Source: Jatrophihabitans telluris | GTDB lineage: Bacteria > Actinomycetota > Actinomycetes > Mycobacteriales > Jatrophihabitantaceae | Direction: 5' to 3' | Assembly (NCBI RefSeq): GCF_023516435.1 | Contig: NZ_CP097332.1 | Span: forward strand, 806,001 to 870,000 | Length of the DNA: 64,000 bases | Shown: one piece after another, positions 1-64,000 of the stretch | How the letters are laid out: each line of letters begins with the position of its first letter | Numbering within the stretch: position 1 is the first letter of the stretch | The notes under the pieces: generated by a model | Seen by the model: the letters and a program-made list of their open reading frames with translations, nothing else | What the model was told of the DNA's origin: nothing | Databases searched by the model: none | Program-made: the position numbers and the translations under genes

Positions 1-1
1 G

Positions 2-928
2 GGAGCGATCATCCCGCGCATCGTCGAGCCCGACCTGGTTCCGGCGGCCAACACGCTGTCGTTCACGGTGGGCAATCTCGGCCAGGTGCTCGGCCCCCTC
101 ATCGCGGGTGTGCTGGTCACGCGTCACCACGGATTCGACTACGCCTATGCCGCTGACGCGCTGCTGTTCACCGTGGCCCTCTACGCCGCCCTTCGACTGC
201 CCAGCATGCCGCCGGACGGCACGGCGCCCCGGGCGGGATTCCGCTCGGTCGTACAAGGCCTTTCCTTCATCGCCGGCGAGCCGGTCCTGCTCATGTCCTT
301 CGCGGTCGACATCGTCGCGATGGTCTTCGCGATGCCGCGCGCGCTGTACCCGGAGGTGGCCGCCGAGCGCTGGCACGGGCAGGTGGGGCCGCTGTACGCC
401 GCGATCGCCATCGGGGCCGTCGTCGCCGGCCTGTCCTCGGGCTGGATCGGCCGGATCCGGCGCCAGGGTGTCGCGCTGACGATCGCCATCAGCGGCTGGG
501 GGCTGTGTGTGGCCGCCTCCGGGCTGGCCCACCAACTCTGGCTGGTCGTGATGCTGCTCGCCGTCGCCGGCGCTGCTGACCTGGTCAGTGCCGTGTACCG
601 GCAGACCATCCTGCAGACGTACGCGCCGGACGCGATGCGTGGCCGCATGCAAGGCGTGTTCATCGTGGTCGTGGCCGGCGGTCCGCGCCTGGGCGACCTG
701 CGTTCCGGTGCGACCGCCTCAGCGACGTCGGTGACCTTCTCCTGGGTGGCCGGCGGCCTGGTCTGCGTGATCGCGGTGGCGGTGGCGGCGCTGGTCGTAC
801 GCCCCTTCTGGCGCTACGACGCGCAGGCAGCGATCGCCGGCAGCGACCTGCCGATCGCGCTGATGGTGGCCGAGGCCGAGCCGGGCCTGTCCGCAGAGCA
901 GGCCACGATCGGCCGGAATCCGGGCTGA
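2..928 (+). CDS. MFS transporter, C-terminal part (5' end outside the window)
   Basis: Cytoplasmic-membrane permease of the major facilitator superfamily, resembling the enterobactin-exporter/MFS_3 group. The reading frame is open from base 2, before the first internal ATG at 68, so the N-terminus lies outside the window. About 300 residues are visible with repeated hydrophobic helices, a conserved early segment GNLGQVLGPL and a cytoplasmic-loop signature IGRIRRQG. The last stretch after the final helix is polar. The family is usually 400-430 aa, so roughly 100 residues are missing. The exported substrate cannot be inferred. The next gene starts 63 bases downstream on the same strand but has no obvious functional link. 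Confidence 0.85.
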   Translation, partial: GAIIPRIVEPDLVPAANTLSFTVGNLGQVLGPLIAGVLVTRHHGFDYAYAADALLFTVALYAALRLPSMPPDGTAPRAGFRSVVQGLSFIAGEPVLLMSFAVDIVAMVFAMPRALYPEVAAERWHGQVGPLYAAIAIGAVVAGLSSGWIGRIRRQGVALTIAISGWGLCVAASGLAHQLWLVVMLLAVAGAADLVSAVYRQTILQTYAPDAMRGRMQGVFIVVVAGGPRLGDLRSGATASATSVTFSWVAGGLVCVIAVAVAALVVRPFWRYDAQAAIAGSDLPIALMVAEAEPGLSAEQATIGRNPG

Positions 929-991
929 GCTCTCCGACCCGACCCGGGCCGGGAGTCCCGCGGGGCCGGCGGCTTCGATAGCGTTACCCGC

Positions 992-1876
992 ATGGCGATC
1001 TCCGGAACCTGGTTCGAGCTGGCCGCGGGCGACTACCGGGCTGTCGTGTCCGATGTCGGAGCCGGCCTGGTGGGCCTGCGTCGCGGCGAGCGAGTGATCA
1101 CCCCGGCCTGGGACGCCGCCGCCCTGCCGCCGATGTCGTCGGGAGCGGTGCTGCTGCCCTGGCCGAATCGGCTGCGCGGTGGTCACTACAGCTTCGCCGG
1201 GACCGAGCAACAACTCCCGCTGAGCGAGCCGAAGCAGCACAATGCCAGCCACGGACTGGTCCGGTGGGAGCGCTTCGCAATCGAGCAGGCCTCGGCAGCC
1301 GAACTCGTCGCCTCGCTGGACCTGGTTCCGCAGAGCGGGTACCCGTTCGAACTGGCGATCGAGATTCGGTATGCGCTGTCGGCCGAAACGGGACTGGCCG
1401 TGACCACGGTCGTGCACAACACGGGTGAGAGCGCGGCACCGTTCGGTCTGGGCTTTCACCCCTACTTCGACCTCGGCGGCCACGACCTGGACCATGCCCA
1501 GATCGACATCCCGGTCGGGGAGATGTTCCAGACCGACGAGCATCAGATCCCGACCGGGCGGGTCCCGGTGGCCGGCACGCCGTACCAGCTCAGCCCGCGG
1601 CGAGCGCTGGGAACGCTGCGACTGGACCACGGCTTCACCGCGCTGTCGGGATCGCGGGCGACGATCGAGGTGGCGGGGGCGGTCACGGAACTGTGGTGGA
1701 GTGAGCAGTTCGGCTATCTGCAGGTGTTCACGCCACCCCTCGAGCGGTTCAAGACCACCGCAATCGCGATCGAACCGATGACCTGTGCGGCGAATGCCTT
1801 CAATTCGGGGGACGGTTTGATCGAACTGGCGGCCGGGTCGACCTGGACGGCAGCGTGGGGTGTGTCCGCCCGCTGA
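992..1876 (+). CDS. Aldose 1-epimerase family protein (GalM-like)
   Basis: Cytosolic sugar mutarotase-fold protein that would interconvert alpha and beta anomers of an aldose, 294 aa. Visible family features are NASHGLVRW with the first catalytic histidine at about residue 87, GLGFHPYFD with the second histidine at about 156, and a C-terminal EPMTCAANAF segment carrying the expected catalytic glutamate near residue 261. An early WPNRLRGG motif is also typical. The length is slightly short but normal for actinobacterial members. It stands alone between the MFS gene and a convergent photolyase gene. Sugar specificity is unknown. Confidence 0.85.
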   Translation: MAISGTWFELAAGDYRAVVSDVGAGLVGLRRGERVITPAWDAAALPPMSSGAVLLPWPNRLRGGHYSFAGTEQQLPLSEPKQHNASHGLVRWERFAIEQASAAELVASLDLVPQSGYPFELAIEIRYALSAETGLAVTTVVHNTGESAAPFGLGFHPYFDLGGHDLDHAQIDIPVGEMFQTDEHQIPTGRVPVAGTPYQLSPRRALGTLRLDHGFTALSGSRATIEVAGAVTELWWSEQFGYLQVFTPPLERFKTTAIAIEPMTCAANAFNSGDGLIELAAGSTWTAAWGVSAR

Positions 1877-1945
1877 CGGCTCACCGTGCCGCGACACCGG
1901 TGTCCGCCGACGTGGCATGAGGGCCGCCTGGGCAGACCGTGGTGT

Positions 1946-3292
1946 TCAGCGGGACCGCTTGACTCGCTGGTAGTCGGCCAGCGCGGCGTCCCGCTCGGCG
2001 AAGTGGTCGACGATCGGTTCGGGATAGCCGGCCGGCGCGCCGTTGGGGTCCGACCACGGCTCGTGGATCACTCGCGACGGCAGGTGGTTCAGTTCGGGCA
2101 CCCAACGCCGGACGTAGTCGCCGTCCGGATCGAACTTCTTGCCCTGCAGGATCGGGTTGAAGATCCGGAAGTAGGGTGCGGCGTCGGTCCCGGTTCCGGC
2201 GACCCACTGCCAACCGTGATTGTTGCTGGCCAGGTCACCGTCGACGAGGTGGGCCAGGAAGTGCCGCGCGCCGTGGGTCCATTCGACGTGCAGATCCTTG
2301 ACCAGGAAAGAGGCGACGATCATCCGGAGCCGGTTGTGCATCCATCCTTCGGCGAGCAGTTGACGCATACCGGCGTCCACGATCGGGTACCCGGTCTGTC
2401 CGTGCTGCCAAGCGGAAAGCCTGGCGGACAGCTCGGCGCCATCGGCGTAGTGCAGCCCCTTGAGATCGGCGGAGTAGTAAGCCCGGGCCGAGTCGGGGCG
2501 GTGAAAGAGCACGTCGGCGTAGAACTCGCGCCAGGCCAGTTCCTTGCGGTAGACCTCGTCAGCGGGACCCAGATCGGCCAGCAGCGTGCGGGGATGGATG
2601 GTGCCCCACTTCAGGTGGACCGACATCCGTGAGGTGGCGTCGAGATCCGGACGGTCCCGGGAACCGGCGTAGTCGCGAAGTCCCTTGTCCTTGAAGGTCT
2701 TCCACGCCTTCTTGGCGGCCGCTTCACCGACGGCCGGCAGATCCAGCCCGTCCGGCAATCGGGGATCGTCCGGGATCGGGTCGGATTCGGCTCCGTGCCA
2801 GTCGACGCGCGGGGCGCGGTGCGGCGTCGACCAGCCGTGATCGTGCCAGCTGCGGTAGAAGGGGCTGTAGACCTGGAACGGCGTCCCGTTGCCCTTGCGC
2901 ACCTCGCCGGGGTCGACGGCGTAGGCCGAGCCGCTGTGGACCAGTGGCACCGGCAGCGCCTCGGCGACCTCGTCGTCGCGGCGGTGCCCGTAGGGACCGA
3001 AGTCGGCCGCGCAATGGACCGACTCGGCGGCGATTTCCTTGGCGAGTTTCGGCAGCACCACGGCCGGCTTGCCGTGCCGCACCACCAGGCGGCCGCCGAG
3101 CTGGTCGTCCAGCGCGCGCAGGGTGCGGAACAGGACCGCGAGCCGCGGCGCGCCCGACGGGCCGAGCAGGGCCGGATCGAGCACGAACACGCCCAGGACG
3201 TCGCCGTCGGCGGTGGCCGATTTCGCGGCGAGGGCGAGCGCCGGGTTGTCGGCCAGTCGCAGGTCGCGCCGGAACCAGTGAATTGTGGGCAT
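1946..3292 (-). CDS. phr: Deoxyribodipyrimidine photolyase (class I)
   Basis: Light-driven repair of cyclobutane pyrimidine dimers in DNA, 448 aa, the usual family length. The N-terminal Rossmann-like photolyase domain begins IHWFRRDLRLADNPAL. The C-terminal FAD-binding domain contains DAGMRQL, MHNRLRM, SNNHGWQW and YFRIFNP, all hallmark segments around the flavin and the dimer pocket. This motif set favours a CPD photolyase over a cryptochrome or (6-4) enzyme. It is transcribed convergently to the epimerase and divergently from the small HTH gene at 3398, with a gap of about 105 bases for promoters. Confidence 0.95.
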   Translation of the reverse strand: MPTIHWFRRDLRLADNPALALAAKSATADGDVLGVFVLDPALLGPSGAPRLAVLFRTLRALDDQLGGRLVVRHGKPAVVLPKLAKEIAAESVHCAADFGPYGHRRDDEVAEALPVPLVHSGSAYAVDPGEVRKGNGTPFQVYSPFYRSWHDHGWSTPHRAPRVDWHGAESDPIPDDPRLPDGLDLPAVGEAAAKKAWKTFKDKGLRDYAGSRDRPDLDATSRMSVHLKWGTIHPRTLLADLGPADEVYRKELAWREFYADVLFHRPDSARAYYSADLKGLHYADGAELSARLSAWQHGQTGYPIVDAGMRQLLAEGWMHNRLRMIVASFLVKDLHVEWTHGARHFLAHLVDGDLASNNHGWQWVAGTGTDAAPYFRIFNPILQGKKFDPDGDYVRRWVPELNHLPSRVIHEPWSDPNGAPAGYPEPIVDHFAERDAALADYQRVKRSR

Positions 3293-3397
3293 CCCTCGAC
3301 CGTAGCCAGCACGACCGGTTGCGGCGAACCGGCCGGGATCTTGCGGAGTTTTCCGGTGTCGGTATCACCGGCGGCCGACCCCTGCTCTTGATCTTCG

Positions 3398-3754
3398 ATG
3401 AACGGCGACGAACTGATCTCGGTGGCCCAGGCCGCGCGCGAGTCCGGATGGGACGAGAACGTGCTGCGGATCTGGGTGGGTTCCGGGTTGCTGCCGAGTG
3501 TGACGGCGACCAACGGGAGAAAACAGCTGCGCCGCAGCGATGTGCGGAATTTCGCGCCGCCGCCGACACCGCTGTCGGTGGGTCAGGCGGCCGCGATCCT
3601 CGGTGTGGACGAGCAGGAGATCCGGTACCAGGTTCGCAAGGGGGTCATCCCCGTCAGGCGTAGCACCGGCGGCCACTACCGGATCGATCCGGAGGTTCTG
3701 TCGAGGATCTCGGTGCCCCCACGACGGCGCCGCGCGTCACCCGGCACGCGCTGA
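3398..3754 (+). CDS. Small protein with two excisionase/MerR-like HTH segments
   Basis: 118 aa. Two consecutive winged-helix-like segments can be read. The first (about residues 5-50) includes SVAQAARESGWDENVLRIW and ends in a DVRNF helix; the second (about 58-105) includes SVGQAAAILGVDEQEIRYQV followed by GGHYRID. Both resemble MerR/excisionase helix-turn-helix units that read DNA through a short basic wing. No effector domain is present. It is probably a DNA-binding regulator or architectural factor. It starts 105 bases from the divergent photolyase gene, so control of phr is possible but unproven. The start codon has no strong ribosome-binding site. Confidence 0.6.
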   Translation: MNGDELISVAQAARESGWDENVLRIWVGSGLLPSVTATNGRKQLRRSDVRNFAPPPTPLSVGQAAAILGVDEQEIRYQVRKGVIPVRRSTGGHYRIDPEVLSRISVPPRRRRASPGTR

Positions 3755-3858
3755 GGACCGCCGGGCGCGAGTGGGGCCGCGCCGCGGCGAGGCGAGCCTG
3801 ATTCGATGAACCACGATCCGGCAGTGCAGCCCGGGGCCGGATGTGATGCGATAGCCGT

Positions 3859-4515
3859 ATGCAGCTGACCAAGTACACCCACTCGTGCGTGCGGATCACC
3901 GATGACAACGACCGTCGGCTGGTCATCGATCCCGGCGCGTTCAGCGAGGTCGAGGAGGCGCTGGAGGGCATCGATCACGTCCTGGTCACCCATCAGCACC
4001 CGGACCACATCGACGTGGCCAAGCTGGCCGAGGCCGCCCGGGCCAACGCCGACCTCAAGATCTGGGGTCCCAAGGATCTGACCGACCAGCTCGCCCAGCA
4101 GGAAGCGTTTCAAGGCCGGCTGACGACGGTCGGCCCCGGCCAGTCCTTCGTCGCGGGCGGTCTTCAGGTCCGGACCTTCGGCGGCCAGCATGCCGTGATC
4201 CACTCCTCAATTCCGGTGATCTCGAACGTCGCCTACCTGGTGGGCGATGCGGTGTACCACCCCGGCGACTCGTACACCGTGCCCAACGCGGGCGTCGAGG
4301 TAGCGCTCATCCCGTTGAACGCTCCGTGGGCCAAGGTCGCCGAGACCATCGATTTCACCGTCGCGCTGCGGGCCCCGCGGGCCTTTCAGATCCACGACGG
4401 TCTGATCAACGACATCGGCAGGGGCGGCTACGGGATGCAGCTCAAGCGCGTGGGCGAGCTGTACGGCGTGACCGACTACCAGCAGCTGGATCCGCGCGCC
4501 GTCGTCGGGCTGTGA
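3859..4515 (+). CDS. MBL-fold metal-dependent hydrolase
   Basis: 218-aa metallo-beta-lactamase-fold protein of the UlaG-like type. The metal-binding motif HxHxDH is seen as THQHPDH at about residues 45-50. Further family signs are the early CVRI and DPG segments and late GDAVYHPGDS and IHDG, which supply the remaining ligands. The substrate is unknown; relatives include lactonases, phosphodiesterases and general hydrolases. The stop codon overlaps the GTG start of the dipeptidase gene by four bases, so the two are translationally coupled and probably co-transcribed. Confidence 0.85.
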   Translation: MQLTKYTHSCVRITDDNDRRLVIDPGAFSEVEEALEGIDHVLVTHQHPDHIDVAKLAEAARANADLKIWGPKDLTDQLAQQEAFQGRLTTVGPGQSFVAGGLQVRTFGGQHAVIHSSIPVISNVAYLVGDAVYHPGDSYTVPNAGVEVALIPLNAPWAKVAETIDFTVALRAPRAFQIHDGLINDIGRGGYGMQLKRVGELYGVTDYQQLDPRAVVGL

Positions 4516-5681
4516 ACCCGGTCCAGGGAGTGGATCCCGATCCCGCGCCGGACTCGCTCACCCGGGCCAGGGCGCTGCTGGGACGCTATCCGATCGTCGA
4601 CGGGCACAACGATCTTCCCTTCGAACTGAGGGAGATCTCGTTCTACGACCTCACGGCCTATGACATCGGGCAGCGCCAGTCGCGTACCCACACCGACCTC
4701 GTCCGGCTTCGAGAGGGCGGGGTCGGTGCCCAGTTCTGGTCGGTGTTCGTCCCGGCCGGTTTCAGTGGTACGCACGCGGTGCGGGCCACCTTGGAGCAGA
4801 TCGACGTCGTCCGCAGGATCGTCGCCCGCTATCCGGACCGGACGGCGCTGGCCACGACCGCCGCCGAGGTGCGATCGGCGTGGCGGGCCGGCAAGCTGGC
4901 CAGCCTGATGGGGGCCGAGGGTGGTCATCAGATCGACGAATCCCTCGGCGTTCTCAGGGCCCTGTTCGACCTGGGCGTCCGCTATCTCACGCTGACCCAC
5001 AACCAGAACGTGCCCTGGGCCGATTCGGCCACCGACGTCGAGGTCCTCGGTGGCCTCAACGACTTCGGCCGCTCGGTCGTGGCCGAGCTGAATCGCCTCG
5101 GAATGCTGGTCGACCTGTCACACGTCTCGCCCGGCACGATGCGCCACGCCCTCGATTGCGCCGCGGCACCCGTGCTGTTCAGTCACTCTTCCGCACGGGC
5201 GATCTGCGACCATCCTCGCAACGTGCCGGATGAGATCCTGGCCCGCCTGCCGGTCAACGGCGGTGTCTGCATGGTGACCTTCGTGCCGTACTTCATCTCC
5301 GAGGATTGCCGGCAGTTCGACGCCGCCGTCACCGAGGACATGATTCGGGTCGGTGAGGACGTTCAGGACTGGTACGCCCGGATGGGCGCGATGCGCAGGT
5401 TCTCGGCCACCACCACCCGGCCGGTGGCCACGGTGGCCCAGGTGGCCGATCACATCGAGCACGTGCGCGAGATCGCGGGCGTGGCCCATGTGGGTATCGG
5501 CGGCGACTACGACGGCTGCGATGTGTTGCCCGAAGGCCTGGAAGACGTGTCCTGCTATCCACGGCTGATCGCCGAGCTCATCGATCGCGGTTGGTCGGAT
5601 GAGGAGATCCGCCTGCTCAGCGGCGAGAACGCGTTACGAGTGCTGTCCGAGGCGCGGGCCGGGTCGGGCCAGGCGCACTGA
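4512..5681 (+). CDS. Membrane dipeptidase (peptidase family M19)
   Basis: 389-aa dinuclear-zinc dipeptidase of the renal dipeptidase family. Zinc ligands are visible in DGHNDLPFEL (H32, D34), in the bridging glutamate of MGAEGGHQ, in DLSHVSP and in FSHSSARAI; GIGGDYDG near the C-terminus completes the site. The GTG at 4512 is chosen because it overlaps the upstream stop as GTGA; a longer upstream reading frame is an overlap artefact within the MBL gene. There is no clear signal peptide, so a cytosolic enzyme acting on D- or L-dipeptides is likely. A strong inverted repeat follows the gene at 5724. Confidence 0.9.
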   Translation: MNPVQGVDPDPAPDSLTRARALLGRYPIVDGHNDLPFELREISFYDLTAYDIGQRQSRTHTDLVRLREGGVGAQFWSVFVPAGFSGTHAVRATLEQIDVVRRIVARYPDRTALATTAAEVRSAWRAGKLASLMGAEGGHQIDESLGVLRALFDLGVRYLTLTHNQNVPWADSATDVEVLGGLNDFGRSVVAELNRLGMLVDLSHVSPGTMRHALDCAAAPVLFSHSSARAICDHPRNVPDEILARLPVNGGVCMVTFVPYFISEDCRQFDAAVTEDMIRVGEDVQDWYARMGAMRRFSATTTRPVATVAQVADHIEHVREIAGVAHVGIGGDYDGCDVLPEGLEDVSCYPRLIAELIDRGWSDEEIRLLSGENALRVLSEARAGSGQAH

Positions 5682-5723
5682 GCGATCGAACTGCACCTCG
5701 GCGGATGGCGGCAGCTGGAAAAA

Positions 5724-5760
5724 GGATCAGGGCCTGACCGAAACGGTCAGACCCTGATCC
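5724..5760 (-). terminator. Intrinsic terminator for the TetR gene; may act in both directions
   Basis: Two 17-base arms (5724-5740 and 5744-5760) pair at 16 of 17 positions around an AAA loop. Read on the minus strand the hairpin is followed by TTTTT (5719-5723), the classic intrinsic terminator layout for the leftward TetR transcript. On the plus strand it lies 42 bases after the dipeptidase stop and is followed by only a few adenines, so termination in that direction would rely on the stem alone. Confidence 0.8.
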
Positions 5761-5779
5761 AAACGGGGGAGTTCGGACG

Positions 5780-5872
5780 TTACAGGTCGCGGCGGCGCTG
5801 CGTGGTGATCTTGGACGGAGTTTCGTCGATTTTGCTGGGGAATTCTCGGCTCGCCGACTGGTTCGTCCACAT
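5780..5872 (-). CDS. Possible 30-aa small protein (weak)
   Basis: A short ATG-initiated frame with a highly charged product (begins MWTNQSASREF, ends TTQRRRDL) lies between the TetR stop and the leftward terminator, so it would be the last cistron of that transcript. No convincing ribosome-binding site precedes it and I do not recognise the sequence. It is listed because it fills an otherwise unexplained 160-base transcribed gap; chance is equally likely. Confidence 0.2.
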   Translation of the reverse strand: MWTNQSASREFPSKIDETPSKITTQRRRDL

Positions 5873-5924
5873 AGGTCGTTGATGATGATCTTGTGAAGTC
5901 ACTTGGTGCCGGTGGTGCGGGTGG

Positions 5925-6614
5925 TCATCGCAGTCCGAGCCTTCGCTCGATGGCCTCGGCCTGGTATGCGTAGAAGGCATCGCGGTCGTTGATGACGTTG
6001 TTGAGCCGGCCGAACAGTTCGAAGCTGATCAGGCCGAACAGTTCGGCCCAGGCCTGCATGCCCGCGGCCAGTACGGCTTCGCTCACTCCCCCGAACTGGG
6101 CCGTGGCGGTGACGGCCTTCAGGTCGGCCCGCATGGTGCGTGGCATGCGCCCGGGTGGCGGGGTGAGGACCAGATGCCCGGCGGCCTCGGCCTCGCGCAT
6201 GATCGTGACCAGAACCACGATCGGGCGCGAGGCCGGGCCGATCGTGTCGGGCGGGGCGGCGTAGCCCGGCACGGGGCTGCCGTAGAGCAGTGCGTACTCC
6301 GGCGGGTTGGCCAGCGACCACGATCGCAACGCGTCGGCCACCGCGCGGTGCCGGCCCGCGAAATCGGCGCGGCTGATCGCGGCCTCGGCCACTTCGACCG
6401 CTTCACCCATGTCGTTGTAGGCGTCGATGATGAGCGCGGTGAGCAGATCGTCGCGGCTGGGGAAGTAACGGTAGATCGCCGAGCTGACCAGCCCGAGGTC
6501 TCTTGCCACGGCGCGCAGCGACAGGTTCGCCCCGTCGGTGGCCAGGTGGCGGCTCGCGTTCGCCTTGATCTCGGTGATCATTTCGGCCCTGACGCGTTCA
6601 CGGATCCCTGGCAT
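5925..6614 (-). CDS. TetR/AcrR family transcriptional regulator
   Basis: 229 aa. The N-terminal HTH (about residues 12-60) includes LSLRAVARDLGLVSSAIYRYFPSR, the standard TetR recognition helix with its YRYF motif. The C-terminal half matches the WHG/TetR_C_13 type of ligand-binding domain, with a NPPEYALLYG segment. The gene is divergent from the epimerase gene at 6749. The 134-base intergenic region holds two near-identical palindromes, so it probably represses both itself and the epimerase until a small ligand binds. Confidence 0.9.
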   Translation of the reverse strand: MPGIRERVRAEMITEIKANASRHLATDGANLSLRAVARDLGLVSSAIYRYFPSRDDLLTALIIDAYNDMGEAVEVAEAAISRADFAGRHRAVADALRSWSLANPPEYALLYGSPVPGYAAPPDTIGPASRPIVVLVTIMREAEAAGHLVLTPPPGRMPRTMRADLKAVTATAQFGGVSEAVLAAGMQAWAELFGLISFELFGRLNNVINDRDAFYAYQAEAIERRLGLR

Positions 6615-6656
6615 CCGCCCAGTCTGCCACGGAATCCAGATCAGAGGAACAAAACG

Positions 6657-6669
6657 AGAGCACTGCTCT
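6657..6669. promoter_or_regulatory. Candidate TetR operator 1
   Basis: AGAGCACTGCTCT is a perfect 13-base palindrome in the TetR/epimerase divergent region, 43 bases upstream of the TetR start. Its core matches the second site at 6713, which differs only at the centre. A TTGACA hexamer at 6669-6674 abuts it, so a bound repressor would cover a possible -35 element for the rightward gene. Confidence 0.65.
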
Positions 6670-6712
6670 TGACATTGGTCGATCGCTGTTGGACTCTGTC
6701 CCTACAGCAAAT

Positions 6713-6727
6713 GAGAGCAGTGCTCTC
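6713..6727. promoter_or_regulatory. Candidate TetR operator 2
   Basis: GAGAGCAGTGCTCTC is a perfect 15-base palindrome centred 29 bases before the epimerase ATG. It shares both half-sites with the palindrome at 6657. The centre-to-centre distance is 57 bases, between five and six helical turns. The placement fits repression of the rightward gene. Confidence 0.7.
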
Positions 6728-6748
6728 TAAAAGGATTGGTGATCTGAA

Positions 6749-7681
6749 ATGGCTCTTCACGTTATCGTCGGTTCGGGACCGGTCGGCTCGACGGTCGCTG
6801 CGGAACTGCTCGCTCGGGGCGAGGACGTCCGCGTCGTCACTCGCAGTGGTTCCGGCCCCGATGGGGCCGAGCGCGTCGCGGCAGACGCCGCGGACTCGGC
6901 GCGCCTGATCGAGCTCGCACAGGGGGCCGAAGTCATCTACAACTGTGCAAACCCCCAGTACCACCGCTGGACGACCGACTGGCCGCCGATCGCCAACGCC
7001 TTGCTGGCCGCGGCAGAATCCTCCGGCGCGGTGCTGGCTATCACCGGCAACCTGTACGCGATCGGTCCGGTCGAGGGCCCGATGACCGAATCCACTCCGG
7101 AGCGTCCCAGCAGTGTGAAGGGGCGGGTGCGCCAAACCATGTGGCGCGACGCGCTGGCCGCGCAGACCGCCGGACGGATCAAGGGAGCCGTCGAGGTGCG
7201 CGCCAGCGACTACGTCGGCGAAGGGCCGTCCATCCTTTCCATGCTCGTGCTGCCGCGGCTGCTCAAGGGGAAGTCGGCGACGATCCCGGCCGCGCTCGAT
7301 GTTCGACACACCTGGAGCAACCCGGCCGACGAGGCCCGGCTGCTCGTGAAGGCCGCCGGCGAGCCGCGGGCCTGGGGTCGGGTCTGGCATCTGCCCAGCG
7401 CTCCGGCGGTCTCGGTCCGGGAGTTGGTGGCCATCGCCGCCGGGCAACTGGGCCTCGGCTCCTACCGGCTGATCTCGATGCCTCGCTGGGTGCTTTCGGT
7501 CGCGGGCCTGGTCAATACCGACGCCAAGGAGTTCGCCGAGATGAACTACCAGTTCCGGAGCCCGTTCGTCCTCTCGACCGAGACGACCGAGGCGATGTTC
7601 GGCACCGACTTCACTCCGTTGGCCGAGTCGGTGAAAACCAACCTGACCTGGCTGGAGCGCCAGACCGTCGCCGGAAAGTGA
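6749..7681 (+). CDS. NAD(P)-dependent epimerase/dehydratase-family oxidoreductase
   Basis: 310-aa extended SDR/NmrA-like Rossmann protein. The N-terminus reads LHVIVGSGPVGSTVAAELL, a nucleotide-binding glycine motif, followed by an acidic/basic strand end RVVTRSG. NCANPQYHRW and the residues around ITGNLYAIGP occupy the places of the catalytic and substrate-binding segments, but the canonical YxxxK is not obvious, so catalysis is uncertain. It is probably the main target of the divergent TetR regulator and may handle a reactive xenobiotic or an internal metabolite. Confidence 0.8.
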   Translation: MALHVIVGSGPVGSTVAAELLARGEDVRVVTRSGSGPDGAERVAADAADSARLIELAQGAEVIYNCANPQYHRWTTDWPPIANALLAAAESSGAVLAITGNLYAIGPVEGPMTESTPERPSSVKGRVRQTMWRDALAAQTAGRIKGAVEVRASDYVGEGPSILSMLVLPRLLKGKSATIPAALDVRHTWSNPADEARLLVKAAGEPRAWGRVWHLPSAPAVSVRELVAIAAGQLGLGSYRLISMPRWVLSVAGLVNTDAKEFAEMNYQFRSPFVLSTETTEAMFGTDFTPLAESVKTNLTWLERQTVAGK

Positions 7682-7760
7682 GCGGCGCCGGACGATCGGG
7701 TGCCGATGGCCATGCGGGGCTGCCGTCCGCGGTGGCGTTCGGCGACCGCCGGCCAGCTCG

Positions 7761-8498
7761 TCAGATCCGGACCGGAGGAATCGCGTCGGCGAAGACTTCG
7801 GCCATCCCCGCGTAGCCGAGATCGTTCGGGTGGAAGTGATCCGCGGCAAGCTTGCCGCGCCAGGACGCCGTCCGGTGTGAGCGCATGTCGGCCAGGATCA
7901 GCCCCCGTTCGCCGACCGCCCGCTCGATCAGCCGGTTGACCGTGCGCGCGGCCTCTCGTGGCTGCGGGAGATTGGCCACGACCGTGCCTACCGGCACTCG
8001 GTCGAGCATCCTGGCGAAGCGTTCAGGCAGGATCTCGCGGTACCGGCGGCGGAGCAGGTCGTTGGACCCGACCAGCACGGTGACCAGAGCAGGCTGCGGG
8101 CCGCGCGAGATCAGCCGGTCCAGCGCGGGCAGTTGGCGCTCGACGATGTCATCGGTGCGTGCGCCGCTGCTGGCCAGGTTGACGATCCGGTATCCCCGGC
8201 CGCCGGGGGTCTGAGGTGCGAGGAGTTCGGCCAGCTGACCGATGAAGCCACGGTCGTAGGCCGAGGCGCCGACGCCCATGCTCATCGAGTCCCCGAGGGC
8301 GATCCAGAGCGGCCGGGCCGGGTCTGCGGACTCGCTCAGCGCCGCCCGATTGGCTGCCTGCCACGCGGCGGCGTACGGCTCGATCTCCTCCTGCACAGTC
8401 CGGACGCCGGGCAGTAGCCGCGCCGCGATGCTCACGAACCGGCCGGGTGGCCGTCCGCTGAGGTTTGAGTAGTCGAAGTCGAGTTCGGTTCCCGTCAC
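7761..8498 (-). CDS. SGNH/GDSL-family hydrolase
   Basis: 245-aa esterase or lipase of the SGNH superfamily. The nucleophile block is IALGDSMSMG with serine at about residue 71. Block II is ASSGARTDDI, block III is VLVGSNDLL with the oxyanion asparagine, and the catalytic Asp-His pair sits in ADHFHPNDLGY. The start has no signal peptide, so action on an intracellular ester is likely. It is convergent with the epimerase gene and divergent from the glycerate kinase gene. Confidence 0.88.
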   Translation of the reverse strand: MTGTELDFDYSNLSGRPPGRFVSIAARLLPGVRTVQEEIEPYAAAWQAANRAALSESADPARPLWIALGDSMSMGVGASAYDRGFIGQLAELLAPQTPGGRGYRIVNLASSGARTDDIVERQLPALDRLISRGPQPALVTVLVGSNDLLRRRYREILPERFARMLDRVPVGTVVANLPQPREAARTVNRLIERAVGERGLILADMRSHRTASWRGKLAADHFHPNDLGYAGMAEVFADAIPPVRI

Positions 8499-8595
8499 CC
8501 GTCCATTCTGCTCACCCGGCAGACTGGACGGTGATCACGGCGCTCCCGCCGCGGTGGCAGTGGGGCTCCACGAACCCAGCTCTGGAGGAGGACGG

Positions 8596-9630
8596 GTGAT
8601 CGTGCTGGCCGCGCCGGACAAGTTCCGCGGTACGGCGACCGCCGAACAAGTCTGTGCTGCCATCGCCGCTGCGGTCCTCGCGAGCGGTGGGCAGATCCGC
8701 TCGCGCCCGATGGCCGACGGGGGCGAGGGCTTGCTGGAGGCGTTCGGAGGCGCGAACCGGTGGAGTACGGTCACCGGCCCGGACGGCCCGGACGGCGCCG
8801 CGGTCCTCGCCGGTTGGCGGCAGGACGACGCGGGCCTGGCGGTGATCGAGGCGGCCCAGGCCAACGGCCTGATCCTGGCCGGGGGGATCGAGCACAACGA
8901 CCCGATGGCGGCCACCAGTCGCGGGGTCGGGGAGCTACTGGTCACCGCGCTGCGCGCCGGGGCCGAGCGGGTCCTGCTGGGCGTAGGCGGATCGGCGACC
9001 ACCGACGGGGGTTACCCGGCCGTGGCCGCGGTGCGTGCCGCCGGGGTGTTGCGCGCTGGGCGGTTGCCCGTCCCGGTGTCGGTCTGTTGTGACGTGGCCA
9101 CGCCCTTCCTCGACGCGGCCCGGGTGTACGGGCCGCAGAAGGGCGCCGGCCCGGAGCAGATCACCGCACTCACCGGGCGACTGGCGGCTTTGCGGGACGA
9201 CTACGAGCGCGAATACGGGGTGGACGTCGGGGCGCTGGCCGGTGCCGGCGCGGCGGGTGGACTGGCCGGGGGCCTGGCCGCGCTGGGCGCTCGGTTGGTC
9301 CCCGGGTTCGCCACGGTGGCCTCCGAGGTGAACTTCGACGGCCTGCTGGCCGGGGCTGACCTGGTGGTAACCGGTGAGGGCGCCTTCGACCGCACGTCGC
9401 TGGCCGGCAAGGTCGTGGGCGAGGTCATCCTGCGGGCACGAAGCGCGGGCGTGCCGGTACTCGTCGTGGCGGGGGTCGTCCGGGACGCGGACTGGCCGGA
9501 CAGCTCGGAGCTGACCGTGGTGGACCTGTCCGAGCGGTTCGGTCGGGACCGGGCGTGGACCGACACGACCGCGTGCGTGCGGGAAGCGGTGGCTGAGTAC
9601 CTCTCCCCGGTGCGCGGATTTTCAGCCTGA
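8596..9630 (+). CDS. Glycerate kinase
   Basis: Phosphorylates D-glycerate to 2- or 3-phosphoglycerate with ATP, linking glyoxylate metabolism to glycolysis; 344 aa, type I family. Key segments are VLAAPDKFRGT at the N-terminus, MADGGEGLLEAF, VGGSATTDGG and YGPQKGAGPEQI. The GTG at 8596 is preferred because GGAGGAG lies five bases upstream and the family starts directly with the first beta strand; a frame 14 codons longer is open but lacks homology. No pathway neighbours are present. Confidence 0.92.
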   Translation: MIVLAAPDKFRGTATAEQVCAAIAAAVLASGGQIRSRPMADGGEGLLEAFGGANRWSTVTGPDGPDGAAVLAGWRQDDAGLAVIEAAQANGLILAGGIEHNDPMAATSRGVGELLVTALRAGAERVLLGVGGSATTDGGYPAVAAVRAAGVLRAGRLPVPVSVCCDVATPFLDAARVYGPQKGAGPEQITALTGRLAALRDDYEREYGVDVGALAGAGAAGGLAGGLAALGARLVPGFATVASEVNFDGLLAGADLVVTGEGAFDRTSLAGKVVGEVILRARSAGVPVLVVAGVVRDADWPDSSELTVVDLSERFGRDRAWTDTTACVREAVAEYLSPVRGFSA

Positions 9631-9688
9631 CAAATCGCGAGCCCGTTGGTTACCGTGGGATACCTGGATTGATCGAATCGTGGTTGCC

Positions 9689-10045
9689 ATGACGTCAGAA
9701 CGCGGACACGGTCCTCGAGCCTCCCACCGGTTCGCGGACGATCTTCCGCCTGTCCGGTGGGGGACGCTGCCCGGCAAGGCCGAGGAGTCGGAGCTGGCTC
9801 GGCTGCGGCGGCTGGCCGAGCATGCCGCCAACCTGACGCGGCTGTCCCGCCGGATCGAGATACTGCGGGCGGGTGCTGACAAGCGAATCGGTGGGCGCCT
9901 GCGGGCCGCCCTCACCGCCTACGACCAGACGTTGCTGCTCGCGGGACTGGAAGCCGGCATCGAGTCCCGGTTGGTGGCGCCGCTGCGCCCGTCGGATCGG
10001 ATGGGGCTGGAAGCGGAACTGTCCCTGCTCGGCCTGCGCTGGTAG
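9689..10045 (+). CDS. Hypothetical protein
   Basis: 118 aa from the ATG at 9689 (a GTG at 9680 is also possible). The central part, about residues 30-85, is rich in leucine, arginine and glutamate and would form helices or a coiled coil (SELARLRRLAEHAANLTRL). No known domain is recognised. It is the last rightward gene before the leftward yceI gene; an inverted repeat CTGTCCCTG/CAGGGACAG spans its stop codon (10019-10063). Confidence 0.55.
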   Translation: MTSERGHGPRASHRFADDLPPVRWGTLPGKAEESELARLRRLAEHAANLTRLSRRIEILRAGADKRIGGRLRAALTAYDQTLLLAGLEAGIESRLVAPLRPSDRMGLEAELSLLGLRW

Positions 10046-10077
10046 CAGGTCGAACAGGGACAGCCGAGCCACGGTAG

Positions 10078-10113
10078 TTCAGGTGGTTCAGGTGGTTCAG
10101 GTGGTTCAGGCGG
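10078..10113. repeat. Four tandem 9-bp TTCAGGTGG units at the yceI stop codon
   Basis: Three exact TTCAGGTGG units (10078-10104) are followed by one variant TTCAGGCGG. The yceI TGA stop (10106-10108) lies in the variant unit, so copies beyond it are outside the coding frame. The unit is a multiple of three, so slippage could lengthen the protein only if the stop is lost. Confidence 0.85.
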
Positions 10114-10660
10114 CCTGGCGAATCGCCGAGACCTCGAACTCGAGGTTGATCTTCTCCGAGACCAGTACGCCACCGGTCTCGAGCGCGGCGTTGAAGGCAA
10201 TGCCGAAGTCGGTGCGGTTCAGGGTGGCCTTGCCCTCGAAGCCGGCGCGCACGTTGCCGTACGGGTCGGTGGCCAGGCCGGCGAATTCCCAGTCGACGAC
10301 GATCGACTTGGTAACGCCCTTGATGGTCAGATCGCCCGTGACGCGGAAGTTCTCCTCGTCGAGCTGCTCGATCGAAGTGGACTTGTAGGTGATCTCGGGG
10401 AAGGAGGGCGCGTCGAAGAAGTCGTTGGTGCGCAGGTGCCCGTCGCGCTGCTCGTTGCGGGTGTCGATGCTGGCGACCTGGATGCTCAACTCCGCGGAGG
10501 AGTTGCTCGGGTTCGCGCCGTCGAGCACGATCGTGCCGGCGAAGTCGTTGAATGCGCCGCGGACCTTGGTCACCATCGCGTGGCGAGCACTGAAGCCGAT
10601 GCGGCTGTGGGCGACATCGAGGGTGTAGGTACCGGTGACGTCGGTGAGGGTGGCAGTCAT
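10106..10660 (-). CDS. YceI family protein
   Basis: 184-aa lipocalin-like YceI protein, a family that binds polyisoprenoid or other lipophilic molecules and is often stress-induced. Typical features are YTLDVAHSRIGFSARH at the start, the DFFDA motif and LTIKGVTKSIVVDWEF. There is no signal peptide, so this is a cytosolic member. The ATG at 10660 is chosen because AGGAG lies about ten bases upstream; the much longer frame upstream is a shadow. The gene is divergent from a MarR regulator with about 100 bases between them, an arrangement that often means direct control. Confidence 0.9.
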   Translation of the reverse strand: MTATLTDVTGTYTLDVAHSRIGFSARHAMVTKVRGAFNDFAGTIVLDGANPSNSSAELSIQVASIDTRNEQRDGHLRTNDFFDAPSFPEITYKSTSIEQLDEENFRVTGDLTIKGVTKSIVVDWEFAGLATDPYGNVRAGFEGKATLNRTDFGIAFNAALETGGVLVSEKINLEFEVSAIRQAA

Positions 10661-10759
10661 GATTTCCGAACTCCTAGTGAAGTCTCTGGCACCAGCTGTT
10701 TGCTGATGCAACAACAAACTATCGAACGATTGCTGACGTGTCAACATTCCCGAGGTAGG

Positions 10760-11257
10760 ATGACGGTCGTGAGCGAACCGAGATGGCTGACCGACGCCGA
10801 GCAGAGCATGTGGCGCGGTTTCCAGTCCATGCAGATCACGCTGGGACGTGCGCTGGAGCAACAGCTCGGTGAGTCGGGCCTGTCCGGCGCGGACTTCGAG
10901 GTGCTCGTCCCGCTGTCCGAAGCCGAGGGTCACCGCATGCGGGCCCGCGATCTGGGCCGTCAGATGAAATGGGATCGCAGCCGGCTGTCCCACCAGATTC
11001 GCCGGATGGAGAGCCGCGGACTGATCAGCCGCTCGAATTGCCCCACCGATGCCCGTGGGACGTTCATCGAGCTCACCGAACAGGGCTGGGCGACGATCGT
11101 GGCGGCCGCACCGTCGCACGTGGCGACCGTCCGGTCGCTGTTCGTCGACGTGCTCGACGACGCTGACGTGACCGCCCTCACCGCGATCACCACCAAGGTG
11201 AACGAGCGATTGGCGGCCGACCCGAACGTCGAGGCGGCCTGCTCCGGCGAGGACTGA
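10760..11257 (+). CDS. MarR family transcriptional regulator
   Basis: 165-aa winged-helix regulator. The recognition region reads RARDLGRQMKWDRSRLSHQIRRM and the wing continues with DARGTFIELTEQG. No conserved cysteine suggests redox sensing. ATG 10760 or GTG 10769 could start translation; the latter has better spacing from AGGTAGGA. It probably controls itself and the divergent yceI gene. The shared region contains TTGCTGATGCAA (10700-10711), a plausible but unproven operator. Confidence 0.9.
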   Translation: MTVVSEPRWLTDAEQSMWRGFQSMQITLGRALEQQLGESGLSGADFEVLVPLSEAEGHRMRARDLGRQMKWDRSRLSHQIRRMESRGLISRSNCPTDARGTFIELTEQGWATIVAAAPSHVATVRSLFVDVLDDADVTALTAITTKVNERLAADPNVEAACSGED

Positions 11258-11416
11258 CTCGGGCCGGGGGATCGGTGGGCGTAACGTCGAAGGCGAGGCG
11301 AACCACGACCTCCGCCCGTACCACCGGTTCGGCCGGCTCATCGGCGCCAGCCCCATCGGCGACCTGCGACTGCAGCCCGCGACCGGCCGGACGACCAACG
11401 CAGGGAGTACCTCGAC

Positions 11417-12253
11417 GTGAATTCCGTCCCCAACATCACCCTCAACAACGGTGTGCAGATCCCGCAGCTCGGTTTCGGCGTGTTCCAGATCAAGCCGGAG
11501 GACACCGCGGCCGCCGTGCGCACCGCGTTGGACGTGGGCTACCGGCACATCGACACCGCCGAGATGTACGGCAACGAGCGCGAGGTCGGGCAGGCCGTCC
11601 GCGAGTCGGGAATCCCCCGCGAGGACATCTTCGTGACCAGCAAGCTGAACAACGGCTTCCACGGTTACGACACCGCGCTCAAGGCTTTCGACCAGACGTT
11701 GTCCGACCTCGGTTTCGAGCGGGTGGATCTGTTCCTGATCCACTGGCCACTGCCCACGGTCGGCAATTTCGTCGACACCTGGCGCGCGTTCGAACGCATC
11801 TACGCCGAGGGCCGGGCCCGTTCGATCGGGGTGTCGAACTTCACCGAGCACCATCTGCGGACTTTGCACTCCGAGACCGAGATCCCGCCCGCCGTGAACC
11901 AGATCGAGGCGCACCCCTACCTCACGCAGGAGGCGTTGCGCGGATTCGATGCCCAGCACGGTATCGCCACCGAGGCCTGGTCCCCGATCGCCCAGGGACT
12001 GGTGCTCGATGATCCGACGATCACCGCGATCGCCCACGCCCACGACCGCAGCCCCGCCCAGGTCGTGCTCCGCTGGCACGTCCAGCTGGGCAACATCGTG
12101 TTCCCCAAGTCGGTGACCGTCGATCGCGTCCGCGAGAACTTCGCGCTGTTCGACTTCGAGCTGTCCTCCGGCGACATGGCCCAGATCTCCGGACTCAACC
12201 GCGACCAGCGCACCGGCCCCGACCCGGAGACGTTCGACTACATCCCGTCCTGA
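11417..12253 (+). CDS. Aldo/keto reductase (DkgA-like)
   Basis: 278-aa NADPH-dependent carbonyl reductase with a TIM-barrel fold. The catalytic tetrad is visible: D46 in GYRHIDTAEMYGN, Y51, K76 in FVTSKL and H109 in LFLIHWP. GVSNF and VNQIEAHPY line the active site, and IVFPKSVTVDRVREN is the NADP-phosphate-binding loop. It is typical of 2,5-diketo-gluconate reductase-like enzymes that detoxify small aldehydes. The 3' end overlaps the converging flavin-reductase-like gene by 16 bases. Confidence 0.93.
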   Translation: MNSVPNITLNNGVQIPQLGFGVFQIKPEDTAAAVRTALDVGYRHIDTAEMYGNEREVGQAVRESGIPREDIFVTSKLNNGFHGYDTALKAFDQTLSDLGFERVDLFLIHWPLPTVGNFVDTWRAFERIYAEGRARSIGVSNFTEHHLRTLHSETEIPPAVNQIEAHPYLTQEALRGFDAQHGIATEAWSPIAQGLVLDDPTITAIAHAHDRSPAQVVLRWHVQLGNIVFPKSVTVDRVRENFALFDFELSSGDMAQISGLNRDQRTGPDPETFDYIPS

Positions 12254-12783
12254 CCCGACTGGCCGGCCACGGTTTCGTACCTGCCCCCGCGATGCACCAA
12301 GGCCGGCCCGGGCTCGGCCAGCACCTCGATGTGTTCGAGTTCGACTGCCACGTGGACACCCCAGCCGAGGCGGGCTCCGGTCGGATCGACCAGCCGGCCG
12401 CCTGCCCAGGTACGCGCGTGGGCGGGTACAGGACCCCATTCGGTATCGAGCCACTCGGTTCCGGCGAACGGCCCACCCGGTGCCGGTGCGACGTAGCCGA
12501 AGCGGTCGGCCAGCCCCCGGTCGGGCCAGTCGAGCTGGGTGATCACCACGCGGTGGCACCGGCGCAGCACCTCCCAAAGGTCTGACAGCTCGTCGATCAC
12601 CCCTACGGCAAAGGCCGGATCGCCGTCCGCGACGAGGACGGAGGCCACCGTGAGGCCGGCACGACCGGCGGAATCGGCTGCGGTCCACAGGGTGACCGGT
12701 GACGGCAAGCGACCGCGGAACCGCCGGCTCGGGCGGCGTTCGGCGGCCGGCGTCGCGAAGGGATGCTCGGGATGGATGCTCAC
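12238..12783 (-). CDS. Flavin-reductase-like protein
   Basis: 181 aa from a GTG start (ATG 12801 would add six residues). The pattern RFRGRLPSPVTLWTA, then AGLTVASVLVADGDPAFAVG, resembles the FMN-binding barrel of flavin reductase-like proteins that use NAD(P)H to reduce flavins for partner oxygenases. The later part, WLDTEWGPVPAH and LGWGVHVAVELEHIEVL, fits the same fold. The partner is unknown. The assignment is by fold-level recognition and the function is not certain. Confidence 0.65.
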   Translation of the reverse strand: MSIHPEHPFATPAAERRPSRRFRGRLPSPVTLWTAADSAGRAGLTVASVLVADGDPAFAVGVIDELSDLWEVLRRCHRVVITQLDWPDRGLADRFGYVAPAPGGPFAGTEWLDTEWGPVPAHARTWAGGRLVDPTGARLGWGVHVAVELEHIEVLAEPGPALVHRGGRYETVAGQSGQDGM

Positions 12784-12839
12784 CGGTCCATCGTCGTCCA
12801 TGCCGGGCCTACCCGGCACCACCACTCACCCGGCACCAC

Positions 12840-15083
12840 TCACCCGGTGCCGAGCACCGCCGCGCTCACGACCGGACCAAGGCTGGTGGCGAAGGTCGCC
12901 GTGAGATGCCGACCATCCGTGCGCACCGGAGCCGTTCCGATGAAGCTCGGGCAGAAGTCGTTCACAGCGCACAGGTAGGACCGAGCGTCGACATATCTCG
13001 CCGCCAATTCCGGGCTGGTGGCATTGCGGTCGGCGTCGGCGACCTGGCGCCAGGCGGTGCTGACCTGGCCGATGCACTTGCCCGGGTCGGTGCTGGTGCC
13101 GGTGCACTGGGACCAGTCCGGAACGGTCGGCGGCGCGGCCAGCACCACGACCCGGTGAGCTCCGGCCGCCGTCAGCCGGTCAATGGTGTCCGTCGTCGCA
13201 GCCTGCCACGCAGCCGTCGCGCCACCCGCCGAACCCGATAGCTGGGCCAGGTCCGCGGGATCGGTGGCCAGCACCACGACCTGGGGCTTGAGATGGTGGA
13301 CCTCGGCCACGGCCCAGTCGAAATGCGCAGCGCAGGCGGACTGACGCTCGGGATCTCCGAGCGTGACGGAAATGGCCGGGCAGTCGGCGGAGGTCAGGGC
13401 GTAGACGTCGTATCCCTGTCCCTGGACGGCCCGGATGGCGGGCAGCCAACCCAGTGCCGTGGTGTCGCCCAGCACGGCCAGGGATTTTGCCGTGTGGACG
13501 AGCAACCCCTCGCTGGCTCCGGCGAAGGTGCAGTCCGACAGCGTGTTCGCGTCGACGTCGGCGCAACTGCTCCACTCGGGACCATGATCGGCAGGCGCGT
13601 CCGACAACGACGGCGTCAGATCCGGGAAGGCCGTGGCCGAGAGCGCCTCGTCGATCGCGCCGGTGACCGAACTCGGCGCGGTCAACTCGCCGAGCTGGGG
13701 TCCGCCGACCTGGGCGGCGGAGGTGTCATCGGTGCTGGGAACGAAGGTGTGCACCGGGTCGTAAGGGCGCGCCTGCCAGACCACGAAGCTGGCGATGGTC
13801 AGCAGCGCGGCCGCGAGAGCGGCGGCACGCAGCTCGCCACCGCCGGCGGTGACACCGCGCGTCCCATAGGCCCGGCCGGAGAAGGGCCGGCCGCCGGCGC
13901 CGCGAGCTGAACCCGTGCGTCCCGATCGCGCGGCGCTCGCCGGCCGCCGGCGCCGCCACCCGCGACTGCCCGGCCGGCGTTGCAGCTGCCGCAAGGGCTC
14001 CTCGATGAAGTGGAAGGACACCACTGACACCGCCGCGGTGAACAGCAGGGCCGTCGTCCGGGAGTAGTTGTCCTGGTGGGAGACGACCTCGGGCAGGAAG
14101 ACGATGACCGGCCAGTGCCACAGGTAGAGCGAGTACGAGAGCCTGCCCAGATAACGCGCTGCGGGCTGAATCAGCGGCCACGCCGAGACCGGCAGATACT
14201 CCCCGCTGCCGCCGAGAATGACCAGCGCCGTGCCGGCGGCCGGGGCGATGGCCAGTGGAACCGGGTAATGCGTTCCGATTCTCACCAGCGCGGCGGCGGC
14301 GCCGATCGTGATCAGGCCGAGCGGTAGGCAGATCTGACGCAGCATCGTGGGCAGTTGCCGGTGACCCGCGACCGCGCAGGCCACGACAGCACCCAGGACG
14401 GGTTCCCAGAGCCGGGTTCGGCTGTCGAAGAACGCCCCGTGGGGATGGGCTGACGCTCGCATCAGCGCCAGCGTGATCGATCCGCCCAGCAACAGCGTGG
14501 CGCCGACCAGCAGCAGCGCCCTCGCGCGGCGTCGCCAGAGCGCGAAGGCAAGCCCGCTCAGCAACGCGAAGACGATCGGCCAGAGCAGATAGAACTGGGC
14601 CTGCACCGACGTCCACCACAGCTGTTGCACCGGTGAGGAAAGCGGTCCCGGCGTCGGGACCGGGTTCAGGGAGGCGAAGTGGACGTTGCCGAGCAGAGCC
14701 GCTGACCACTCGATGTCGCGGTAGGTCGTGTGGGCCCGCGGTGCGCTGAACAGCAGGCGCGCGCACAGCGCCGATACACCGAGGACGACGATGGGGCCGG
14801 GTAGCAGCCGTTGGATGCGCCGAAGATAGAAGTGCCCGAGGCCGAGCCGCGGGCGGGTCCGGAGATCACCGGCGAGCAGGGTCGTGATGATGAAACCCGA
14901 CACGACGAACAGCACGTCGATGCCGACCAGGCCGCCCCGCGGCTGGCCGAACAGGTCCGCTGCGATGACGAGCGCGACCGCAACAGCGCGCAGGCCATCG
15001 AGCTCGGGGCGATACCGCAGGCCGGCGATCTGGTCCGGCGTCGGATCGCCCTGGCCTGGCCGCACAGCCAACAGCGACGTCAT
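12840..15083 (-). CDS. Membrane acyltransferase (acyltransferase-3 plus SGNH domain)
   Basis: 747 aa. The N-terminal half (about residues 15-380) is an acyltransferase-3 domain of about ten membrane helices, starting YRPELDGLRAVAVALVIAADL and containing DVLFVVSGFIITTLL. One further helix near residue 440 leads to an extracellular C-terminal SGNH-like domain (VLGDTTALGW, ending in DGRHLTATFATSLG). This OafA/YrhL architecture O-acetylates cell-surface polysaccharide or peptidoglycan. The nucleophile block reads GDTTA rather than GDS, so the SGNH part may be altered. The ATG at 15083 has a GGGGGGTAG ribosome-binding site. Confidence 0.88.
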   Translation of the reverse strand: MTSLLAVRPGQGDPTPDQIAGLRYRPELDGLRAVAVALVIAADLFGQPRGGLVGIDVLFVVSGFIITTLLAGDLRTRPRLGLGHFYLRRIQRLLPGPIVVLGVSALCARLLFSAPRAHTTYRDIEWSAALLGNVHFASLNPVPTPGPLSSPVQQLWWTSVQAQFYLLWPIVFALLSGLAFALWRRRARALLLVGATLLLGGSITLALMRASAHPHGAFFDSRTRLWEPVLGAVVACAVAGHRQLPTMLRQICLPLGLITIGAAAALVRIGTHYPVPLAIAPAAGTALVILGGSGEYLPVSAWPLIQPAARYLGRLSYSLYLWHWPVIVFLPEVVSHQDNYSRTTALLFTAAVSVVSFHFIEEPLRQLQRRPGSRGWRRRRPASAARSGRTGSARGAGGRPFSGRAYGTRGVTAGGGELRAAALAAALLTIASFVVWQARPYDPVHTFVPSTDDTSAAQVGGPQLGELTAPSSVTGAIDEALSATAFPDLTPSLSDAPADHGPEWSSCADVDANTLSDCTFAGASEGLLVHTAKSLAVLGDTTALGWLPAIRAVQGQGYDVYALTSADCPAISVTLGDPERQSACAAHFDWAVAEVHHLKPQVVVLATDPADLAQLSGSAGGATAAWQAATTDTIDRLTAAGAHRVVVLAAPPTVPDWSQCTGTSTDPGKCIGQVSTAWRQVADADRNATSPELAARYVDARSYLCAVNDFCPSFIGTAPVRTDGRHLTATFATSLGPVVSAAVLGTG

Positions 15084-15237
15084 CACTACCCCCCGGTGCC
15101 CCACGCGGTGACGACTCGTGTAGTCGGGAGCTTATGCGTGGCGCGGAATTCGCGATAGACCGCGCCCTGCAGGACCGGGCAGGGCGTTGCCCGGTTCGAG
15201 ACCGGGCCGTTCTCAGCCGGCCACGGCTGGCGAGGGC

Positions 15238-15720
15238 CTAGCGCACACCGAGGTGCTTGAGCAGGTTCGCCGAGAACTTGTCGCCGGTGCGATCCATCGT
15301 GGTCCTTATGATCCGCTCAACCGCCGGCGCCGACAGGCGGGGGAGCGGGAGCTCTACCGTCAGCGTCAGTTCGATCGACAGGTTCGTCCCGTGCTCAGCG
15401 TCGGAAAGCGCGTAGACCCCTTCCGCCCCGGCGTATTCCCGCGCCCCCGCCGGCGGCGAGTGGGTATAGGAGATCCGGGTCTGCGGTTGGAACACCATCT
15501 GCTCGGTGAAGACCGGGCTGATCTCGACCCCGAGGGCGGAGATGGCGCCGAGGTGCCAGCGCCACCGATCGCCGTCGGCGTCGATGTGGCGCAACAGCGG
15601 CGTGAGCTTCGGCAGCAGGACCGGATCGGTCAGGGCTTGCCAGATCTCCTGCCGAGCTGCGGGCACCACGGCCGTCGATTGCACTCGTGCGGAGAAGGCG
15701 CTCACCGCCAGACCGTACAA
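15238..15720 (-). CDS. SRPBCC-family (START-like) protein
   Basis: 160 aa with the helix-grip fold pattern: AVVPAARQEIWQALTDP at the start, a central WRWHLGAISALGVEI, and a long C-terminal helix VERIIRTTMDRTGDKFSANLL. Such proteins bind hydrophobic ligands or act as polyketide cyclases. It lies 36 bases downstream of the UbiA prenyltransferase gene on the same strand and next to the divergent type III PKS operon, so handling a lipophilic intermediate of that pathway is plausible but inferred. Confidence 0.7.
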   Translation of the reverse strand: MYGLAVSAFSARVQSTAVVPAARQEIWQALTDPVLLPKLTPLLRHIDADGDRWRWHLGAISALGVEISPVFTEQMVFQPQTRISYTHSPPAGAREYAGAEGVYALSDAEHGTNLSIELTLTVELPLPRLSAPAVERIIRTTMDRTGDKFSANLLKHLGVR

Positions 15721-15756
15721 GCCGTCGCGCTACTGCGCGTGGGAACGCGCTGACGG

Positions 15757-16590
15757 TCAGCGCAATCGGTGACCTCGCCACACCAGCAACACCAGTTCGA
15801 GCGCCACCAAGGCGATCACCACGTAGAAGGATGCTCGAGCGGCGGGCCTCCGCAGCAGGGGCACCGCGACCAGTGCGGTCAGGACGACGACGGCGCCCGC
15901 GACGGCGAGCGCGGCCGCGGAACGTCCCGGCGGACCCAGGGCGATGAGGACGTCGGCGATCACCAACGCCGCCAGAGCCATCAGCAACGACGGCCGCGCG
16001 CCCAGGCGGTGAGGCAGGCCCCGGACTCCGGTGTCGAGGTCGTCCTGCAGATCGGGCAAGGCGTTCGTGAGATGACCGGCCAACCCGAGCGCCGCCGCGC
16101 CGGCCAGCGCCCAGGCGCCGGCGACACGGGGATCGGGCAGGGCCAGAGTCGCGATGGCGGGCAGCGACCCGAAGGCCAGGACGTAGGGCAGCCACGACAG
16201 CGCGGTCCGTTTCAACCAGACGTTGTAGAGCCAGCCGCAGCCCACCGCCGCCAGGTGCAGCAGTCCCGCGCGCCAGCCGAGCAGCAGCGAGAACAGCACG
16301 CTCGTGCCGACGGCGATCACGATCGCGGCGTCGACTATCCGGCGCGACACCTCCCCACGCGCCACCGGCTTGTCGGTCCGGTCAGCGTGCTGGTCCCGCC
16401 GGTAGTCCAACCGGTCGTTGCTCCAGCCGATGGACAGCTGGCCCGACAGCACCGCGACCGAGCCGATCGCGCACGTGGACAGACCGTTGCCCGCCAAGGC
16501 GAACAGGACGGTGACGAACAGGGTGACGGCGACGGTGGGGCCCGGATGACACGATCGCGCCAGCGCAGACGCGATCCGACCGGCGACCAT
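15757..16590 (-). CDS. UbiA-family prenyltransferase
   Basis: 277-aa integral membrane prenyltransferase that would join an isoprenyl diphosphate to an acceptor, often an aromatic ring. The first aspartate-rich motif is SNDRLDYRRDQHADRTDKP (about residues 57-75), and the second is LPDLQDDLDTG (about 190-200). Both are needed to bind Mg-diphosphate. Seven to nine hydrophobic helices are visible. It is divergent from the type III PKS gene with 117 bases between starts, suggesting coordinated expression in one biosynthetic cluster. Confidence 0.9.
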   Translation of the reverse strand: MVAGRIASALARSCHPGPTVAVTLFVTVLFALAGNGLSTCAIGSVAVLSGQLSIGWSNDRLDYRRDQHADRTDKPVARGEVSRRIVDAAIVIAVGTSVLFSLLLGWRAGLLHLAAVGCGWLYNVWLKRTALSWLPYVLAFGSLPAIATLALPDPRVAGAWALAGAAALGLAGHLTNALPDLQDDLDTGVRGLPHRLGARPSLLMALAALVIADVLIALGPPGRSAAALAVAGAVVVLTALVAVPLLRRPAARASFYVVIALVALELVLLVWRGHRLR

Positions 16591-16707
16591 ACCGAAACCC
16601 TACGGTCTCGGCGGCCGTGGCGGCGACCGAACCGGGGTGCGCCAGCGGAGGCAGGCACGGTTGTCGCTCGCTGATGGCGGCGTCGCCGAACGGGTACGTT
16701 CGAAAGC

Positions 16708-17769
16708 GTGACGGTCATCGCTGCAGTGCATCCGGTTCTGCCCGAGCACCGCTACCCGCAGCGGGACATCACCGAGCTGTTCGCACAGCTGATCGGCGAC
16801 CCGGCACGGGCGGCCGTGATGCGACGGCTGCACGGTGCTGCCGGGGTACGGTCGCGGCACCTGGCCGTTCCGCTCGAGCGCTATCCCGAGCTGGCCGATT
16901 TCACCGAGTCCAACGACGTGTTCATCGCCAGTGCGGTCGAACTCGGTGCCGAGGCCGTGACCGGAGCGGTCAAACAGGCCGGCCTGAGCATGCACGACGT
17001 GGACCTGGTCGTCTCGACCACGGTGACCGGTATCGCCGCGCCGTCGTTGGAGGCGCGGATCGCCAACCGAGTCGGGTTGCGGCCGGACGTCAAACGGATG
17101 CCGATGTTCGGACTCGGCTGTGTTGCCGGTGCCGCCGGGGTGGCCCGGTTGCACGACTACCTGCGCGGCGATCCCGATGGCGTGGCGGTGCTGCTGTCGG
17201 TGGAGCTGTGCTCATTGACGGTTCAACGCGGTGATTCATCGACCGCCAACCTGGTCGCCTCCGGGCTGTTCGGCGACGGCGCGGCCGCGGTGCTGGCGGT
17301 CGGGGACCGGCGCGCGGAATCGCTGGCCGAGACCGGCCCCCGCGTGGTGGACTCGATCAGTCACCTGTACCCGGACACCGAGCGCACGATGGGCTGGGAC
17401 GTCACCAGCGGCGGGCTGAAGATCGTGCTGTCGGCCGACGTGCCGAGCCTGGCGCGCGAGCACCTCGGCGTCGACGTCGACCGTTTTCTCGCCCGGCACG
17501 GTGTGACGGTCGACGACATCTCGACCTGGATCTGTCATCCCGGTGGTCCCAAGGTGATCGAGGCTATCCAGGACGTGCTCGACGTCGGCCCGCACGAGCT
17601 TCGCCATACCTGGGATTCCCTTGCTGAGGTGGGCAATCTGTCCTCCGCCTCGGTGCTCGACGTGTTCGCCCGCACGCTGGCGCAGCCGGATCCGCCTGAG
17701 GGCCTGGGCGTGTTGATGGCAATGGGACCGGGGTTCTGCTCCGAACTCGTCCTGCTGGATTGGCGCTGA
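16708..17769 (+). CDS. Type III polyketide synthase
   Basis: 353-aa chalcone-synthase-fold enzyme that condenses malonyl-CoA units onto an acyl starter. The Cys-His-Asn triad is complete: C138 in FGLGCVAGA, H277 in ICHPGG and N310 in EVGNLSSASV; GDGAAAVL and the C-terminal MGPGFCSELVLL are also conserved. Together with the following methyltransferase-like and FAD genes it reproduces the order of the Streptomyces griseus srsABC operon, which makes methylated phenolic lipids. A long-chain alkylresorcinol or alkylpyrone product is therefore likely. Confidence 0.93.
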   Translation: MTVIAAVHPVLPEHRYPQRDITELFAQLIGDPARAAVMRRLHGAAGVRSRHLAVPLERYPELADFTESNDVFIASAVELGAEAVTGAVKQAGLSMHDVDLVVSTTVTGIAAPSLEARIANRVGLRPDVKRMPMFGLGCVAGAAGVARLHDYLRGDPDGVAVLLSVELCSLTVQRGDSSTANLVASGLFGDGAAAVLAVGDRRAESLAETGPRVVDSISHLYPDTERTMGWDVTSGGLKIVLSADVPSLAREHLGVDVDRFLARHGVTVDDISTWICHPGGPKVIEAIQDVLDVGPHELRHTWDSLAEVGNLSSASVLDVFARTLAQPDPPEGLGVLMAMGPGFCSELVLLDWR

Positions 17770-17771
17770 CC

Positions 17772-18290
17772 GTGGTGTGGTTCGTCGTGCTGGTGGTGGC
17801 TGTCGGCCTGGAGCGCCTGTGCGAGCTGGTCGTGTCAACGAGAAATCTGCGCTGGAGCCGCGAGCGATCAGGCTTCGAGGCCGGCGCGGGACACTACCCG
17901 TTCATGGTCGTGCTGCACACCGGGCTGTTGGTCGGGGCGCTGATCGAGGTGCTGCTGGCACACCGGCAGTTCCATCCGCTTCTCGGCTGGACGATGTTCG
18001 GCCTCGTGCTCGCCGGCCAGGCCCTGCGCTGGTGGTGCATCCGCGTGCTGGGACATCAGTGGAACACCCGCATCGTCGTGGTTCCCGGCGCCGAGCGGGT
18101 CACCGGCGGCCCGTATCGGTGGCTGTCGCACCCGAACTACGTGGCCGTGGTGGTGGAGGGATTCGCCTTGCCACTGGTACGTAGCGCCTGGATCACCGCG
18201 CTGGTCTTCACGGTGTTGAACGCGGCGCTGCTGACGGTGCGCATCCGCGCGGAAAACCTCGCCCTGCGCCAGTTGACGGCGGCGGCATGA
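17772..18290 (+). CDS. Isoprenylcysteine carboxyl methyltransferase-like membrane protein
   Basis: 172 aa from GTG 17772, just after the PKS stop; a TTG at 17760 would overlap the PKS gene by ten bases. It has four or five membrane helices and the ICMT C-terminal signature VTGGPYRWLSHPNYVAVVVEGFALP. In srs-type clusters the homologue (SrsB) O-methylates the alkylresorcinol at the membrane using S-adenosylmethionine. The tight spacing on both sides argues for a three-gene operon with the PKS and FAD genes. Confidence 0.87.
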   Translation: MVWFVVLVVAVGLERLCELVVSTRNLRWSRERSGFEAGAGHYPFMVVLHTGLLVGALIEVLLAHRQFHPLLGWTMFGLVLAGQALRWWCIRVLGHQWNTRIVVVPGAERVTGGPYRWLSHPNYVAVVVEGFALPLVRSAWITALVFTVLNAALLTVRIRAENLALRQLTAAA

Positions 18291-18300
18291 ATCGCGTCCC

Positions 18301-19326
18301 GTGATCGATCTCGCCGTCGTGGGTGGCGGTCCTGCCGGTCTGGCCACCGCGCTGCAGGCGCGGCGTGCCGGCCTGTCGGTGGTGGTGTTCGAACCGAGGC
18401 CCTCGCCGATCGACAAGGCGTGCGGTGAAGGTCTCATGCCCGGCGCCGTGGCCGATCTGCGGCACCTCGGCGTCCGCCCGGACGGTTTTCCCTTCTCCGG
18501 CATACGTTATCTGGATCGGACGCGCTCGGCGACGGCGCCTTTCCCGGGCGGTCGGCACGGACTCGGGGTGGCCCGGACCGAACTGCACCGCTGTCTGAGA
18601 GCCGCGGCTGAACGCGATGGCGTGCTGTGGCGGGACGAGCGGGTGGCCGGTGTGCTGCAGGACGCCGAGGGCGTGACGCTGGCCGGCATCCGGTCGCGCT
18701 ACGTGGTCGCCGCGGACGGCCTGCATTCGGCGATCCGGCGTGGGCTGGGCATGTCCGGTCCGGTCTCGACTCATCGGCGGTGGGGGATCCGGGCGCGTTT
18801 TGCCCTGCCACCGTGGGACGATCGGGTCCAGGTGCACTGGGCCGACGAGGGCGAGGCGTACGTGACGCCGTTGGCGGCGAACCTGGTCGGCGTCGCCGTA
18901 CTGACGGGGCGCCAACAGCCGTTTATCGAGCAACTGGAGCGGTTTCCGATGCTGCGGGAACGATTGGCCGACGCCGAGCACGACGAGCCTCGCGCGGCCG
19001 GTCCGTTGCGGCAGACGGTGACGGCGCGAACCAACGGCCGGGTTCTGCTCGTGGGTGATGCCGCCGGTTATGTGGACGCTTTGACGGGCGAGGGCCTGGC
19101 GATCGCGTTCCGATGCGCCGCTGCGGCCGTCGCCAGAATTGTCGAAGGGCGCCCGGCGAGGTACGAACACGACTACTTACGGATCACCCGGCGGTATCGC
19201 GCGATGACGCACACTCTGCTGGCGGCGGGACGGTCCGAGCGCGCGCGGCCGCTGATCGTCCCGGCGGCGACCAGGATGCCGTTCGTGTTCCGGCGTGCGG
19301 TGGCAGCGCTGGCCGCCAACGGCTGA
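18301..19326 (+). CDS. FAD-dependent monooxygenase
   Basis: 341-aa flavoprotein of the group A aromatic hydroxylase/geranylgeranyl reductase type. The FAD-binding GxGxxG is VGGGPAGLATALQARRAG at the N-terminus, CGEGLMPGA follows the family pattern, and VLLVGDAAGYVDALTGEGLAIAF is the GD motif that contacts the ribityl chain. It starts with GTG ten bases after the methyltransferase-like gene. By analogy with SrsC it would hydroxylate the phenolic-lipid ring, giving a hydroquinone or quinone. No signal peptide is seen. Confidence 0.9.
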   Translation: MIDLAVVGGGPAGLATALQARRAGLSVVVFEPRPSPIDKACGEGLMPGAVADLRHLGVRPDGFPFSGIRYLDRTRSATAPFPGGRHGLGVARTELHRCLRAAAERDGVLWRDERVAGVLQDAEGVTLAGIRSRYVVAADGLHSAIRRGLGMSGPVSTHRRWGIRARFALPPWDDRVQVHWADEGEAYVTPLAANLVGVAVLTGRQQPFIEQLERFPMLRERLADAEHDEPRAAGPLRQTVTARTNGRVLLVGDAAGYVDALTGEGLAIAFRCAAAAVARIVEGRPARYEHDYLRITRRYRAMTHTLLAAGRSERARPLIVPAATRMPFVFRRAVAALAANG

Positions 19327-19449
19327 TCCGGCCGGTCCGTCCGAGTTCGCGCGAAGGTCTTGCCCGCCGGGCTGAACGGTTGCACGCTTGAGGCACGGCG
19401 GTCTGCCGGTGGGTGCCGGTCCCCGCCCTGGTGGTGGGAGGTGCGCGCC

Positions 19450-19635
19450 ATGACCGAGTTCTTCGAGCCCGCGGAGCGCGACGTCGACGATCGGCGGATC
19501 GAGGTCGCCGAAGAGTACGAGCCGGCCCTGGAATCGCCCGAGGATTACGAGGCGAGCGGCGAGGCCGAGGCGATCCGTGGAACCGGTGACGAGATCGTCG
19601 AGCTTCCCGACGATGATCAGGTCCGGGCCGGCTAA
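19450..19635 (+). CDS. Small acidic hypothetical protein
   Basis: 61 aa, about one third Asp plus Glu, with almost no hydrophobic core (EFFEPAERDVDDRR, EIVELPDDDQVRAG). It has a strong ribosome-binding site GGGAGGTG about eight bases before the ATG at 19450, which is better than the longer frame starting upstream. It is probably intrinsically disordered. It follows the phenolic-lipid operon after 123 bases and precedes a GAF-ANTAR gene; no function is recognised. Confidence 0.6.
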   Translation: MTEFFEPAERDVDDRRIEVAEEYEPALESPEDYEASGEAEAIRGTGDEIVELPDDDQVRAG

Positions 19636-19789
19636 CACCTGTTTCAAGCAGCTTTCGCACGTCCCGGCATGGTGGTTCGGCCTCTGTGCATCCGCACAGA
19701 AAAGTGGTTAGGGTGATCGACGACCCCAACCGGGCACTCATCAAGCAATGGTGTCCGTCCGGCTGCCGTGTCATAGAAGGATGTCAACC

Positions 19790-20524
19790 ATGACCTCCCC
19801 GGAGATGCCCGGTCTCGACCTGGCCAAGACCTTTGCCGAGATCGCGCTCGACGTCAACTCGCAGGACGGCGTCGACAACACCCGTGCACGGATCATCGAC
19901 CTCGCGCAGAAGACGCTGAACTGTCGCCTGGCCGTCGTATGGCACCTCAACCCGTCCGGCAGCATGAAAGTCGACGCCGCCAGCGACCCGGAACTCGGCG
20001 ACCGGCTGGAGATGATCACGATCAAGCTCCAGCAGGGCGTTGCCTGGCAGTGCCTGCACGATCGACGGACCGTCACCTGCACGGACTTGAGCGTCGAGAC
20101 ACGATGGCCGCAGTACTGCGAGGCGCTGCTGGCGACCACGCCCATCCGTTCCGCCGTCGGCTACTCGCTGCACCTCGATACCGCCGACCTCGGGGCCCTG
20201 GTCCTGTACGCCGACTCGGCGGGGCACTTCACGCCGGATATGGTCGAGCTCGGCGGAGTCTTCGCCGCGCACTGCGCCCTGGCCCTGGACGACGCGTTCC
20301 ACTCGGACAAGGCCTCCAACCTCGCCGTGGCGCTGGCCACCAATCGGCGCATCGGCATGGCCATCGGCATCCTGATGGGTGAGCACAAGCTCTCCGAGCA
20401 GCACGCCTTCGACGTCATGCGCACGTCGTCACAGCGCCAGCACGTGAAACTGCACGATGTGGCCGAAGGCGTGATTCTCACCGGAGCGATGCCGACGTGG
20501 CCGGCGAAGGTCGAGCACGACTGA
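19790..20524 (+). CDS. GAF and ANTAR domain protein (RNA-binding antiterminator)
   Basis: 244 aa. Residues about 10-165 form a GAF sensor domain (VDNTRARIIDLAQKTLNC, WQCLHDRRTVTCTDL). Residues about 175-235 form an ANTAR helical bundle (ALATNRRIGMAIGILMGEHKLSEQHAFDVMR), which binds paired RNA stem-loops and blocks transcription termination. The ATG at 19790 is preferred because AGAAGG lies nine bases upstream. A paralogue lies at 21172. The ligand and target RNAs are unknown. Confidence 0.9.
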   Translation: MTSPEMPGLDLAKTFAEIALDVNSQDGVDNTRARIIDLAQKTLNCRLAVVWHLNPSGSMKVDAASDPELGDRLEMITIKLQQGVAWQCLHDRRTVTCTDLSVETRWPQYCEALLATTPIRSAVGYSLHLDTADLGALVLYADSAGHFTPDMVELGGVFAAHCALALDDAFHSDKASNLAVALATNRRIGMAIGILMGEHKLSEQHAFDVMRTSSQRQHVKLHDVAEGVILTGAMPTWPAKVEHD

Positions 20525-20525
20525 A

Positions 20526-20960
20526 CTACAGCCGCGCGATGACCTCGGTCAGCTGCTTCTCGGTTGCGTTGCCCAGATGCTCGAATTCCAGCTTCATGAC
20601 CGGCGCACCGAGCTTGGCCGCGCCGTGCAGGTCGATCGTCGCGCTGTAGGTGATCTGCGCTGCGGCATCACCAGCGGGTTCCACGCGGATGTCGTCGGTC
20701 GAGGTGGCGGTCTCGTTCTCTCCGACGAAGACGAGGTGACCGGGTTCGAGCGTGTCCAGCCGATAGGTCAGTTCAGTGGTGCGGCCGAGCACCTTGGAGA
20801 CGTTGAGCCAGCTGGACCCGACCTGGATCGGGCCGGCGCCGATACGCGTGCACTCCTGCGTTCCCGGGTCCCATTCGACCGCGTTCCCGAAATCCTTGAG
20901 GTACTCCACGACTACGCCGACCGGCTTGTCGACGGTGAATGTTCGGCTTACGTGCACCAT
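20526..20960 (-). CDS. SRPBCC-family protein (polyketide cyclase/dehydrase-like)
   Basis: 144-aa helix-grip fold protein. Diagnostic segments are HVSRTFTVDKPVGVVVEYLKDF at the start, NAVEWDPGTQECTRIG, the central strand run and the final helix KLEFEHLGNATEKQLTEVI. It may bind a hydrophobic molecule. The ATG at 20960 fits the family N-terminus; the upstream extension is not conserved in style. It is convergent with the first GAF-ANTAR gene (one base between stops) and divergent from the second. Confidence 0.8.
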   Translation of the reverse strand: MVHVSRTFTVDKPVGVVVEYLKDFGNAVEWDPGTQECTRIGAGPIQVGSSWLNVSKVLGRTTELTYRLDTLEPGHLVFVGENETATSTDDIRVEPAGDAAAQITYSATIDLHGAAKLGAPVMKLEFEHLGNATEKQLTEVIARL

Positions 20961-21171
20961 GTCTGCTCCGCGTGCTGTGAAGATCTGGCATGACCGTTTC
21001 AGCCGTCCCCAGTGTAGGTGCTTGCATCGAAGCATGTTGCGCTGCAGGGGCGGCGCATGGGATTGGTCTTGATGAGGTCGTAACCCAGCTGCCTTGACCG
21101 TGCTCTAGAGTCTGCTCAGGTCTAGTAGAAGGCCGCTGTTCCTGGCGTCCATCTCGAGAGGCCTTATCCGG

Positions 21172-21912
21172 ATGACCCCATCCGATCCCAGCGACGGCGC
21201 GCGCCTGTTCGCCCAGATCGCCCGTGACCTTTTCGCGCTGGCGAGTCTGACGCAGGTGCGGAACCGGATCGTACGGCTGGCCGTCGAATTGCTCGGCGCG
21301 GACGTAGCGACCGTTTGGATGCCCGCTCACTCGGGCGGCGTTGCGTCCATTCGCGCTGTGGCCTCGACCGATCCGCCGCGGGCGAGCCAGTTTGCCGAGG
21401 TCATGAGCCGCCTGCACGAGGGTCTGGCCTGGGACTGTCTGCAGTTGCGGGTCACCATGTCGGTAGTAGATACCCGTACCGACTCGCGATGGCCGAACCT
21501 CTCGGCGTACCTGGAGCACCAGCCGGCCCCCGCGCTGTTGTCGGTGGCGGGATTCTCGCTCGACGTCGGCGAGCGCAACCTCGGCGCGCTGACGCTGGCG
21601 TCCAGCACGGCCGATTTCTTCACCGACCACGGGATGCTCGTCGCCTCAGTCCTGGCCGAGCATGCGGCGATCAGCCTTGACGCCATCGGACGGGCTGAGA
21701 AGATCACCAACCTGCAGCGGGCCATGGAGTCCAACAAGCGGATCGGCATTGCGCTGGGCGTACTCATGCATTCGTTGGGTGTGGACGAACTGCACGCGTT
21801 CAGCCTGTTGCGGTCGGCGTCGCAAGCCAGCCACCGCAAGCTGTTCGAGGTTGCCGAGGAGGTGATCCTCACCGGTGCCCCGCCACAGCTGCCCAGCCGT
21901 CGACCCCGCTGA
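21172..21912 (+). CDS. GAF and ANTAR domain protein, paralogue
   Basis: 246 aa with the same layout as the gene at 19790: an N-terminal GAF domain (LTQVRNRIVRLAVELLGADVATVWMP) and a C-terminal ANTAR domain (NLQRAMESNKRIGIALGVLMHSLGVDELHAFSLLRSAS). The WDCLQLRVTMSVVDTRTDSRWP segment parallels the paralogue. The pair looks like an old duplication with the SRPBCC gene between them. A 211-base region before the start could hold the promoter and a leader RNA. Confidence 0.9.
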   Translation: MTPSDPSDGARLFAQIARDLFALASLTQVRNRIVRLAVELLGADVATVWMPAHSGGVASIRAVASTDPPRASQFAEVMSRLHEGLAWDCLQLRVTMSVVDTRTDSRWPNLSAYLEHQPAPALLSVAGFSLDVGERNLGALTLASSTADFFTDHGMLVASVLAEHAAISLDAIGRAEKITNLQRAMESNKRIGIALGVLMHSLGVDELHAFSLLRSASQASHRKLFEVAEEVILTGAPPQLPSRRPR

Positions 21913-21922
21913 GTATGAGCGG

Positions 21923-22255
21923 TCAGTGGCGCGGCGCGTACATGATCACCGCCACCCCGACCAGGCAGATGCCGGCGCCGATGAGGTCGGTACGGGCGGG
22001 ACGTAGCCCGTCGAAGACGACGCCCCACACAAGGGACCCGGCAACGAAGACCCCGCCGTAGGCGGCCAGTACCCGGCCGAAGGCGGCATCCGGCTGGGCG
22101 GTAGCGACGAAGCCGTACGCAGCCAGCGCGAGCACTCCACCGACGGCGAGCCACCAGGGACGATGGTCGCGAACCGCCTGCCAGATGAGCCAACACCCAC
22201 CTATCTCGGCCCCGGCGGCGAGGATGAAGAGCAGAACCGAACGGGCGACCGTCAT
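21923..22255 (-). CDS. YnfA family membrane protein
   Basis: 110-aa protein with four transmembrane helices. It matches the YnfA/UPF0060 family, distant relatives of small multidrug resistance transporters: [18 protein letters not shown] in helix 1 carries the conserved glutamate, and [21 protein letters not shown] in helix 3 is the family signature. The ATG at 22255 is used; upstream codons in frame run into an unrelated region. It is convergent with the second GAF-ANTAR gene. The substrate is unknown. Confidence 0.88.
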
Positions 22256-22436
22256 GGGCCCCACGCTAGCGCCTGGAATCTGGAGCAACTCCTTCGACGC
22301 GGCAAAGGCTTTCAGGACAGCAGGTTTGGTCGGTTCCACGCTAGTGTCGGCCCAAGTCCCATCGGGGCAGATTCTCCTCCTCGCCGACCGACAAGGCTCC
22401 GTGCCGTTCTCGGTCGTCTCCGAAAGGTTGTCCCTG

Positions 22437-23045
22437 GTGGCTGAAACCCGTGTCAGATTCGCGGTGCTGGTCGGAGTTGCGCTGCTCGGACTGGTGTTCT
22501 GGGCCGGTCCTGCCCAGGCAACCGTCGCCCCGGCCGCGGCACCCGCACCGGCCAAGAAGGCGTCGATGTTGACGATCACGAAGTCCCGTTCGATCACGCC
22601 GGGCACGTCGCTCCGGATTCTTACCCACCTGCGCGTCAAGGCCAGCACGAAGCCGATTGCGAATACCAAGGTCACCCTGCTGTACAGCCACGCCCAGAAC
22701 GGTCCGTTCCACGGCCTGAAGGACGCTCGCACGAGCAGCAACGGTGGGACGAGCGTGGGAGTGCGCCCCAGTCGCACCACCTGGTTCATCTGGAAGTTCG
22801 CCGGCAACGCCAAGTACGCCGGAGCCCGTAGCGTGAAGATCAAGATCACCGTGACCAAGCCGGCCCCCAGCCCGGCCCCTCAGAACTGCACGCCGGGGTA
22901 CTCACCCTGCATCCCGCCCGGACCGGACGTCGACTGTGCCGGCGGATCAGGCAACGGCCCGCGCTACGTCACCGGGCCGATCTACGTAACCGGGAGCGAC
23001 CCCTACGGTCTGGACCGGGACGGCAACGGAGTCGGCTGCCAGTAG
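22437..23045 (+). CDS. Secreted protein with C-terminal Excalibur-like motif
   Basis: 202 aa from GTG 22437, preceded by AAAGG. A signal peptide spans about residues 1-27 (hydrophobic [15 protein letters not shown], then PAQA cleavage). A beta-rich middle domain with [15 protein letters not shown] resembles secreted surface modules. The C-terminus (about residues 170-202) carries two cysteines and [13 protein letters not shown], an Excalibur-type calcium-binding motif. The protein is probably exported to the cell envelope. The function is unknown. Confidence 0.75.
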
Positions 23046-23062
23046 GCCCTGCGGCGCTTGGC

Positions 23063-23272
23063 TCATTGCCACCACTGTGCGGACCGGGTGTCGTCCACGT
23101 GGGGCGGCTTGTGCCAGACGGCGCCACAGGTCTGGCAGGTGACCGTCCGGTGCCCCGAGCGTCCGGGCTGACACGCGCAGGGCAGCCAAGCGATCAGGAC
23201 GTTCGGCGGGATCAGGCGGTGGCCGTTACGGCAGATGTTGGGGAGCCACTCGCCGTCCCGCTTCGAACTCAT
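23063..23272 (-). CDS. Small cysteine-rich (zinc-ribbon-like) protein
   Basis: 69 aa. Potential metal ligands are CRNGH, PCACQPGRSGH and TCQTCGAVWH, giving six cysteines or histidines arranged in pairs as in treble-clef or ribbon folds. The Trp-rich ends (DGEWLPN, AQWWQ) are unusual. It lies directly downstream of the Excalibur-motif gene in convergent orientation, with 17 bases between. Nothing indicates the partner, and the role is unknown. Confidence 0.6.
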   Translation of the reverse strand: MSSKRDGEWLPNICRNGHRLIPPNVLIAWLPCACQPGRSGHRTVTCQTCGAVWHKPPHVDDTRSAQWWQ

Positions 23273-23330
23273 GTTCGAATGCTAGCCGGGTAGATCAGGA
23301 GCCGCGTCCATCCGCGCGTCGGCCCAGGGT

Positions 23331-23636
23331 TCAGGCCCAACTCTGTTCGAGCAGAGCTCCGGTCGCGTGCAGGACGTCGAGGCGGTGTACTTCGGGTTCA
23401 CCGGACGGGCGCTGTCCGCCGAAGGCGGCGTTGACCGCGGGGTGGATGCGTTCCTCGAAGGCGTTCGCGCACGACTGTTCGGAGTCCCAGACGTCGATGT
23501 AGCGCAGTCGGCCGTCGGGCTGGCGAACGCACAGGTGCAGCAGCTGTCCGGTCATCGGCTCCGGGCCGAGTTCGCCGATGACGCGGCGGTAGAGATCCTC
23601 ACCGATCGGCACATCCTGGATGTAGGCGTAGACCAT
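23331..23636 (-). CDS. Small dimeric alpha-beta barrel-like protein
   Basis: 101 aa. The pattern VYAYIQDVPIGEDLYRRVIGELG, LLHLCVRQPDGRLRYIDVWDSEQSCANAFEERIHPAV fits the ferredoxin-like ABM fold seen in small heme- or polyketide-monooxygenase-like proteins. The ATG at 23636 is used because in-frame upstream codons overlap the operator and the divergent regulator gene. It is divergent from a TetR gene that has a palindromic site next to it, so it is probably the regulated target. Catalytic residues cannot be assigned. Confidence 0.7.
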   Translation of the reverse strand: MVYAYIQDVPIGEDLYRRVIGELGPEPMTGQLLHLCVRQPDGRLRYIDVWDSEQSCANAFEERIHPAVNAAFGGQRPSGEPEVHRLDVLHATGALLEQSWA

Positions 23637-23658
23637 GACACGGCCCCCTGATATATTG

Positions 23659-23677
23659 ATCCGAACGGTATTCGGAT
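23659..23677. promoter_or_regulatory. Candidate TetR operator
   Basis: ATCCGAA and TTCGGAT form perfect 7-base arms around CGGTA, 23 bases from the small-protein start and 23 bases before the likely TetR ATG at 23700. An AT-rich ATATATT just to the left may be part of a leftward -10 region. The position between two divergent genes fits joint repression. Confidence 0.7.
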
Positions 23678-23699
23678 GAATAAGGGGACAGTACGGCTG

Positions 23700-24383
23700 A
23701 TGGGTGAGGGCGTCAAGGCGCGGCCGACGCGCAAGCGCAGCTATCACTCGCCGCGTCGTGCGGAACAAGCTGCGCAGACTCGCCGCGCAGTGCTCGCCGC
23801 TGCGCGAGATCTGTTCGTGAGCAAGGGGTATGCGGCCACGACCATCGCCGATATCGCCGGCCACGCCCAGGTCGCTGCCGACACCATCTACGCGACGGTT
23901 GGTCGCAAGCCGGCATTGCTTCGAGAGCTCGTCGAGGCGGCGATCTCAGGCACCGATCACGCGGTGCCCGCCGATGAGCGCGACTACGTCAGCCGGATCG
24001 CGGCCGCTCCCGCTGCCGTCGACAAGCTCACCATCTACGCCCACGCGATCGCGGCGATCCAGCAACGGTTGGCGCCGGTGTTTCTCGCCCTGCGCGATGC
24101 CGCCGCAACTGACCCGGACTGCGGCGCTCTGTGGGAGGAGATCGCACAACGTCGGGCAGCCAACATGCGCCGTTTCGCGGCCGACCTGCGTGGTACCGGG
24201 GAGGTCCGTGACGACCTCACCGACGATCAGGTCGCGGACGTCATCTGGAGCATGAATGCCGCCGAATACTGGGACCTTCTCGTGCGCGAGCGTGCCTGGA
24301 GTCCCGACCAGTTCGCCGCTTGGCTGACCGATGCGTGGATTCGGCTTCTCCTCAAGACATCCCCGGGCACGGCGCCGGATTGA
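23700..24383 (+). CDS. TetR family transcriptional regulator
   Basis: 227 aa from ATG 23700; an ATG at 23676 would lie inside the palindromic operator and lacks a ribosome-binding site. The HTH (about residues 25-70) reads RRAVLAAARDLFVSKGYAATTIADIAGHAQVAADTIYATVG with the usual YATVG contact region. The ligand-binding half is generic. It is divergent from the 101-aa barrel gene, which is the likely target. Confidence 0.9.
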   Translation: MGEGVKARPTRKRSYHSPRRAEQAAQTRRAVLAAARDLFVSKGYAATTIADIAGHAQVAADTIYATVGRKPALLRELVEAAISGTDHAVPADERDYVSRIAAAPAAVDKLTIYAHAIAAIQQRLAPVFLALRDAAATDPDCGALWEEIAQRRAANMRRFAADLRGTGEVRDDLTDDQVADVIWSMNAAEYWDLLVRERAWSPDQFAAWLTDAWIRLLLKTSPGTAPD

Positions 24384-24459
24384 CTAGTTGAACCTCGATC
24401 GCCCTGAGGCCGTGGGCTGGTGAGGGTTGGTCCGATGCACCGCCGGGTAAGACCCCGCT

Positions 24460-25050
24460 ATGACGAAGTCTTCCGATGCGGCCCTGATCATCCGCGTGTC
24501 AGGGCGACGCCAGCGCCCGCAGTTTCTCGTAATCGGATGCTTCCTGCTCGCCTACGTCGGATACACCGTGTTCGGCCGGACGCGATGGCTCGGGATCGTC
24601 GGAATCACCGTGTTCGCCGCGGCGTTGATCATCGGAGCCATAGGGCTGATCCTCGGACGTCGTCATGGCTGGGAAATGCGGATAGATGCCGAGGGAGTCA
24701 CTGCTCGGGGCCAGCGCACGGCCCGATGGGACGAAATCGCAGGGGTTCGTGTGACCTCCCTCTTTCCCGCGGCGCCCTTCAACCGTCCGGCAACGCAGAT
24801 GGCGGCATTTCTCCCGGCCCCCGGTCGGCAATTGCCGCCAGGGCCATCGGTACCTACCCGGGGCCCGCTCGGCCGAATCGGTGGCCGCGTGCGACGTCGG
24901 AAATACCGCTCGGACCTGATCCTTCTTCTGTCGTCGACGGACGCTGATCTCGGCAGCCTGACCGCAGCCGTCGAGCGCTTCGGGCAGAAGCAGGTCGTCG
25001 TCGTCCCGGCTGCAGGAAAGCGGATATGGCGTCGATTCACAGGCCGTTGA
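24460..25050 (+). CDS. Hypothetical membrane protein with PH-like domain
   Basis: 196 aa. Two transmembrane helices occupy about residues 20-65 (FLVIGCFLLAYVGYTVF and LGIVGITVFAAALIIGAIG). A cytosolic segment follows with WEMRIDAEGVTARGQRTARWDEIAGVRVTS, the strand pattern of bacterial PH domains. The loop in the middle is Pro/Gly-rich. It is a single gene between the TetR gene and 265 non-coding bases. The function is unknown. Confidence 0.65.
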   Translation: MTKSSDAALIIRVSGRRQRPQFLVIGCFLLAYVGYTVFGRTRWLGIVGITVFAAALIIGAIGLILGRRHGWEMRIDAEGVTARGQRTARWDEIAGVRVTSLFPAAPFNRPATQMAAFLPAPGRQLPPGPSVPTRGPLGRIGGRVRRRKYRSDLILLLSSTDADLGSLTAAVERFGQKQVVVVPAAGKRIWRRFTGR

Positions 25051-25315
25051 TTGCCTGCCGATCATCGTCGTTGGTGTTGTGTACTCGGTCCGCGAGCGGC
25101 GTTCGGCGTCGACGCGCGATCGTCGCCGACCGTGGCTCGGGCCAACGTGGCTGCTCTCGAAAGTGGCGACCGCCCTGGGGCGGCGTGAGAAATGACGACT
25201 CTTCTCGTCGCCACAGACGGCGTGCCGTTGCCGACACCGATGCAGGGTAGGCGCAGAGGTCTTCGTTTCCAGCCGGCCAGGATTCAGCGAGGGTCCACTC
25301 CGCTCCCAGGGTCTG

Positions 25316-25828
25316 TTAAGGGTGTCCGATCGCGGCGTAGAGCGATGCCGCCCGCTGGGCTGGATCGCCGCTGCGCCGCTTGATGATCTGCAGCACGAGC
25401 AGGATCACTGCGGGGACGAAGGAAAGAAGCCACCATGCGCTTCCACGGAAGGCAGCAACGACGGGTACCAGCAACAGCATGAAACCGGCGATCGGCAGGG
25501 CCACTCGATCCGCACCCCAGCTGCTGGCCGATCGATTGAGTCGGTCCAATGCGACTTGGTCGAGGTCGGGACGGCCCGTGGGCACGCCGGTACTCATGCT
25601 CGTCCGAACGAGTGCGCGCTCGGTGGGAGCGAGCTTCCAGAACCTGCGATCTCTGACGTAGCTGGCAATGTAGACGCCCACAATGCCGAAAGAGGCGCCG
25701 ATGCTCGGATGTTTCGGGCCGAACAATGCGACAGAAATCGCCATCGTGACCGGGACTGCGAGAAGCAGAAGCAGCAGGTTGGCTGGCCAGAACCCTCGGC
25801 GCTGCCACGATGAGCGAACTGTCGACAT
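25316..25828 (-). CDS. Hypothetical integral membrane protein
   Basis: 170 aa from ATG 25828, with AAGAAGG seven bases upstream. Four hydrophobic helices can be seen: NLLLLLLAVPVTMAISVAL, IGASFGIVGVYIASYV, ALPIAGFMLLLVPVVAAF and WLLSFVPAVILLVLQII. The central loop is charged. The frame is open far upstream, but only this start has a ribosome-binding site. It follows the GH3 gene on the same strand after 128 bases. No family is recognised. Confidence 0.55.
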   Translation of the reverse strand: MSTVRSSWQRRGFWPANLLLLLLAVPVTMAISVALFGPKHPSIGASFGIVGVYIASYVRDRRFWKLAPTERALVRTSMSTGVPTGRPDLDQVALDRLNRSASSWGADRVALPIAGFMLLLVPVVAAFRGSAWWLLSFVPAVILLVLQIIKRRSGDPAQRAASLYAAIGHP

Positions 25829-25956
25829 CCAGGACCTTCTTTGTAGCGAACGTGGCTGGGGCGGCTTGGCGATACGTACGGATCCGTGGCTCGACTTCGG
25901 GCCCACCGGGTTCGTCGTCCCGATCGCGGACGAGCGGGCCGTACGAGCAGCTCCGA

Positions 25957-27294
25957 CTAGCAAGCTCCGGTGCTCCTCGGCGGAGAAGCGACTTTTGCCT
26001 TTGCCTTCAGTACATCCTGGACCCTCGCCCGCACCTGAGCTCGGAAGGTTCTGTCGCGTTCCATCTTGGACACGATCGCCTGGTAAGCCGCGGGCAGGTC
26101 GGGGGACATGAGAAGCATGTCGTCGCCGGCCTGGATGGCGCGGATGGCCACTTGCCCTGGCGTGCCCGATCGGAGCATCGGGGCCATCCACAAGGAGTCC
26201 GTTAGAACGAGTCCGTGATAGCGCAGGCCTTGACGCAGTTGCTTTCCGACGAGGACGGGCGAGAGAGTTGCCGGTTGGCCGGATGGATCGAGCGCGGGCA
26301 GGGCCAGGTGGCCGACCATGATGCTGCCGGCGACGGTAGCTGCGGCTTGGAACGGCGGTAGGTCAGTGGCCCGCCACTGCGTCGCGGTTTCGGTGAGGAC
26401 CGGTAGCGCTGCGTGGCTGTCGATGGGTGTACTGCCGTGCCCCGGCCAGTGCTTCAGGGTGGCGAGCACGCCCGCCATCTGCAGGCCGGACACGGCGGCG
26501 AGAACGTCGCGGGAGTCCAGAGCCGGGTCGGGGCCGAAGCTGCGGTCGCCGATCACCCCACCCGCGGCGCGGACGACGTCGGCGACCGGGGCGTAGTCCT
26601 GGTTTACGCCGAGCCGCGCAAGTTGCCGCCCGAGATCGTGGTAGCTGCAGAGCAACGCGGCCGTCCCGGCCTGGGCCACGCTCAGCTCGGACGGGCGCCA
26701 GGAAACGCCGTCGGTGATCCGCTGCACCGAGCCGCCCTCCTGGTCGGTGCCGATCAACAAGCGCACCCCGGAGTCGGCGTGGGCCGACCGTTGCAGGCCT
26801 GCGGTCAGCGCGGCGATCTGGGCCGCGCCTTGGACGTTGCCGCTCGCCAGGTCGGGCCGGGCAGGGTCAAGGTCGTTGCGACCGAACAGGATGATCCCGC
26901 CCAGGTGCCAACGGCGTACGACCTCGGCGCCGGTTGTGGCGCCGTAGAGGGCCAGGTTGGCCGCGCCTTGAGCTGCCGTGACGGTGGTCGCGCTGGACCC
27001 GTAGACGTAGCCGATGAACAGCTGGCCGACCAGCTGGGCATCAGTCAGACCGGCGGGGTTCGACACGGCCCGGGTGGGCGCGGGGGCCTTCGTGGGCTGC
27101 CGGGGTGACGCACTCGTCGCGGTCGGGTGTGCGGCTGAAGTGGGCGGAAGGGATGAGCTGGTGGGGTGCTGCGTGTTCGACGTGCACGCGGCGATCGACA
27201 GGGAAAAGGCCAATGTGGCGCACCAGACGGCGGGACCGGCGAGGGTGCCGCGATCGCCGTGTCTCGGCCCGGGCTGCCTGGTGGAGCGTGTCAT
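25957..27294 (-). CDS. Glycoside hydrolase family 3 lipoprotein (beta-N-acetylhexosaminidase-like)
   Basis: 445 aa. The lipobox SIAAC (C37) follows a hydrophobic stretch, so the enzyme is predicted to be anchored outside the membrane, followed by a Ser/Thr/Pro linker to about residue 75. The GH3 barrel shows GGIILFGRN, LLIGTDQEGGSVQR, the catalytic-dyad segment KHWPGHGSTPIDSH and LTDSLWM with the nucleophile aspartate. The KHFPGHG-type motif marks NagZ-like beta-N-acetylglucosaminidases that trim peptidoglycan. The length fits such secreted actinobacterial forms. Confidence 0.9.
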   Translation of the reverse strand: MTRSTRQPGPRHGDRGTLAGPAVWCATLAFSLSIAACTSNTQHPTSSSLPPTSAAHPTATSASPRQPTKAPAPTRAVSNPAGLTDAQLVGQLFIGYVYGSSATTVTAAQGAANLALYGATTGAEVVRRWHLGGIILFGRNDLDPARPDLASGNVQGAAQIAALTAGLQRSAHADSGVRLLIGTDQEGGSVQRITDGVSWRPSELSVAQAGTAALLCSYHDLGRQLARLGVNQDYAPVADVVRAAGGVIGDRSFGPDPALDSRDVLAAVSGLQMAGVLATLKHWPGHGSTPIDSHAALPVLTETATQWRATDLPPFQAAATVAGSIMVGHLALPALDPSGQPATLSPVLVGKQLRQGLRYHGLVLTDSLWMAPMLRSGTPGQVAIRAIQAGDDMLLMSPDLPAAYQAIVSKMERDRTFRAQVRARVQDVLKAKAKVASPPRSTGAC

Positions 27295-27356
27295 GTCGCC
27301 CGATCTGGTCTCGTCATTGCATCGTTCTGGTGCGGATCGAATCTAGTCTCCTTAGG

Positions 27357-27386
27357 AATCGCCGTGAATCGCCGTGAAGCGCCGTG
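27357..27386. repeat. Three tandem 10-bp AATCGCCGTG units
   Basis: Two exact AATCGCCGTG copies (27357-27376) and one variant AAGCGCCGTG (27377-27386) lie in the intergenic region just upstream of the GH3 gene. They could be protein-binding sites or slippage products. There is no coding capacity. Confidence 0.7.
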
Positions 27387-27415
27387 GGGCCCGGAGCGTT
27401 CGCCGGCGGCACCGA

Positions 27416-27793
27416 TCATCGAGGCGGCTGGCTGTGTTCGCCATAGTGGTTCGCTGGCCGAGCCTGTCGTGCGTGCGTCGGATCGGCGGTGAGCGCTGCC
27501 GGACCCATCCGTCGGATCGGCGGTGAGCGCTGCCGGACCCATCCGTCGATTCCGGCGGGCCGGGGCCCGGAACCCGGGCCCCGGACGGGGTCGGCTGTGC
27601 GGCGGGTCGGTCCGCTGACAGGATGCCGACCAGCGGCGTCGCGACCAGGCCTTTCGGCTGGCGGCGCTGGCCATTCCGCGGCGATGATCGCGTCGAACTC
27701 GGCCGCCAGCAGGGCCGAGTCGGCGAGGACAAGTCCGAGGAACTGCTCGCCGACCGGCTGCGCGGTCTCGCTGTGTGGGCGGGTGGTGGGCAT
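27416..27793 (-). pseudogene. Small hypothetical gene with a probably frameshifted C-terminus
   Basis: The first 60 or so residues (HSETAQPVGEQFLGLVLADSALLAAEFDAIIAAEWP) look like a real short actinobacterial protein with helical pattern. The rest is low-complexity and arises where a 34-bp tandem duplication, not a multiple of three, is read in two different frames. The duplication has probably altered the original C-terminus. The gene lies 17 bases downstream of the hsp20 gene on the same strand. The function is unknown. Confidence 0.5.
27477..27544. repeat. 34-bp tandem duplication
   Basis: Two identical 34-base units (27477-27510 and 27511-27544), beginning GTCGGATCGGCGGTGAGCGC, lie head to tail. 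The unit length shifts the reading frame of the small leftward gene that spans it. Perfect identity suggests a recent event. Confidence 0.9.
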
Positions 27794-27810
27794 GACCGGT
27801 GCCTGCCGGG

Positions 27811-28242
27811 TCAGGCGTCGATCGCCTGCCGGTCCTCACCCTTGCTGGTGACCGAGATCTTGCGCGGCTTGGCTTGCTCGGCGACCGGGATCTGCAGGGT
27901 GAGTACGCCGGCGTCGTAGCTGGCGCTGATGTGCTCGGTGTCGAGGGTGTCGCCGAGAATCAGCTGCCGGCTGAAGATTCCGCGCGGCCGCTCGGCCGCG
28001 ATCAGTTCGGCGTCGCTGGCGCGGGCAGGGCGTTCGGCCTTGACGGTCACGACGTTGCGCTCGACGTCGAGGTCGATCGAGTCCGGGTTGACGCCGGGCA
28101 GGTCGAACTCGACGTGGAAGCTCTCGCCCTCGCGCCAGGCGTCCATCGGCATCACCGATGGGCGGGCGAGGGTTCCGTTGGTGCCGAAGACCTGTTGGGT
28201 GAGCCGGTCCAGTTCGCGGAACGGGTCGGTGCGCATCAGCAT
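27811..28242 (-). CDS. hsp20: Hsp20/alpha-crystallin family small heat-shock protein
   Basis: 143-aa holdase chaperone. The alpha-crystallin domain runs from about residue 35 to 130, with [31 protein letters not shown], a [18 protein letters not shown] region and [16 protein letters not shown], where the A-x-x-x-G-V-L-x-L-x-I-P motif is diagnostic. The start at 28242 is chosen because GGAGGTGG lies eight bases upstream. It is divergent from a MerR-type regulator, the common HspR-like pairing, and a good promoter lies between them. Confidence 0.93.
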
Positions 28243-28329
28243 CGTGTCCACCTCCATGCTCCTGTTCTGTTGGATGCTTGTGAGCCACAGACCGCCTCTG
28301 AACTGATCTGTGGTGAGCGCTATAGATTT

Positions 28330-28358
28330 GTTGTAGCACTGGTAACATGCTGATGCAA
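28330..28358 (-). promoter_or_regulatory. Probable hsp20 promoter with overlapping inverted repeat
   Basis: On the minus strand a TTGCAT -35 hexamer (28353-28358) and a TACAAC -10 hexamer (28330-28335) are spaced by 17 bases. An inverted repeat GATGC/GCATC (28352-28356 and 28362-28366) covers the -35 box, a suitable place for repression by the adjacent MerR-family protein. The classical HAIR sequence of HspR is not present. Confidence 0.55.
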
Positions 28359-28395
28359 GGGGCATCGCATGGAACTTCAGCAGAGGGAACGGTTG

Positions 28396-28788
28396 ATGGC
28401 AGGAGCCGCGCAGACAGAGCCGGACCCCGCGCAGGGTGTGTATGGCATTTCGGTCGCCGCGGAGCTGGTTGGCACCGGGGTGCAGAACTTACGCGCGTAT
28501 GAGGCACGCGGTCTGCTCGAGCCCGAGCGCACCGACGGGGGCACCCGACGCTATAGCGCCAACGACCTGGCGAGGCTGCGGCGCATCGGCGATCTGCTCG
28601 AGGCCGGGCTCAACCTCACCGGCATCGCGATGGTCATGGATCTGCAGGACCAGAACACCGAGTTGCGCGCGGAGAGGGAGTACCAGGAGGGGGCGTCAGC
28701 CGGACCGACCAAGACGACATCGATCCCGGCGAGCAGAGCCCCGAAGCGGACCTCGTCGACCAGGAAGCCCCGCTCGACCGGTCGCTGA
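28396..28788 (+). CDS. MerR-family regulator (HspR-like)
   Basis: 130 aa from ATG 28396, with AGAGGGA seven bases upstream (an ATG at 28369 is also in frame). The MerR HTH reads [41 protein letters not shown], followed by [23 protein letters not shown], the usual dimer helix. The tail is basic and disordered. HspR-type proteins repress chaperone genes, and this one is divergent from hsp20. It is therefore a likely heat-shock autorepressor. Confidence 0.85.
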
Positions 28789-28872
28789 TCGATGAAGACC
28801 AAGGCTCACTCGCCCATAGGTACCTTGCTCCTGGAACCAGCAGTCGGGGCGCGGCACAAGTTACTGGTGCCG

Positions 28873-29040
28873 CTATGCGGCGTGCTGCTTGTGCTGCGAG
28901 TGGCCTCGGCAGTAGTGCCCGGAGCACTCTCGGCAGGTCAGCCGCGCGACCGCAGTGCAGTCCGCGGCCTCACACGCACCATACAGTTCGGTCGGCCCGA
29001 ACGGGTTTGCCGGAGTGGTGTCTGGGTACTTGCTGACCAT
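28873..29040 (-). CDS. Small cysteine/histidine-rich protein
   Basis: 55 aa with an excellent GGAGGT ribosome-binding site seven bases before the ATG at 29040. The C-terminal half carries CEAADC, then TCRECSGHYCRGHSQHKQH, a dense set of Cys and His that could bind one or two zinc ions like a B-box or ribbon. The N-terminus is Pro-rich. No clear partner or family is recognised. It is convergent with the MerR gene. Confidence 0.6.
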   Translation of the reverse strand: MVSKYPDTTPANPFGPTELYGACEAADCTAVARLTCRECSGHYCRGHSQHKQHAA

Positions 29041-29091
29041 GTGGCTACCTCCGGTCTGAATATTTCTTGGTCTCGCGGCGTGCGGACGCAC

Positions 29092-29549
29092 TCAGGCTAG
29101 CGCGGCCAGAATCGTCGACGTCGCGCTCCTAGTGTCCACCCACCATCCAGCGTTGGCGAACCGGAGCTGGCGGCCCAGGCTGCCGAAGTTGCGCTCGAGA
29201 CCGATAGCAGCGTGGACGACCAGCTGAGTCGACTCGCACTCTAGGAGGGTGCGAACGGCCAGACCCCGGACATCAGGCCTGTCCGAGCTAGCTAGAACGT
29301 TGCTCGTGCTCCTGGCGATCTCCTGACGGCCCCGCCGCGGATTCGCTGGCAACGTCCCTGGGCAGCCAACTGGGTGAGGTCTCGGGTGATGCTGCTGCAC
29401 GATAGTCCCCAGCGCGCGGCCAGATCCTGAGTGCTCACCGAACCGAAACGGCGTAGCTCGGAGTCGATCAGCTGCTGCCGGTGTGCCGCAAGCGGCGGCA
29501 ACGGGCGCCGTCCGCGCGAGTCCTCGGTTGTCTCCAGCACGACGCTCAT
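29092..29549 (-). pseudogene. DeoR-type HTH gene broken by a frameshift
   Basis: The frame from 29549 encodes a DeoR-like HTH (QLIDSELRRFGSVSTQDLAARWGLSCSSITRDLTQL), reaches RIRGG and then ends at 29292. A second frame, shifted by one base near the CCCC run at 29331, continues as GRQEIARSTSNVLASS and carries coherent residues to LAALA and a stop at 29092. Read together they give about 150 aa. The start overlaps the GH51 stop as ATGA, so this was the distal gene of that operon. It could be a real mutation or a sequencing slip. Confidence 0.6.
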
Positions 29550-31063
29550 CCCCGGGCCGGCTCGAGCCGGAGCATCGTCCAGGACGCGGGCGGTAGGTTT
29601 AGCCGCACGAGCTGTCCGTCGATCTGATGTTCACTACTCGAACGAGGGATCACCTGCTGCGGGTTCTCGGGCGTGTTCCGGTCGTCAAGGCGTTCCCCGC
29701 CGAGAACGAGATGCTCCACGACGCGGTGGCTGATCTCGGTGGCGAGCAGCACCTCGAACAGCGCGGCCTCGGCGTCGGCTCGGTTCACCACGAACAGGGT
29801 GATGTCGCCGGTCTCGGGATTGCGGGTCGCGGTCGCGTCGACCGGGCGGACGTCGCCTCGCGTTGCGGACTCGAGGATCGTGTCGGAGCGAACCTCGACC
29901 CGCAACACCTCGCCACGCGCGTGCCGGGCGGTCAGCGCGAACGGGTGGAAGACGGTTTGGCGCCAGGCGTCCACCCCGGACTCGGCCCGGATCGGCGCGA
30001 TCACGTTGACCAGCTGGGCCTGGCAGGCAATCGCGACTCGGTCACTGTGTCGTAGCAAGCTGATGAGCAGATTGCCGACCACCACGGCGTCCTCTGCGTT
30101 GTATTCGTCTTCGGCGATTCGTGGAGCGGTGGCCCAGGCCTCGTCCTGGTGCTCCTCGGGCCAGTAAGGCCGATGCTCGATGTTCCACTCGTCGAAGGAC
30201 AACTTGATCTGCTTACGCGTTCGGCGCGTCGCGGCCACGTGGTCGCAGGTAGACACGACCCCGTCGATGAAGGAGTCCATTGCGTCCGCCGACGCCAGGT
30301 AGCCCACCAAATCTTCGCCGCTCTTCTTGTAGTAGGCGTGTAGCGACAGGTAGTCGATCTGGTCGTACGCGTGCTCCAGCACCGCCACCTCCCACGCGCC
30401 GAAGGTCGGCATGCCCTGGTGTGAGCTCCCGCAGGCCACCAGTTCTACGGACGGGTCCACCAGGCGCATCGCCTTGCCCGTCTCAGCAGCAAGTCGCCCG
30501 TAGTCGTCGGCGTTCTTGTGGCCGATCTGCCACGGCCCGTCCATCTCATTACCCAGGCACCAGAGCTTGATGTTGTAAGGCTCGCGTCGGCCGTGCTTGA
30601 TTCGCAGATCGGAGTAGCGGGTGCCCCCCGCAAAGTTCGTGTACTCCAGCAGCGCGGCCGCTTCGGCCACGCCTCGGGTGCCGAGGTTGACCGCCATCAT
30701 CGGTTCAGCTCCGCACTGCTCAACCCAGCGCATGAATTCGTTGAGTCCGAAGGTGTTGGGCTCGAGCGAGCGCCAGGCCAGGTCGAGCCGCACCGGACGC
30801 TCTGCGATCGGTCCGATGCCGTCTTCCCAGTTGTAGCCGGACACGAAGTTCCCGCCGGGGTAACGGACGACGCTCACGCCGAGCTCGCGGGTCAGCTCCA
30901 GAACATCCCGCCGCAGGCCGTCGGCATCGGCGTTGCGATCGCCTGGTTCGAAGATGCCCTGGTACACGCACCGCCCCATGTGTTCGACGAAGGAGCCGAA
31001 CAGCCGCGGAGGGACCGGGGCGATGACGAAGGCGGGATCAAGGGTGGTCGAACTGGTGATCAA
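29546..31063 (-). CDS. Alpha-L-arabinofuranosidase, GH51
   Basis: 505 aa from a TTG at 31063, the usual GH51 length. It removes terminal arabinofuranosyl groups from arabinoxylan or arabinan oligosaccharides in the cytosol. Hallmarks are GSFVEHMGRCVYQGIFEPG, VRYPGGNFVSGYNWEDG, the acid/base E173 in LGNEMDGPWQ and the nucleophile E292 in SFDEWNIE. A longer frame to 31252 would run through the LacI operator, so a later start is favoured although the ribosome-binding site is weak. It is divergent from the ABC importer operon and shares its operator region. Confidence 0.92.
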   Translation of the reverse strand: MITSSTTLDPAFVIAPVPPRLFGSFVEHMGRCVYQGIFEPGDRNADADGLRRDVLELTRELGVSVVRYPGGNFVSGYNWEDGIGPIAERPVRLDLAWRSLEPNTFGLNEFMRWVEQCGAEPMMAVNLGTRGVAEAAALLEYTNFAGGTRYSDLRIKHGRREPYNIKLWCLGNEMDGPWQIGHKNADDYGRLAAETGKAMRLVDPSVELVACGSSHQGMPTFGAWEVAVLEHAYDQIDYLSLHAYYKKSGEDLVGYLASADAMDSFIDGVVSTCDHVAATRRTRKQIKLSFDEWNIEHRPYWPEEHQDEAWATAPRIAEDEYNAEDAVVVGNLLISLLRHSDRVAIACQAQLVNVIAPIRAESGVDAWRQTVFHPFALTARHARGEVLRVEVRSDTILESATRGDVRPVDATATRNPETGDITLFVVNRADAEAALFEVLLATEISHRVVEHLVLGGERLDDRNTPENPQQVIPRSSSEHQIDGQLVRLNLPPASWTMLRLEPARG

Positions 31064-31213
31064 GGTTCGCTCGCTCTCTGTGCGGTCGACGGCTCGGGTA
31101 CGAGCTGAGTCTCCTTCGTCGACGGTCTCTGCCAGTGTCGGTGGATCGCGAAGCCTGTGTATCAGCGACTGATCTGGTTGTTGCAACAGTGTTACCGCGA
31201 TCCGTGTCGAGAT

Positions 31214-31231
31214 TCTTGCATCGATGCAAGA
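31214..31231. promoter_or_regulatory. LacI-type operator between GH51 and the ABC importer
   Basis: TCTTGCATCGATGCAAGA is a perfect 18-base palindrome with the central CG typical of LacI-family sites. It lies 56 bases before the binding-protein GTG. A 16/18 match occurs at 36360, upstream of the LacI gene, linking both places into one regulon. A further small palindrome TGTTGCAACA is at 31179-31188. Confidence 0.8.
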
Positions 31232-31286
31232 GATATGCCAAGCTGTCGGCACTTGTATCGGACGTCACAGTGGTAGGGAGTCTGAA

Positions 31287-32579
31287 GTGAGACTTGTGCG
31301 TAGCGGCGCCGCGGCCGTCATGGCCGCCGTGCTAACCGCAGCCGGCTTGGCCGGATGCAGCAGTTCCGGATCCAAGGCCAGCAGTTCTGGTGGCACAGGA
31401 GCCGTAAACCTCAGCTTCTGGAACGGGCTCACCGGCCCGGACAAAGCTGCTGTGGATCAGATCATCAGCTCGTTCAACTCCTCCCATCCGAACATCAAGG
31501 TGACCTCTGACCCGATTCCGTGGGATGTGCTGTACACCAAACTGTTGCCTGCCTTCGGCGCCGGGAAAGGCCCCGATCTGGTCGGTATCAGCAGTGACCA
31601 ATTGCCCGGCTACGCCAGCAAGCACGTGCTGCAGCCGATCGACTCGATGTTCTCCAACGGCGTCGACAAGTCGACGATCGTCCCGTCTGCGTTGAACGCT
31701 GGAATCTACGGCGGCAAGCAGTACGGCGTGCCGATCGAAAGCACGCCGGTCATGCTGTATTACAACAAGAAGATGTTCAGCGCTGCGGGCATCAGCAAGG
31801 CTCCGGCGAACTGGGACGAATGGGCCGCCGACGCGAAGAAGCTCACGCTGCCCGGCGGCACCGGCGGCAATCCCAAGCAGTACGGCATGGCCATCGGAAC
31901 CAACAACACCGTTGAGCTGATGCCGATCCTGATGTGGATGGCTGACGGGGGCATCCTGTCCGACGACGGTAAGAATGTGTTGCTCAACAACGCTGGATCG
32001 AAGCAGGCCATTCAGTACTGGGCGAACCTCATCCACGACAATCACATCTCGCCCACCGGGCTCACCGGCGGAGACGCGGACAAGCTGATCGAATCCGCGA
32101 AGGCTGCGATGGAGGTCAACGGGCCGTGGGCGACCACGGGCTACAAGGCGGCCGGCATCGACTACGGGCTGGCTCCGGTTCCAGTCGGGCCGAACGGCAA
32201 GAACGCCAGCGTCGGGGTCACCACCGTGCTCGGAGTGAGCTCGAAGGCCAACGCCGAGAAGATGAAAGCAGCCTCGACCTTCTATGCCTACTGGACCCAG
32301 CAGAGCAGTCAGACGAACCTGTCGTTGAAGTCCGGCTTCCCGCCGGTGACCACCAACGTGCCTGGTTCGGCGCTATCTGCCAACCCCGACGTGGCGGCAT
32401 TCGCTGCCCAAGCCGGGTCCACACGCGCATTGGCCCCGGGGCAGACCAGCTTCGCGGCGATTCAGAACGACGTCTATGACCCGACGATCGAAAAGATCAT
32501 CGCCAATCCAGGCCAGACGGGCTCGTTGCTGGACCAGGCGGCGACCCAGGTGCAGGGCATGCTCAGCACTGGTGGATGA
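31287..32579 (+). CDS. Sugar ABC transporter substrate-binding lipoprotein
   Basis: 430 aa. The signal peptide ends in the lipobox LAGC (C24), so the protein is tethered outside the membrane. The rest is a family 1 extracellular solute-binding fold: NLSFWNGLTGPDKAAVDQIISSFN, DPIPWDVLYTKLLPAFGAGKGPDLV, YGVPIESTPVMLYYNKKMF, AAMEVNGPW. The GTG at 31287 has GGGAG six bases upstream. It probably delivers arabinose- or xylose-containing oligosaccharides to the two permeases that follow. Confidence 0.93.
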   Translation: MRLVRSGAAAVMAAVLTAAGLAGCSSSGSKASSSGGTGAVNLSFWNGLTGPDKAAVDQIISSFNSSHPNIKVTSDPIPWDVLYTKLLPAFGAGKGPDLVGISSDQLPGYASKHVLQPIDSMFSNGVDKSTIVPSALNAGIYGGKQYGVPIESTPVMLYYNKKMFSAAGISKAPANWDEWAADAKKLTLPGGTGGNPKQYGMAIGTNNTVELMPILMWMADGGILSDDGKNVLLNNAGSKQAIQYWANLIHDNHISPTGLTGGDADKLIESAKAAMEVNGPWATTGYKAAGIDYGLAPVPVGPNGKNASVGVTTVLGVSSKANAEKMKAASTFYAYWTQQSSQTNLSLKSGFPPVTTNVPGSALSANPDVAAFAAQAGSTRALAPGQTSFAAIQNDVYDPTIEKIIANPGQTGSLLDQAATQVQGMLSTGG

Positions 32580-32621
32580 GGCCATTCCGGTAGGTCGTAG
32601 CTAGCAGGAAGTGAGCCAGGA

Positions 32622-33572
32622 GTGACCCAACTCGCCCAAGGGCAGGGGACTGGCCAGGCAGCCCAGTCTGTGCCGCAGCGGTCTCGTCCGCTGCGGCACA
32701 GCCTGCGTCGCCATCAAACCATCAGTGCCTACCTGTTCATCGCACCGTCCGCGCTGATCATGGGAGTGTTCCTGCTCTGGCCGCTGATCTCCTCCGCCCG
32801 TCTGTCCTTCTACGAGAGCTCGGAGTTCGGGCCGTCCACCTTCGTCGGCCTGGGCAACTACCGTGCCATGGTGGGCGACCCGATCTTTCGCCGAGACTTG
32901 TTGCACACCCTCGTGTACGCGCTGATCGTTACCCCGGCGACCGTAGGTCTTGCTCTTGTGTTCGCCCTGATGCTGCATCGTCAGCTGCGCGCCCGCGCCT
33001 TCTTCCGGGCTGCACTCTTCCTCCCCGCGGTCCTCTCGCTGGGTGTCATGGCAATCGCCTGGGGTTTCCTGCTCGATCCGACGATCGGGCTTCTGCCGCA
33101 CTGGCTGGCACCGCTGGGAGTTTCGTTCGGCAAGGGGAAGGCTGACCCGACGATCGCCTTCGTCTTCGTCATGATCGTCGGGATCTGGAAGAACGTCGGC
33201 TTCTACATGGTCATGTACCTCGCCGGTCTCGCCACGATCCCTGGCGACCTGTACGAAGCTGCCAGCGTGGACGGCGCCTCGCCGTGGCGGCAGTTTCGCA
33301 GCATCACCTGGCCGTTGCTGTCCAACACGTCGGCCTTCGTGTTCATCATGGCCACCATCGCGTCCGTGCAGGCTTTCGACCAGATCTATTCGATCACTCG
33401 CGGCGGGCCCTACTTCTCCACCGAAACTTTGGCCTACCTGATTTACCGCCGCGGCTTCCAGGACCTCGATTTCGGTTACGCCTCAGCGGTGGCCTGGACT
33501 CTCACCCTGATCGTTTTCGCGATCAGTCTGGGGCAGCGCGTGTACTTCAGCCGTCGCGAGATCAACTACTGA
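32622..33572 (+). CDS. Sugar ABC transporter permease (MalF-like)
   Basis: 316 aa with six transmembrane helices. The cytosolic EAA loop is visible as LYEAASVDGASPWRQFRSITWPLL, which contacts the ATPase. The N-terminal tail is long and polar (about 30 residues). It starts with GTG 42 bases after the binding-protein stop and is followed by the second permease after 11 bases, so all three belong to one operon. No ATPase gene is present nearby, and a shared MsiK-type ATPase elsewhere would be needed. Confidence 0.93.
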   Translation: MTQLAQGQGTGQAAQSVPQRSRPLRHSLRRHQTISAYLFIAPSALIMGVFLLWPLISSARLSFYESSEFGPSTFVGLGNYRAMVGDPIFRRDLLHTLVYALIVTPATVGLALVFALMLHRQLRARAFFRAALFLPAVLSLGVMAIAWGFLLDPTIGLLPHWLAPLGVSFGKGKADPTIAFVFVMIVGIWKNVGFYMVMYLAGLATIPGDLYEAASVDGASPWRQFRSITWPLLSNTSAFVFIMATIASVQAFDQIYSITRGGPYFSTETLAYLIYRRGFQDLDFGYASAVAWTLTLIVFAISLGQRVYFSRREINY

Positions 33573-33583
33573 CAGGCGAAACG

Positions 33584-34441
33584 ATGACCCGAGCCTTGCC
33601 GTCCACCGCCCGTCCGTCCGGCCTCGGTCGCGCGCCCGGTCGAGTGTTGCTGTATCTGTCGCTGGTCCTTGCCGCGTTCATGACGCTGCTGCCGGTGCTG
33701 TGGATGCTCGGCGCATCGGTCCGGCCGGAGGGAAACATCCTGTCCCACCCGAGTGACCTCATCCCAACCCACTGGACGCTGGTCAACTACCGCCAGATCT
33801 GGTCGGCGATTCCCTTCGCGAACGAGTTGCGCTCGACAGTCGTCTTCGCCGGTGGGGTCACGATCTTCTCACTGCTGTTCGACTCGATGACTGCCTATGC
33901 GCTGGCTCGGCTGGAGTTTCCGGGGCGACGGCTGTTCTTCGTTCTCATCCTGCTCTTCCTGATGGTGCCGCCGCAGATCACGCTGATCCCGGTGTATCAG
34001 ATGGTTGCGCACCTCGGTCTGATCAACACCTACCCTGGGATGATCATCCCTCGCGCCACGAATGCCTTCGGAATCTTCTTTCTGCGGCAGTTCTTTGTCG
34101 GGCTGCCCAGCGATCTGAGTCAGGCTGCGCGCATCGACGGCGCGAGCGAGCTGCGAATCTATTGGTCGATCGTCATGCCGTTGGCCCGCCCGGCCCTACT
34201 GACCCTTGGGCTTTTTCACTTCATGTACAACTGGAACGACCTGCTGTGGCCGTTGATCATCACGACCGACAACAACATGGCCACACTGCCGGCTGGGCTC
34301 GCGCAGTTCGCGGGCACTCACGTTGTCGAGTACGGCCTGCTCATGGCCGGCGCCACGATGGCGATGCTGCCGATGCTGCTGGCGTTCGTCGCAGTGCAAC
34401 GCAAGTTCATTCAAGGGATTGCCACCACCGGGCTGAAATAG
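33584..34441 (+). CDS. Sugar ABC transporter permease (MalG-like)
   Basis: 285 aa, six helices, with the EAA-type motif LSQAARIDGASELRIYWSIVMPLARPAL. MVPPQITLIPVYQM and FFLRQFF are typical of MalG-like subunits. It partners the upstream permease to form the channel. Translation from ATG 33584 is favoured over the long open frame upstream, which overlaps the first permease. It is convergent with the GH2 gene, with 44 bases between the stops. Confidence 0.93.
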   Translation: MTRALPSTARPSGLGRAPGRVLLYLSLVLAAFMTLLPVLWMLGASVRPEGNILSHPSDLIPTHWTLVNYRQIWSAIPFANELRSTVVFAGGVTIFSLLFDSMTAYALARLEFPGRRLFFVLILLFLMVPPQITLIPVYQMVAHLGLINTYPGMIIPRATNAFGIFFLRQFFVGLPSDLSQAARIDGASELRIYWSIVMPLARPALLTLGLFHFMYNWNDLLWPLIITTDNNMATLPAGLAQFAGTHVVEYGLLMAGATMAMLPMLLAFVAVQRKFIQGIATTGLK

Positions 34442-34485
34442 CGCCGGGTTGCGGTCCAATCGATCGGGATCGCGTGCCGACCGGC

Positions 34486-36312
34486 TCAGTCCGGATCCTT
34501 CTCGCCCGTGACGATGTAGCGGATGGTCTCCAGCGCAAGCTTCGGACGGCCCTGTTCGTCAGCGAGGCCGTTGGTCTCCTGAGCGGTGTCGAACAATTGC
34601 GTGTAGCAGAAGCCTGCCACGGCGGAACTGGACCGCAGGGCCGAGAACAGATCTCCGAGCCGGGCCGCGAGTTCGGTGTCAGAGCCGACGTGCGTGTACG
34701 CGAAGGCGTCGGCGCCCGACCGTAGCGACAAGCCTCCGAACTCGCTGATGATCAGCGGAGCGTCACCCGCGTCGAACTTGTCCCGCTGCGCGTCGCTGAG
34801 CGCGATGACCCGGCCCGCGGCCGCATCGCTCGGCTGGCGTAGACGCGCGGAGAAGGTCACGGCGTCGCCGTAACGTGCCGTCAGATCGAGAGGGTTACTC
34901 GTGTAGTCGTGTACGCCCAGCACATCACTGTCCACGTGCTCCCAGCCCTCGTTGGACATGACGGGGCGGGAGGGATCCAGCGCGCGGGTCAGCGCCGCTA
35001 TCGCGGAGATGAAACTGCGCTGCGCGGATACGGTCCGGAGGTTGGGTACACCCCAGCTCTCGTTGATCGGTACCCACGCCACGACCGACGGATGACTGCG
35101 GTCGCGCCGAACCAGCGCGGTCCATTCCTCGGTCAGACGTTGTAACGCGGTGCTGGTGAACTCGTAGGCGGCGCCTATCTCGGACCAGATGAGCATGCCC
35201 AGCCGGTCCGCCCAGTACAGGATCCGCGGGTCCTCGGCCTTCTGATGAATCCGCATCGCGTTGAAGCCCATGGCCTTTGCGAGTTCGATCTCTGCCCGTA
35301 GTTCGTCGGTTCCGCGGTTGGCCAGCATCGTGTCGGGGCGGTAGCCCTGGTTCAGCACGCCTCGGAAGAAGTACGGTCGACCGTTGAGCAAGTACTTCCC
35401 ACCGCCCACGCCGGTTTGGCGCAAGCCGAGGTAACTCACCGCCGAGTCCCTCGCTCCATTCCCGCCGGAGATCGTGACGACGGCGTCGAGCAGAACGGGG
35501 TGCTCGGGAGCCCAGAGCAGGTCCTCCCGGTCGATGCCGTTGGCCATTTCCCGCAGCGGGATGGCCAGCTCGGTGCGCGGGCCTGTGAGCGTGGCAGCCG
35601 CGTGGCCTAGGGTCCGCTGCCCGAGGCTGACGGTGATGGTGACGGTGGCGCCCGAATCGGTCGGACCGGCGGTCTCGACGGTCGCCGAGATCCCTTCGTC
35701 GGGATCTGCTCGCCAGAGCAGTTCAGTTATGTGAAGCTCTGGCACCGCTTCGAGCCAGACCGTCTGCCAGATGCCAGAGGTCCGGTCGTACCAGACCTTC
35801 GACGGCTCGTCGAGCCACGTCTGCTTGCCGCGAGGCTGGCTGGTGTCGGCCGGATCGTCCTGCGCGCGAACCACGATTGCGTGTTCGTCGGCGTTCTCGT
35901 CGAGAGCGTCGGTGATGTCGATGGTGAACGGAGACTGCCCGCCGACGTGACGGGCGAGATGTTGCCCCCCGACCCACACATCGGCCTCGTAGTCGACGGC
36001 TCCGAAATGTAGGAGAAACCGTCCGGTTTCGGGGCATTCGAGCGAGTCGAGCTCTGCGATGCTCAGCGTTCGCCGATACCAAAGGACCCGGTGGGGGCCC
36101 CGATCGCCGATACCAGAGGCTGTGCTTTCCGGCGGGTACGGCACCACGATTGTCTGATCGAAAAATTGTGCTGCCTCAGCGGAGAACCACTTGTCACGAC
36201 GCCCCCTATCAGCGGGGTCGAACGCGAACGCCCATATCCCATCCAGGCAATGCCAAGCCGAGCGGCGCAGCTGGGGCCGGGGATAGGTGCCGTCGTGCTG
36301 GCTCTCGCTCAT
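34486..36312 (-). CDS. Glycoside hydrolase family 2 (beta-glycosidase)
   Basis: 608 aa from ATG 36312, with GGAG five bases upstream. It has the GH2 order: sugar-binding jelly roll (about 15-190, RSAWHCLDGIWAFAFDP, DRTSGIWQTVWLE), immunoglobulin-like domain (about 195-300) and TIM barrel. The acid/base is E418 in WVPINESWGVP and the nucleophile E524 in LIISEFGG. Such enzymes are beta-galactosidases, beta-glucuronidases or beta-mannosidases; the context with GH51 suggests hemicellulose or arabinogalactan side chains. No signal peptide is seen, so it is cytosolic. Confidence 0.9.
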   Translation of the reverse strand: MSESQHDGTYPRPQLRRSAWHCLDGIWAFAFDPADRGRRDKWFSAEAAQFFDQTIVVPYPPESTASGIGDRGPHRVLWYRRTLSIAELDSLECPETGRFLLHFGAVDYEADVWVGGQHLARHVGGQSPFTIDITDALDENADEHAIVVRAQDDPADTSQPRGKQTWLDEPSKVWYDRTSGIWQTVWLEAVPELHITELLWRADPDEGISATVETAGPTDSGATVTITVSLGQRTLGHAAATLTGPRTELAIPLREMANGIDREDLLWAPEHPVLLDAVVTISGGNGARDSAVSYLGLRQTGVGGGKYLLNGRPYFFRGVLNQGYRPDTMLANRGTDELRAEIELAKAMGFNAMRIHQKAEDPRILYWADRLGMLIWSEIGAAYEFTSTALQRLTEEWTALVRRDRSHPSVVAWVPINESWGVPNLRTVSAQRSFISAIAALTRALDPSRPVMSNEGWEHVDSDVLGVHDYTSNPLDLTARYGDAVTFSARLRQPSDAAAGRVIALSDAQRDKFDAGDAPLIISEFGGLSLRSGADAFAYTHVGSDTELAARLGDLFSALRSSSAVAGFCYTQLFDTAQETNGLADEQGRPKLALETIRYIVTGEKDPD

Positions 36313-36359
36313 CTCGCTCCGCAGGTTTGCTTTAGGGCTGGCGCACAGTCTCGCGCATT

Positions 36360-36377
36360 TCCTGCAACGATGCAAGA
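36360..36377. promoter_or_regulatory. LacI-type operator between GH2 and lacI-like gene
   Basis: TCCTGCAACGATGCAAGA matches the perfect palindrome at 31214 at 16 of 18 positions. It lies 47 bases upstream of both the GH2 ATG and the regulator GTG, so it can control both divergent genes. Confidence 0.8.
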
Positions 36378-36423
36378 AAGCGCGCGCACGTCATCAGCGC
36401 ACGCTGCATGGCATCATCGTGTC

Positions 36424-37440
36424 GTGGAGAAACGGCGCGCATCGCGGGTCCGCATGAGGGATGTCGCCGAGCATGCCGGCGTGTCCGTACGGACGGTGTC
36501 CAACGTTGTCAACGACTACGTGTACGTCAAGGAGGACACCCGCCAGCGAGTGCAGGCTTCGCTGGACGAGCTGGGCTATCAGATGGACTACGTCGCCCGT
36601 GGTCTTCGGTCCGGGCGGACGAACATGATTGCACTGGTGGTGCCGCAGCTCGCCGAGCCGTACTTCGCACAGGTGGCTCAGGCGATTATCCGGGCCGCCG
36701 CCCGCCGACATCTCAGCGTATTGATCGAGACGACCGAGGACGATCCTGACATCGAGCGCCGAGTGATGAAAGGCGCGTTGTCTACGGTCGCTGACGGAGT
36801 ACTCCTGAGCGCAAGCAGTGCCTCGATGGAGGAGCCTCCGGACGTACCGCTGGTGTTGCTTGGTGAGCACGCGGCGACACGTCACGGCGACCACGTCGGC
36901 ATCGACAATGTCGCTGCCGCTCGGACGGTTGTGCGGCACCTGCTGGGGGAGGGCTACCGGCGGGTCGCGCTTTTGGGCCTCGGTGGGAGCGCGACTGCGG
37001 CGCTGCGCTTCGAGGGCGCGAGGCAGGAATTGTCCGAATGGGGGATCAAACCGAGTCGGCGGCTGGAGTTGCCCACCGACGATTGGTCGCCCAGCGGTGG
37101 GTATGACGCCGTGAACACCTTGCTGGACAAACGTGTCGGGGCTTTGCCGGACGCCGTGTTCGCGTTCAACGACTCGTTGGCAATCGGCGCGATGCGTGCT
37201 CTGCGCGAGCACGGCGTGGTGGTGCCCACCCAGGTAGCAGTGGCAGGCATCGACGACCTCGAGCAGAGCGCCTACCTCGACCCGCCGCTCACCAGCTTGG
37301 CCCCCGACCTGGAGGACATCGCGGAGTGTGCGCTGGCGGCGCTGGAGCTTCAGATTGAAGGCAAGGTCGGACGCAAGAGATACCGCCGCAAGTTCACCGC
37401 GTTCGAGCTCAAGGTGCGCGGGTCGACTCAGCGTGCCTGA
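36424..37440 (+). CDS. LacI family transcriptional repressor
   Basis: 338 aa from GTG 36424. The HTH and hinge read RMRDVAEHAGVSVRTVSNVVNDYVYVKEDTRQRVQASLDELGY. The periplasmic-binding-like domain follows (NMIALVVPQLAEPYFAQVAQAI, DAVFAFNDSLAIGAMRALREHG, VAVAGIDDLEQSAYLDPPLTSL). The operators at 31214 and 36360 indicate that it controls itself, the GH2 and GH51 genes and the ABC importer, released by an oligosaccharide inducer. The frame extends upstream without a start signal. Confidence 0.92.
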   Translation: MEKRRASRVRMRDVAEHAGVSVRTVSNVVNDYVYVKEDTRQRVQASLDELGYQMDYVARGLRSGRTNMIALVVPQLAEPYFAQVAQAIIRAAARRHLSVLIETTEDDPDIERRVMKGALSTVADGVLLSASSASMEEPPDVPLVLLGEHAATRHGDHVGIDNVAAARTVVRHLLGEGYRRVALLGLGGSATAALRFEGARQELSEWGIKPSRRLELPTDDWSPSGGYDAVNTLLDKRVGALPDAVFAFNDSLAIGAMRALREHGVVVPTQVAVAGIDDLEQSAYLDPPLTSLAPDLEDIAECALAALELQIEGKVGRKRYRRKFTAFELKVRGSTQRA

Positions 37441-37574
37441 ACGCGACGCTCGCCCTGACGTGAACAGCGGCGTCCGGGAGTCGGCGCGACGTTCGGCGGA
37501 CTATGTGCGGACTGATCCCAACGCGCGGCCCGGACCACCGGTCGATCCGGCAACGAAATAGGCACCTGCGACTG

Positions 37575-37618
37575 GTGCCCCCGGCAGGACTTGAACCTGC
37601 GACGCCCGGCTTAGGAGT
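37575..37618. repeat. Left attachment repeat (tRNA-Arg 3' fragment)
   Basis: 44 bases identical to 57546-57589. On the minus strand it is the 3' part of tRNA-Arg(CCT) from the anticodon loop to the discriminator, without a 5' half, so it cannot be a functional tRNA. It is the chromosomal tRNA tail displaced by integration. Confidence 0.92.
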
Positions 37619-37868
37619 TCTTTCCCCTGCTGTCCGGCTACTTCCGGACCTGATGGCCAGGTGGGCCTAGCCCAGCAAATTCGGGCGGTTCGGTGCCGGA
37701 CTAGCACGGAACGTGACGGAACCGATTGGCGGAGGGAGAGATTGCTGTTGCCCCGACGTTGCCCAGAACGAGGGTGGTTTCCAGCCTTTGTGGACAATTC
37801 CCGGGTGGTGAACGATCCTGACAGAAGGCACGCATCCAGGCGGGTGCCGCCGTTGGTCGGAGGATCAG
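37619..37868. other. Non-coding left end of the element
   Basis: This 250-base stretch between the att repeat and the first lipoprotein gene contains an inverted repeat GTCCGG/CCGGAC at 37632-37649. I see no convincing gene. Integrase arm sites would be expected here but cannot be identified by eye. Confidence 0.5.
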
Positions 37869-38396
37869 ATGCGTTGTAGCGTTGCCGGCGGAGCAGCGCC
37901 CGCAGTTGTGCTCACGATCGCGCTGTCTGGCGCGCTTCTGTCGTCTTGTAGTGCGAAGCCTGCCGCCTCGTCGGATCAGGCGGCTGCCTCGACAAGCATG
38001 GTTTCGCTGCATGGCTGGGCCTTCTGGCCAGAGTCAATGCCACCTGACTTGTCCGCCTCCGATAGCAGGACCTTCCCGCTAGAGACGAGTCTTCCGTACG
38101 AGCCGACTGCGGCGCGCGGAGTCTGCTCTGAGCTGCTGCTGCGGGGTACGCCGCAGTTTGGCCAGGTAGTGGTTCAGGGCGCTAACGGCACCCTGCTGGG
38201 TGCAGGGACAGTGGACACGTCAGAAATACAGACCGCGCAGTCCGCTCAGCAAACCGGCGGCGACTTCATGTGCGCCGTTCGATGGTCTATGCCCCCGGTC
38301 GCTCGTCAGACGGCATACACCGTCGAGTTCAATGGCCACTCGGTAGTGGTAAACGGGTCGCAAGCGGCCAAGGAGATCGGGCTGCCCGCTACGTAG
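37869..38396 (+). CDS. Hypothetical lipoprotein
   Basis: 175 aa, ATG preceded by GGAGG at seven bases. A signal peptide ends in the lipobox LLSSC (C27), then a Ser/Ala-rich linker. The mature part has two more cysteines (RGVCSELLLRG and GGDFMCAVRW) that may pair. No family is recognised. It is the first gene at the left end of the element and probably exposed on the cell surface. Confidence 0.7.
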   Translation: MRCSVAGGAAPAVVLTIALSGALLSSCSAKPAASSDQAAASTSMVSLHGWAFWPESMPPDLSASDSRTFPLETSLPYEPTAARGVCSELLLRGTPQFGQVVVQGANGTLLGAGTVDTSEIQTAQSAQQTGGDFMCAVRWSMPPVARQTAYTVEFNGHSVVVNGSQAAKEIGLPAT

Positions 38397-38568
38397 CTGA
38401 CCGAGGTCCGGTGCGGTTGTAGGCCATACGAATGGCTCGCGACTACCGCTGGGCTCGGAGCCACTGCTCGTTACGAGACGCGTTCGCCTCTGGTGATCTG
38501 CGTGCGCGCACGCAATGATCTCTATGATCTTCCGGCAACCGGGCCAGGCAGGTCGATCGGGGGAGACT

Positions 38569-39183
38569 ATGCAGCGATTCGTGAACGTCCTGGTCCTGGC
38601 GGGAATTCTCTGCCTCACTAGCGCCGCTGTCGCGAGTGCGTCAGGAGCAACATCGGTCCTATTGGGTCAGAGCAACAGATCAGCGAGGGCCACCTCGCTC
38701 ATAAGTACAACAGGGATACCGCTTGGGCTGCACGCAGCTAGGGGGCACGCCCCACTATCCGTCAGCGGGAACAGGGTCAAGGTGGCAGACCTCAACGCTG
38801 ACTTTCTGGACGGTCTCGACTCTGCCGCTCTCCAACGTCGGGTCGTTGGCACGTGTGCGGTGGGTAGCTCAGTCGTCGCTGTCGCTGCCTCCGGCTCTGT
38901 CTCGTGTCGTCCGACGGCACTGACCTCGATGGTGGTCTCAGGCCAGGTCGACAACCTGGGCGGATCTGCCTTCTGCCCGTCTGGTTGGACGATGACGGGC
39001 GGAGGCTTCGAGCAACCGTTCGTCGCTGACGAGACCAAGCGTGATCTTCTCCGTGCCTCCCGGCCGGCAGCCGAGTTGACGGACTACAACGGATGGTTCG
39101 TAGTATTCGACCCCAGGGCGGCGAACAACTTTCAGCTGAACGGCCCGACAACCGTCTACGCGGTGTGCGTATTGAGCCGCTGA
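38569..39183 (+). CDS. Secreted hypothetical protein
   Basis: 204 aa from ATG 38569, with GGGGGAGA a few bases upstream. The signal peptide is about residues 1-24 (VLVLAGILCLTSAAVASA). The mature protein carries KVADLNADFLDGLDSAAL, a motif I associate with actinobacterial secreted and tail-fibre-like proteins, then a cysteine-containing beta-rich domain (GGSAFCPSGWTMTGGGFEQPF). It may be surface-exposed or a fibre-like adhesin. The function is unknown. Confidence 0.65.
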   Translation: MQRFVNVLVLAGILCLTSAAVASASGATSVLLGQSNRSARATSLISTTGIPLGLHAARGHAPLSVSGNRVKVADLNADFLDGLDSAALQRRVVGTCAVGSSVVAVAASGSVSCRPTALTSMVVSGQVDNLGGSAFCPSGWTMTGGGFEQPFVADETKRDLLRASRPAAELTDYNGWFVVFDPRAANNFQLNGPTTVYAVCVLSR

Positions 39184-39263
39184 GACCGACCACTACGCTG
39201 CTCGCCGCCGGAGCCCACGCGACTGGCGGACGCAAAGCGAATTCACGCTTCCGAGGGCAGGTC

Positions 39264-40130
39264 ATGGCGAACAAGTGGCGATGCCCGACCTGTGGGTCGG
39301 GCGGCAAGTCGAAAGAGCACGTCCTGCCTCAATGGATGTTCGCGCACTGGCAAAAGACGCCACACCGCGACGTCCCTCCACCGGTGAAGATATTTCTCTG
39401 CGTCGCCTGCAACTCGTATTTCAATGAAACGCTTGAGATTCCTTGCAGGCCGATCATCACCAGTTTGATGCAGGCCGACTCGGTGACACTCGACGTTACC
39501 GATCAGACGAATCTCGCCGCGTATTTCACGAAGCTGTCCCTTCTGATGGCCCTATGGCCGCACTACCCAGATGGAATGGACCCGTTCATCGGACTGACTG
39601 ACATGCGGACGTTCCGTCAGGGGCTAGTCCTGCCCGCCGGCACCCGGATCTGGCTCGGTTGCATCGAAGATGCGAACCTTCGACGTGAGCAGGCGGTTAT
39701 GAGGGCAATACCAGAGAGCTTCACCCGGGAGGCGCGGGAAAGCCAATGGCTCCTGCCGGCGGGTAGCAGCTGCCACCTGGCGAGCTTTGACCACTTGTTC
39801 GCAGTCCTATTCTGGATGCGAAGAGACCCGCTGAGAGGTGGTCAGCCCGCAATCGATGCGCGGGTCATGATCAGCAAGGCCGAAAGGGCGGGCCTCGTTC
39901 ACAGGATCTGGCCCAACAGAGGAACCCGTCTTGTCTGGCCACCACCGCTGGCGTTTGATGCAGCCACATACGCCCATTGGTCCAATCGGTTTGGCTACGT
40001 GCCTCCCGGCACAAGACCGAAGATCAACACTCCAAATGGCCTGCCCGACTGGGCGGCACGGTCGCTGGCCCACTGGGAAAGTCTCCCGACGAGTCGACTG
40101 GCTGCTGATCAAGCGGAGGATCATGGGTGA
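39264..40130 (+). CDS. HNH-like zinc-binding protein of unknown function
   Basis: 288 aa from ATG 39264. The N-terminal module has WRCPTCGSGGKSKEHVLPQWM, then FLCVACNSYFN, matching the CxxC...EHxxP...CxxCN arrangement of HNH-related folds. The remaining 220 residues have no recognised domain and include an aromatic-rich region (TKLSLLMALWPHYPDGMDPF). The catalytic pattern looks degenerate, so nuclease activity is only possible. It precedes the serine recombinase by 116 bases. Confidence 0.6.
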   Translation: MANKWRCPTCGSGGKSKEHVLPQWMFAHWQKTPHRDVPPPVKIFLCVACNSYFNETLEIPCRPIITSLMQADSVTLDVTDQTNLAAYFTKLSLLMALWPHYPDGMDPFIGLTDMRTFRQGLVLPAGTRIWLGCIEDANLRREQAVMRAIPESFTREARESQWLLPAGSSCHLASFDHLFAVLFWMRRDPLRGGQPAIDARVMISKAERAGLVHRIWPNRGTRLVWPPPLAFDAATYAHWSNRFGYVPPGTRPKINTPNGLPDWAARSLAHWESLPTSRLAADQAEDHG

Positions 40131-40246
40131 GGGCTCCCTTTAGGATCTGCCATTGTCAAAGCGATTCGATGCCCGGTAGCGACGAACGTCGATCAGCCGG
40201 AGCGGAGACTTCCCGCGAGTGACTGAGGCACGCGGATGCTGTCTAC

Positions 40247-41404
40247 ATGGCGAACCTTGTGGCGTACCTGCGAGTCAGTTCGGCGATCCAAGCAGAGGGG
40301 TACGGCCTGGAGATTCAAAGGAATGCGATCGAGCGTCGGTGCGAGATCGACGGTCACCTCATCGGCCACATCCTTCAGGACGTGGCCGTGTCTGGCTCGC
40401 TGGAATCGGCGCAACGTCCAGCGCTGACCGACGCGCTCAACCTCATCCGCTCCGGGGCTGTTGACGGTTTGATCGTGGCACGGCTGGACCGGTTGGCGCG
40501 CGGTCTCACCATCCAGGAGGGTCTGCTTGCCGTGGTCTGGAACAACGGCGGATGTGTCTTCACCGCCGACGATGGCGAGGTCCTCCAAGACGACCCGTCT
40601 GACCCGATGCGGACGGCGATGCGGCAGATCGTCGGGGTATTCGCCCAGCTAGAGCGGGCGATGATCGTCAAGCGCATGTCCGACGGTCGGCGACGCCGAA
40701 TCGAGGTGAAAGGGCAATGGATAAGTGGCAGGGGATCGTTCGGCGAAGTGGCTCGCGGTGTACCAGACACCCGCGAACAACGCGTCATCGCGAGGGCAGC
40801 CGAGTTGCGGCGCGACGGCCTCACGTGGCGGGCAATCGCGCAAGAGTTCAACGCCGATCCCGAGCTACGTCCACGAACGGCCTCCTCGTGGACCGAGAAC
40901 AGCGCATCGCGAATGCTTGCCCCCAGCCGGGCCGCCCGAACACGGCCCGTGCCTGACTGGGCATCTCCGGTGGTTCAATGCATGAGTACCGATCAGGTTG
41001 CACACCGGCTACGGATCAGCCGCCCGTCGGTTTCGCACTTGCCACCGAGCTTCGTCGTGAGGGTTCCGGGCAGGTGGGCCAGCTACGACGCGGCTTCAGT
41101 CGAGCGGATCGTGGCTGAGTATGACCTGGACACGGTCTATGGGGCGGATTGGATCGGCCAGGGACGCGCCGAGCAGCTGAGCGGCTGCAGTCAGCGCCGG
41201 CTGGGTGTGCTGGTTGCCGAGGGACTGGTCGAAGTTCGGCAGGCGTTCAACGGCTATCGCCGATACAGGCTTGCCGACGTCACCAGCTTGCCGACGGCCG
41301 CGCGGGTGCGCGTCCGGCGACTTGGACAGCTCAACGTCTCCCACAGCGCTCAACGTCGGCGCTTGCCGACCTCAAGCGGTCTCACTGATCACGACCGCCT
41401 CTAG
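40247..41404 (+). CDS. Serine recombinase (resolvase/invertase family)
   Basis: 385 aa. The N-terminal catalytic domain reads NLVAYLRVSSAIQAEGYG with the nucleophile at S11 and LIVARLDRLARG with the conserved arginines. GVFAQLERAMIVKRMSDGRRRR is the long helix leading to the DNA-binding part. The C-terminus has HTH-like units (STDQVAHRLRISRPSVSHL) and a second excisionase-like segment (GCSQRRLGVLVAEGLVEVR). It is shorter than large serine integrases (450-700 aa), with an unusual tail. The target site is unknown. The 3' end overlaps the convergent 87-aa gene by 33 bases. Confidence 0.85.
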   Translation: MANLVAYLRVSSAIQAEGYGLEIQRNAIERRCEIDGHLIGHILQDVAVSGSLESAQRPALTDALNLIRSGAVDGLIVARLDRLARGLTIQEGLLAVVWNNGGCVFTADDGEVLQDDPSDPMRTAMRQIVGVFAQLERAMIVKRMSDGRRRRIEVKGQWISGRGSFGEVARGVPDTREQRVIARAAELRRDGLTWRAIAQEFNADPELRPRTASSWTENSASRMLAPSRAARTRPVPDWASPVVQCMSTDQVAHRLRISRPSVSHLPPSFVVRVPGRWASYDAASVERIVAEYDLDTVYGADWIGQGRAEQLSGCSQRRLGVLVAEGLVEVRQAFNGYRRYRLADVTSLPTAARVRVRRLGQLNVSHSAQRRRLPTSSGLTDHDRL

Positions 41405-41635
41405 GCGCTCAGTCGCCTCCAACTGGACGACCTCGATCCGGGGCCATTCCTCGGTATCGTCCTCGGTGATGTCATGCACCCAGGCGGCGGCGAGGCGATT
41501 GCGAAATGTCTCGGCTAGCTCTCGACTGTCAAACGGACCTGCTGCGCGGACGCCAGCGGTGCCGTCCTGCCCGGCAACGATCGTCACGATCCATGCGGGA
41601 GGAAGCGTGTATCGCTGAGTCTTGTCATCTGGCAT
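41372..41635 (-). CDS. Hypothetical protein
   Basis: 87 aa with alternating strands and a helix (PAWIVTIVAGQDGTAGVRAAGPFDSRELAETFRNRLAAAWV), consistent with a small alpha/beta fold. The C-terminal 33 bases overlap the recombinase gene in the opposite direction. It lies 14 bases downstream of the 110-aa lipoprotein gene on the same strand, so the two may be co-transcribed. No family is recognised. Confidence 0.55.
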   Translation of the reverse strand: MPDDKTQRYTLPPAWIVTIVAGQDGTAGVRAAGPFDSRELAETFRNRLAAAWVHDITEDDTEEWPRIEVVQLEATERLEAVVISETA

Positions 41636-41649
41636 GATTTATCGGGCTC

Positions 41650-41982
41650 CTACGCGTTGTTGTTGCACCACGCCTTGACGGCCGCGAACTGAACATCGCC
41701 TGGATTCTGATAGCCAGGGTCGTCGGTCGGTAGGTGCGTGGCCGGCGAGTCGGTGATCGCCGCCTTGTGCAGGCCCTTCACGCTGGACTTTCCCGCCCGA
41801 TCGATGGCAGCAATCTCGATCACTACGGTGTTGATCGTGTCCTGGCTCGCGCCGGCCTCCTTGACCTTCTCGCAGGCGGCCTTGCCAGGGGCATCCAGGC
41901 TCGGCTTGCCCCCACACCCTGTCGCAAGTACCGCCGTCAGCAGAATGGGCACGAGTGCGCACCATTTGAGCGGTGCCTTCAT
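41650..41982 (-). CDS. Small lipoprotein
   Basis: 110 aa with a good AGGGGG ribosome-binding site before the ATG. A signal peptide ends in the lipobox LATGC (C23). The mature part has the pattern CEKVKEAGASQDTINTVVIEIAAIDRAGKSSVKGL and a final cysteine in KAWCNNNA. It resembles the small actinobacterial lipoproteins found in cargo regions of mobile elements. The role is unknown. Confidence 0.7.
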   Translation of the reverse strand: MKAPLKWCALVPILLTAVLATGCGGKPSLDAPGKAACEKVKEAGASQDTINTVVIEIAAIDRAGKSSVKGLHKAAITDSPATHLPTDDPGYQNPGDVQFAAVKAWCNNNA

Positions 41983-42662
41983 CGTGTCCCCCTGATAGCC
42001 AGATCTAGCCGCGCACAGAAGTATCTCAGATTAGGTGTGGCTAGCTGGTGTGTGCCGGAATCGCCACGCAGGACGGCAGGGGGGGCACTTTGGCCGACCC
42101 CTCAACCCATCGCTTCCGATGCGCGATCTGCGCGTATTGTCGGTCGCCTCGTCGAAGGAGGCTCCGCGTCCGCACGAGCAGCGGCGGGCTGGACTGGCGC
42201 AGGCTTGCAACCATAGGGGAGACGCGCGGAACGCAGCGGCAATCCGTTGGCGGGAGACCTTCGCCTTGTGTGAGAGTCGCAGAGGTCATCGTCCGACGTC
42301 GAACGAGCCGCTTCACGCCTCAGTGCTTCGTGAACCTTGTCCGCTCATGCCGATCTGCGGATGGATCGGATGATCTTGGAAACCTCGCGATTCTGGCGGC
42401 GATCGGCGGCCATCCGCGCTGTCGTGCCGCGCGGCGACGTCGCCGGCCGACGCCACGGCGAGCGTGACCGCGCAGCGGGCGTCCCAGCCGCCAAGGATGA
42501 TCGCGGCATCGGCAGTCAGTTCATCCACACCAGCATGGTGTCAGGGCGCGTTCCGCAGCGCCGACGCGCAACTCGCTGCAGAGTCGGACGCTATCGAGCG
42601 CCCCGCAGACCTGTTTGGACGTTCACTTGAACTCACCCAACTCGGCAGATGAGTGCGTCTGG
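41983..42662. other. 680-base stretch without a convincing gene
   Basis: Several overlapping open frames exist in both directions but all are low-complexity, arginine-rich or lack start signals. One leftward frame (42313-42528) begins GTG with a sensible helix (DELTADAAIILGGWDA) but then degrades. It may hold decayed genes. Confidence 0.4.
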
Positions 42663-42902
42663 CTAGCGCCAGGTGAGCAGTAGATGCGGTCGCGTCCATC
42701 CTGAGACCATCTCGGCTCGCGAGATCGCAGCCAGGGCTGACCGTCGACCACGCTCGACGTCATCTTGACCCGACGGTTTGTAAATGCTGATCGGGACTTC
42801 GGCCGTATCGGCGTTGCTCGGCTCCCTTGCGTCTACACCGAGCACGACGTGTCCCGCGTCGGCGAGCGCGTTGACCGCCTTGTCGGCCTCGCGAAGGGCC
42901 AC
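42663..42902 (-). CDS. Small hypothetical protein
   Basis: 79 aa from GTG 42902, with GAGG just upstream. The product has a regular alpha/beta pattern (READKAVNALADAGHVVLGVDARE, then AEVPISIYKPSG and DVERGRRSALAAI) and ends WTRPHLLLTWR, a layout also seen in small immunity-type proteins. An in-frame stop lies shortly upstream, and another frame there reads AAAIWLDNGEV, so it could be the 3' part of a frameshifted longer gene. Confidence 0.45.
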   Translation of the reverse strand: MALREADKAVNALADAGHVVLGVDAREPSNADTAEVPISIYKPSGQDDVERGRRSALAAISRAEMVSGWTRPHLLLTWR

Positions 42903-43053
42903 ATGACCTCGCCGTTATCCAGCCAGATCGCAGCGGCGCGGCGAGCCTCAGGCATGCTCGCGATGTCGTCAGATCGGGTCACTGACCGATCATCGCAGAA
43001 GCACTGTCATCGGCACGATCGCGCACTATCCGCGGCACGTGCGTGCGTTCAGG

Positions 43054-43470
43054 CTAGGCGGCGTCGGAGTGCCTGGATGCGGCGAGGTGCTCATTTAGCA
43101 GTTGTGCTGCGCCCTCAGCCTCAATGTGCGGCCGGACGCCGCCAAAGTCGAGCAGCCGCACCCACTTTCCATCGGAGCGATATGCGCCGAGTCCCGCCAG
43201 ACCCCGAAACTCGAAGCGCTGTATCTCGGACCATTGCAGGTGACGAGTGAAGCGGTCCGCACGAGCGGTCAGGCCAGTGCCGCTGAGCCAGATGCCATTC
43301 CAGAACGAGCGCCACGCCAAGGTGCCTGCTGCAATCCCGTCCAAGATGCCGATCACGAGGTGCACGGTTGACCCCGTCGCGGCGACGAACATCCCGACGG
43401 CGAGGAAGAACAGCCAGAGCAGACCGACGATCTGCATCGATCGGCTACGAATGTCGGGAGGACCAACCAT
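43054..43470 (-). CDS. Membrane protein with bacterial PH-like domain
   Basis: 138 aa from ATG 43470. Two transmembrane helices (IVGLLWLFFLAVGMFVAATG and VIGILDGIAAGTLAW) are followed by a cytosolic PH-type segment: WNGIWLSGTGLTARADRFTRHLQWSEIQRFEFRG. The C-terminus is a helix (AAQLLNEHLAASR). It is similar in style to the PH-domain membrane protein at 24460 on the chromosome. The function is unknown. Confidence 0.65.
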   Translation of the reverse strand: MVGPPDIRSRSMQIVGLLWLFFLAVGMFVAATGSTVHLVIGILDGIAAGTLAWRSFWNGIWLSGTGLTARADRFTRHLQWSEIQRFEFRGLAGLGAYRSDGKWVRLLDFGGVRPHIEAEGAAQLLNEHLAASRHSDAA

Positions 43471-43664
43471 CGAGCAAGCATGCCAGATGAGGTGATCTGA
43501 GCCGGAACAGCCGTATGCGGTCTCTGGCAGCGAGGCCCGTGACGAACGCGCGGTCATCGGCATGAGCGGACGCGCGCTTCACGGAGCCATCCGGCTTGCA
43601 GGGGCTCAGACAAGACCGGACGCTTGCTCTAGCAGACCATGCCGAACACTCGACACCCCACCGT

Positions 43665-43693
43665 GGGTCAATTTGTTGCGGACGCCTCGTCGT
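43665..43693 (+). repeat. Dispersed repeat, copy 1
   Basis: About 28 bases starting GGGTCAATTTGTTGCGGACG. The core AATTTGTTGCG followed by ACGCCTCGTCGT recurs at 44302 and, inverted, at 45259. It lies 48 bases before the 43741 gene. Confidence 0.7.
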
Positions 43694-43740
43694 TCGTGCG
43701 GGCGCCATGCGCGGTCGTATGGTCATGACAGAATTGGGCG

Positions 43741-44148
43741 GTGGCGAAGCAGGAGGCGTGGAGCACGCCCAGCGATGTGTTGAGTCGTCGTCTGCGCGAG
43801 ATGGCTGGCGTGCACGCGTTGGAGGCGATCTCCGGATTTGCCGGACCCCGACCTGCCCTAGGATGGCGCCGCCTGTTTGTCCTTGATCCGATCGCTTTCG
43901 CGATCCCGACTCGGATCCTCGCCCATACCCAAGATGGGTTGGAGCTTTGGTCTGCCAATACTGGGGCGATCCCGAACGCCAAGCTGTCTACGCACTCTTT
44001 AAGTCATTTCCGCGTCCTCGACCTTGACCTTGATGTGAAGATTTCCAAGCCTCAATCCTTCGACGAGATCGCAATCGAGGGCGAGCAGCTATGGGTGAGC
44101 TCGACCTACCGCGACATCATCAACCAGTGGACGCACCTGAAGACCTGA
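43741..44148 (+). CDS. Hypothetical protein
   Basis: 135 aa from GTG 43741. The sequence has mixed beta and helical character (ALGWRRLFVLDPIAFAIPTRILAHTQ, GLELWSANTGAIPNAKLS, EQLWVSSTYRDIINQW). No domain is recognised. It lies downstream of dispersed repeat copy 1. The coding pattern is consistent, so it is likely a real orphan gene of the element. Confidence 0.5.
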   Translation: MAKQEAWSTPSDVLSRRLREMAGVHALEAISGFAGPRPALGWRRLFVLDPIAFAIPTRILAHTQDGLELWSANTGAIPNAKLSTHSLSHFRVLDLDLDVKISKPQSFDEIAIEGEQLWVSSTYRDIINQWTHLKT

Positions 44149-44817
44149 GCTGATGTCATGGCCCCGGCGTACGGCAAACCCTGCTCGGGCTGAGACCCCC
44201 TCCTGCGCCTGGCAGGCTGGAGATGGTAGGCCGCAACGCCGCCCACCCCACCGACAAACTTGGCCGCGAGCCTCAGCCGCAGCTTGAGCATTGGAACCGT
44301 AGGGCAATTTGTTGCGCACGCCTCGTCGTCACGTCGGGGACCATCCCCATGATGCGAGGTCTGAGGGGGACGAGCACGCGTGTGGGCACCTGAAATGTGG
44401 TTGCCGTCTCGGCGGCTGTCGTGATGGTTCTCAAGCCTGCACAGGGTCGGCCTCGGCGGCGAGCCCGCCACCCGACCGGCGCGCGGTCGCTATCCCCGGG
44501 CGAGCGCAGCCAGGCCGCGCTCGCGCTGCCGCAGACCGCACGGGTCACTCGACGCTGGAGCATGACCGCGCGGTCGACCTGCTCTACGATCTTGGGGCAA
44601 TGTGGGGGAGAGCGCAGCGTGTTCCTCGTGCGAAGCACTATCACGACCGGGGTCGGGTTGCCTGACGAGAACGGGTTCAGGTGCTTGCCATGCGGCCCAG
44701 AGCCGGATTGGCCTGACATGAAGTTCGCATGGACAGTCAGGGTGTCGTGAGAGTCGATTCCATCCGGCGGCAGGCCGGCCGGCGCGTGATCCTAAGTTTG
44801 AAGAAACGGCAGCCTAT
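44149..44817. other. 669-base stretch without a convincing gene
   Basis: It contains dispersed repeat copy 2. Open frames at 44397-44750 (plus) and 44273-44719 (minus) are arginine-rich and lack supported starts. I see no recognisable gene. Confidence 0.4.
44302..44329 (+). repeat. Dispersed repeat, copy 2
   Basis: About 28 bases starting GGGCAATTTGTTGCGCACGC, matching copy 1 (43665) and the inverted copy 3 (45259). Weaker similarity (G-rich block, then ACCA) continues for another 25 bases. Confidence 0.7.
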
Positions 44818-45102
44818 ATGGAGTCCAGACAAACGACGCTACTGCTGGGACTCTTGCTAGGTCCAGGCATGATCACAGTGGGCGTGCTCGGCGTGTTCAA
44901 CTTCAGAGGCTTTGCTGAAAAATACAATGACGCGGTCGGGTCATTTCGGCCGGGCGTCTTCAGGCGAAGATACAAAGATCCGGCCCAAGAGTTTAGGAAC
45001 GAGGTGCGCATAGCGCGGCTAAGCTTTCTCGTGTGCCTCATCTTTGGCCTATTCCTACTTTACGCCGGTATCGCAACGCTTCTAGGCGTAAACGTCAGTT
45101 AA
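44818..45102 (+). CDS. Small two-helix membrane protein
   Basis: 94 aa. Helix 1 (LLLGLLLGPGMITVGVLGVF) and helix 2 (LSFLVCLIFGLFLLYAGIATLL) flank a charged loop (FRPGVFRRRYKDPAQEFRNEVRIAR). No family is recognised. It is an orphan element gene with moderate coding quality. Confidence 0.6.
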   Translation: MESRQTTLLLGLLLGPGMITVGVLGVFNFRGFAEKYNDAVGSFRPGVFRRRYKDPAQEFRNEVRIARLSFLVCLIFGLFLLYAGIATLLGVNVS

Positions 45103-45525
45103 CAGCCCGGCGCGCCGCCTCGTCGGCCGACCGGCGCAACTGCGTCTTTGTGGGTACGCTTTTACATGGCCGTGTTTACGCCGTCGTCCCGCATCGCCGG
45201 CCTTGTACTCATCTGCGGTCGTCAGCGGGGGGCTCATGAGCTTGGTGCCCGCTTGGATGACGAGGGGTCCGCAACAAATTGCCCTACCTGTGTAAGCCAG
45301 TCCAGGTCCGAGGTACCCTCGCGGGGTTATGCGCCGCAGGAGCACGCCGGCCGTGGGGGAACGGTGCGAGAGCTCGCGGATAGCTGCAGCCGCTGCGTAC
45401 GAAGCGCGGCGGTAGTGGGTGGGCATGGCCGCTGGCGAGCGGGCAGACGTGCGGATCAGCCGGAGACGGGCCGCGATCTCCTCTACAGTGGCTCGAACTA
45501 CCCACTAGCGAAGTCGAGCCCTGAC
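45103..45525. other. 423-base stretch without a convincing gene
   Basis: It contains dispersed repeat copy 3 in inverted orientation. A 170-codon plus-strand frame crosses it, but only the last 44 codons (from 45526) look like a protein. No other gene is seen. Confidence 0.4.
45259..45284 (-). repeat. Dispersed repeat, copy 3 (inverted)
   Basis: The reverse complement begins GGGCAATTTGTTGCGGACCC and matches copies 1 and 2. The flanking GTA on its 5' side also matches copy 2. Confidence 0.7.
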
Positions 45526-45660
45526 ATGACCGGACCCACGCTGCACTTTGCGTCTTCACACCACGGGGGAGGGCTTCCCGTTCTAATCAGCTTTATCGTG
45601 TGCTGGGCTGTAGTCCTGACGGGCTGGTTCCTATTCGGCAGAAACCGCAGAGGTAAATGA
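45526..45660 (+). CDS. Tiny single-helix membrane protein
   Basis: 44 aa from ATG 45526, with one transmembrane helix (LPVLISFIVCWAVVLTGWFLF) and a basic C-terminus GRNRRGK. Its stop overlaps the next ATG as ATGA, so the two are translationally coupled. The function is unknown. Confidence 0.5.
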   Translation: MTGPTLHFASSHHGGGLPVLISFIVCWAVVLTGWFLFGRNRRGK

Positions 45661-45860
45661 CGATGGCTGGCGGACTCCTGCTCATCGGGCTCGGCATCGT
45701 CGTGGGTGCGGGCGGACTGACAATGTTGCTCCGACCGGAGGGACGTATGGCGCGGGCCAACAGCAAGACAGGAAGCGACCCGCGCATTCTTCGCTTCTTC
45801 ATGGCCGTGATCGGGCCAATTATGATCGTGACCGGCGTCGTGTCAGTCGTGACCAGCTAG
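45657..45860 (+). CDS. Small two-helix membrane protein
   Basis: 67 aa with AGAGGT just before the ATG. Helices are GGLLLIGLGIVVGAGGLTMLL and FFMAVIGPIMIVTGVVSVV, joined by a polar loop. It is coupled to the 44-aa gene upstream by a four-base overlap. Together they may form a small membrane pair, but no family is recognised. Confidence 0.55.
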   Translation: MTMAGGLLLIGLGIVVGAGGLTMLLRPEGRMARANSKTGSDPRILRFFMAVIGPIMIVTGVVSVVTS

Positions 45861-45968
45861 GAGCCCTCGCATGTGGGCTACCCGTCCTGGTCGCCGAACG
45901 CATCCCTTGCTTGGACAGCCGGCCGATATGCGAGACCCCGCATCAGTCGACCGGCGTGTTCGGTATGA

Positions 45969-46307
45969 CTACACCCCTGCTGCCACCGGATCATCGCTCG
46001 CGTCGGCCGCCGTCCATCGGTGTGTTCGTGAAAGGCGGACGAGTGCGCCTCCGAACACCCAAGCCGTCCGCACACCCCAGAGCGGCACTACGCACCAGAA
46101 GACATCGCGACGACGAGCTCCCGCAAGTGGTGCCACGAGGGCCAGCAGCGCGAGGGGGACGGCCACGGCGAGTATGGCGAGCGCCTTGGCAGGAAGGGTT
46201 GGGTTTTCGCTCAGCGTCGGCAGTAGGGCAAGTGGGGTCAAGAACGCGATCGCTAGGGTCGCACTGCCCAAGCGTTCGCCCCACACGCCCCAGGTACTCG
46301 ACTTCAT
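45969..46307 (-). CDS. Hypothetical membrane protein
   Basis: 112 aa. Hydrophobic helices are LGSATLAIAFLTPLALLP, AKALAILAVAVPLALLALVAPL and FWCVVPLWGVRTAWVFGGAL; the C-terminus is polar. No family is recognised. It probably belongs to the cargo of orphan membrane proteins between the two serine recombinases. Confidence 0.55.
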   Translation of the reverse strand: MKSSTWGVWGERLGSATLAIAFLTPLALLPTLSENPTLPAKALAILAVAVPLALLALVAPLAGARRRDVFWCVVPLWGVRTAWVFGGALVRLSRTHRWTAADASDDPVAAGV

Positions 46308-46346
46308 ACGCGAACTTTACCCGCATTGAACGCCGGAACACCAGCC

Positions 46347-46511
46347 GTGACTCAGCAGTGCGTGAGCCGTCCCGCGCGGCGCTGGGCCGGGGGGACGACG
46401 CTCAAGCTGGTGTTCCTCCCAGCGACCGGCTATCTCCTCATCATCAGCCTGTTGCGGATGAACTACGACCGCAAGCGCCGATCAGCGCGCGTGCGCGATT
46501 CGAGGGGGTAG
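46347..46511 (+). CDS. Possible small membrane protein
   Basis: 54 aa from GTG 46347 (a TTG at 46326 would be longer). One helix, LKLVFLPATGYLLIISLLRM, is followed by a basic tail DRKRRSARVRDSRG, the positive-inside pattern of a small inner-membrane protein. The ribosome-binding site is weak, so it may not be translated. Confidence 0.35.
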   Translation: MTQQCVSRPARRWAGGTTLKLVFLPATGYLLIISLLRMNYDRKRRSARVRDSRG

Positions 46512-46760
46512 ACATCGAACCGAGGAGGGATAGCACGTGCCTGTCTGAGGGGTAGCCCGAAGAGGGGAGGGGTTACCAACCAATCGGTCAGTAATTTGGC
46601 AGAAATGCTCAGTTACGGACGAGGGGGCCATGGTGAGGTGGCCTGCGTACTTGAACGTGTACGTGCACAGACCCGATTCCCGCATTCACGGTAATCCGCC
46701 AGGCTGCGAAATATCCTTCCGAGGGTCTAGGTACCGGAGAGAAAGAACGGGGCCTGAGAT

Positions 46761-47348
46761 TTAGGCCCTGCTCGCCTCCTGCAGTGCTTCTGCCTGTTCG
46801 GCTTGATCAAAAACGCGGTAGACCGTGGCTCGTGAAACTTTGAGCATGCCCATGATCTCGGCAATGCTCCTACCGTCCCGGCGCATTTGCAGCGCCGTGG
46901 CGGCCTGCCGGTCCGTGAATTTCCGAGCTGGACCCAACGGCTTGCCGCGCTTCTTGGCAGCGTCTCGCGCTGCCGATGCTCGTTCGAGGATCAGCGTTCG
47001 CTCGTACTCGGCGAGAGCACCGAAGATGGCGGCGACCATCTTCCCGACGGCCGTCGAGTAGTCCACTCCTTCCCGGAGGGAACGCAGCACGATTCCTCGG
47101 GACTGGAGGTCATCAACGGTCCGGATGATTCCTGTCAGCGACCTGCCGAGCCTGTCGAGTGCAACGACCGTCACGGTGTCGCCGGCTCGTGCGTAGTCGA
47201 GCAGGGCGAGGAGGCCGGGACGGTCGTCCCGGGTGCCTGACATCCTGTCCGAGTAGATGCGTTCAACTCCTGCCGCCTTCAACGCGTCCTCTTGTTGATC
47301 GAGGGTCTGGGAGAGCGTGCTGACGCGGGCGTAGCCAAGGCTCGTCAT
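46761..47348 (-). CDS. Resolvase/invertase serine recombinase
   Basis: 195 aa, the normal Tn3-resolvase/Hin length. The catalytic domain reads LGYARVSTLSQTLDQQEDAL with the nucleophile at S10, GDTVTVVALDRLGRSLTGI, and the E-helix region FGALAEYERTLILERASAARDAAKKRGK. The C-terminal HTH is ALQMRRDGRSIAEIMGMLKVSRATVYRVF. The ATG at 47348 is used because the longer frame lacks homology. An array of TGTCTC/GAGACA hexamers 160-300 bases upstream is a possible recombination site. Confidence 0.93.
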   Translation of the reverse strand: MTSLGYARVSTLSQTLDQQEDALKAAGVERIYSDRMSGTRDDRPGLLALLDYARAGDTVTVVALDRLGRSLTGIIRTVDDLQSRGIVLRSLREGVDYSTAVGKMVAAIFGALAEYERTLILERASAARDAAKKRGKPLGPARKFTDRQAATALQMRRDGRSIAEIMGMLKVSRATVYRVFDQAEQAEALQEASRA

Positions 47349-47507
47349 CTCCGTTCGCCTCCGACACGCCTGTTGCCCGATGGGCGGGGGTGCCCGTAAC
47401 GAGGCACGCCCCCGGCCTGAGCTGTGTTTGCCGCTCTGCGGCTGGTTCCCTTTGGGGTCATCCTTCTCGTCCTCTCGGGCCCGTCGGCCAAGTGCCGACA
47501 GAGGCAC

Positions 47508-47644
47508 TGTCTCATAGGTGTGTCTCGTAAGACAAGTTCTTGAGACAATTGCGTGAGATAGATTTGCGAGACATGCCAATACGGGCAGAACGGGTCGAAG
47601 CAGTAGACACCTGGACGGTGTCTCACGGTGTTGGGTATGAGACA
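47508..47644. promoter_or_regulatory. TGTCTC/GAGACA array, candidate resolvase site
   Basis: TGTCTC occurs at 47508, 47521 and 47619, and its complement GAGACA at 47542, 47568 and 47639; TGTCTCGTAAGACA (47521-47534) is itself palindromic. Multiple inverted half-sites near a resolvase gene resemble a res locus. They could also be operators for an unknown regulator. Confidence 0.5.
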
Positions 47645-47714
47645 TGTCGAGTGAGATCGTTGCTGGCGTGGCCGCTGGAGATCTTGAGGACGAGGCGCAT
47701 CGCCGGGATGTCGA

Positions 47715-47732
47715 GGCGGGAACATTCCCGCC
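47715..47732. promoter_or_regulatory. 18-bp perfect palindrome
   Basis: GGCGGGAACATTCCCGCC has 8-base arms around CA, 55-73 bases before the small membrane-protein frame. It may be an operator or a short hairpin; there is no T run for termination. Confidence 0.45.
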
Positions 47733-47787
47733 GTCGTCGCCTGCACGCGGGTGACTGGCTGTTCGTGCCCGCATCGCGGGCATCCTG

Positions 47788-47985
47788 TTGGCCGTCCTCG
47801 TGGCCGTTGACGTAGGCGCGCTGCTGCTTCTGCCTGACAAGACGGGAGCCGTCGTCGCGGTCATATGCACGACCGGCCTGGTCGTCGCGTACGTCGTGCT
47901 GTTTCTCTGGGCTCCAGCGACCTTCATTCGCTGGTCAGTCAGGCTCTGGTCGTGGGGCGAGAACGACAACCCGAACAGGTGGTGA
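47788..47985 (+). CDS. Possible small membrane protein
   Basis: 65 aa from TTG 47788 (CTG 47755 is open further upstream). Two hydrophobic stretches, AVLVAVDVGALLLL and AVVAVICTTGLVVAYVVLFLW, precede a Trp-rich end RWSVRLWSWGENDNP. The start is weak and the gene may be broken at its 5' end, because hydrophobic codons continue upstream without a good start. Confidence 0.35.
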   Translation: MAVLVAVDVGALLLLPDKTGAVVAVICTTGLVVAYVVLFLWAPATFIRWSVRLWSWGENDNPNRW

Positions 47986-48110
47986 AGCCGGCGGCCAAGC
48001 CTCTGCCGGCAGCTTGACCCGGGGTTGTTAGTGGCCGGGTCGCTTATATACGTACTACCTACGCAAAAATCCCTGGGAAAACGGGTAGTGGGAGTAGGCG
48101 CGAGGGGCCC

Positions 48111-48464
48111 CTATTTGAACTGACTCGGCCAGACGCAATCCAACTCGACGTAGAACTGCCGGTCCTTCCGCACCTTTCCAGCTACCCAAACCTGTCGCCC
48201 GGATGACTCGATCCTCGCGATCGCATCGCGGTAGTCGGGTGCCATCTTCCTGCTGATGTGGCCGACCATGCGGCCCTGGATAAGGGCAGCGACGGCGAAC
48301 TGATCGTGGGGGTTGCCGGTATCCGCGATCAGACGAACACGATGACCACCCACGCCGCACGCGGAGAGGTGCGGCTGATAGAAGGTGACCCCACTCAGCA
48401 GGAACGTTCCTCCACGTGACTGCAGAGGGTGTGTTGGTCCGAAAAGCCGACTCAGGATTCCCAT
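48111..48464 (-). CDS. HIRAN-domain protein
   Basis: 117 aa from ATG 48464. Residues about 18-110 match the HIRAN domain, a module that binds the 3' end of single-stranded DNA in helicases: GGTFLLSGVTFYQPHLSA, HRVRLIADTGNPHDQFAVAAL, GRMVGHISRKMAPDYRDAI. It stands alone here, not fused to a helicase, so it may be an adaptor for recombination or defence proteins of the element. The ribosome-binding site is weak. Confidence 0.7.
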   Translation of the reverse strand: MGILSRLFGPTHPLQSRGGTFLLSGVTFYQPHLSACGVGGHRVRLIADTGNPHDQFAVAALIQGRMVGHISRKMAPDYRDAIARIESSGRQVWVAGKVRKDRQFYVELDCVWPSQFK

Positions 48465-48871
48465 CGGCGAATCGTTGCATTCGCCTCGCAGCAGGAGAGT
48501 CGCCACGCCGCTGTGGGGCGTGGCTGCCAACCACGAACGAGGGATCAACTGTCTTCGGCTCGAAGACGGGCACTGCGACGATCTCCGGTGGCGCGGTAGA
48601 GCCACCGGCAAGACCGGGAACGATGCCTCGACGCTCACCGGCCAGCCAAGCTTTCACGGGCCGGTGAACAACCACCCGTCACGCGACCAGCGGGACGGGG
48701 TCCCTCGGTCAGTATCTAGGGGGCAAGCACTCACGGGCCGGTGAGATCTGTTGGCCCGTGAGGTTCATCGAACGGTCACGGCGCTGTCGGCCGTGACCTC
48801 TGTTGGAATGGAAAGACCGGAGGGGGGTTATAGGGGGGAACCATTCCATTCCAACGTTCCGCCGCGAAGAC
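48465..48871. other. Non-coding stretch rich in inverted repeats
   Basis: 407 bases between the HIRAN gene and the 392-aa gene. Frames on either strand do not resemble genes. The second half (48635-48855) holds four inverted repeats, listed separately. Confidence 0.5.
48635..48855. repeat. Cluster of four perfect inverted repeats
   Basis: Repeat 1: TCACCGGCC (48635) with GGCCGGTGA (48659). Repeat 2: TCACGGGCC (48731) with GGCCCGTGA (48753). Repeat 3: GGTCACGGC (48774) with GCCGTGACC (48790). Repeat 4: GTTGGAATGGAA (48802) with TTCCATTCCAAC (48844), loop rich in G on the plus strand. CACGGGCCGGTGA occurs twice in direct orientation (48655, 48732). It could be a replication or transfer origin, or a structured RNA. 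Confidence 0.6.
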
Positions 48872-50050
48872 CTAGGCGAAGCTCAGCTGTACGTTGCCCT
48901 CGATCCAGTAGGCGTTACCACGTTTCGTGAAGGTGCCTGTGACGGTAACCGGGTTTCGACCTCGGTGGGCCTGTATTGCGCGGTTATATGCCGCCCCAGC
49001 CAGGGCGACCTTCGCACTCCGCCCGGATTGCGTATCGACGAGCCCTTTCACGGTTACAACGCCCCCTGCGTCATCCTCCCCTCGTTCCAATCTCGTGACC
49101 TGGCCGTAGATTGTCTGCTCCGCTGGAGCGGGCGGCTTTCGTCGAAGTCGTTCGTTGAGCTGCCGCAACTCCGGCATCACGTTCCGGTCGATCGCGACAC
49201 GTTCCACTCCAGGTCGTGCGGTCTGCTCGGCCTTCGCCCACTCAAATGACATGTCGAGGGCTCGAAGGCCTTCGAAGTCCGCAGTCATGGTCTGCAGCGC
49301 ATCGACCATGTTCGCGCTCAGGCCTTCGTGGATTGCTTGGTCCAGCGTCAGAGAACCCGACGCCATGGCGATTTCTCTGGCAGCGTGAACCCCTGATGCC
49401 AGGGTCGCCATTGCCCTCCGCTGAAACGGAGGTATCACCGTCTCCTGCTGGCTCGCTGCGGATACCGACGCCTCGTCATCTACTTCTTCGAGCAGGTAAT
49501 CTTCTTCGTCCAGCCGGACGACCTCGTCCGCTCCGAGACGAGCGAGAATGGTAATGATAAAGCTGCCTCTTTGCGTATGTCCCATGCGAACGTCATTCTC
49601 TACAAAGTCTCTCGCTTGATCTGGCCGTCGGCCCACGTGGGCGCTTTGCGGCCGCAGGGTGGACGTGGCCGCAGCCAGGAGCAGAGCGTCAGCTCCGGCG
49701 AGCATTCGTTCGGCTTGTCGTATCGGAATGCTTCCATCAAGGGTTGTTTGATCAGCGCGGAGGAAAAGAATGTCCGAACGCACGCTGACGATCTGTAATG
49801 CCAGTTGTTCGGCGTCCCAGTCGTTCAAGCGGCTCAGATAGATCAATACTTCATCAAATCGACGCGCAAAATCTCCGAATGAGGTTTCGAGGGGCAGGCG
49901 AATTCGATCCGATGGAATTTCAGGATTCTGCCAATACTGCGAAACGCCGTCTTCGAGAGCCAACGTCCACCCAGAAGCACCCAAATACGTGGCTACCGCA
50001 TGCGGAGATATGTTCAGGTCATCCGGCACGGATCGAAGAAATGTACTCAC
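48872..50050 (-). CDS. Unknown 392-aa protein coupled to the DUF4365 gene
   Basis: No family is recognised. The first 100 residues have an alpha/beta pattern with SFGDFARRFDEVLIYLSRL. The middle (about 110-300) is mostly helical with acidic patches (DEEDYLLEEVDDEAS). The last 80 residues (TIYGQVTRLERGEDDAGGVVTVKGLVD, then VTVTGTFTKRGNAYWIEGNVQLSF) have an OB-fold-like strand pattern. It starts with GTG overlapping the DUF4365 stop as GTGA, so the two are produced together. A four-repeat structured region lies downstream. Base composition is lower in GC than the chromosome. Confidence 0.7.
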   Translation of the reverse strand: MSTFLRSVPDDLNISPHAVATYLGASGWTLALEDGVSQYWQNPEIPSDRIRLPLETSFGDFARRFDEVLIYLSRLNDWDAEQLALQIVSVRSDILFLRADQTTLDGSIPIRQAERMLAGADALLLAAATSTLRPQSAHVGRRPDQARDFVENDVRMGHTQRGSFIITILARLGADEVVRLDEEDYLLEEVDDEASVSAASQQETVIPPFQRRAMATLASGVHAAREIAMASGSLTLDQAIHEGLSANMVDALQTMTADFEGLRALDMSFEWAKAEQTARPGVERVAIDRNVMPELRQLNERLRRKPPAPAEQTIYGQVTRLERGEDDAGGVVTVKGLVDTQSGRSAKVALAGAAYNRAIQAHRGRNPVTVTGTFTKRGNAYWIEGNVQLSFA

Positions 50051-50601
50051 GGCATTTTGCCATTTCCGATTCTGGATAGGATGCCAAGCAGTTGTTCGAC
50101 GTCGAAGCGTTGAGCTTTGGGGATGTGCAGCGTCGTGGATTGATTAGGATCGGTCAGCGCAGGCTCGCCATGCAGCGACATCCAGTATGCACTCTTGTGT
50201 AGGATTAAGCGATCGTCATCTTGAATCAGCCAATCTTCGAGGTTAGTTGGAACCACCATTACCACAAGAATGATCTTTTCGTAACGGCGCGTATCTCGTA
50301 ACTTGTCGAAGTACTTCTTCTCGATCGAGAATGCGACGTGATCGTCTTTTACGACATCCTGCGATGTGCACTTGAGTTGCACATCGACTTGAGCTGAGCT
50401 GAAAACATAATGGTTGGCCGTCTGACGGATTGATGCATCCACAGTCTGGTAGTCAACGTCGATCTGTTCGTAGGAGCAGCGCGCCGCCGTTACGACTGCG
50501 CGCATGTAGGCGATGCTGAGCTGCTGTTGACACTCGGTGTCGAACAGACTCCCGTAGGGAGTTCCTGAGCTGTGATGTGTCGGAAACCGCGATTTCGGCA
50601 C
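50047..50601 (-). CDS. DUF4365 domain protein (nuclease-fold-like)
   Basis: 184 aa from GTG 50601. The pattern QLSIAYMRAVVTAARCSYEQIDVDYQTVDASI, VDVQLKCTS, AFSIEKKYFDKLRDTRRYEKIILVVMVVP, EDWLIQDDDRLILHKSAYWMSL matches DUF4365. The acidic D55 followed by QLK at 75-77 is the spacing of a PD-(D/E)XK nuclease core, so a DNA-cleaving or DNA-binding role is possible (inference). The gene is AT-richer than its neighbours, a sign of transfer. It is coupled to the 392-aa gene. Confidence 0.75.
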   Translation of the reverse strand: MPKSRFPTHHSSGTPYGSLFDTECQQQLSIAYMRAVVTAARCSYEQIDVDYQTVDASIRQTANHYVFSSAQVDVQLKCTSQDVVKDDHVAFSIEKKYFDKLRDTRRYEKIILVVMVVPTNLEDWLIQDDDRLILHKSAYWMSLHGEPALTDPNQSTTLHIPKAQRFDVEQLLGILSRIGNGKMP

Positions 50602-50673
50602 AGCCCTAGTGTCCCCCGTCTGGTAACCGGGCGACCCGAGCGGCCGCCAGAGATTGCCTGGCGACCATGTCAG

Positions 50674-51654
50674 TCAGCAAACAGGTCTGTCAACGTCTGT
50701 TGCTGAACGATCGAAGGCTGCGCGGTTCTTCCTGATCAGGTCACTCACTGTCCGGTGCCTCGCCGGGGAGTCAAGGGCGGCTTCGACTCGTGCGCGCATG
50801 CCCTCGTCCTCCCTCCCCTGCTTTCCGCCCAGTAGGGCCTCAGCTAGGCGGTTGTGGTCCAACTGAACGTCGACCCCCTGCTCGCGTGCCAACACACCCA
50901 GGATGCATGCCTTCTCGGCTGACGCCTTCCGCGTGGAGCGGCTAACCCCGCGCCCACTATCGTCGGCAGCTTCCGAGACGAGGGTTAGTCGATCTACCTT
51001 AACGGACCGCCTGGAGGCAGGTGCGTTGTTGCCATACGTCTGAAGCGCAAGTCGGAGAATGCGGTCTCCATCATGCTCGACACACGATACTCGGATTGTG
51101 TGTCTGTACGCGCCCCGATACACCTGTGCGCCCGACGGCCCTTTGGATGCACGCGCCTCGTGATGGACGACGATTACGGGGATCGGCAACTGCCGAACGG
51201 ACTGTGTGAAGACTCCGGCTAGCCCCTGTTCGTTCGTGTCCGTTACGACGGCACCCAGGCTGTCGATGATGAGCATCCCAAACTGCCCCTCGCTTACTAG
51301 ACGAGGGAGCCATGCCGGCTTCCATTCGTGAAGGAGCACTGGATGAACGCGCGGCTCATCTGCGAAGGTCCGCCGGACATCCCGGAAACTTGTGTAGTCC
51401 TCGCATCCGAACAGGATGCGCTTGTCGTCGTCGAAGTGTGTCGGCTCGCCCAGCCATTCGCCCGCGAGCAGTCCCTTCACCATCGACTTCAGGAGGGTCG
51501 TCTTGCCCATCTCCGGCTGAGCGGTCAACGCGGTCAAACCTGGGTGGATGAAACCAGGGATGGGCCACGCAGGGTCGTCAGACCCGTCGTCCTCGGGCAC
51601 GGTTGCAAAACCCTCCACCAGTTCGGCCAACGTCTCTCGGTCTAGTCGTTGCAT
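50674..51654 (-). CDS. RecA-fold ATPase (RepA/AAA_25-like)
   Basis: 326 aa. PGLTALTAQPEMGKTTLLKSMVKGLLAGEW carries a Walker A motif in which the first glycine is replaced (AQPEMGKT, residues 45-52). Walker B is FGMLIIDSLGAVV with D131, and VIVVHHEARASKG follows as motif 3. This resembles plasmid RepA-type hexameric helicases and other AAA_25 proteins. The C-terminal 90 residues look like a DNA-binding helical domain (LDHNRLAEALLGGK). It is the third gene of a leftward operon, eight bases after the degenerate ATPase gene. Confidence 0.85.
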   Translation of the reverse strand: MQRLDRETLAELVEGFATVPEDDGSDDPAWPIPGFIHPGLTALTAQPEMGKTTLLKSMVKGLLAGEWLGEPTHFDDDKRILFGCEDYTSFRDVRRTFADEPRVHPVLLHEWKPAWLPRLVSEGQFGMLIIDSLGAVVTDTNEQGLAGVFTQSVRQLPIPVIVVHHEARASKGPSGAQVYRGAYRHTIRVSCVEHDGDRILRLALQTYGNNAPASRRSVKVDRLTLVSEAADDSGRGVSRSTRKASAEKACILGVLAREQGVDVQLDHNRLAEALLGGKQGREDEGMRARVEAALDSPARHRTVSDLIRKNRAAFDRSATDVDRPVC

Positions 51655-51662
51655 ATCGGCGC

Positions 51663-52538
51663 TCAGAACGGTGGCTCGTCGCTGAACCGATCAGCGTGAA
51701 CTTCCAGCGCTCGCTGGATTTCCTCGACCGACCTCTGGCCGACGATCGCTTCCACCTCCGATGGTGCGAACTTGACGAGGTTGAAGGCGGTCTGGGGCAG
51801 TACCTCGGTCTTCGTTAGACGAGCGGCGACAATCGCGAGCTGAGCAACTTGCTCGGAACTGATCGACAATGACGACCTGTCAGGCATTGCCAGACCGCAC
51901 TCGATGGTTACCTTCGTCTGGTCTGGCTGAACGATGGTCAAGCCGGTCCTCTCGTCGTACTTCACCCAAACGGTCGCGTCGGCGTACTCAGGGGCGGTGT
52001 TCTGGGTCTTGACACCTGGACCGGTTTGGAAGCTCTGGTAGGTGGCAATGACCGGGACAGCCGTGTCCCGCAGCCAACCATCGACGAGGAAGCCGTCCGG
52101 TGCCGGCGATCCCAGAAGCATCATGGCGCTGTCGACGATGAGGAGGTCAGCCCCGACGCTGGTGACGGCGTCTGCCAATCCCTCCCAGCATGCGATTGCC
52201 CTAGCCTTCAAGATCGTGACGTCCTCACCGAACGACGACCGCCACGCTCCGGCCCGCTGTCGGTCTACGACGACGAGCGGACGCGTCACCAGGAAGGACG
52301 CGTCCCACTGATTCAGCAGCGAACTCTGGGTCATCAGGCAGTCGAGCGTCTGGGCGGCAAGCGCGGTCGCATCGCTTGGACGAACGGCAGTAACGGCGTT
52401 GATGCCTGCGGCGAACAGGCCGTCAATGAGCGACGGGAGTGTGCCACCATCCCAATCGACAGGCAGCGCCTCAAACTGGGGGTGCTTCAGGATGAAGTCG
52501 CCAACTGGCTCCGACTTCGCGTCGGTCTTGGTCGTCAC
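51663..52538 (-). CDS. Degenerate RecA-like ATPase paralogue
   Basis: 291 aa. The layout parallels the following ATPase gene: a glycine-poor segment AVRPSDATALAAQTL where Walker A should be (no GK[ST]), then ADLLIVDSAMMLLGS as Walker B (D136) and VPVIATYQSFQTGPG as motif 3. It is therefore probably unable to hydrolyse ATP on its own. It may form a mixed ring or regulatory subunit with the active-looking neighbour. The GTG start overlaps the preceding stop as GTGA. Confidence 0.65.
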   Translation of the reverse strand: MTTKTDAKSEPVGDFILKHPQFEALPVDWDGGTLPSLIDGLFAAGINAVTAVRPSDATALAAQTLDCLMTQSSLLNQWDASFLVTRPLVVVDRQRAGAWRSSFGEDVTILKARAIACWEGLADAVTSVGADLLIVDSAMMLLGSPAPDGFLVDGWLRDTAVPVIATYQSFQTGPGVKTQNTAPEYADATVWVKYDERTGLTIVQPDQTKVTIECGLAMPDRSSLSISSEQVAQLAIVAARLTKTEVLPQTAFNLVKFAPSEVEAIVGQRSVEEIQRALEVHADRFSDEPPF

Positions 52539-53344
52539 TGGGCAGTCCTTACGGGAGAGGTAGGTGCGACGTCGGCCGGCGCGCTGGAGGCCCCTCCAGG
52601 AGCCTGTGAGCTACCGAGGCCCCGCGCCCACGCGGTCGGGTGTGAATCGATGGCAGAGATCAGCAAGTCGACGGAGAGCCCGTCGTCCCAGATGCTTGCG
52701 AGGTCCGTGTAGCTGGTGAGGATGAGCTGCCCTACGACGTGCCGAGCGGCGAACCGAGCGAGGCCCTTTCTGGCGGCAAGCCGGCCTGTCCGCTCTACCT
52801 TGCTGCTGTGCGGGCCGACGGATGGTGTCTGCTGGCGGACGATGACCGTCTCGGTGTCTACGAATCGCTTCTCGACGCGTGATGAATCGTTGTGAAGCTC
52901 TCCGGTCCGCCCGTTACTACCGTCCAGCCTGCTTCGCCCTGACGGCTCTCCAGGGCCAGCAAGGTGGGCGGCCTTCGCCGCCGGTGCGGCAAGGTTTTCG
53001 TTGCCGGGGATGAGGGTGTAGCCAATGTATCCGAGTTGGCGAGACAGGAAATCGATCCGCCCGGCGGCAGTCTGGTAGCTGGGACCACGGACAGCGCGCC
53101 GGCCTTGCATCTGGTCCACCAGGAGGGCGGAGCTGGAGAACACGTCGAGTTGGTAGTACCCACCCGCTAAGGCGGAGAGGATGCCCTCTTCGAGGGCTCG
53201 ATACTCAGCGAGACCCGGAAAGCTGCTCCCACGGTGGTAGCGGCTGTGCTCGCCGATCACCGTTCCGTCGTCCGACAAGACGTAGGCATAGCCGGCTGAT
53301 TGGTCATGGACGGTCCGATGCCCGGAGATGTGGAGCGAAGTCAC
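52535..53344 (-). CDS. RNase H-like protein with degenerate active site
   Basis: 269 aa from GTG 53344, preceded by a strong AGGAGG. The first 130 residues follow the RNase HI fold: GYAYVLSDDGTVIGEHSRYHRG, FPGLAEYRALEEGILSAL with the conserved glutamate E47, and YYQLDVFSSSALLVDQMQG, where SSS replaces the usual SDS and removes one catalytic aspartate. The final N-x-x-A-D pattern reads NLAAPAAKAA, also without aspartate. It is probably a nucleic-acid-binding rather than a cleaving module. The rest is unrecognised. It heads the ATPase operon. Confidence 0.65.
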   Translation of the reverse strand: MTSLHISGHRTVHDQSAGYAYVLSDDGTVIGEHSRYHRGSSFPGLAEYRALEEGILSALAGGYYQLDVFSSSALLVDQMQGRRAVRGPSYQTAAGRIDFLSRQLGYIGYTLIPGNENLAAPAAKAAHLAGPGEPSGRSRLDGSNGRTGELHNDSSRVEKRFVDTETVIVRQQTPSVGPHSSKVERTGRLAARKGLARFAARHVVGQLILTSYTDLASIWDDGLSVDLLISAIDSHPTAWARGLGSSQAPGGASSAPADVAPTSPVRTAQ

Positions 53345-53405
53345 TTCGCCTCCTGGACTGTCAAATTGTGCATGGCGTTATTCCTTTTGTGCGTTGGGGG
53401 TGACG

Positions 53406-53448
53406 GGAGGTGGGGTTGCCCCGCTTGCAAGGCAGGGCAACCACCTCC
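53406..53448 (-). terminator. Hairpin between the virion-like and ATPase operons
   Basis: GGTTGCCC (53414-53421) pairs with GGGCAACC (53435-53442), and GGAGGT/ACCTCC extends the stem with a two-base bulge. It follows the 54-aa gene stop and precedes the RNase H-like start by 62 bases. There is no clear T run, so it may attenuate rather than fully stop transcription. Confidence 0.55.
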
Positions 53449-53469
53449 GACTGCTGAACTCGGAACGAT

Positions 53470-53634
53470 CTAGGCGCTAGATCCCACGGCTCGTACTTGC
53501 CCGATACTGATGACTGGACTTTCCGCTTGCACCTCTGTGTGCGCTTGGTCCGAGGCTGGACTCGGCGTCTCGTTGGCTTCCACCTCAGCGTCACGGGAAG
53601 TCACGTGAACGGACGCGATTCGAATTGCTGCCAT
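53470..53634 (-). CDS. 54-aa small protein coupled to the virion-like gene
   Basis: A short ATG-started frame with an excellent GAGGG ribosome-binding site that overlaps the region of the upstream stop codon (53644). The product begins MAAIRIASVHVTSRDAEVE, then is Glu/Ala/Pro-rich and ends VISIGQVRAVGSSA. It is hydrophilic and may be disordered. It is probably translated as the last cistron of the LamG/PKD transcript. No family is recognised. Confidence 0.6.
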   Translation of the reverse strand: MAAIRIASVHVTSRDAEVEANETPSPASDQAHTEVQAESPVISIGQVRAVGSSA

Positions 53635-53643
53635 GTCGCCCTC

Positions 53644-54933
53644 CTACGCCGCAGTGATGAGGAGCTTCAGCTTCAGCGCTGACCAGTCGGTCACGGCTGA
53701 GACATCGGTCCACGGGAAGGTGAGGGTGGCGACGTTCGACACCGACGACCCAGAGCCACCAGGGATCGACGTCGACAGGATCGTCGATCGAGTGGTCGAG
53801 CCCTCAATCAAGTAGGCGTTGAAGCTGCCGGAGGCAGCGCTGAGGGTGTCGATGTTGATGAGAATCCGGAGCGGGTTGCCGGTGGTCGGGGGCACCAGAG
53901 CCCCGAGCACCACCGTCAGTTCCTGGTTGGTCGGGCCGGCAGGGCTGGTGATGAGCGTCGTCTGGTCGGTGTCCTGCAGACACGACAGCACTGTCCCGCT
54001 ACTGGCGGTCCAACCTGTGGCGACAGACGTGCTAGCCGGGACGACCGTGTAGGAAGCACCAGCCACAGTCACTGAGTGGGTGACGGTGGACGACGTTGAA
54101 CCGGTCGAGTCGGTGACGTACAGCGCGACGCTGTAGGTGCCACCGGTTGCGTAGGTGTGGGATGGTCCCGACCCGCTACCGGAGGACGAATCCCCGAAGT
54201 CCCAGGTGTAGCTGGAGACGGTCGCAGGAGAGGTAGCGGTGGAGGCAGTGGCGTCGAACGCCACCGTCAGTGCGGTTGGTGTGCTGCTGAACGCAGCCAC
54301 GGGAGGGACCGGCACCGGTCCAATCAGCGATGCACTGGAGTCCACCAGCCTGACGTCGTCAACCCAGAACGGCGTGGTGTAGGTGCCGTTGTTAGGGCGG
54401 CCGAATACGCCGTAGTTGATAATCGTGCCAGCGGAAACGGAAATCGTGCCGGAGTCACCACCGGTGACCGGCGTTGTCGAGTCACCGAGGTAGTAAACGA
54501 GCTGCGCGGTGTTGGCACCGAGGTCGAGACGCATCTCGATTCGCACCCACTGGTTAAGCGGGAGCGCTGAAGCGGCGGTCCACTTCGTACCGGTCGTGTC
54601 CTGAAGGCGCAGAGCGCCGGCGGAATTCAGCTTCCCGATCAGGTCAGTAGAGTTGCCCGCTCCGCCGAACTTGAACAGCCACTCGTCGTCGCTGGTGATG
54701 GTGGAGAAGTAAAAGTAGCCCCGGATCGCCGCAGTTGTGGTGTTGAGGGTGTTTACGTAGACGGAAGAGGCGATTCCCGACGCAGGAACGAGCTTGGCGC
54801 TTTGCACGCCATGCGCGGCACGGGTGTTGTCATAGGTGATAGCAGCCCCACTGCCAGGGATGACGGTCCATCCGCTGGCAGATACCGACGAGCCGTTAGT
54901 CCCGCCTTCGAAGTCGAGGGTGTAGGTGGTCAC
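53644..54933 (-). CDS. LamG-like plus PKD domain protein (phage structural type)
   Basis: 429 aa from GTG 54933, with CAGGAGG upstream. Residues about 1-200 form a concanavalin-like LamG domain (TLDFEGGTNGSSVSASGWTVI, WVRIEMRLDLGANTAQLVYYLG, PFWVDDVRLVD). Residues about 210-290 form a PKD domain (VAAFSSTPTALTVAFDATAS, YTWDFGDSSSG). The end is another beta-rich module. It has no signal peptide, unlike secreted PKD proteins, which suggests a phage tail or fibre-like protein. Its start overlaps the upstream HTH stop as GTGA. Confidence 0.75.
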   Translation of the reverse strand: MTTYTLDFEGGTNGSSVSASGWTVIPGSGAAITYDNTRAAHGVQSAKLVPASGIASSVYVNTLNTTTAAIRGYFYFSTITSDDEWLFKFGGAGNSTDLIGKLNSAGALRLQDTTGTKWTAASALPLNQWVRIEMRLDLGANTAQLVYYLGDSTTPVTGGDSGTISVSAGTIINYGVFGRPNNGTYTTPFWVDDVRLVDSSASLIGPVPVPPVAAFSSTPTALTVAFDATASTATSPATVSSYTWDFGDSSSGSGSGPSHTYATGGTYSVALYVTDSTGSTSSTVTHSVTVAGASYTVVPASTSVATGWTASSGTVLSCLQDTDQTTLITSPAGPTNQELTVVLGALVPPTTGNPLRILINIDTLSAASGSFNAYLIEGSTTRSTILSTSIPGGSGSSVSNVATLTFPWTDVSAVTDWSALKLKLLITAA

Positions 54934-55184
54934 TTCGCAGCCTCCTGAGCTGTGATCCAGTCGGTGAGCGCTGATTCGCGGATGACGAGCTTGCGCTTGC
55001 CGAGCTTGAAGAACGGGGGAGCCGAGCCGGTTTTCCGCATCGCTCGGAGTGCCTCGTCCGAGTGACCGATCCGCCGAGCTGTCTCGGCGAAGGTCAGCAG
55101 TCGCTCTGAAGGAGCGCCTCCTTCAGCGGGTGTTGGTGATTCGTGCTGGGCCTGCGTGGCCGTCAGCGCATGACGAGATGGCAT
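54930..55184 (-). CDS. Excisionase/AlpA-like HTH protein
   Basis: 84 aa from ATG 55184. The C-terminal half is a MerR-like HTH: LLTFAETARRIGHSDEALRAMRKTGSAPPFFKLGKRKLVIRESALTDWI. The first 25 residues are polar and probably disordered. Such proteins regulate or assist excision of integrated elements. It is the second of two related HTH genes and is coupled to the LamG/PKD gene by a four-base overlap. Confidence 0.8.
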   Translation of the reverse strand: MPSRHALTATQAQHESPTPAEGGAPSERLLTFAETARRIGHSDEALRAMRKTGSAPPFFKLGKRKLVIRESALTDWITAQEAAK

Positions 55185-55500
55185 GGAGCATCGCTTTCTT
55201 GAGCGTGGGCAGGGGTCCGCCTCGCGGGAAGCCGAGGCAGGGCAGAGCCCTGCTCTCGCTGGAAGCGGTTCTTTCGAGCAGGGTCTGGGACGGGGCAAGT
55301 ACCACGCTCGTTTGGCGGTCTTGTACTGCGCGTCTCTCAGTCCTGCTGTCACCGTTCTTAGCCGGTAACGACTGAACTGTAAGGCCGTGCACATCCTCTC
55401 GCAAGAGGCGCCATGCCGTGGTTTGATCTTATTGTGTAGTAGGAAACCGAATCTGATGTAGTCGTGCCGAAAGTGATCGGAGAGCAGGCCCGACACTCGT

Positions 55501-55698
55501 CTAGCCGGGCTGACCACCTCGCTTTGTGGCGTCGACCTGCTCGCGGATCCACGACTCAAGGTCGGACTGCCGGTACATCACGTGCCGGCCGAGCACGAAG
55601 CTCGTCGGTCCCAGGTTCTTTGCTCGCCACCAGCGCAGCGTCTTTGGGCTGCTTCGTAGGTAGTCAGCCGCCTCGTTCAGTGTCTTCAGTTCACCCAT
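55501..55698 (-). CDS. AlpA-like HTH protein (excisionase candidate)
   Basis: 65 aa from ATG 55698, with GAGGG six bases upstream. The whole protein is a MerR-like HTH: LKTLNEAADYLRSSPKTLRWWRAKNLGPTSFVLGRHVMYRQSDLESWI. This is the classic small excision-factor size. It is divergent from the 185-aa gene and the integrase, with a promoter between them, so it may set the balance between integration and excision. Confidence 0.88.
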   Translation of the reverse strand: MGELKTLNEAADYLRSSPKTLRWWRAKNLGPTSFVLGRHVMYRQSDLESWIREQVDATKRGGQPG

Positions 55699-55755
55699 GT
55701 TGGCCCTCTCGGTCCGACGCCCTGTCAGCATCGTCTGAAACTAGTGTACGTATGA

Positions 55756-55784
55756 TTGACAACGTGTGTACGGCCGACTATCGT
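55756..55784 (+). promoter_or_regulatory. Probable rightward promoter for the integrase region
   Basis: TTGACA (55756-55761) and TATCGT (55779-55784) are spaced by 17 bases. The start of the 185-aa gene follows 36 bases downstream. The region is AT-rich by local standards and lies between the excisionase-like gene and the integrase operon, where a switch would be expected. Confidence 0.6.
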
Positions 55785-55819
55785 GATTGTGACAGTTCTG
55801 TGACCAGGAAGGGGATACC

Positions 55820-56377
55820 TTGAAGTTCGAGTTGGTACGAGGTCCGGACGTGGCTGACGACGGCGACGCGACACTCATATTCGAAAGCGGCAAGGAGTGG
55901 CGCGTGACCGTGACGCGCAACCTAAATGCGCCGATCGGCGGTCCGGAGAAGCTCGTCATCGAAGCAGTGGATGGGAGCGAGGGTGGCAAGGGAAACGGTG
56001 GCTACGACACGGAGGGCATCCAGACGACACACTTGCGAGCGGTTCCGATAGCAGAGGCGCGCCGATTGTTGGAAGGGGTGCTGATCCAGCGCCAAGCTCA
56101 GTCCGTCATAGAGCGGCTTCCCGAGGACTTTGAGGGTGAGTACGCCTACGCCGCGCTGGCGTCGGCAATCGTGACGCTGACGGGCTGGAATGTCACCAAT
56201 GCCGTCGCAGCCATCGCCAGGGCGAAGGCTGGCCTCACTGAAACGCAGAGCCTAGATCGCAAGACCCGGGATCTCTGGTCTACACGGGCGAAACGAGCGC
56301 GTACGTACGGCTTCCTTGCCGACCTGGATGGGCAGCCCGTTCTGACGGCCAAGGCCAGCGCGGCTCTCGGCGGATAG
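55820..56377 (+). CDS. Hypothetical protein preceding the integrase
   Basis: 185 aa from TTG 55820, with GGAAGGGGAT upstream. The N-terminal half is beta-rich (KFELVRGPDVADDGDATLIFES, EWRVTVTRNL), and the C-terminal half is helical (EDFEGEYAYAALASAIVTLTGW, RAKAGLTETQSLDRKTRDLWS). No family is recognised. It is 11 bases before the integrase start on the same strand, so both share the promoter at 55756. Confidence 0.65.
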   Translation: MKFELVRGPDVADDGDATLIFESGKEWRVTVTRNLNAPIGGPEKLVIEAVDGSEGGKGNGGYDTEGIQTTHLRAVPIAEARRLLEGVLIQRQAQSVIERLPEDFEGEYAYAALASAIVTLTGWNVTNAVAAIARAKAGLTETQSLDRKTRDLWSTRAKRARTYGFLADLDGQPVLTAKASAALGG

Positions 56378-56388
56378 GGAGCGAGGAC

Positions 56389-57528
56389 ATGGCCAGCATT
56401 CAGAAGCGGACGAGGGACGGCAAGGTCACGTGGCGTGCCCACTACCGCACGCCGGATGGCATTCAGCGGAACAGGAGTTTCTCCCTTCGGCGAGAGGCCG
56501 AACGCTTCATCACCGAAGTCGAGGGGGCAAAGCTCGCCGGTACCTACATAGAGAAAGACCGGTCTGCGGTCAGGGTCGCGGAGTGGGTGGAGCGCTGGCT
56601 TGAGAGCCAGGCTCAGCTAAAGCCATCAACCCGAGAGAGGTACGCGGGCATCCTGCGAACCCACGTCACTCCGAAGTGGGGCAACTACCGTCTGCGCGAC
56701 GTTTCGCACGCGGACATCCAGGGTTGGGTAAGCGAGGTGGCTCAGTCTCGGTCGGCCTCAACCGCGACCAAAGCTCACCGCGTCCTGTCACTAGCGCTAG
56801 GACTCGCCGTCCGTGACGGACGGCTACCAAGGAACCCAGCGGACAGCGTCCAGCTTCCGAGGATCGTGGCGAGGGATCGCCGGTACCTCACGCACGCCGA
56901 GGTTGAGCGCTTGGCGGCTGCCGCCGACGAGTACGGACCTCTCATCCTGTTCCTGGCCTACACGGGCGCCAGATTTGGCGAGGCTGCCGCCCTCCGGGTG
57001 AGTCGTCTGGATCTGCTGCGACGGCGGGTCGAGATCGCAGAGTCCGCGACCTCCGTGAACGGGAGGATCGTCTGGGGTACTCCGAAGGGTCATCAACGGC
57101 GGTCGATTGCCTACCCTCGGTTCCTCGTTGACGATCTCGCGGCGCTTGCTGCAGGCAAGCAGCCGGGCGACCTAGTCTTCGTCTCACCGCGTGGAGACGT
57201 TCTGAGGTCGTCGAACTTCCGTAGAGACGTGTTTGAACCAGCGGCCTACGCTGCCGGACTCTCGGGCCTCACTCCCCACGGCCTACGCCACACGGCTGCC
57301 TCGCTCGCCATCGCGTCCGGTGCGGACGTCAAAGTCGTCCAGCAGATGATGGGCCACAAGTCGGCGACCATGACCCTCGATCTTTACGGCCACCTGTTCA
57401 CCGATCGGCTGGATGAGGTCGCGGACCGGATGGACAAAGCTCGCGCTGACGCTGCTGTTGCCCGCCCGTTGCCCGAGGGGACGGTCGTGGACCTTCAATC
57501 CGTCCGCAATGCGGCTGAAGGCCAGTAA
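56389..57528 (+). CDS. int: Tyrosine-type site-specific integrase
   Basis: 379 aa. An Arm-type N-terminal domain (ASIQKRTRDGKVTWRAHYRTPDG) precedes a core-binding SAM-like domain (about 60-150) and the catalytic domain. The catalytic set is complete: R195 in YTGARFGE, K233, H297 and R300 in HGLRHTAAS, H323 in MMGHKS and the nucleophile Y333 in DLYGHLF. It lies 17 bases from the tRNA gene and the 44-bp att core, which is the standard layout for integration into the tRNA 3' end. Confidence 0.96.
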   Translation: MASIQKRTRDGKVTWRAHYRTPDGIQRNRSFSLRREAERFITEVEGAKLAGTYIEKDRSAVRVAEWVERWLESQAQLKPSTRERYAGILRTHVTPKWGNYRLRDVSHADIQGWVSEVAQSRSASTATKAHRVLSLALGLAVRDGRLPRNPADSVQLPRIVARDRRYLTHAEVERLAAAADEYGPLILFLAYTGARFGEAAALRVSRLDLLRRRVEIAESATSVNGRIVWGTPKGHQRRSIAYPRFLVDDLAALAAGKQPGDLVFVSPRGDVLRSSNFRRDVFEPAAYAAGLSGLTPHGLRHTAASLAIASGADVKVVQQMMGHKSATMTLDLYGHLFTDRLDEVADRMDKARADAAVARPLPEGTVVDLQSVRNAAEGQ

Positions 57529-57545
57529 AGATGGACCTTGTAGGA

Positions 57546-57589
57546 GTGCCCCCGGCAGGACTTGAACCTGCGACGCCCGGCTTAGGAGT
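57546..57589. repeat. Right attachment repeat within tRNA-Arg
   Basis: 44 bases identical to 37575-37618. It spans the anticodon loop to the 3' end of the tRNA gene, so the element restores an intact tRNA at this side. Confidence 0.92.
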
Positions 57590-57619
57590 CCGGCGCTCTA
57601 TCCCCTGAGCTACGAGGGC
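57547..57619 (-). tRNA. tRNA-Arg (anticodon CCT)
   Basis: 73 bases starting GCCCTCGTAGCTCAGG on the minus strand. The acceptor arms GCCCTCG/CGGGGGC, D arm GCTC/GAGC and T arm GCAGG/CCTGC (TTCAAGT loop) all fold. The anticodon loop CTCCTAA gives CCT, reading AGG. CCA is not encoded. The last anticodon stem pair (A-G) is a mismatch. It is the integration target of the adjacent element. Confidence 0.93.
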
Positions 57620-57839
57620 GGGGAGTGCTACAAGTCCAGTAGCGCTGGGCTGTAGCGGTTGTGCGCCTAGAGTCTAGGCCAACCAATTTCGGCCTCGGTC
57701 CGGGTAGTGCCGTGATCTGTTCGCGCCACAAACCGAATGGCGCCAAGCCGATATCTCCAGGCCATGACTCAGAGACGGCGGCGCAGCGGCGATTGAATGG
57801 TGAATTCGGGTCCGCGGTCAGATGGTGAGCGCCGGTCGG

Positions 57840-58772
57840 TCATCGGTCCAGCGTCAGTCGGGGCCCGCGGGAGCGGGATACGCAGATCATCATGGTGGCG
57901 CCGCTGGCCCGTTCTGCCTCGGTGAGCAGGTCGTCGTAGTGGTCGATGTCGCCGCTGAGCACTTTGGTCTCGCACGTCCCGCAGATGCCCATTTCGCAGG
58001 ACGAGGGCACGTCCACGCCGGCGGACCGGATTGCCTGCAGCACCGAGACTCCTGGCTGTACGACGAGAACGAGCCCCGATTGGGCCAGCTCGACCTCGAA
58101 AATGTCCGACCCGCGGTGGGCATCGCGTGCGGCGGGCTCGGCGGTGAACCGTTCCACGTGCAGCGACTGGCTCGGGACCCGCTCGGCGAGGGCGTCGAGC
58201 AGACCTACCGGCCCGCATGCGTACACGGCGGCTGACCCAATATCGAGTGCGCTCAGGTCCAGGCGGCCATCAACGTCGTCGGTGACGATCCGGGTGTCCA
58301 CACCAAGGGCGGTGAGTTCATCGATGAAGGCCATGCTCGGCCGCGACCGGCCGACGTAGACCAGGCGCACGGCCGCGGTCCCGGCAGCCAGCGAACGTGC
58401 CATGGGCAGGATCGGGGTGATCCCGATCCCCCCGGCGATCAGTAGGTATTCCGGAGCCGAGTGAAGGGGGAAGTGGTTACGCGGCGCCGAGACCCGCACC
58501 CGGTCACCGACCTCGAGAGCCCGGTGCGCCTCGCGCGAACCGCCGCGCCCGCCGTCGACATCGAGCACCGCGATCCGGTAGCGGCGCAGGTCCGCGGGGT
58601 CCGAGCAGAGCGAGTACTGCCGGACGGTCCCGGAGGGCAGGTGCAAGTCCACGTGCGCACCAGGTTCCCAGGACGGCAGCATTTCGCCGTTGTGCCGGGC
58701 TAGCTCGAAGGATCGTATCTGGGCGGTCTCCATCCGTATCCCGACGACCACGACTTCAGGCGTCTCACTCAC
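57840..58772 (-). CDS. Rieske-oxygenase reductase (FMN/NAD, plant-type 2Fe-2S)
   Basis: 310-aa electron-transfer protein of the phthalate dioxygenase reductase/VanB type. The order is an FMN-binding barrel (GAHVDLHLPSGTVRQYSLCS), an NAD-binding domain (LLIAGGIGITPILPMARSL, AVYACGPVGLLDAL) and a C-terminal ferredoxin domain with the cluster cysteines in PSSCEMGICGTCETKVL and MMICVS. It passes electrons from NADH to the Rieske oxygenase encoded just upstream, with three bases between the genes. Confidence 0.93.
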   Translation of the reverse strand: MSETPEVVVVGIRMETAQIRSFELARHNGEMLPSWEPGAHVDLHLPSGTVRQYSLCSDPADLRRYRIAVLDVDGGRGGSREAHRALEVGDRVRVSAPRNHFPLHSAPEYLLIAGGIGITPILPMARSLAAGTAAVRLVYVGRSRPSMAFIDELTALGVDTRIVTDDVDGRLDLSALDIGSAAVYACGPVGLLDALAERVPSQSLHVERFTAEPAARDAHRGSDIFEVELAQSGLVLVVQPGVSVLQAIRSAGVDVPSSCEMGICGTCETKVLSGDIDHYDDLLTEAERASGATMMICVSRSRGPRLTLDR

Positions 58773-58775
58773 GGC

Positions 58776-59834
58776 TCAGGCCCCGCTGTTGGCGAGCACC
58801 GGCTCCGGCGCGTATCGGGCCGATACCCTCTCCATCAGTTCCCGGAAGGAGCGCCGGTAGCTAAGCGTGAACAGATCGGCCGGCACCGAGAACTCCTCCA
58901 CCTCGCGGTCCCAGGGGACCTCCCGCGGGTCGAGCTCACCGACGATTGGTATGTCCTCGAGATAGACCATCTCCTCTACCCGCAGGCATTCCTGCAGATC
59001 ATCGCCGCGGAACCCGACCTCGTTCGCGACTGCCCAGAAGATGACGACTTGGTCGTAGGCCACCGGGGACGGGAAGCCGGCCACGATCCGCTGGCCGAGG
59101 TCGGCGTAGTCATAGGTGATCGAGGCAAAGCCGGGGGCGGTGCATTGGTAGTGCATCGTGCAGTCGCCTTGGCTGGCCCAGTCGCCCTCGCCGGCGTCGA
59201 GCGGCCGGTCCAAGTAGACATCCAGCCCCTCGCGTCGGACTTGAAGCGGTTCGACAATCGGAGGGGTCGGGCCCATGGAGACTTGGTGCACGAACGGGAA
59301 GTGCGCGACGTCGCGGAAGTTCTCGATGGCCACCGCTACTCCGGTGTCGGACGGGATCGGAGTAGCGGCCAACCATTCCAGCTCCAGGCCAGCCCAGCGA
59401 GCTGGGGCGTACATGGGGGCTTCGGGCTCGGCTAAGCAGGTCCAGATGTGGCCGAACTGTTCTTGCGCGGGGTAGGTGGTGATGGCGGCGCGCGGCGGGA
59501 TCTTGGCCTGGTCCGGTAGCGACGGGACCAGCGCGCAGGCGCCGGACTCTCCGGAGAACTGCCAGCCGTGATAGGGGCAGGCGATGTTGTTGCCGTGCAC
59601 GGTGCCGTGGCCGAGGCTGCCCCCGCGATGTGGGCACCGGTTCGCGGTGACCCGGGCGAGGCCGTCGGTTCCGCGGAACACGGCCAGTTTCTCACCGAGC
59701 AGTACCGCGGGTACGGGGACGTCGGTGACATCGACCGATCGGGCGACCGGGAACCAGGAGTGGCGCATCGCGCGCGCGGCCTGGGCAGCGATCGTGTCGG
59801 CGCGGGGCATGGGGGTACTCACATTGTGGAACAT
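58776..59834 (-). CDS. Rieske 2Fe-2S aromatic ring-hydroxylating oxygenase
   Basis: 352 aa from ATG 59834, with GAAGGAAG just upstream. The Rieske cluster ligands are C67, H69 in NRCPHRGG and C86, H89 in ACPYHGWQF. The catalytic domain shows IENFRDVAHFPFVHQ, the mononuclear iron site. It is closest in style to VanA-type O-demethylases and similar monooxygenases that oxidise substituted rings or amines. The partner reductase follows immediately. Confidence 0.93.
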   Translation of the reverse strand: MFHNVSTPMPRADTIAAQAARAMRHSWFPVARSVDVTDVPVPAVLLGEKLAVFRGTDGLARVTANRCPHRGGSLGHGTVHGNNIACPYHGWQFSGESGACALVPSLPDQAKIPPRAAITTYPAQEQFGHIWTCLAEPEAPMYAPARWAGLELEWLAATPIPSDTGVAVAIENFRDVAHFPFVHQVSMGPTPPIVEPLQVRREGLDVYLDRPLDAGEGDWASQGDCTMHYQCTAPGFASITYDYADLGQRIVAGFPSPVAYDQVVIFWAVANEVGFRGDDLQECLRVEEMVYLEDIPIVGELDPREVPWDREVEEFSVPADLFTLSYRRSFRELMERVSARYAPEPVLANSGA

Positions 59835-59886
59835 GGGTCTTCCTTCGCGGTCCGTGTTGGGGTTGGTCAGTGCGGGCAGAGGCGGA

Positions 59887-60660
59887 TCAGATGCCGACGA
59901 TGCACGCGCCGCCGTTGACACCGATCGTCTGACCGGTGATGAAGGAGGCGCCGTCGCCGGCCAGGAACGCCACCACTGACGCGATTTCGCCTGGTTCGGC
60001 GAGCCGCCCGATGGGGATGACCGCCTGCTCGGCCTGCTGATATTCCTCGGGAACCATTCGGGTGATCACGGCGCCTGGGGTGACGGCGTTGACGAGGATC
60101 TGTCGGCCGGCGAACTCGGTGGCCATGGTTTTCATCAGGCCGAGTTGGGCGGCCTTGGCTGTCATGTAGCCGTAGCTGTGCCCGCCGGGTACCTGGCCCC
60201 ACTGCGAGGAGACGAACACGACGCGGGCGTGGTCGCTGGCCAGCAGGTAGGGCAGCGCGGCCCGGGTCAGGTAGAGCGGCGCGTGGACGTTCACCATGAG
60301 CAGTCGGTGAAAGTCCTCGTCATCGGTGTCGGCGAGGCCCGTGCCGGAGTACATAAGTCCCGCGTTGTGGACGAGGATGTCCAGGCCGCCCATCGCGGAA
60401 GCGGCAGCTTCGCTGGCCCGCTCGCAGGCGGTTCGGGACGTCACGTCGGCTGCGAGGGCGTAGGCGGTCCCTCCGAGGGATTTGATCTCCTGTGCGGTGT
60501 TGGCGTTTTCGACCTCGTCCAGGTCGAGCAGCGTGACGCTCGCGCCGAGCCCGGCCAGGGTCAGGGCGTGGGCGCGGCCCATGCCGCGGGCAGCGCCGGT
60601 GACCAGCGCACGCCGGCCGTCGAGGCGGCCAAGCGAACTCGCAGCGGTGTAGGCGATCAC
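59887..60660 (-). CDS. Short-chain dehydrogenase/reductase
   Basis: 257 aa from GTG 60660, overlapping the VOC stop as GTGA. The cofactor motif is LVTGAARGMGRAHALTLAG, with LLDLDE afterwards indicating NAD(H) preference. HNAG, the catalytic serine in VFVSSQWGQ and the YxxxK in GYMTAKAA are complete. It probably oxidises an alcohol intermediate of the same catabolic route as the Rieske enzyme. Confidence 0.93.
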   Translation of the reverse strand: MIAYTAASSLGRLDGRRALVTGAARGMGRAHALTLAGLGASVTLLDLDEVENANTAQEIKSLGGTAYALAADVTSRTACERASEAAASAMGGLDILVHNAGLMYSGTGLADTDDEDFHRLLMVNVHAPLYLTRAALPYLLASDHARVVFVSSQWGQVPGGHSYGYMTAKAAQLGLMKTMATEFAGRQILVNAVTPGAVITRMVPEEYQQAEQAVIPIGRLAEPGEIASVVAFLAGDGASFITGQTIGVNGGACIVGI

Positions 60661-61079
60661 AGCGACTCGGCAGGGTGAGGTTCGGTGATGTAGAGCATGT
60701 TGCCATCCGGGTCGTAAAACGGTCGGTAGCGATACCAGGTGCCGTTGGGGTGCTTCCAGGTGATCGTTTCCTCGGTGACCCATACGACCTTGCCCTGCAG
60801 TTGCTGCAGCGCTTCGTCCAGGTCATCTACCTCGAATGCGAACGAGTCCAGGCCCGGGGCGTTGTCCGGGTTGATCTCGGTCCGTCGGGGGGCGTGCTCG
60901 CCGACCTCGGATTTGAACACGTACAAGGTGAGGTTGCCCGCGTCGATCGCCGCCCACTCCTCCTCTGCCTGATACGGCAGGTAGAAGGACAACCCGAGAA
61001 CGCCGTGATAGAAGTCGACGAGGCGAGCTACGTCGTGGGTGAGGATGTCCATGTTGTCGATGCGTTTGAGCGCGATCAT
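60657..61079 (-). CDS. VOC-superfamily protein (glyoxalase/dioxygenase-like)
   Basis: 140 aa. Two beta-alpha-beta-beta-beta units are visible: IDNMDILTHDVARLVDFYHGVLGLSFYLPY and FAFEVDDLDEALQQLQ, ending FYDPDGNMLYITEP. Possible metal ligands are H15, a histidine or glutamate in the middle and E134. It could be a ring-opening dioxygenase, an isomerase or a lyase. It is coupled to the C45 gene by a four-base overlap and to the SDR gene by GTGA, so it is part of the operon. Confidence 0.85.
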   Translation of the reverse strand: MIALKRIDNMDILTHDVARLVDFYHGVLGLSFYLPYQAEEEWAAIDAGNLTLYVFKSEVGEHAPRRTEINPDNAPGLDSFAFEVDDLDEALQQLQGKVVWVTEETITWKHPNGTWYRYRPFYDPDGNMLYITEPHPAESL

Positions 61080-62164
61080 GATCTAACTCCCGATTCGGTC
61101 GAGGCCAGGCACGGCGTCCCAGCGGTGCAATGAACGGCGGCCTGCGCGAGGTCCAGGCGCACGGTCGCCAGCGTCTGGTACTGCTCGGTTTGCGGGTCGG
61201 CCGGGTCCGGGTGGCAGCACAATGCCCCGCTGCCGCCGGCGTGATCGGTGAGCACGGCCACTGCGCCAGCTACGTCCAGTTCGTGCCCCCGCCCGACGAG
61301 TTCGCGCTGCAGGACCTCGTAGCGGGCGATGGTGTCCGGGGCGTCGGTCGGCTCGGTGTCACCCTCGGCCGCCTCCGGGGCGAGGAAGTGGTTGGTGTGG
61401 AGCAACAGGTCGTCCAGGGCGGGGACGAAGCTTGGGCCACCGGGCCAGATCTCCGCGGTCACGGCCGTTGGGCCTTCCGCGCCGGGACCCATCACGGTGA
61501 GCGCGGTGGAGGCCGAGACCGTCGCGGAGCTGACGAGCGACAGCGCGCTGTCGACATCGACGGCGGTGTCCAGGACGGCGCGAGCGATGACGTGCACGGG
61601 TACACCGACCGGGCCGTGGCCGTCGGCGCGGTGGTGCAGGATGTTGAACAGCGCGCCGACGCCCGCGGAGTTCACTCCGATCTTGGCGAGGATTCCGTAC
61701 TCCGTGACCGTCGTCGTCCGGCGCCCGTCGGCGTGCTCGATCTCCCAGACGAGCCAGTTGCCTGCCATGCCTACGAACCAGTCCCAGTTCTGTACTGCGA
61801 CCATGTGGTCGGCGCCGAGGGCGACGATGGTGGAGCATTCGCCGGGTGTGCGTGCGCCGCCTTTGTTTCGGAGGGCCGCGAGGATCTCGGTGCGTGCGTT
61901 GAGGGCCGCAATTGTCGTTGCGGTCTGACCGCAACCGCGTGCGATGCCGTGCAGCTCCTCGGCGAGTTCGGGAGTCCACGCCTCGATTCTGTCCAGAGCC
62001 TGGGCGCCGAAGGCCGGCAGGCTCCAGGACTGGTCTGTGGTGACGGCCGAAAACAGTTCGGAGTAAGCCGATAATGTGCGCGCGATCGGTTCGCGGTGGG
62101 CCTCACCGAACTGCTCGCCCCGGTGTCGGGGGGAGGCAGGTTCTGAGACGAAGCGGGTGACCAT
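61076..62164 (-). CDS. C45-family autoproteolytic acyltransferase/hydrolase
   Basis: 362 aa. It resembles the Ntn-hydrolase family of isopenicillin-N acyltransferase. The expected nucleophile after self-cleavage is C110 in TPGECSTIVAL. Further signature segments are MVAVQNWDWFVGM, GVNSAGVGALFNILHH and LLHTNHFLAPE, the latter with the conserved Asn-His. It would hydrolyse an amide or transfer an acyl group. It is between the deacetylase-fold gene and the VOC gene in the operon. Confidence 0.88.
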   Translation of the reverse strand: MVTRFVSEPASPRHRGEQFGEAHREPIARTLSAYSELFSAVTTDQSWSLPAFGAQALDRIEAWTPELAEELHGIARGCGQTATTIAALNARTEILAALRNKGGARTPGECSTIVALGADHMVAVQNWDWFVGMAGNWLVWEIEHADGRRTTTVTEYGILAKIGVNSAGVGALFNILHHRADGHGPVGVPVHVIARAVLDTAVDVDSALSLVSSATVSASTALTVMGPGAEGPTAVTAEIWPGGPSFVPALDDLLLHTNHFLAPEAAEGDTEPTDAPDTIARYEVLQRELVGRGHELDVAGAVAVLTDHAGGSGALCCHPDPADPQTEQYQTLATVRLDLAQAAVHCTAGTPCLASTESGVRS

Positions 62165-62167
62165 TTC

Positions 62168-62986
62168 TCAGCGTTCCAGCAATGGTCGGGCGTGGGCGGC
62201 GACGTCGGCCAGGGTCGCGAACCACACGTCGTCGGAGGCGATCTTTTCCACGAAGCGTTCCAGCTCGACGAAGCGCTGTCCGCGACCGATCACCTCCGGG
62301 TGCATGGTGAAGGTGAGATGGCGCCGCTCGGCGACCGCGAGCTGGTAGTCGGCCAGCCAGGAGGAGTACAGCTCAGCGGGTGCAGTTTGGTTGCCACCGC
62401 CGTCTATGTTCCAACCGAAGCGGGGCCAGTCGTCCAGAGACCAGTGCACCGGCAGCTCCAGGACAGTGCGGTCCTGCCACTGCTCGAAGTAGGGCCGGTC
62501 ATCTCCCATGCAGGAGGAGTCGTAGTCGAAGCCGAACTCCAGCAGCAGATCGAAGGTCTCGGGAGTGAGCTCCCAGGAGGTGGAGCGATACCCTACCGGT
62601 CGCGGCGCGCCGGCTCGTTGCAGCGCGGCCAGGCCTTCGGTGATCTCGTGGCGTTGGACGTCGGGGCTGACTTTGTCGCTGCGGACGTGCAGGTAGCCGT
62701 GGTGGGCGACCTCGTGGCCGCCCTGCAGGATCGTCTCGACGAGCGCGGGATGAGTGTCAGCGGTGTGGCCGGGAACGAAAAAGGTGGCTGGCACTTCGAA
62801 CCGGGCGAGCAGGTCCAGGATCCGTGGCATGGCCCGGACCACTCCGTAGCGGCCTTCGGACAGGATCGTGAGGCGGCGGCGGTATCCCTCGCCCTCGCCC
62901 AGCCAGCCGGCCTCGGCGTCCACGTCGAAGCTCAGCGAGACCGCAGCCTGCCCGCGTGGCCAGTTCCAGTCAGCGACGTCGACCAT
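62168..62986 (-). CDS. Polysaccharide-deacetylase-fold hydrolase (PuuE/amidase-like)
   Basis: 272 aa. The NodB-type barrel has VSLSFDVDAEAGW with the first aspartates, EVAHHGYLH with metal histidines, and VGYRSTSWELT, FDYDSSCMGDD. In a catabolic operon without polysaccharide genes it is more likely an amidohydrolase of the allantoinase/peptidoglycan-deacetylase-like branch acting on a small molecule. It lies three bases upstream of the C45 gene. Confidence 0.85.
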   Translation of the reverse strand: MVDVADWNWPRGQAAVSLSFDVDAEAGWLGEGEGYRRRLTILSEGRYGVVRAMPRILDLLARFEVPATFFVPGHTADTHPALVETILQGGHEVAHHGYLHVRSDKVSPDVQRHEITEGLAALQRAGAPRPVGYRSTSWELTPETFDLLLEFGFDYDSSCMGDDRPYFEQWQDRTVLELPVHWSLDDWPRFGWNIDGGGNQTAPAELYSSWLADYQLAVAERRHLTFTMHPEVIGRGQRFVELERFVEKIASDDVWFATLADVAAHARPLLER

Positions 62987-62992
62987 CTGAGC

Positions 62993-64000
62993 TCACTCCC
63001 CGGCCGGTTCGAGGCGACCGGCGTCGTCCAGCCGCGAGACCTGCACGTCGGGCGGCACGACCGTCGGGGCGGCGGAGCGCCAATGGAGGGTGGACTTGTC
63101 TTGCACGACGACCCGGTAGGCGTAGAGCAGCACGGACAGTGATAGAACGGCAACGCCGATCAGCAGCTCGCGGGTCCCGCCGTATCCGGTGACGCTGGAG
63201 TGCGTGACGCCGAAGTACAGCAGTACCAGGTCGACGATGGTGAGTGCTACCGCGATCGGGGTCCAGATGGCGCCGAGTTTGATCGGGCGTCGGGCGCCGG
63301 GTCGGTCTTTGCGCAGTAGCAGGAATCCGCTGATCGCGAAGACGTGCATCAGCACATAGCCGAGGTTTCCTGCGATCAGGATCGCCAGGGTATTGCCCAG
63401 GAACAACACCAGGATCACGTTCAGAACGAAATCCAGTGTCATCGCCCGGCCGGGCACCTTGAACCGGTTGAGCTCTCCTAGCTGGCGCAGGGTGAGGCCG
63501 TCGCGGCTGCTGCCGTAGAGCACCCGGCCGCCGTCGGCGCTGGTCATGAGCATCATCAGGAGCAAACCGGCGATCAGGCAGACGGTCATGATGAAGGAGC
63601 CGTGGCCGCCGAACAGCCGGGCGAACGCGGCGCCGTAGAAGGTGGTCGGATCGGCGTCGATCGCTTTTTGTCCGGCCAGGCCGGAGACACCGAAGGGCAT
63701 CAGGACATACACGGCGAGAACGATGAGCGCACTGCCGCGCATGGCCAGCCGGGTGTCGCGCACGGTGTCCTTGAACTCGGGCACGAAGGATGCGGTGGCC
63801 TCCACCCCGTACACCGACCAGGCCATGACGAAGATCCATGTCAGCGCGGTTGGCAGTCCGATCCAATGATGGGTGCCAGGGGTTCCGGAGCTGAAGTCTC
63901 CGGCGCTCCACTTGCCGGTGACGAACGGCAGCACGATGAAGAACACGATCGGGATCATTAACAGAACGCCCATCGCCATCATCGTCCACACCGCCGGCTT
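62993..64000 (-). CDS. APC-family amino acid/amine permease (N-terminus outside the window)
   Basis: The frame runs off the right edge, so the N-terminal third is missing (336 residues visible of about 500). Hydrophobic helices are abundant, and WIFVMAWSVYGVEATASFVPEFKDTVRDTRLAM and VLYGSSRDGLTLRQLGELN are typical of APC-superfamily transporters. The C-terminus is cytosolic and Pro-rich. As the first gene of the operon it probably imports the substrate of the Rieske/C45 pathway. Confidence 0.9.
   Translation of the reverse strand, partial: KPAVWTMMAMGVLLMIPIVFFIVLPFVTGKWSAGDFSSGTPGTHHWIGLPTALTWIFVMAWSVYGVEATASFVPEFKDTVRDTRLAMRGSALIVLAVYVLMPFGVSGLAGQKAIDADPTTFYGAAFARLFGGHGSFIMTVCLIAGLLLMMLMTSADGGRVLYGSSRDGLTLRQLGELNRFKVPGRAMTLDFVLNVILVLFLGNTLAILIAGNLGYVLMHVFAISGFLLLRKDRPGARRPIKLGAIWTPIAVALTIVDLVLLYFGVTHSSVTGYGGTRELLIGVAVLSLSVLLYAYRVVVQDKSTLHWRSAAPTVVPPDVQVSRLDDAGRLEPAGE

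Follow-up and report, generated by a model that had tools for sequence, protein, structure and literature searches.

A 20-kb element integrated in a tRNA-Arg gene of Jatrophihabitans telluris, with features suggestive of a phage satellite

Related integrative elements and the borders of the locus

Several groups of integrative elements provide a frame for the locus described here, each cited for the part of its description available to us. In the model of the satellites termed PICMI, PF12728 (HTH_17) is one AlpA profile and PF00589 one integrase profile (PMC10803314). Mycobacterium candidate PICIs are integrated, phage-related actinobacterial islands proposed to be satellites and are defined by an integrase together with a major capsid gene (PMC10654092), and the satellite-helper systems of Streptomyces are described with capsid genes and few replication genes (PMC10690885). 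Actinomycete integrative conjugative elements (AICEs) carry a tyrosine integrase and a likely excisionase and occupy the 3' end of a tRNA gene (PMC3218068).

The element lies in a 64,000-nt window of Jatrophihabitans telluris (NZ_CP097332.1, positions 806,001 to 870,000), to which all coordinates refer. Its left attachment site (37575..37618, + strand) is a displaced 44-bp copy of the 3' part of tRNA-Arg, and its right attachment site (57546..57589, + strand) lies within an intact tRNA-Arg(CCT) gene (57546..57619, - strand; ARAGORN and Rfam tRNA), giving an integrated unit of 19,971 bp. When 43 bases of the repeat were sought with up to three mismatches, two matches were obtained in 0 of 100 shuffled windows. 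A tyrosine integrase gene (56389..57528, + strand; 379 aa; Pfam Phage_integrase 4.7e-23) ends 17 bases from the right copy. A perfect direct repeat, one copy of it inside an intact tRNA gene, and an adjacent integrase are all present, as the original prediction had claimed, and integration of a 20-kb element in the tRNA-Arg gene is well supported. tRNA-Arg(CCT) was seen in six of eight congeners, with immediate flanks different from those of the window; neither a like-for-like empty site nor the element's ATPase was found in the eight congeners searched, three of which (G001, G003, and G005) are less than 90% complete. A second island bounded by a tRNA-Ala repeat was considered and rejected, as no distant copy of at least 18 bases was found.

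The integrase frame is open and contains HGLRH and LDLYGH, which we take to be tyrosine integrase motifs. Its relatives occur in 82 of 397 genomes of the order (own genome counted), so the insertion machinery is ordinary; tRNA-Arg(CCT) is the site of 3 of the 29 relatives examined, and no match was found in an IMG/VR scan sensitive to close relatives only. The adjoining gene (55820..56377, + strand; 185 aa) has no passing family match. The predicted AlpA-like genes were recovered by Pfam as two Xis/AlpA-like HTH_17 genes, one at 55501..55731 (- strand; 3.5e-11) and one of about 84 aa from a chosen start (54930..55184, - strand; 6.9e-7). An integrase accompanied by an AlpA-like regulator belongs to the definition of satellites (PICI/PICMI) in the part of PMC10803314 available. 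With the PICMI/AlpA-type satellites (PMC10803314, PMC6092414, as far as their accessible text goes) the element shares a tyrosine integrase, an HTH_17 regulator, a replication-type ATPase, and the lack of capsid and terminase genes. It differs in having no DUF3987/DUF5906 primase and no known helper phage, and in being a 20-kb unit with a candidate defence pair, a virion-like protein, and serine recombinases. Because Pfam scans of 30 ORFs detected no primase domain (DUF3987/DUF5906) and only an AAA_25 ATPase, we do not class it as a PICMI.

The Pfam scans covered 30 ORFs and the PHROGs scans 10, out of 155 mechanical ORFs in the 35-60.5 kb interval. Within that coverage, no relaxase, terminase, or capsid was matched, in agreement with the original prediction, nor was any small terminase or capsid-remodelling gene; the terminase, capsid, and tail genes of a prophage were represented by a single virion-like protein only. 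The lack of a capsid match separates the element from the Mycobacterium candidate PICIs, and it likewise differs from the Streptomyces satellite-helper systems, to the extent that the available portions of PMC10654092 and PMC10690885 describe them. Compared with AICEs, as portrayed in the accessible part of PMC3218068, it shares the integrase, likely excisionase, and tRNA 3' end but differs in that neither RepAM nor Prim-pol was matched and an FtsK-type Tra was not found in the ORFs scanned; the replication check covered DUF3631 and Prim-pol, whereas RepSA is represented in that paper by the authors' own profile.

The right half: a replication-like module, a virion-like protein, and a candidate defence pair

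The original prediction described a trio of RecA-fold ATPases, of which one AAA_25 ATPase and one degenerate paralogue stood, whereas the third gene encodes an RNase-H fold in which no resemblance to the ATPase could be detected; the trio as such was rejected. The ATPase (50674..51654, - strand; AAA_25 1.5e-7), with Walker motifs in alignment A1, is by family presumably RepA-helicase-like. The neighbouring 291-aa protein (51663..52538, - strand) lacks the Walker-A GKT. Compared with the ATPase alone, it gave a non-significant shuffle test (z 1.3, with 55 of 500 shuffles equally good); it is called a paralogue because of the profile comparison with the ATPase alignment (hhalign E 3.5e-5, probability 72%) and the scores of ATPase relatives against it (z 3.8-5.2 in five of six; 2.0 for L037). 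A single-sequence structure model (without the first residue) was uninformative (mean pLDDT 34.8), and an IMG/VR scan that finds close relatives only gave no match. Its one other match in the 397 genomes of the order (G278; 70 residues at 36%) falls in a region called as an unlike 131-aa protein and was judged to be chance.

Three of four catalytic residues are missing (alignment A3) from the RNase-H-fold protein (52535..53344, - strand; RVT_3 3.9e-7), which has a C-terminal extension; both it and the ATPase paralogue look dead. It had no match in phages or plasmids in scans that find close relatives only, and its matches at E <= 0.001 in 342 of 397 genomes are what a housekeeping RNase H would give. 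Among the matches listed, the C-terminal part was reached in G071, G177, G186, G126, G257, and G379; those of G177 and G186 are proteins of 358 and 365 aa, presumably of the two-domain Rv2228c type.

Relatives of the ATPase were found in 7 of 396 other genomes of the order (G328, G208, G089, G103, G263, G183, and G213) and, in scans that find close relatives only, in no phage, plasmid, or IMG/VR sequence. Two of the seven have phage structural genes no more than 7 kb away, for a tape measure protein in G328 and for major head and minor tail proteins in G208. In another two, a tyrosine integrase gene adjoining a tRNA (tRNA-Arg(CCT) in G089; tRNA-Asn in G103) is found at a distance of up to 2.5 kb. 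The G089 locus shares a related integrase (49%), an HTH gene, and an AAA_25-like ATPase at tRNA-Arg(CCT), but there the ATPase is longer, and gene calling placed no RNase H partner next to it. In G071, from another genus, the succession of HTH gene, RNase H, and probable ATPase start recurs in the same order and strand at the edge of a contig; the HTH and RNase H genes are not separated by a PKD gene there, and the contig end cuts the region. Two weak PADLOC matches, one of the ATPase to mad8 (6.4e-4 over 27 residues round Walker A) and one to DrmC (0.056), were set aside.

The predicted virion-like protein is encoded at 53644..54933 (- strand; 429 aa; PKD_4 4e-17), its start being overlapped by the stop of the second HTH_17 gene. 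It comprises an N-terminal part that we take to be LamG-like, a PKD domain, and a beta-rich-looking C-terminus. The N-terminus is 32-34% like proteins of Microbacterium phages, with the phage Lifes counterpart encoded between capsid and tail genes, and had matches in 0 of 248 other genomes; the PKD query matched four IMG/VR loci locally (30-47%).

Absent from the original prediction are two adjacent genes (48872-50601), both components of a candidate phage defence in PADLOC: PDC-M02A, a DUF4365 protein (50047..50601, - strand; DUF4365 3.7e-18, PADLOC 2.2e-62), and PDC-M02B (48872..50050, - strand; 392 aa; PADLOC 3.5e-120). Strong profile matches to both, with no difference seen from the PADLOC-DB system, mark the pair as a candidate PDC-M02 defence system. 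A PDC-M02B homologue is encoded by the second gene (gene 2) in a Mycobacterium abscessus prophage, the IMG/VR scan (close relatives only) gave no match to this protein, and a literature search returned no paper naming PDC-M02. A small protein nearby (48111..48638, - strand) is weakly HIRAN-like (E 0.018, below cut-off; PADLOC PDC-M03B E 0.0041).

The left half and its clustered repeats

The left half is poorly coding (0.573 versus 0.826) and contains fragments of chromosomal sequence. A 288-aa protein with a Cys pair near its N-terminus (39264..40130, + strand) has no family above cut-off. The two additional serine recombinases of the original prediction were both found by Resolvase matches, one of 385 aa with a longer C-terminus (40247..41404, + strand; Resolvase 1.4e-25, phrog_95 4.2e-37) and one small, of invertase/resolvase type (46761..47348, start by gene caller, - strand; Resolvase 7.1e-38, phrog_125 9.2e-61).

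Also in this half, and not mentioned before, is a family of clustered repeats, with copies at 43660..43708 (43666; + strand), 44296..44352 (44302; + strand), and 45211..45287 (45284; - strand); elsewhere in the genome the repeat occurs in a 20-kb array about 34 kb beyond the element and in one further place. The exact 21-base core pattern had 0 occurrences in the GTDB collection, which may not include the genome that the window comes from. Reading the repeats as an integron was rejected: no IntI in the genome exceeded the TIGR02249 cut-off (eight sub-threshold matches, best 76.7 bits versus 265), no Rfam family matched, and attC-like folding of 13 copies on both strands (170 nt; z against shuffled sequences -2.57 to +1.09) passed below -1.3 in the copy at 92134 only (z -2.57, -1.69). 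It is very unlikely, in our estimate, that the left half and the array at 897-918 kb form one gene-cassette system without an integron integrase, in which a core site of 35 bp (positions -6 to +28 of the repeat), with a sharp border on one side, would separate small unrelated genes and a serine recombinase of the element would move cassettes between array and island. If these repeats were true recombination sites, they would constitute a separate and larger finding.

Competing explanations and a possible satellite lifestyle

The best explanation, held tentatively at somewhat below even odds, is a non-autonomous, helper-dependent, phage-satellite-like integrative island. It draws on the att repeat, tRNA, and integrase; on the HTH_17 and integrase profiles, which belong to the PICMI model in the available part of PMC10803314; on the ATPase relatives near phage structural genes or near an integrase at a tRNA; on the Microbacterium phage likeness of the PKD protein; on the gene order and strand conserved in G071; and on the PDC-M02 pair with its M. 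abscessus prophage homologue. Against it stand the failure to find primase, small terminase, or capsid-remodelling genes in the ORFs scanned, the lack of matches in the phage, plasmid, or IMG/VR scans run with the ATPase, the RNase-H-fold protein, the 291-aa protein, PDC-M02B, and the integrase, the dead appearance of the RNase H and one ATPase, and the fact that a single element is known. Integrase-HTH pairs of this kind are also found beside AICE-like replication genes, and a relative of the HTH protein lies near 16 of the 29 integrase loci examined in the order, which favours an AICE remnant or mobilisable derivative that kept its integrase-xis module after the loss or replacement of rep and tra genes. 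We consider this unlikely, yet the foremost of the alternatives; FtsK/SpoIIIE (PF01580), Prim-pol, and DUF3631 had no match in the 30 ORFs, and the element carries a different replication-like module plus a virion-like protein.

The virion-like protein, the phage structural genes near ATPase relatives in two of seven genomes, and the poorly coding left half would suit a decayed prophage, stripped of its genes for head, tail, and packaging but still carrying the integrase, the replication genes, and a single virion gene. The right half, however, is dense with overlapping genes, and no fragment of a terminase, portal, capsid, or tape measure was detected (30 ORFs by Pfam, 10 by PHROGs), and we regard this origin as improbable. 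More doubtful still is an immobile cargo and defence island in which integrase and att sites persist after movement was lost: the degenerate RNase H and ATPase paralogue and the chromosomal fragments speak for it, but the 44-bp att sites are perfect and the integrase retains its open frame and motifs.

For the satellite-like island, we infer the following steps beyond its anatomy. The integrase would recombine the 44-bp tRNA-Arg sites, and the AlpA/Xis-like HTH proteins, by family, may turn on excision. The - strand block from 55731 to 48872 would provide a replication-like module of AAA_25 ATPase, RNase-H-fold partner, and dead ATPase paralogue, the last perhaps a regulatory subunit. The virion-like protein could decorate or retarget a helper phage particle, and the candidate defence pair might shield the host cell or serve in competition with other phages. 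Because the ORFs scanned yielded no gene for packaging, capsid, or conjugation, the particles of a helper phage are proposed as the means of transfer. The left half may be a decaying cargo zone.

The original description, a phage satellite or mobilisable element of unrecognised type, agrees with the gene content in its first part, although sequence alone cannot decide it; as to the second, the full gene combination was seen only in this element, but the integrase, ATPase family, and defence pair have known relatives. The element looks most like a phage hitchhiker that is not self-sufficient rather than a wholly new kind. Literature searches on satellites in actinobacteria returned no paper combining all terms; the actinobacterial cases that such searches brought up were the Streptomyces satellite-helper systems and the Mycobacterium candidate PICIs. 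If the satellite reading is true, the element would be a lead to capsid-less phage satellites in a little-studied actinobacterial group, with an RNase H and ATPase replication module, a virion-like gene of their own, and a candidate defence system.

Boundaries and insertion module

The only tRNA gene in the window, tRNA-Arg(CCT), was located by ARAGORN at 57546–57619 on the minus strand, and the perfect 44-bp direct repeat of the original prediction was found at both ends of the element (37575–37618 and 57546–57589), with the right copy forming the 3′ 44 bases of this tRNA. Within the 4.19-Mb genome, the 44-bp sequence is restricted to these two sites (search E ≤ 0.001); the next-best match is 84% identical and lies at 1,596,746, the position of another tRNA-like match, while two matches (43 of the 44 bases, ≤3 mismatches) occurred in 0 of 100 shuffled windows. 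The start-to-start spacing of the repeats gives an integrated unit of 19,971 bp, and the two halves of the element have a G+C content of 0.632 and 0.616, compared to 0.674 and 0.671 in the flanks. The integrase, as predicted, adjoins the intact tRNA, with a gap of 17 bases. This is an integrated element with att sites and an integrase.

Judged by sequence, its insertion module is ordinary, because, among 397 genomes from this order, 82 contain a relative of the integrase (E ≤ 1e-60, own genome counted), and a relative of the window HTH protein lies near the integrase at 16 of the best 29 loci (L060–L088; gene caller, blastp E ≤ 1e-3). ARAGORN detected a tRNA at 24 of these best 29 loci, namely tRNA-Arg(CCT) at three (genomes G144, G361, and G089, with the G144 integrase being 61% identical) and tRNA-Arg(CCG), tRNA-Lys, or tRNA-Met at the rest. 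The related region at tRNA-Arg(CCT) in G089 (locus L041, 1–6710) contains a 49% identical integrase and an HTH gene, along with genes for a longer AAA_25-like protein and a 589-aa unknown protein.

The equivalent site was compared in eight congeners (three of them <90% complete), none of which carries the element's ATPase. tRNA-Arg(CCT) was located in six (G002, G003, G004, G006, G007, and G008); in G006 its neighbour is a related integrase truncated where the contig stops (80% over 41 aa), in G004 it is the remnant of an integrase (76% over 33 aa), and no integrase was found near it in the other four (tblastn E ≤ 1e-3, stretches of 11–20 kb). The tRNA seems to be positionally equivalent between J. 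telluris and G004/G006, because genes ~3 kb from its 5′ end in these congeners recur in the same order ~17 kb from it in J. telluris (gene lists). No like-for-like empty site was found in the congeners with tRNA-Arg(CCT), and the immediate flanks differ. Another congener, G001, has two att-like matches of 43–46 bp, 1.1 kb apart and without a recognised tRNA (locus L048, 3484–3529 and 4578–4623), which are perhaps old att remnants.

A dense, HTH-led gene block in the right half

The right half (48–57.6 kb) has a coding density of 0.826 versus 0.573 in the left (gene caller) and holds a dense gene block on the minus strand. The AlpA-like HTH genes that had been anticipated head it as two HTH_17 genes, the first gene away from the integrase (55501–55731) being followed by the second (about 54930–55184), whose stop is overlapped by the start codon of the gene for a PKD-domain protein of 429 aa. 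Genes for an RNase-H-fold protein, a 291-aa protein, an AAA_25 ATPase, a DUF4365 protein, and a 392-aa protein follow in that order.

The 429-aa protein bears out the proposed virion-like gene: residues 1–176 (1–144 in two records) are 32–34% identical to Microbacterium phage proteins (seven records from six phages, E 5e-9 to 5e-7). The matched gene of phage Lifes, annotated as a hydrolase, sits between major capsid and tail genes. These findings support a virion origin, but do not assign a function.

The supposed trio of RecA-fold ATPases stood only in part: it includes an AAA_25 ATPase of 326 aa and a paralogue of 291 aa, but the 269-aa protein is unrelated to both and was ruled out as a third member, having an RNase H fold instead. 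Seven of 396 other genomes carry relatives of the ATPase; six of these relatives were aligned, and they share the Walker-A GK and further invariant residues. Against PHROGs, the ATPase itself matches only an unknown family (0.017). Three of its relatives were compared as well: the G328 and G208 proteins match primase and primase/helicase families (6.6e-9 to 9.7e-6), and the G103 protein only unknown ones. The G208 relative lies near major-head-like and minor-tail-like genes (locus L036, 7450–14775), a region that may represent a small prophage or capsid-carrying satellite. In an hhalign comparison, the 291-aa protein and the ATPase family align across 132 columns (E 3.5e-5, probability 72%); the Walker-A GKT of this protein is replaced, and such a dead paralogue was found in this element only.

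The 269-aa protein is related to RNase HI (Pfam RVT_3, 3.9e-7; PDB 3hst, 4.3e-6). Aligned with proteins from G071, G177, and G186, it retains the conserved glutamate, but has other residues in place of the first aspartate and of the DS aspartate, and the last aspartate falls in a gap; we take these four residues to be catalytic in RNase H. All four are present in an RNase H of G071 (same family, other genus), the C-terminal part of which resembles the 269-aa protein (27% over 224 aa, E 2.6e-9). To one side of it lies a relative of the HTH protein (47% over 58 aa, E 3.6e-14); to the other, at the contig end, are 45 residues that probably belong to the AAA_25 ATPase (41% over 32 aa; taken alone, E 0.06 is weak). 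The arrangement of an HTH gene followed by an RNase H gene, and probably by that of the ATPase, has thus been seen twice. This G071 stretch (locus L142, 1–1533), with a presumably zinc-finger-like ORF between the HTH and RNase H genes and ordinary chromosomal genes alongside, is related to the replication-like module of the element; a search of its 17.5-kb contig revealed no integrase.

PADLOC assigned the DUF4365 and 392-aa proteins to PDC-M02A (2.2e-62) and PDC-M02B (3.5e-120), respectively, and the catalogued pair is a candidate defence system. In the M. abscessus prophage prophi102-2, the product of gene 2 shares 32% identity with the B protein over 96%, as does gene 2 of a second prophage record; gene 1 of prophi102-2 is of DUF4365 size and overlaps gene 2. 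No mention of PDC-M02 was found in the literature searched; short Argonautes, too, are found with DUF4365 domains.

Clustered repeats in the left half

The left half (37.6–48 kb) contains both extra serine recombinases that had been expected, together with small ORFs without families. Within 44447–46376, several 50–150-bp pieces are 85–90% identical to genome positions 940.6–941.1 kb, in and behind one gene, presumably for an ABC-F ATPase.

Three copies of a repeat (43660–43708, 44296–44352, and 45211–45287) lie between the two recombinase genes, their sole link to them. The family comprises 14 genomic copies (E ≤ 0.001), including an isolated one at 1.347 Mb, beside a gene resembled by fragment 42313–42528 (protein lists), and ten on one strand in a 20-kb, poorly coding array outside the window (G000:C1 897319–917782; L099 and L100), where they separate small genes. 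The array's coding density (0.536) is like that of the left half and unlike that of the chromosome (0.84–0.91). Between −10 and +39, ungapped column identity across the 14 copies is 0.72–0.94 in each 10-base bin, compared to 0.41–0.63 in the bins beyond; it is best in a core of ~35 bp (−6 to +28), which begins abruptly on the left, and copies differ in their combination of left and right arms. Folding was no better than that of shuffles, with one exception, no Rfam family matched, and no IntI exceeded the cut-off in the genome. Sixty other genomes of the order yielded no full copy and one 26-bp match (G047), presumably a chance one.

Nature of the element

In agreement with the predicted lack of a relaxase, terminase, or capsid, no packaging or conjugation gene was detected among the ORFs of the element that were scanned. 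We tentatively favour a satellite-like element, with slightly less than even confidence. Derivation from an actinomycete integrative conjugative element is unlikely, though it deserves weight, and a decayed prophage is distinctly improbable; that the element is an immobile island is more doubtful still. A satellite-like element would be excised by its integrase and HTH proteins, might replicate by means of the ATPase module, and may spread inside the particles of a helper phage.
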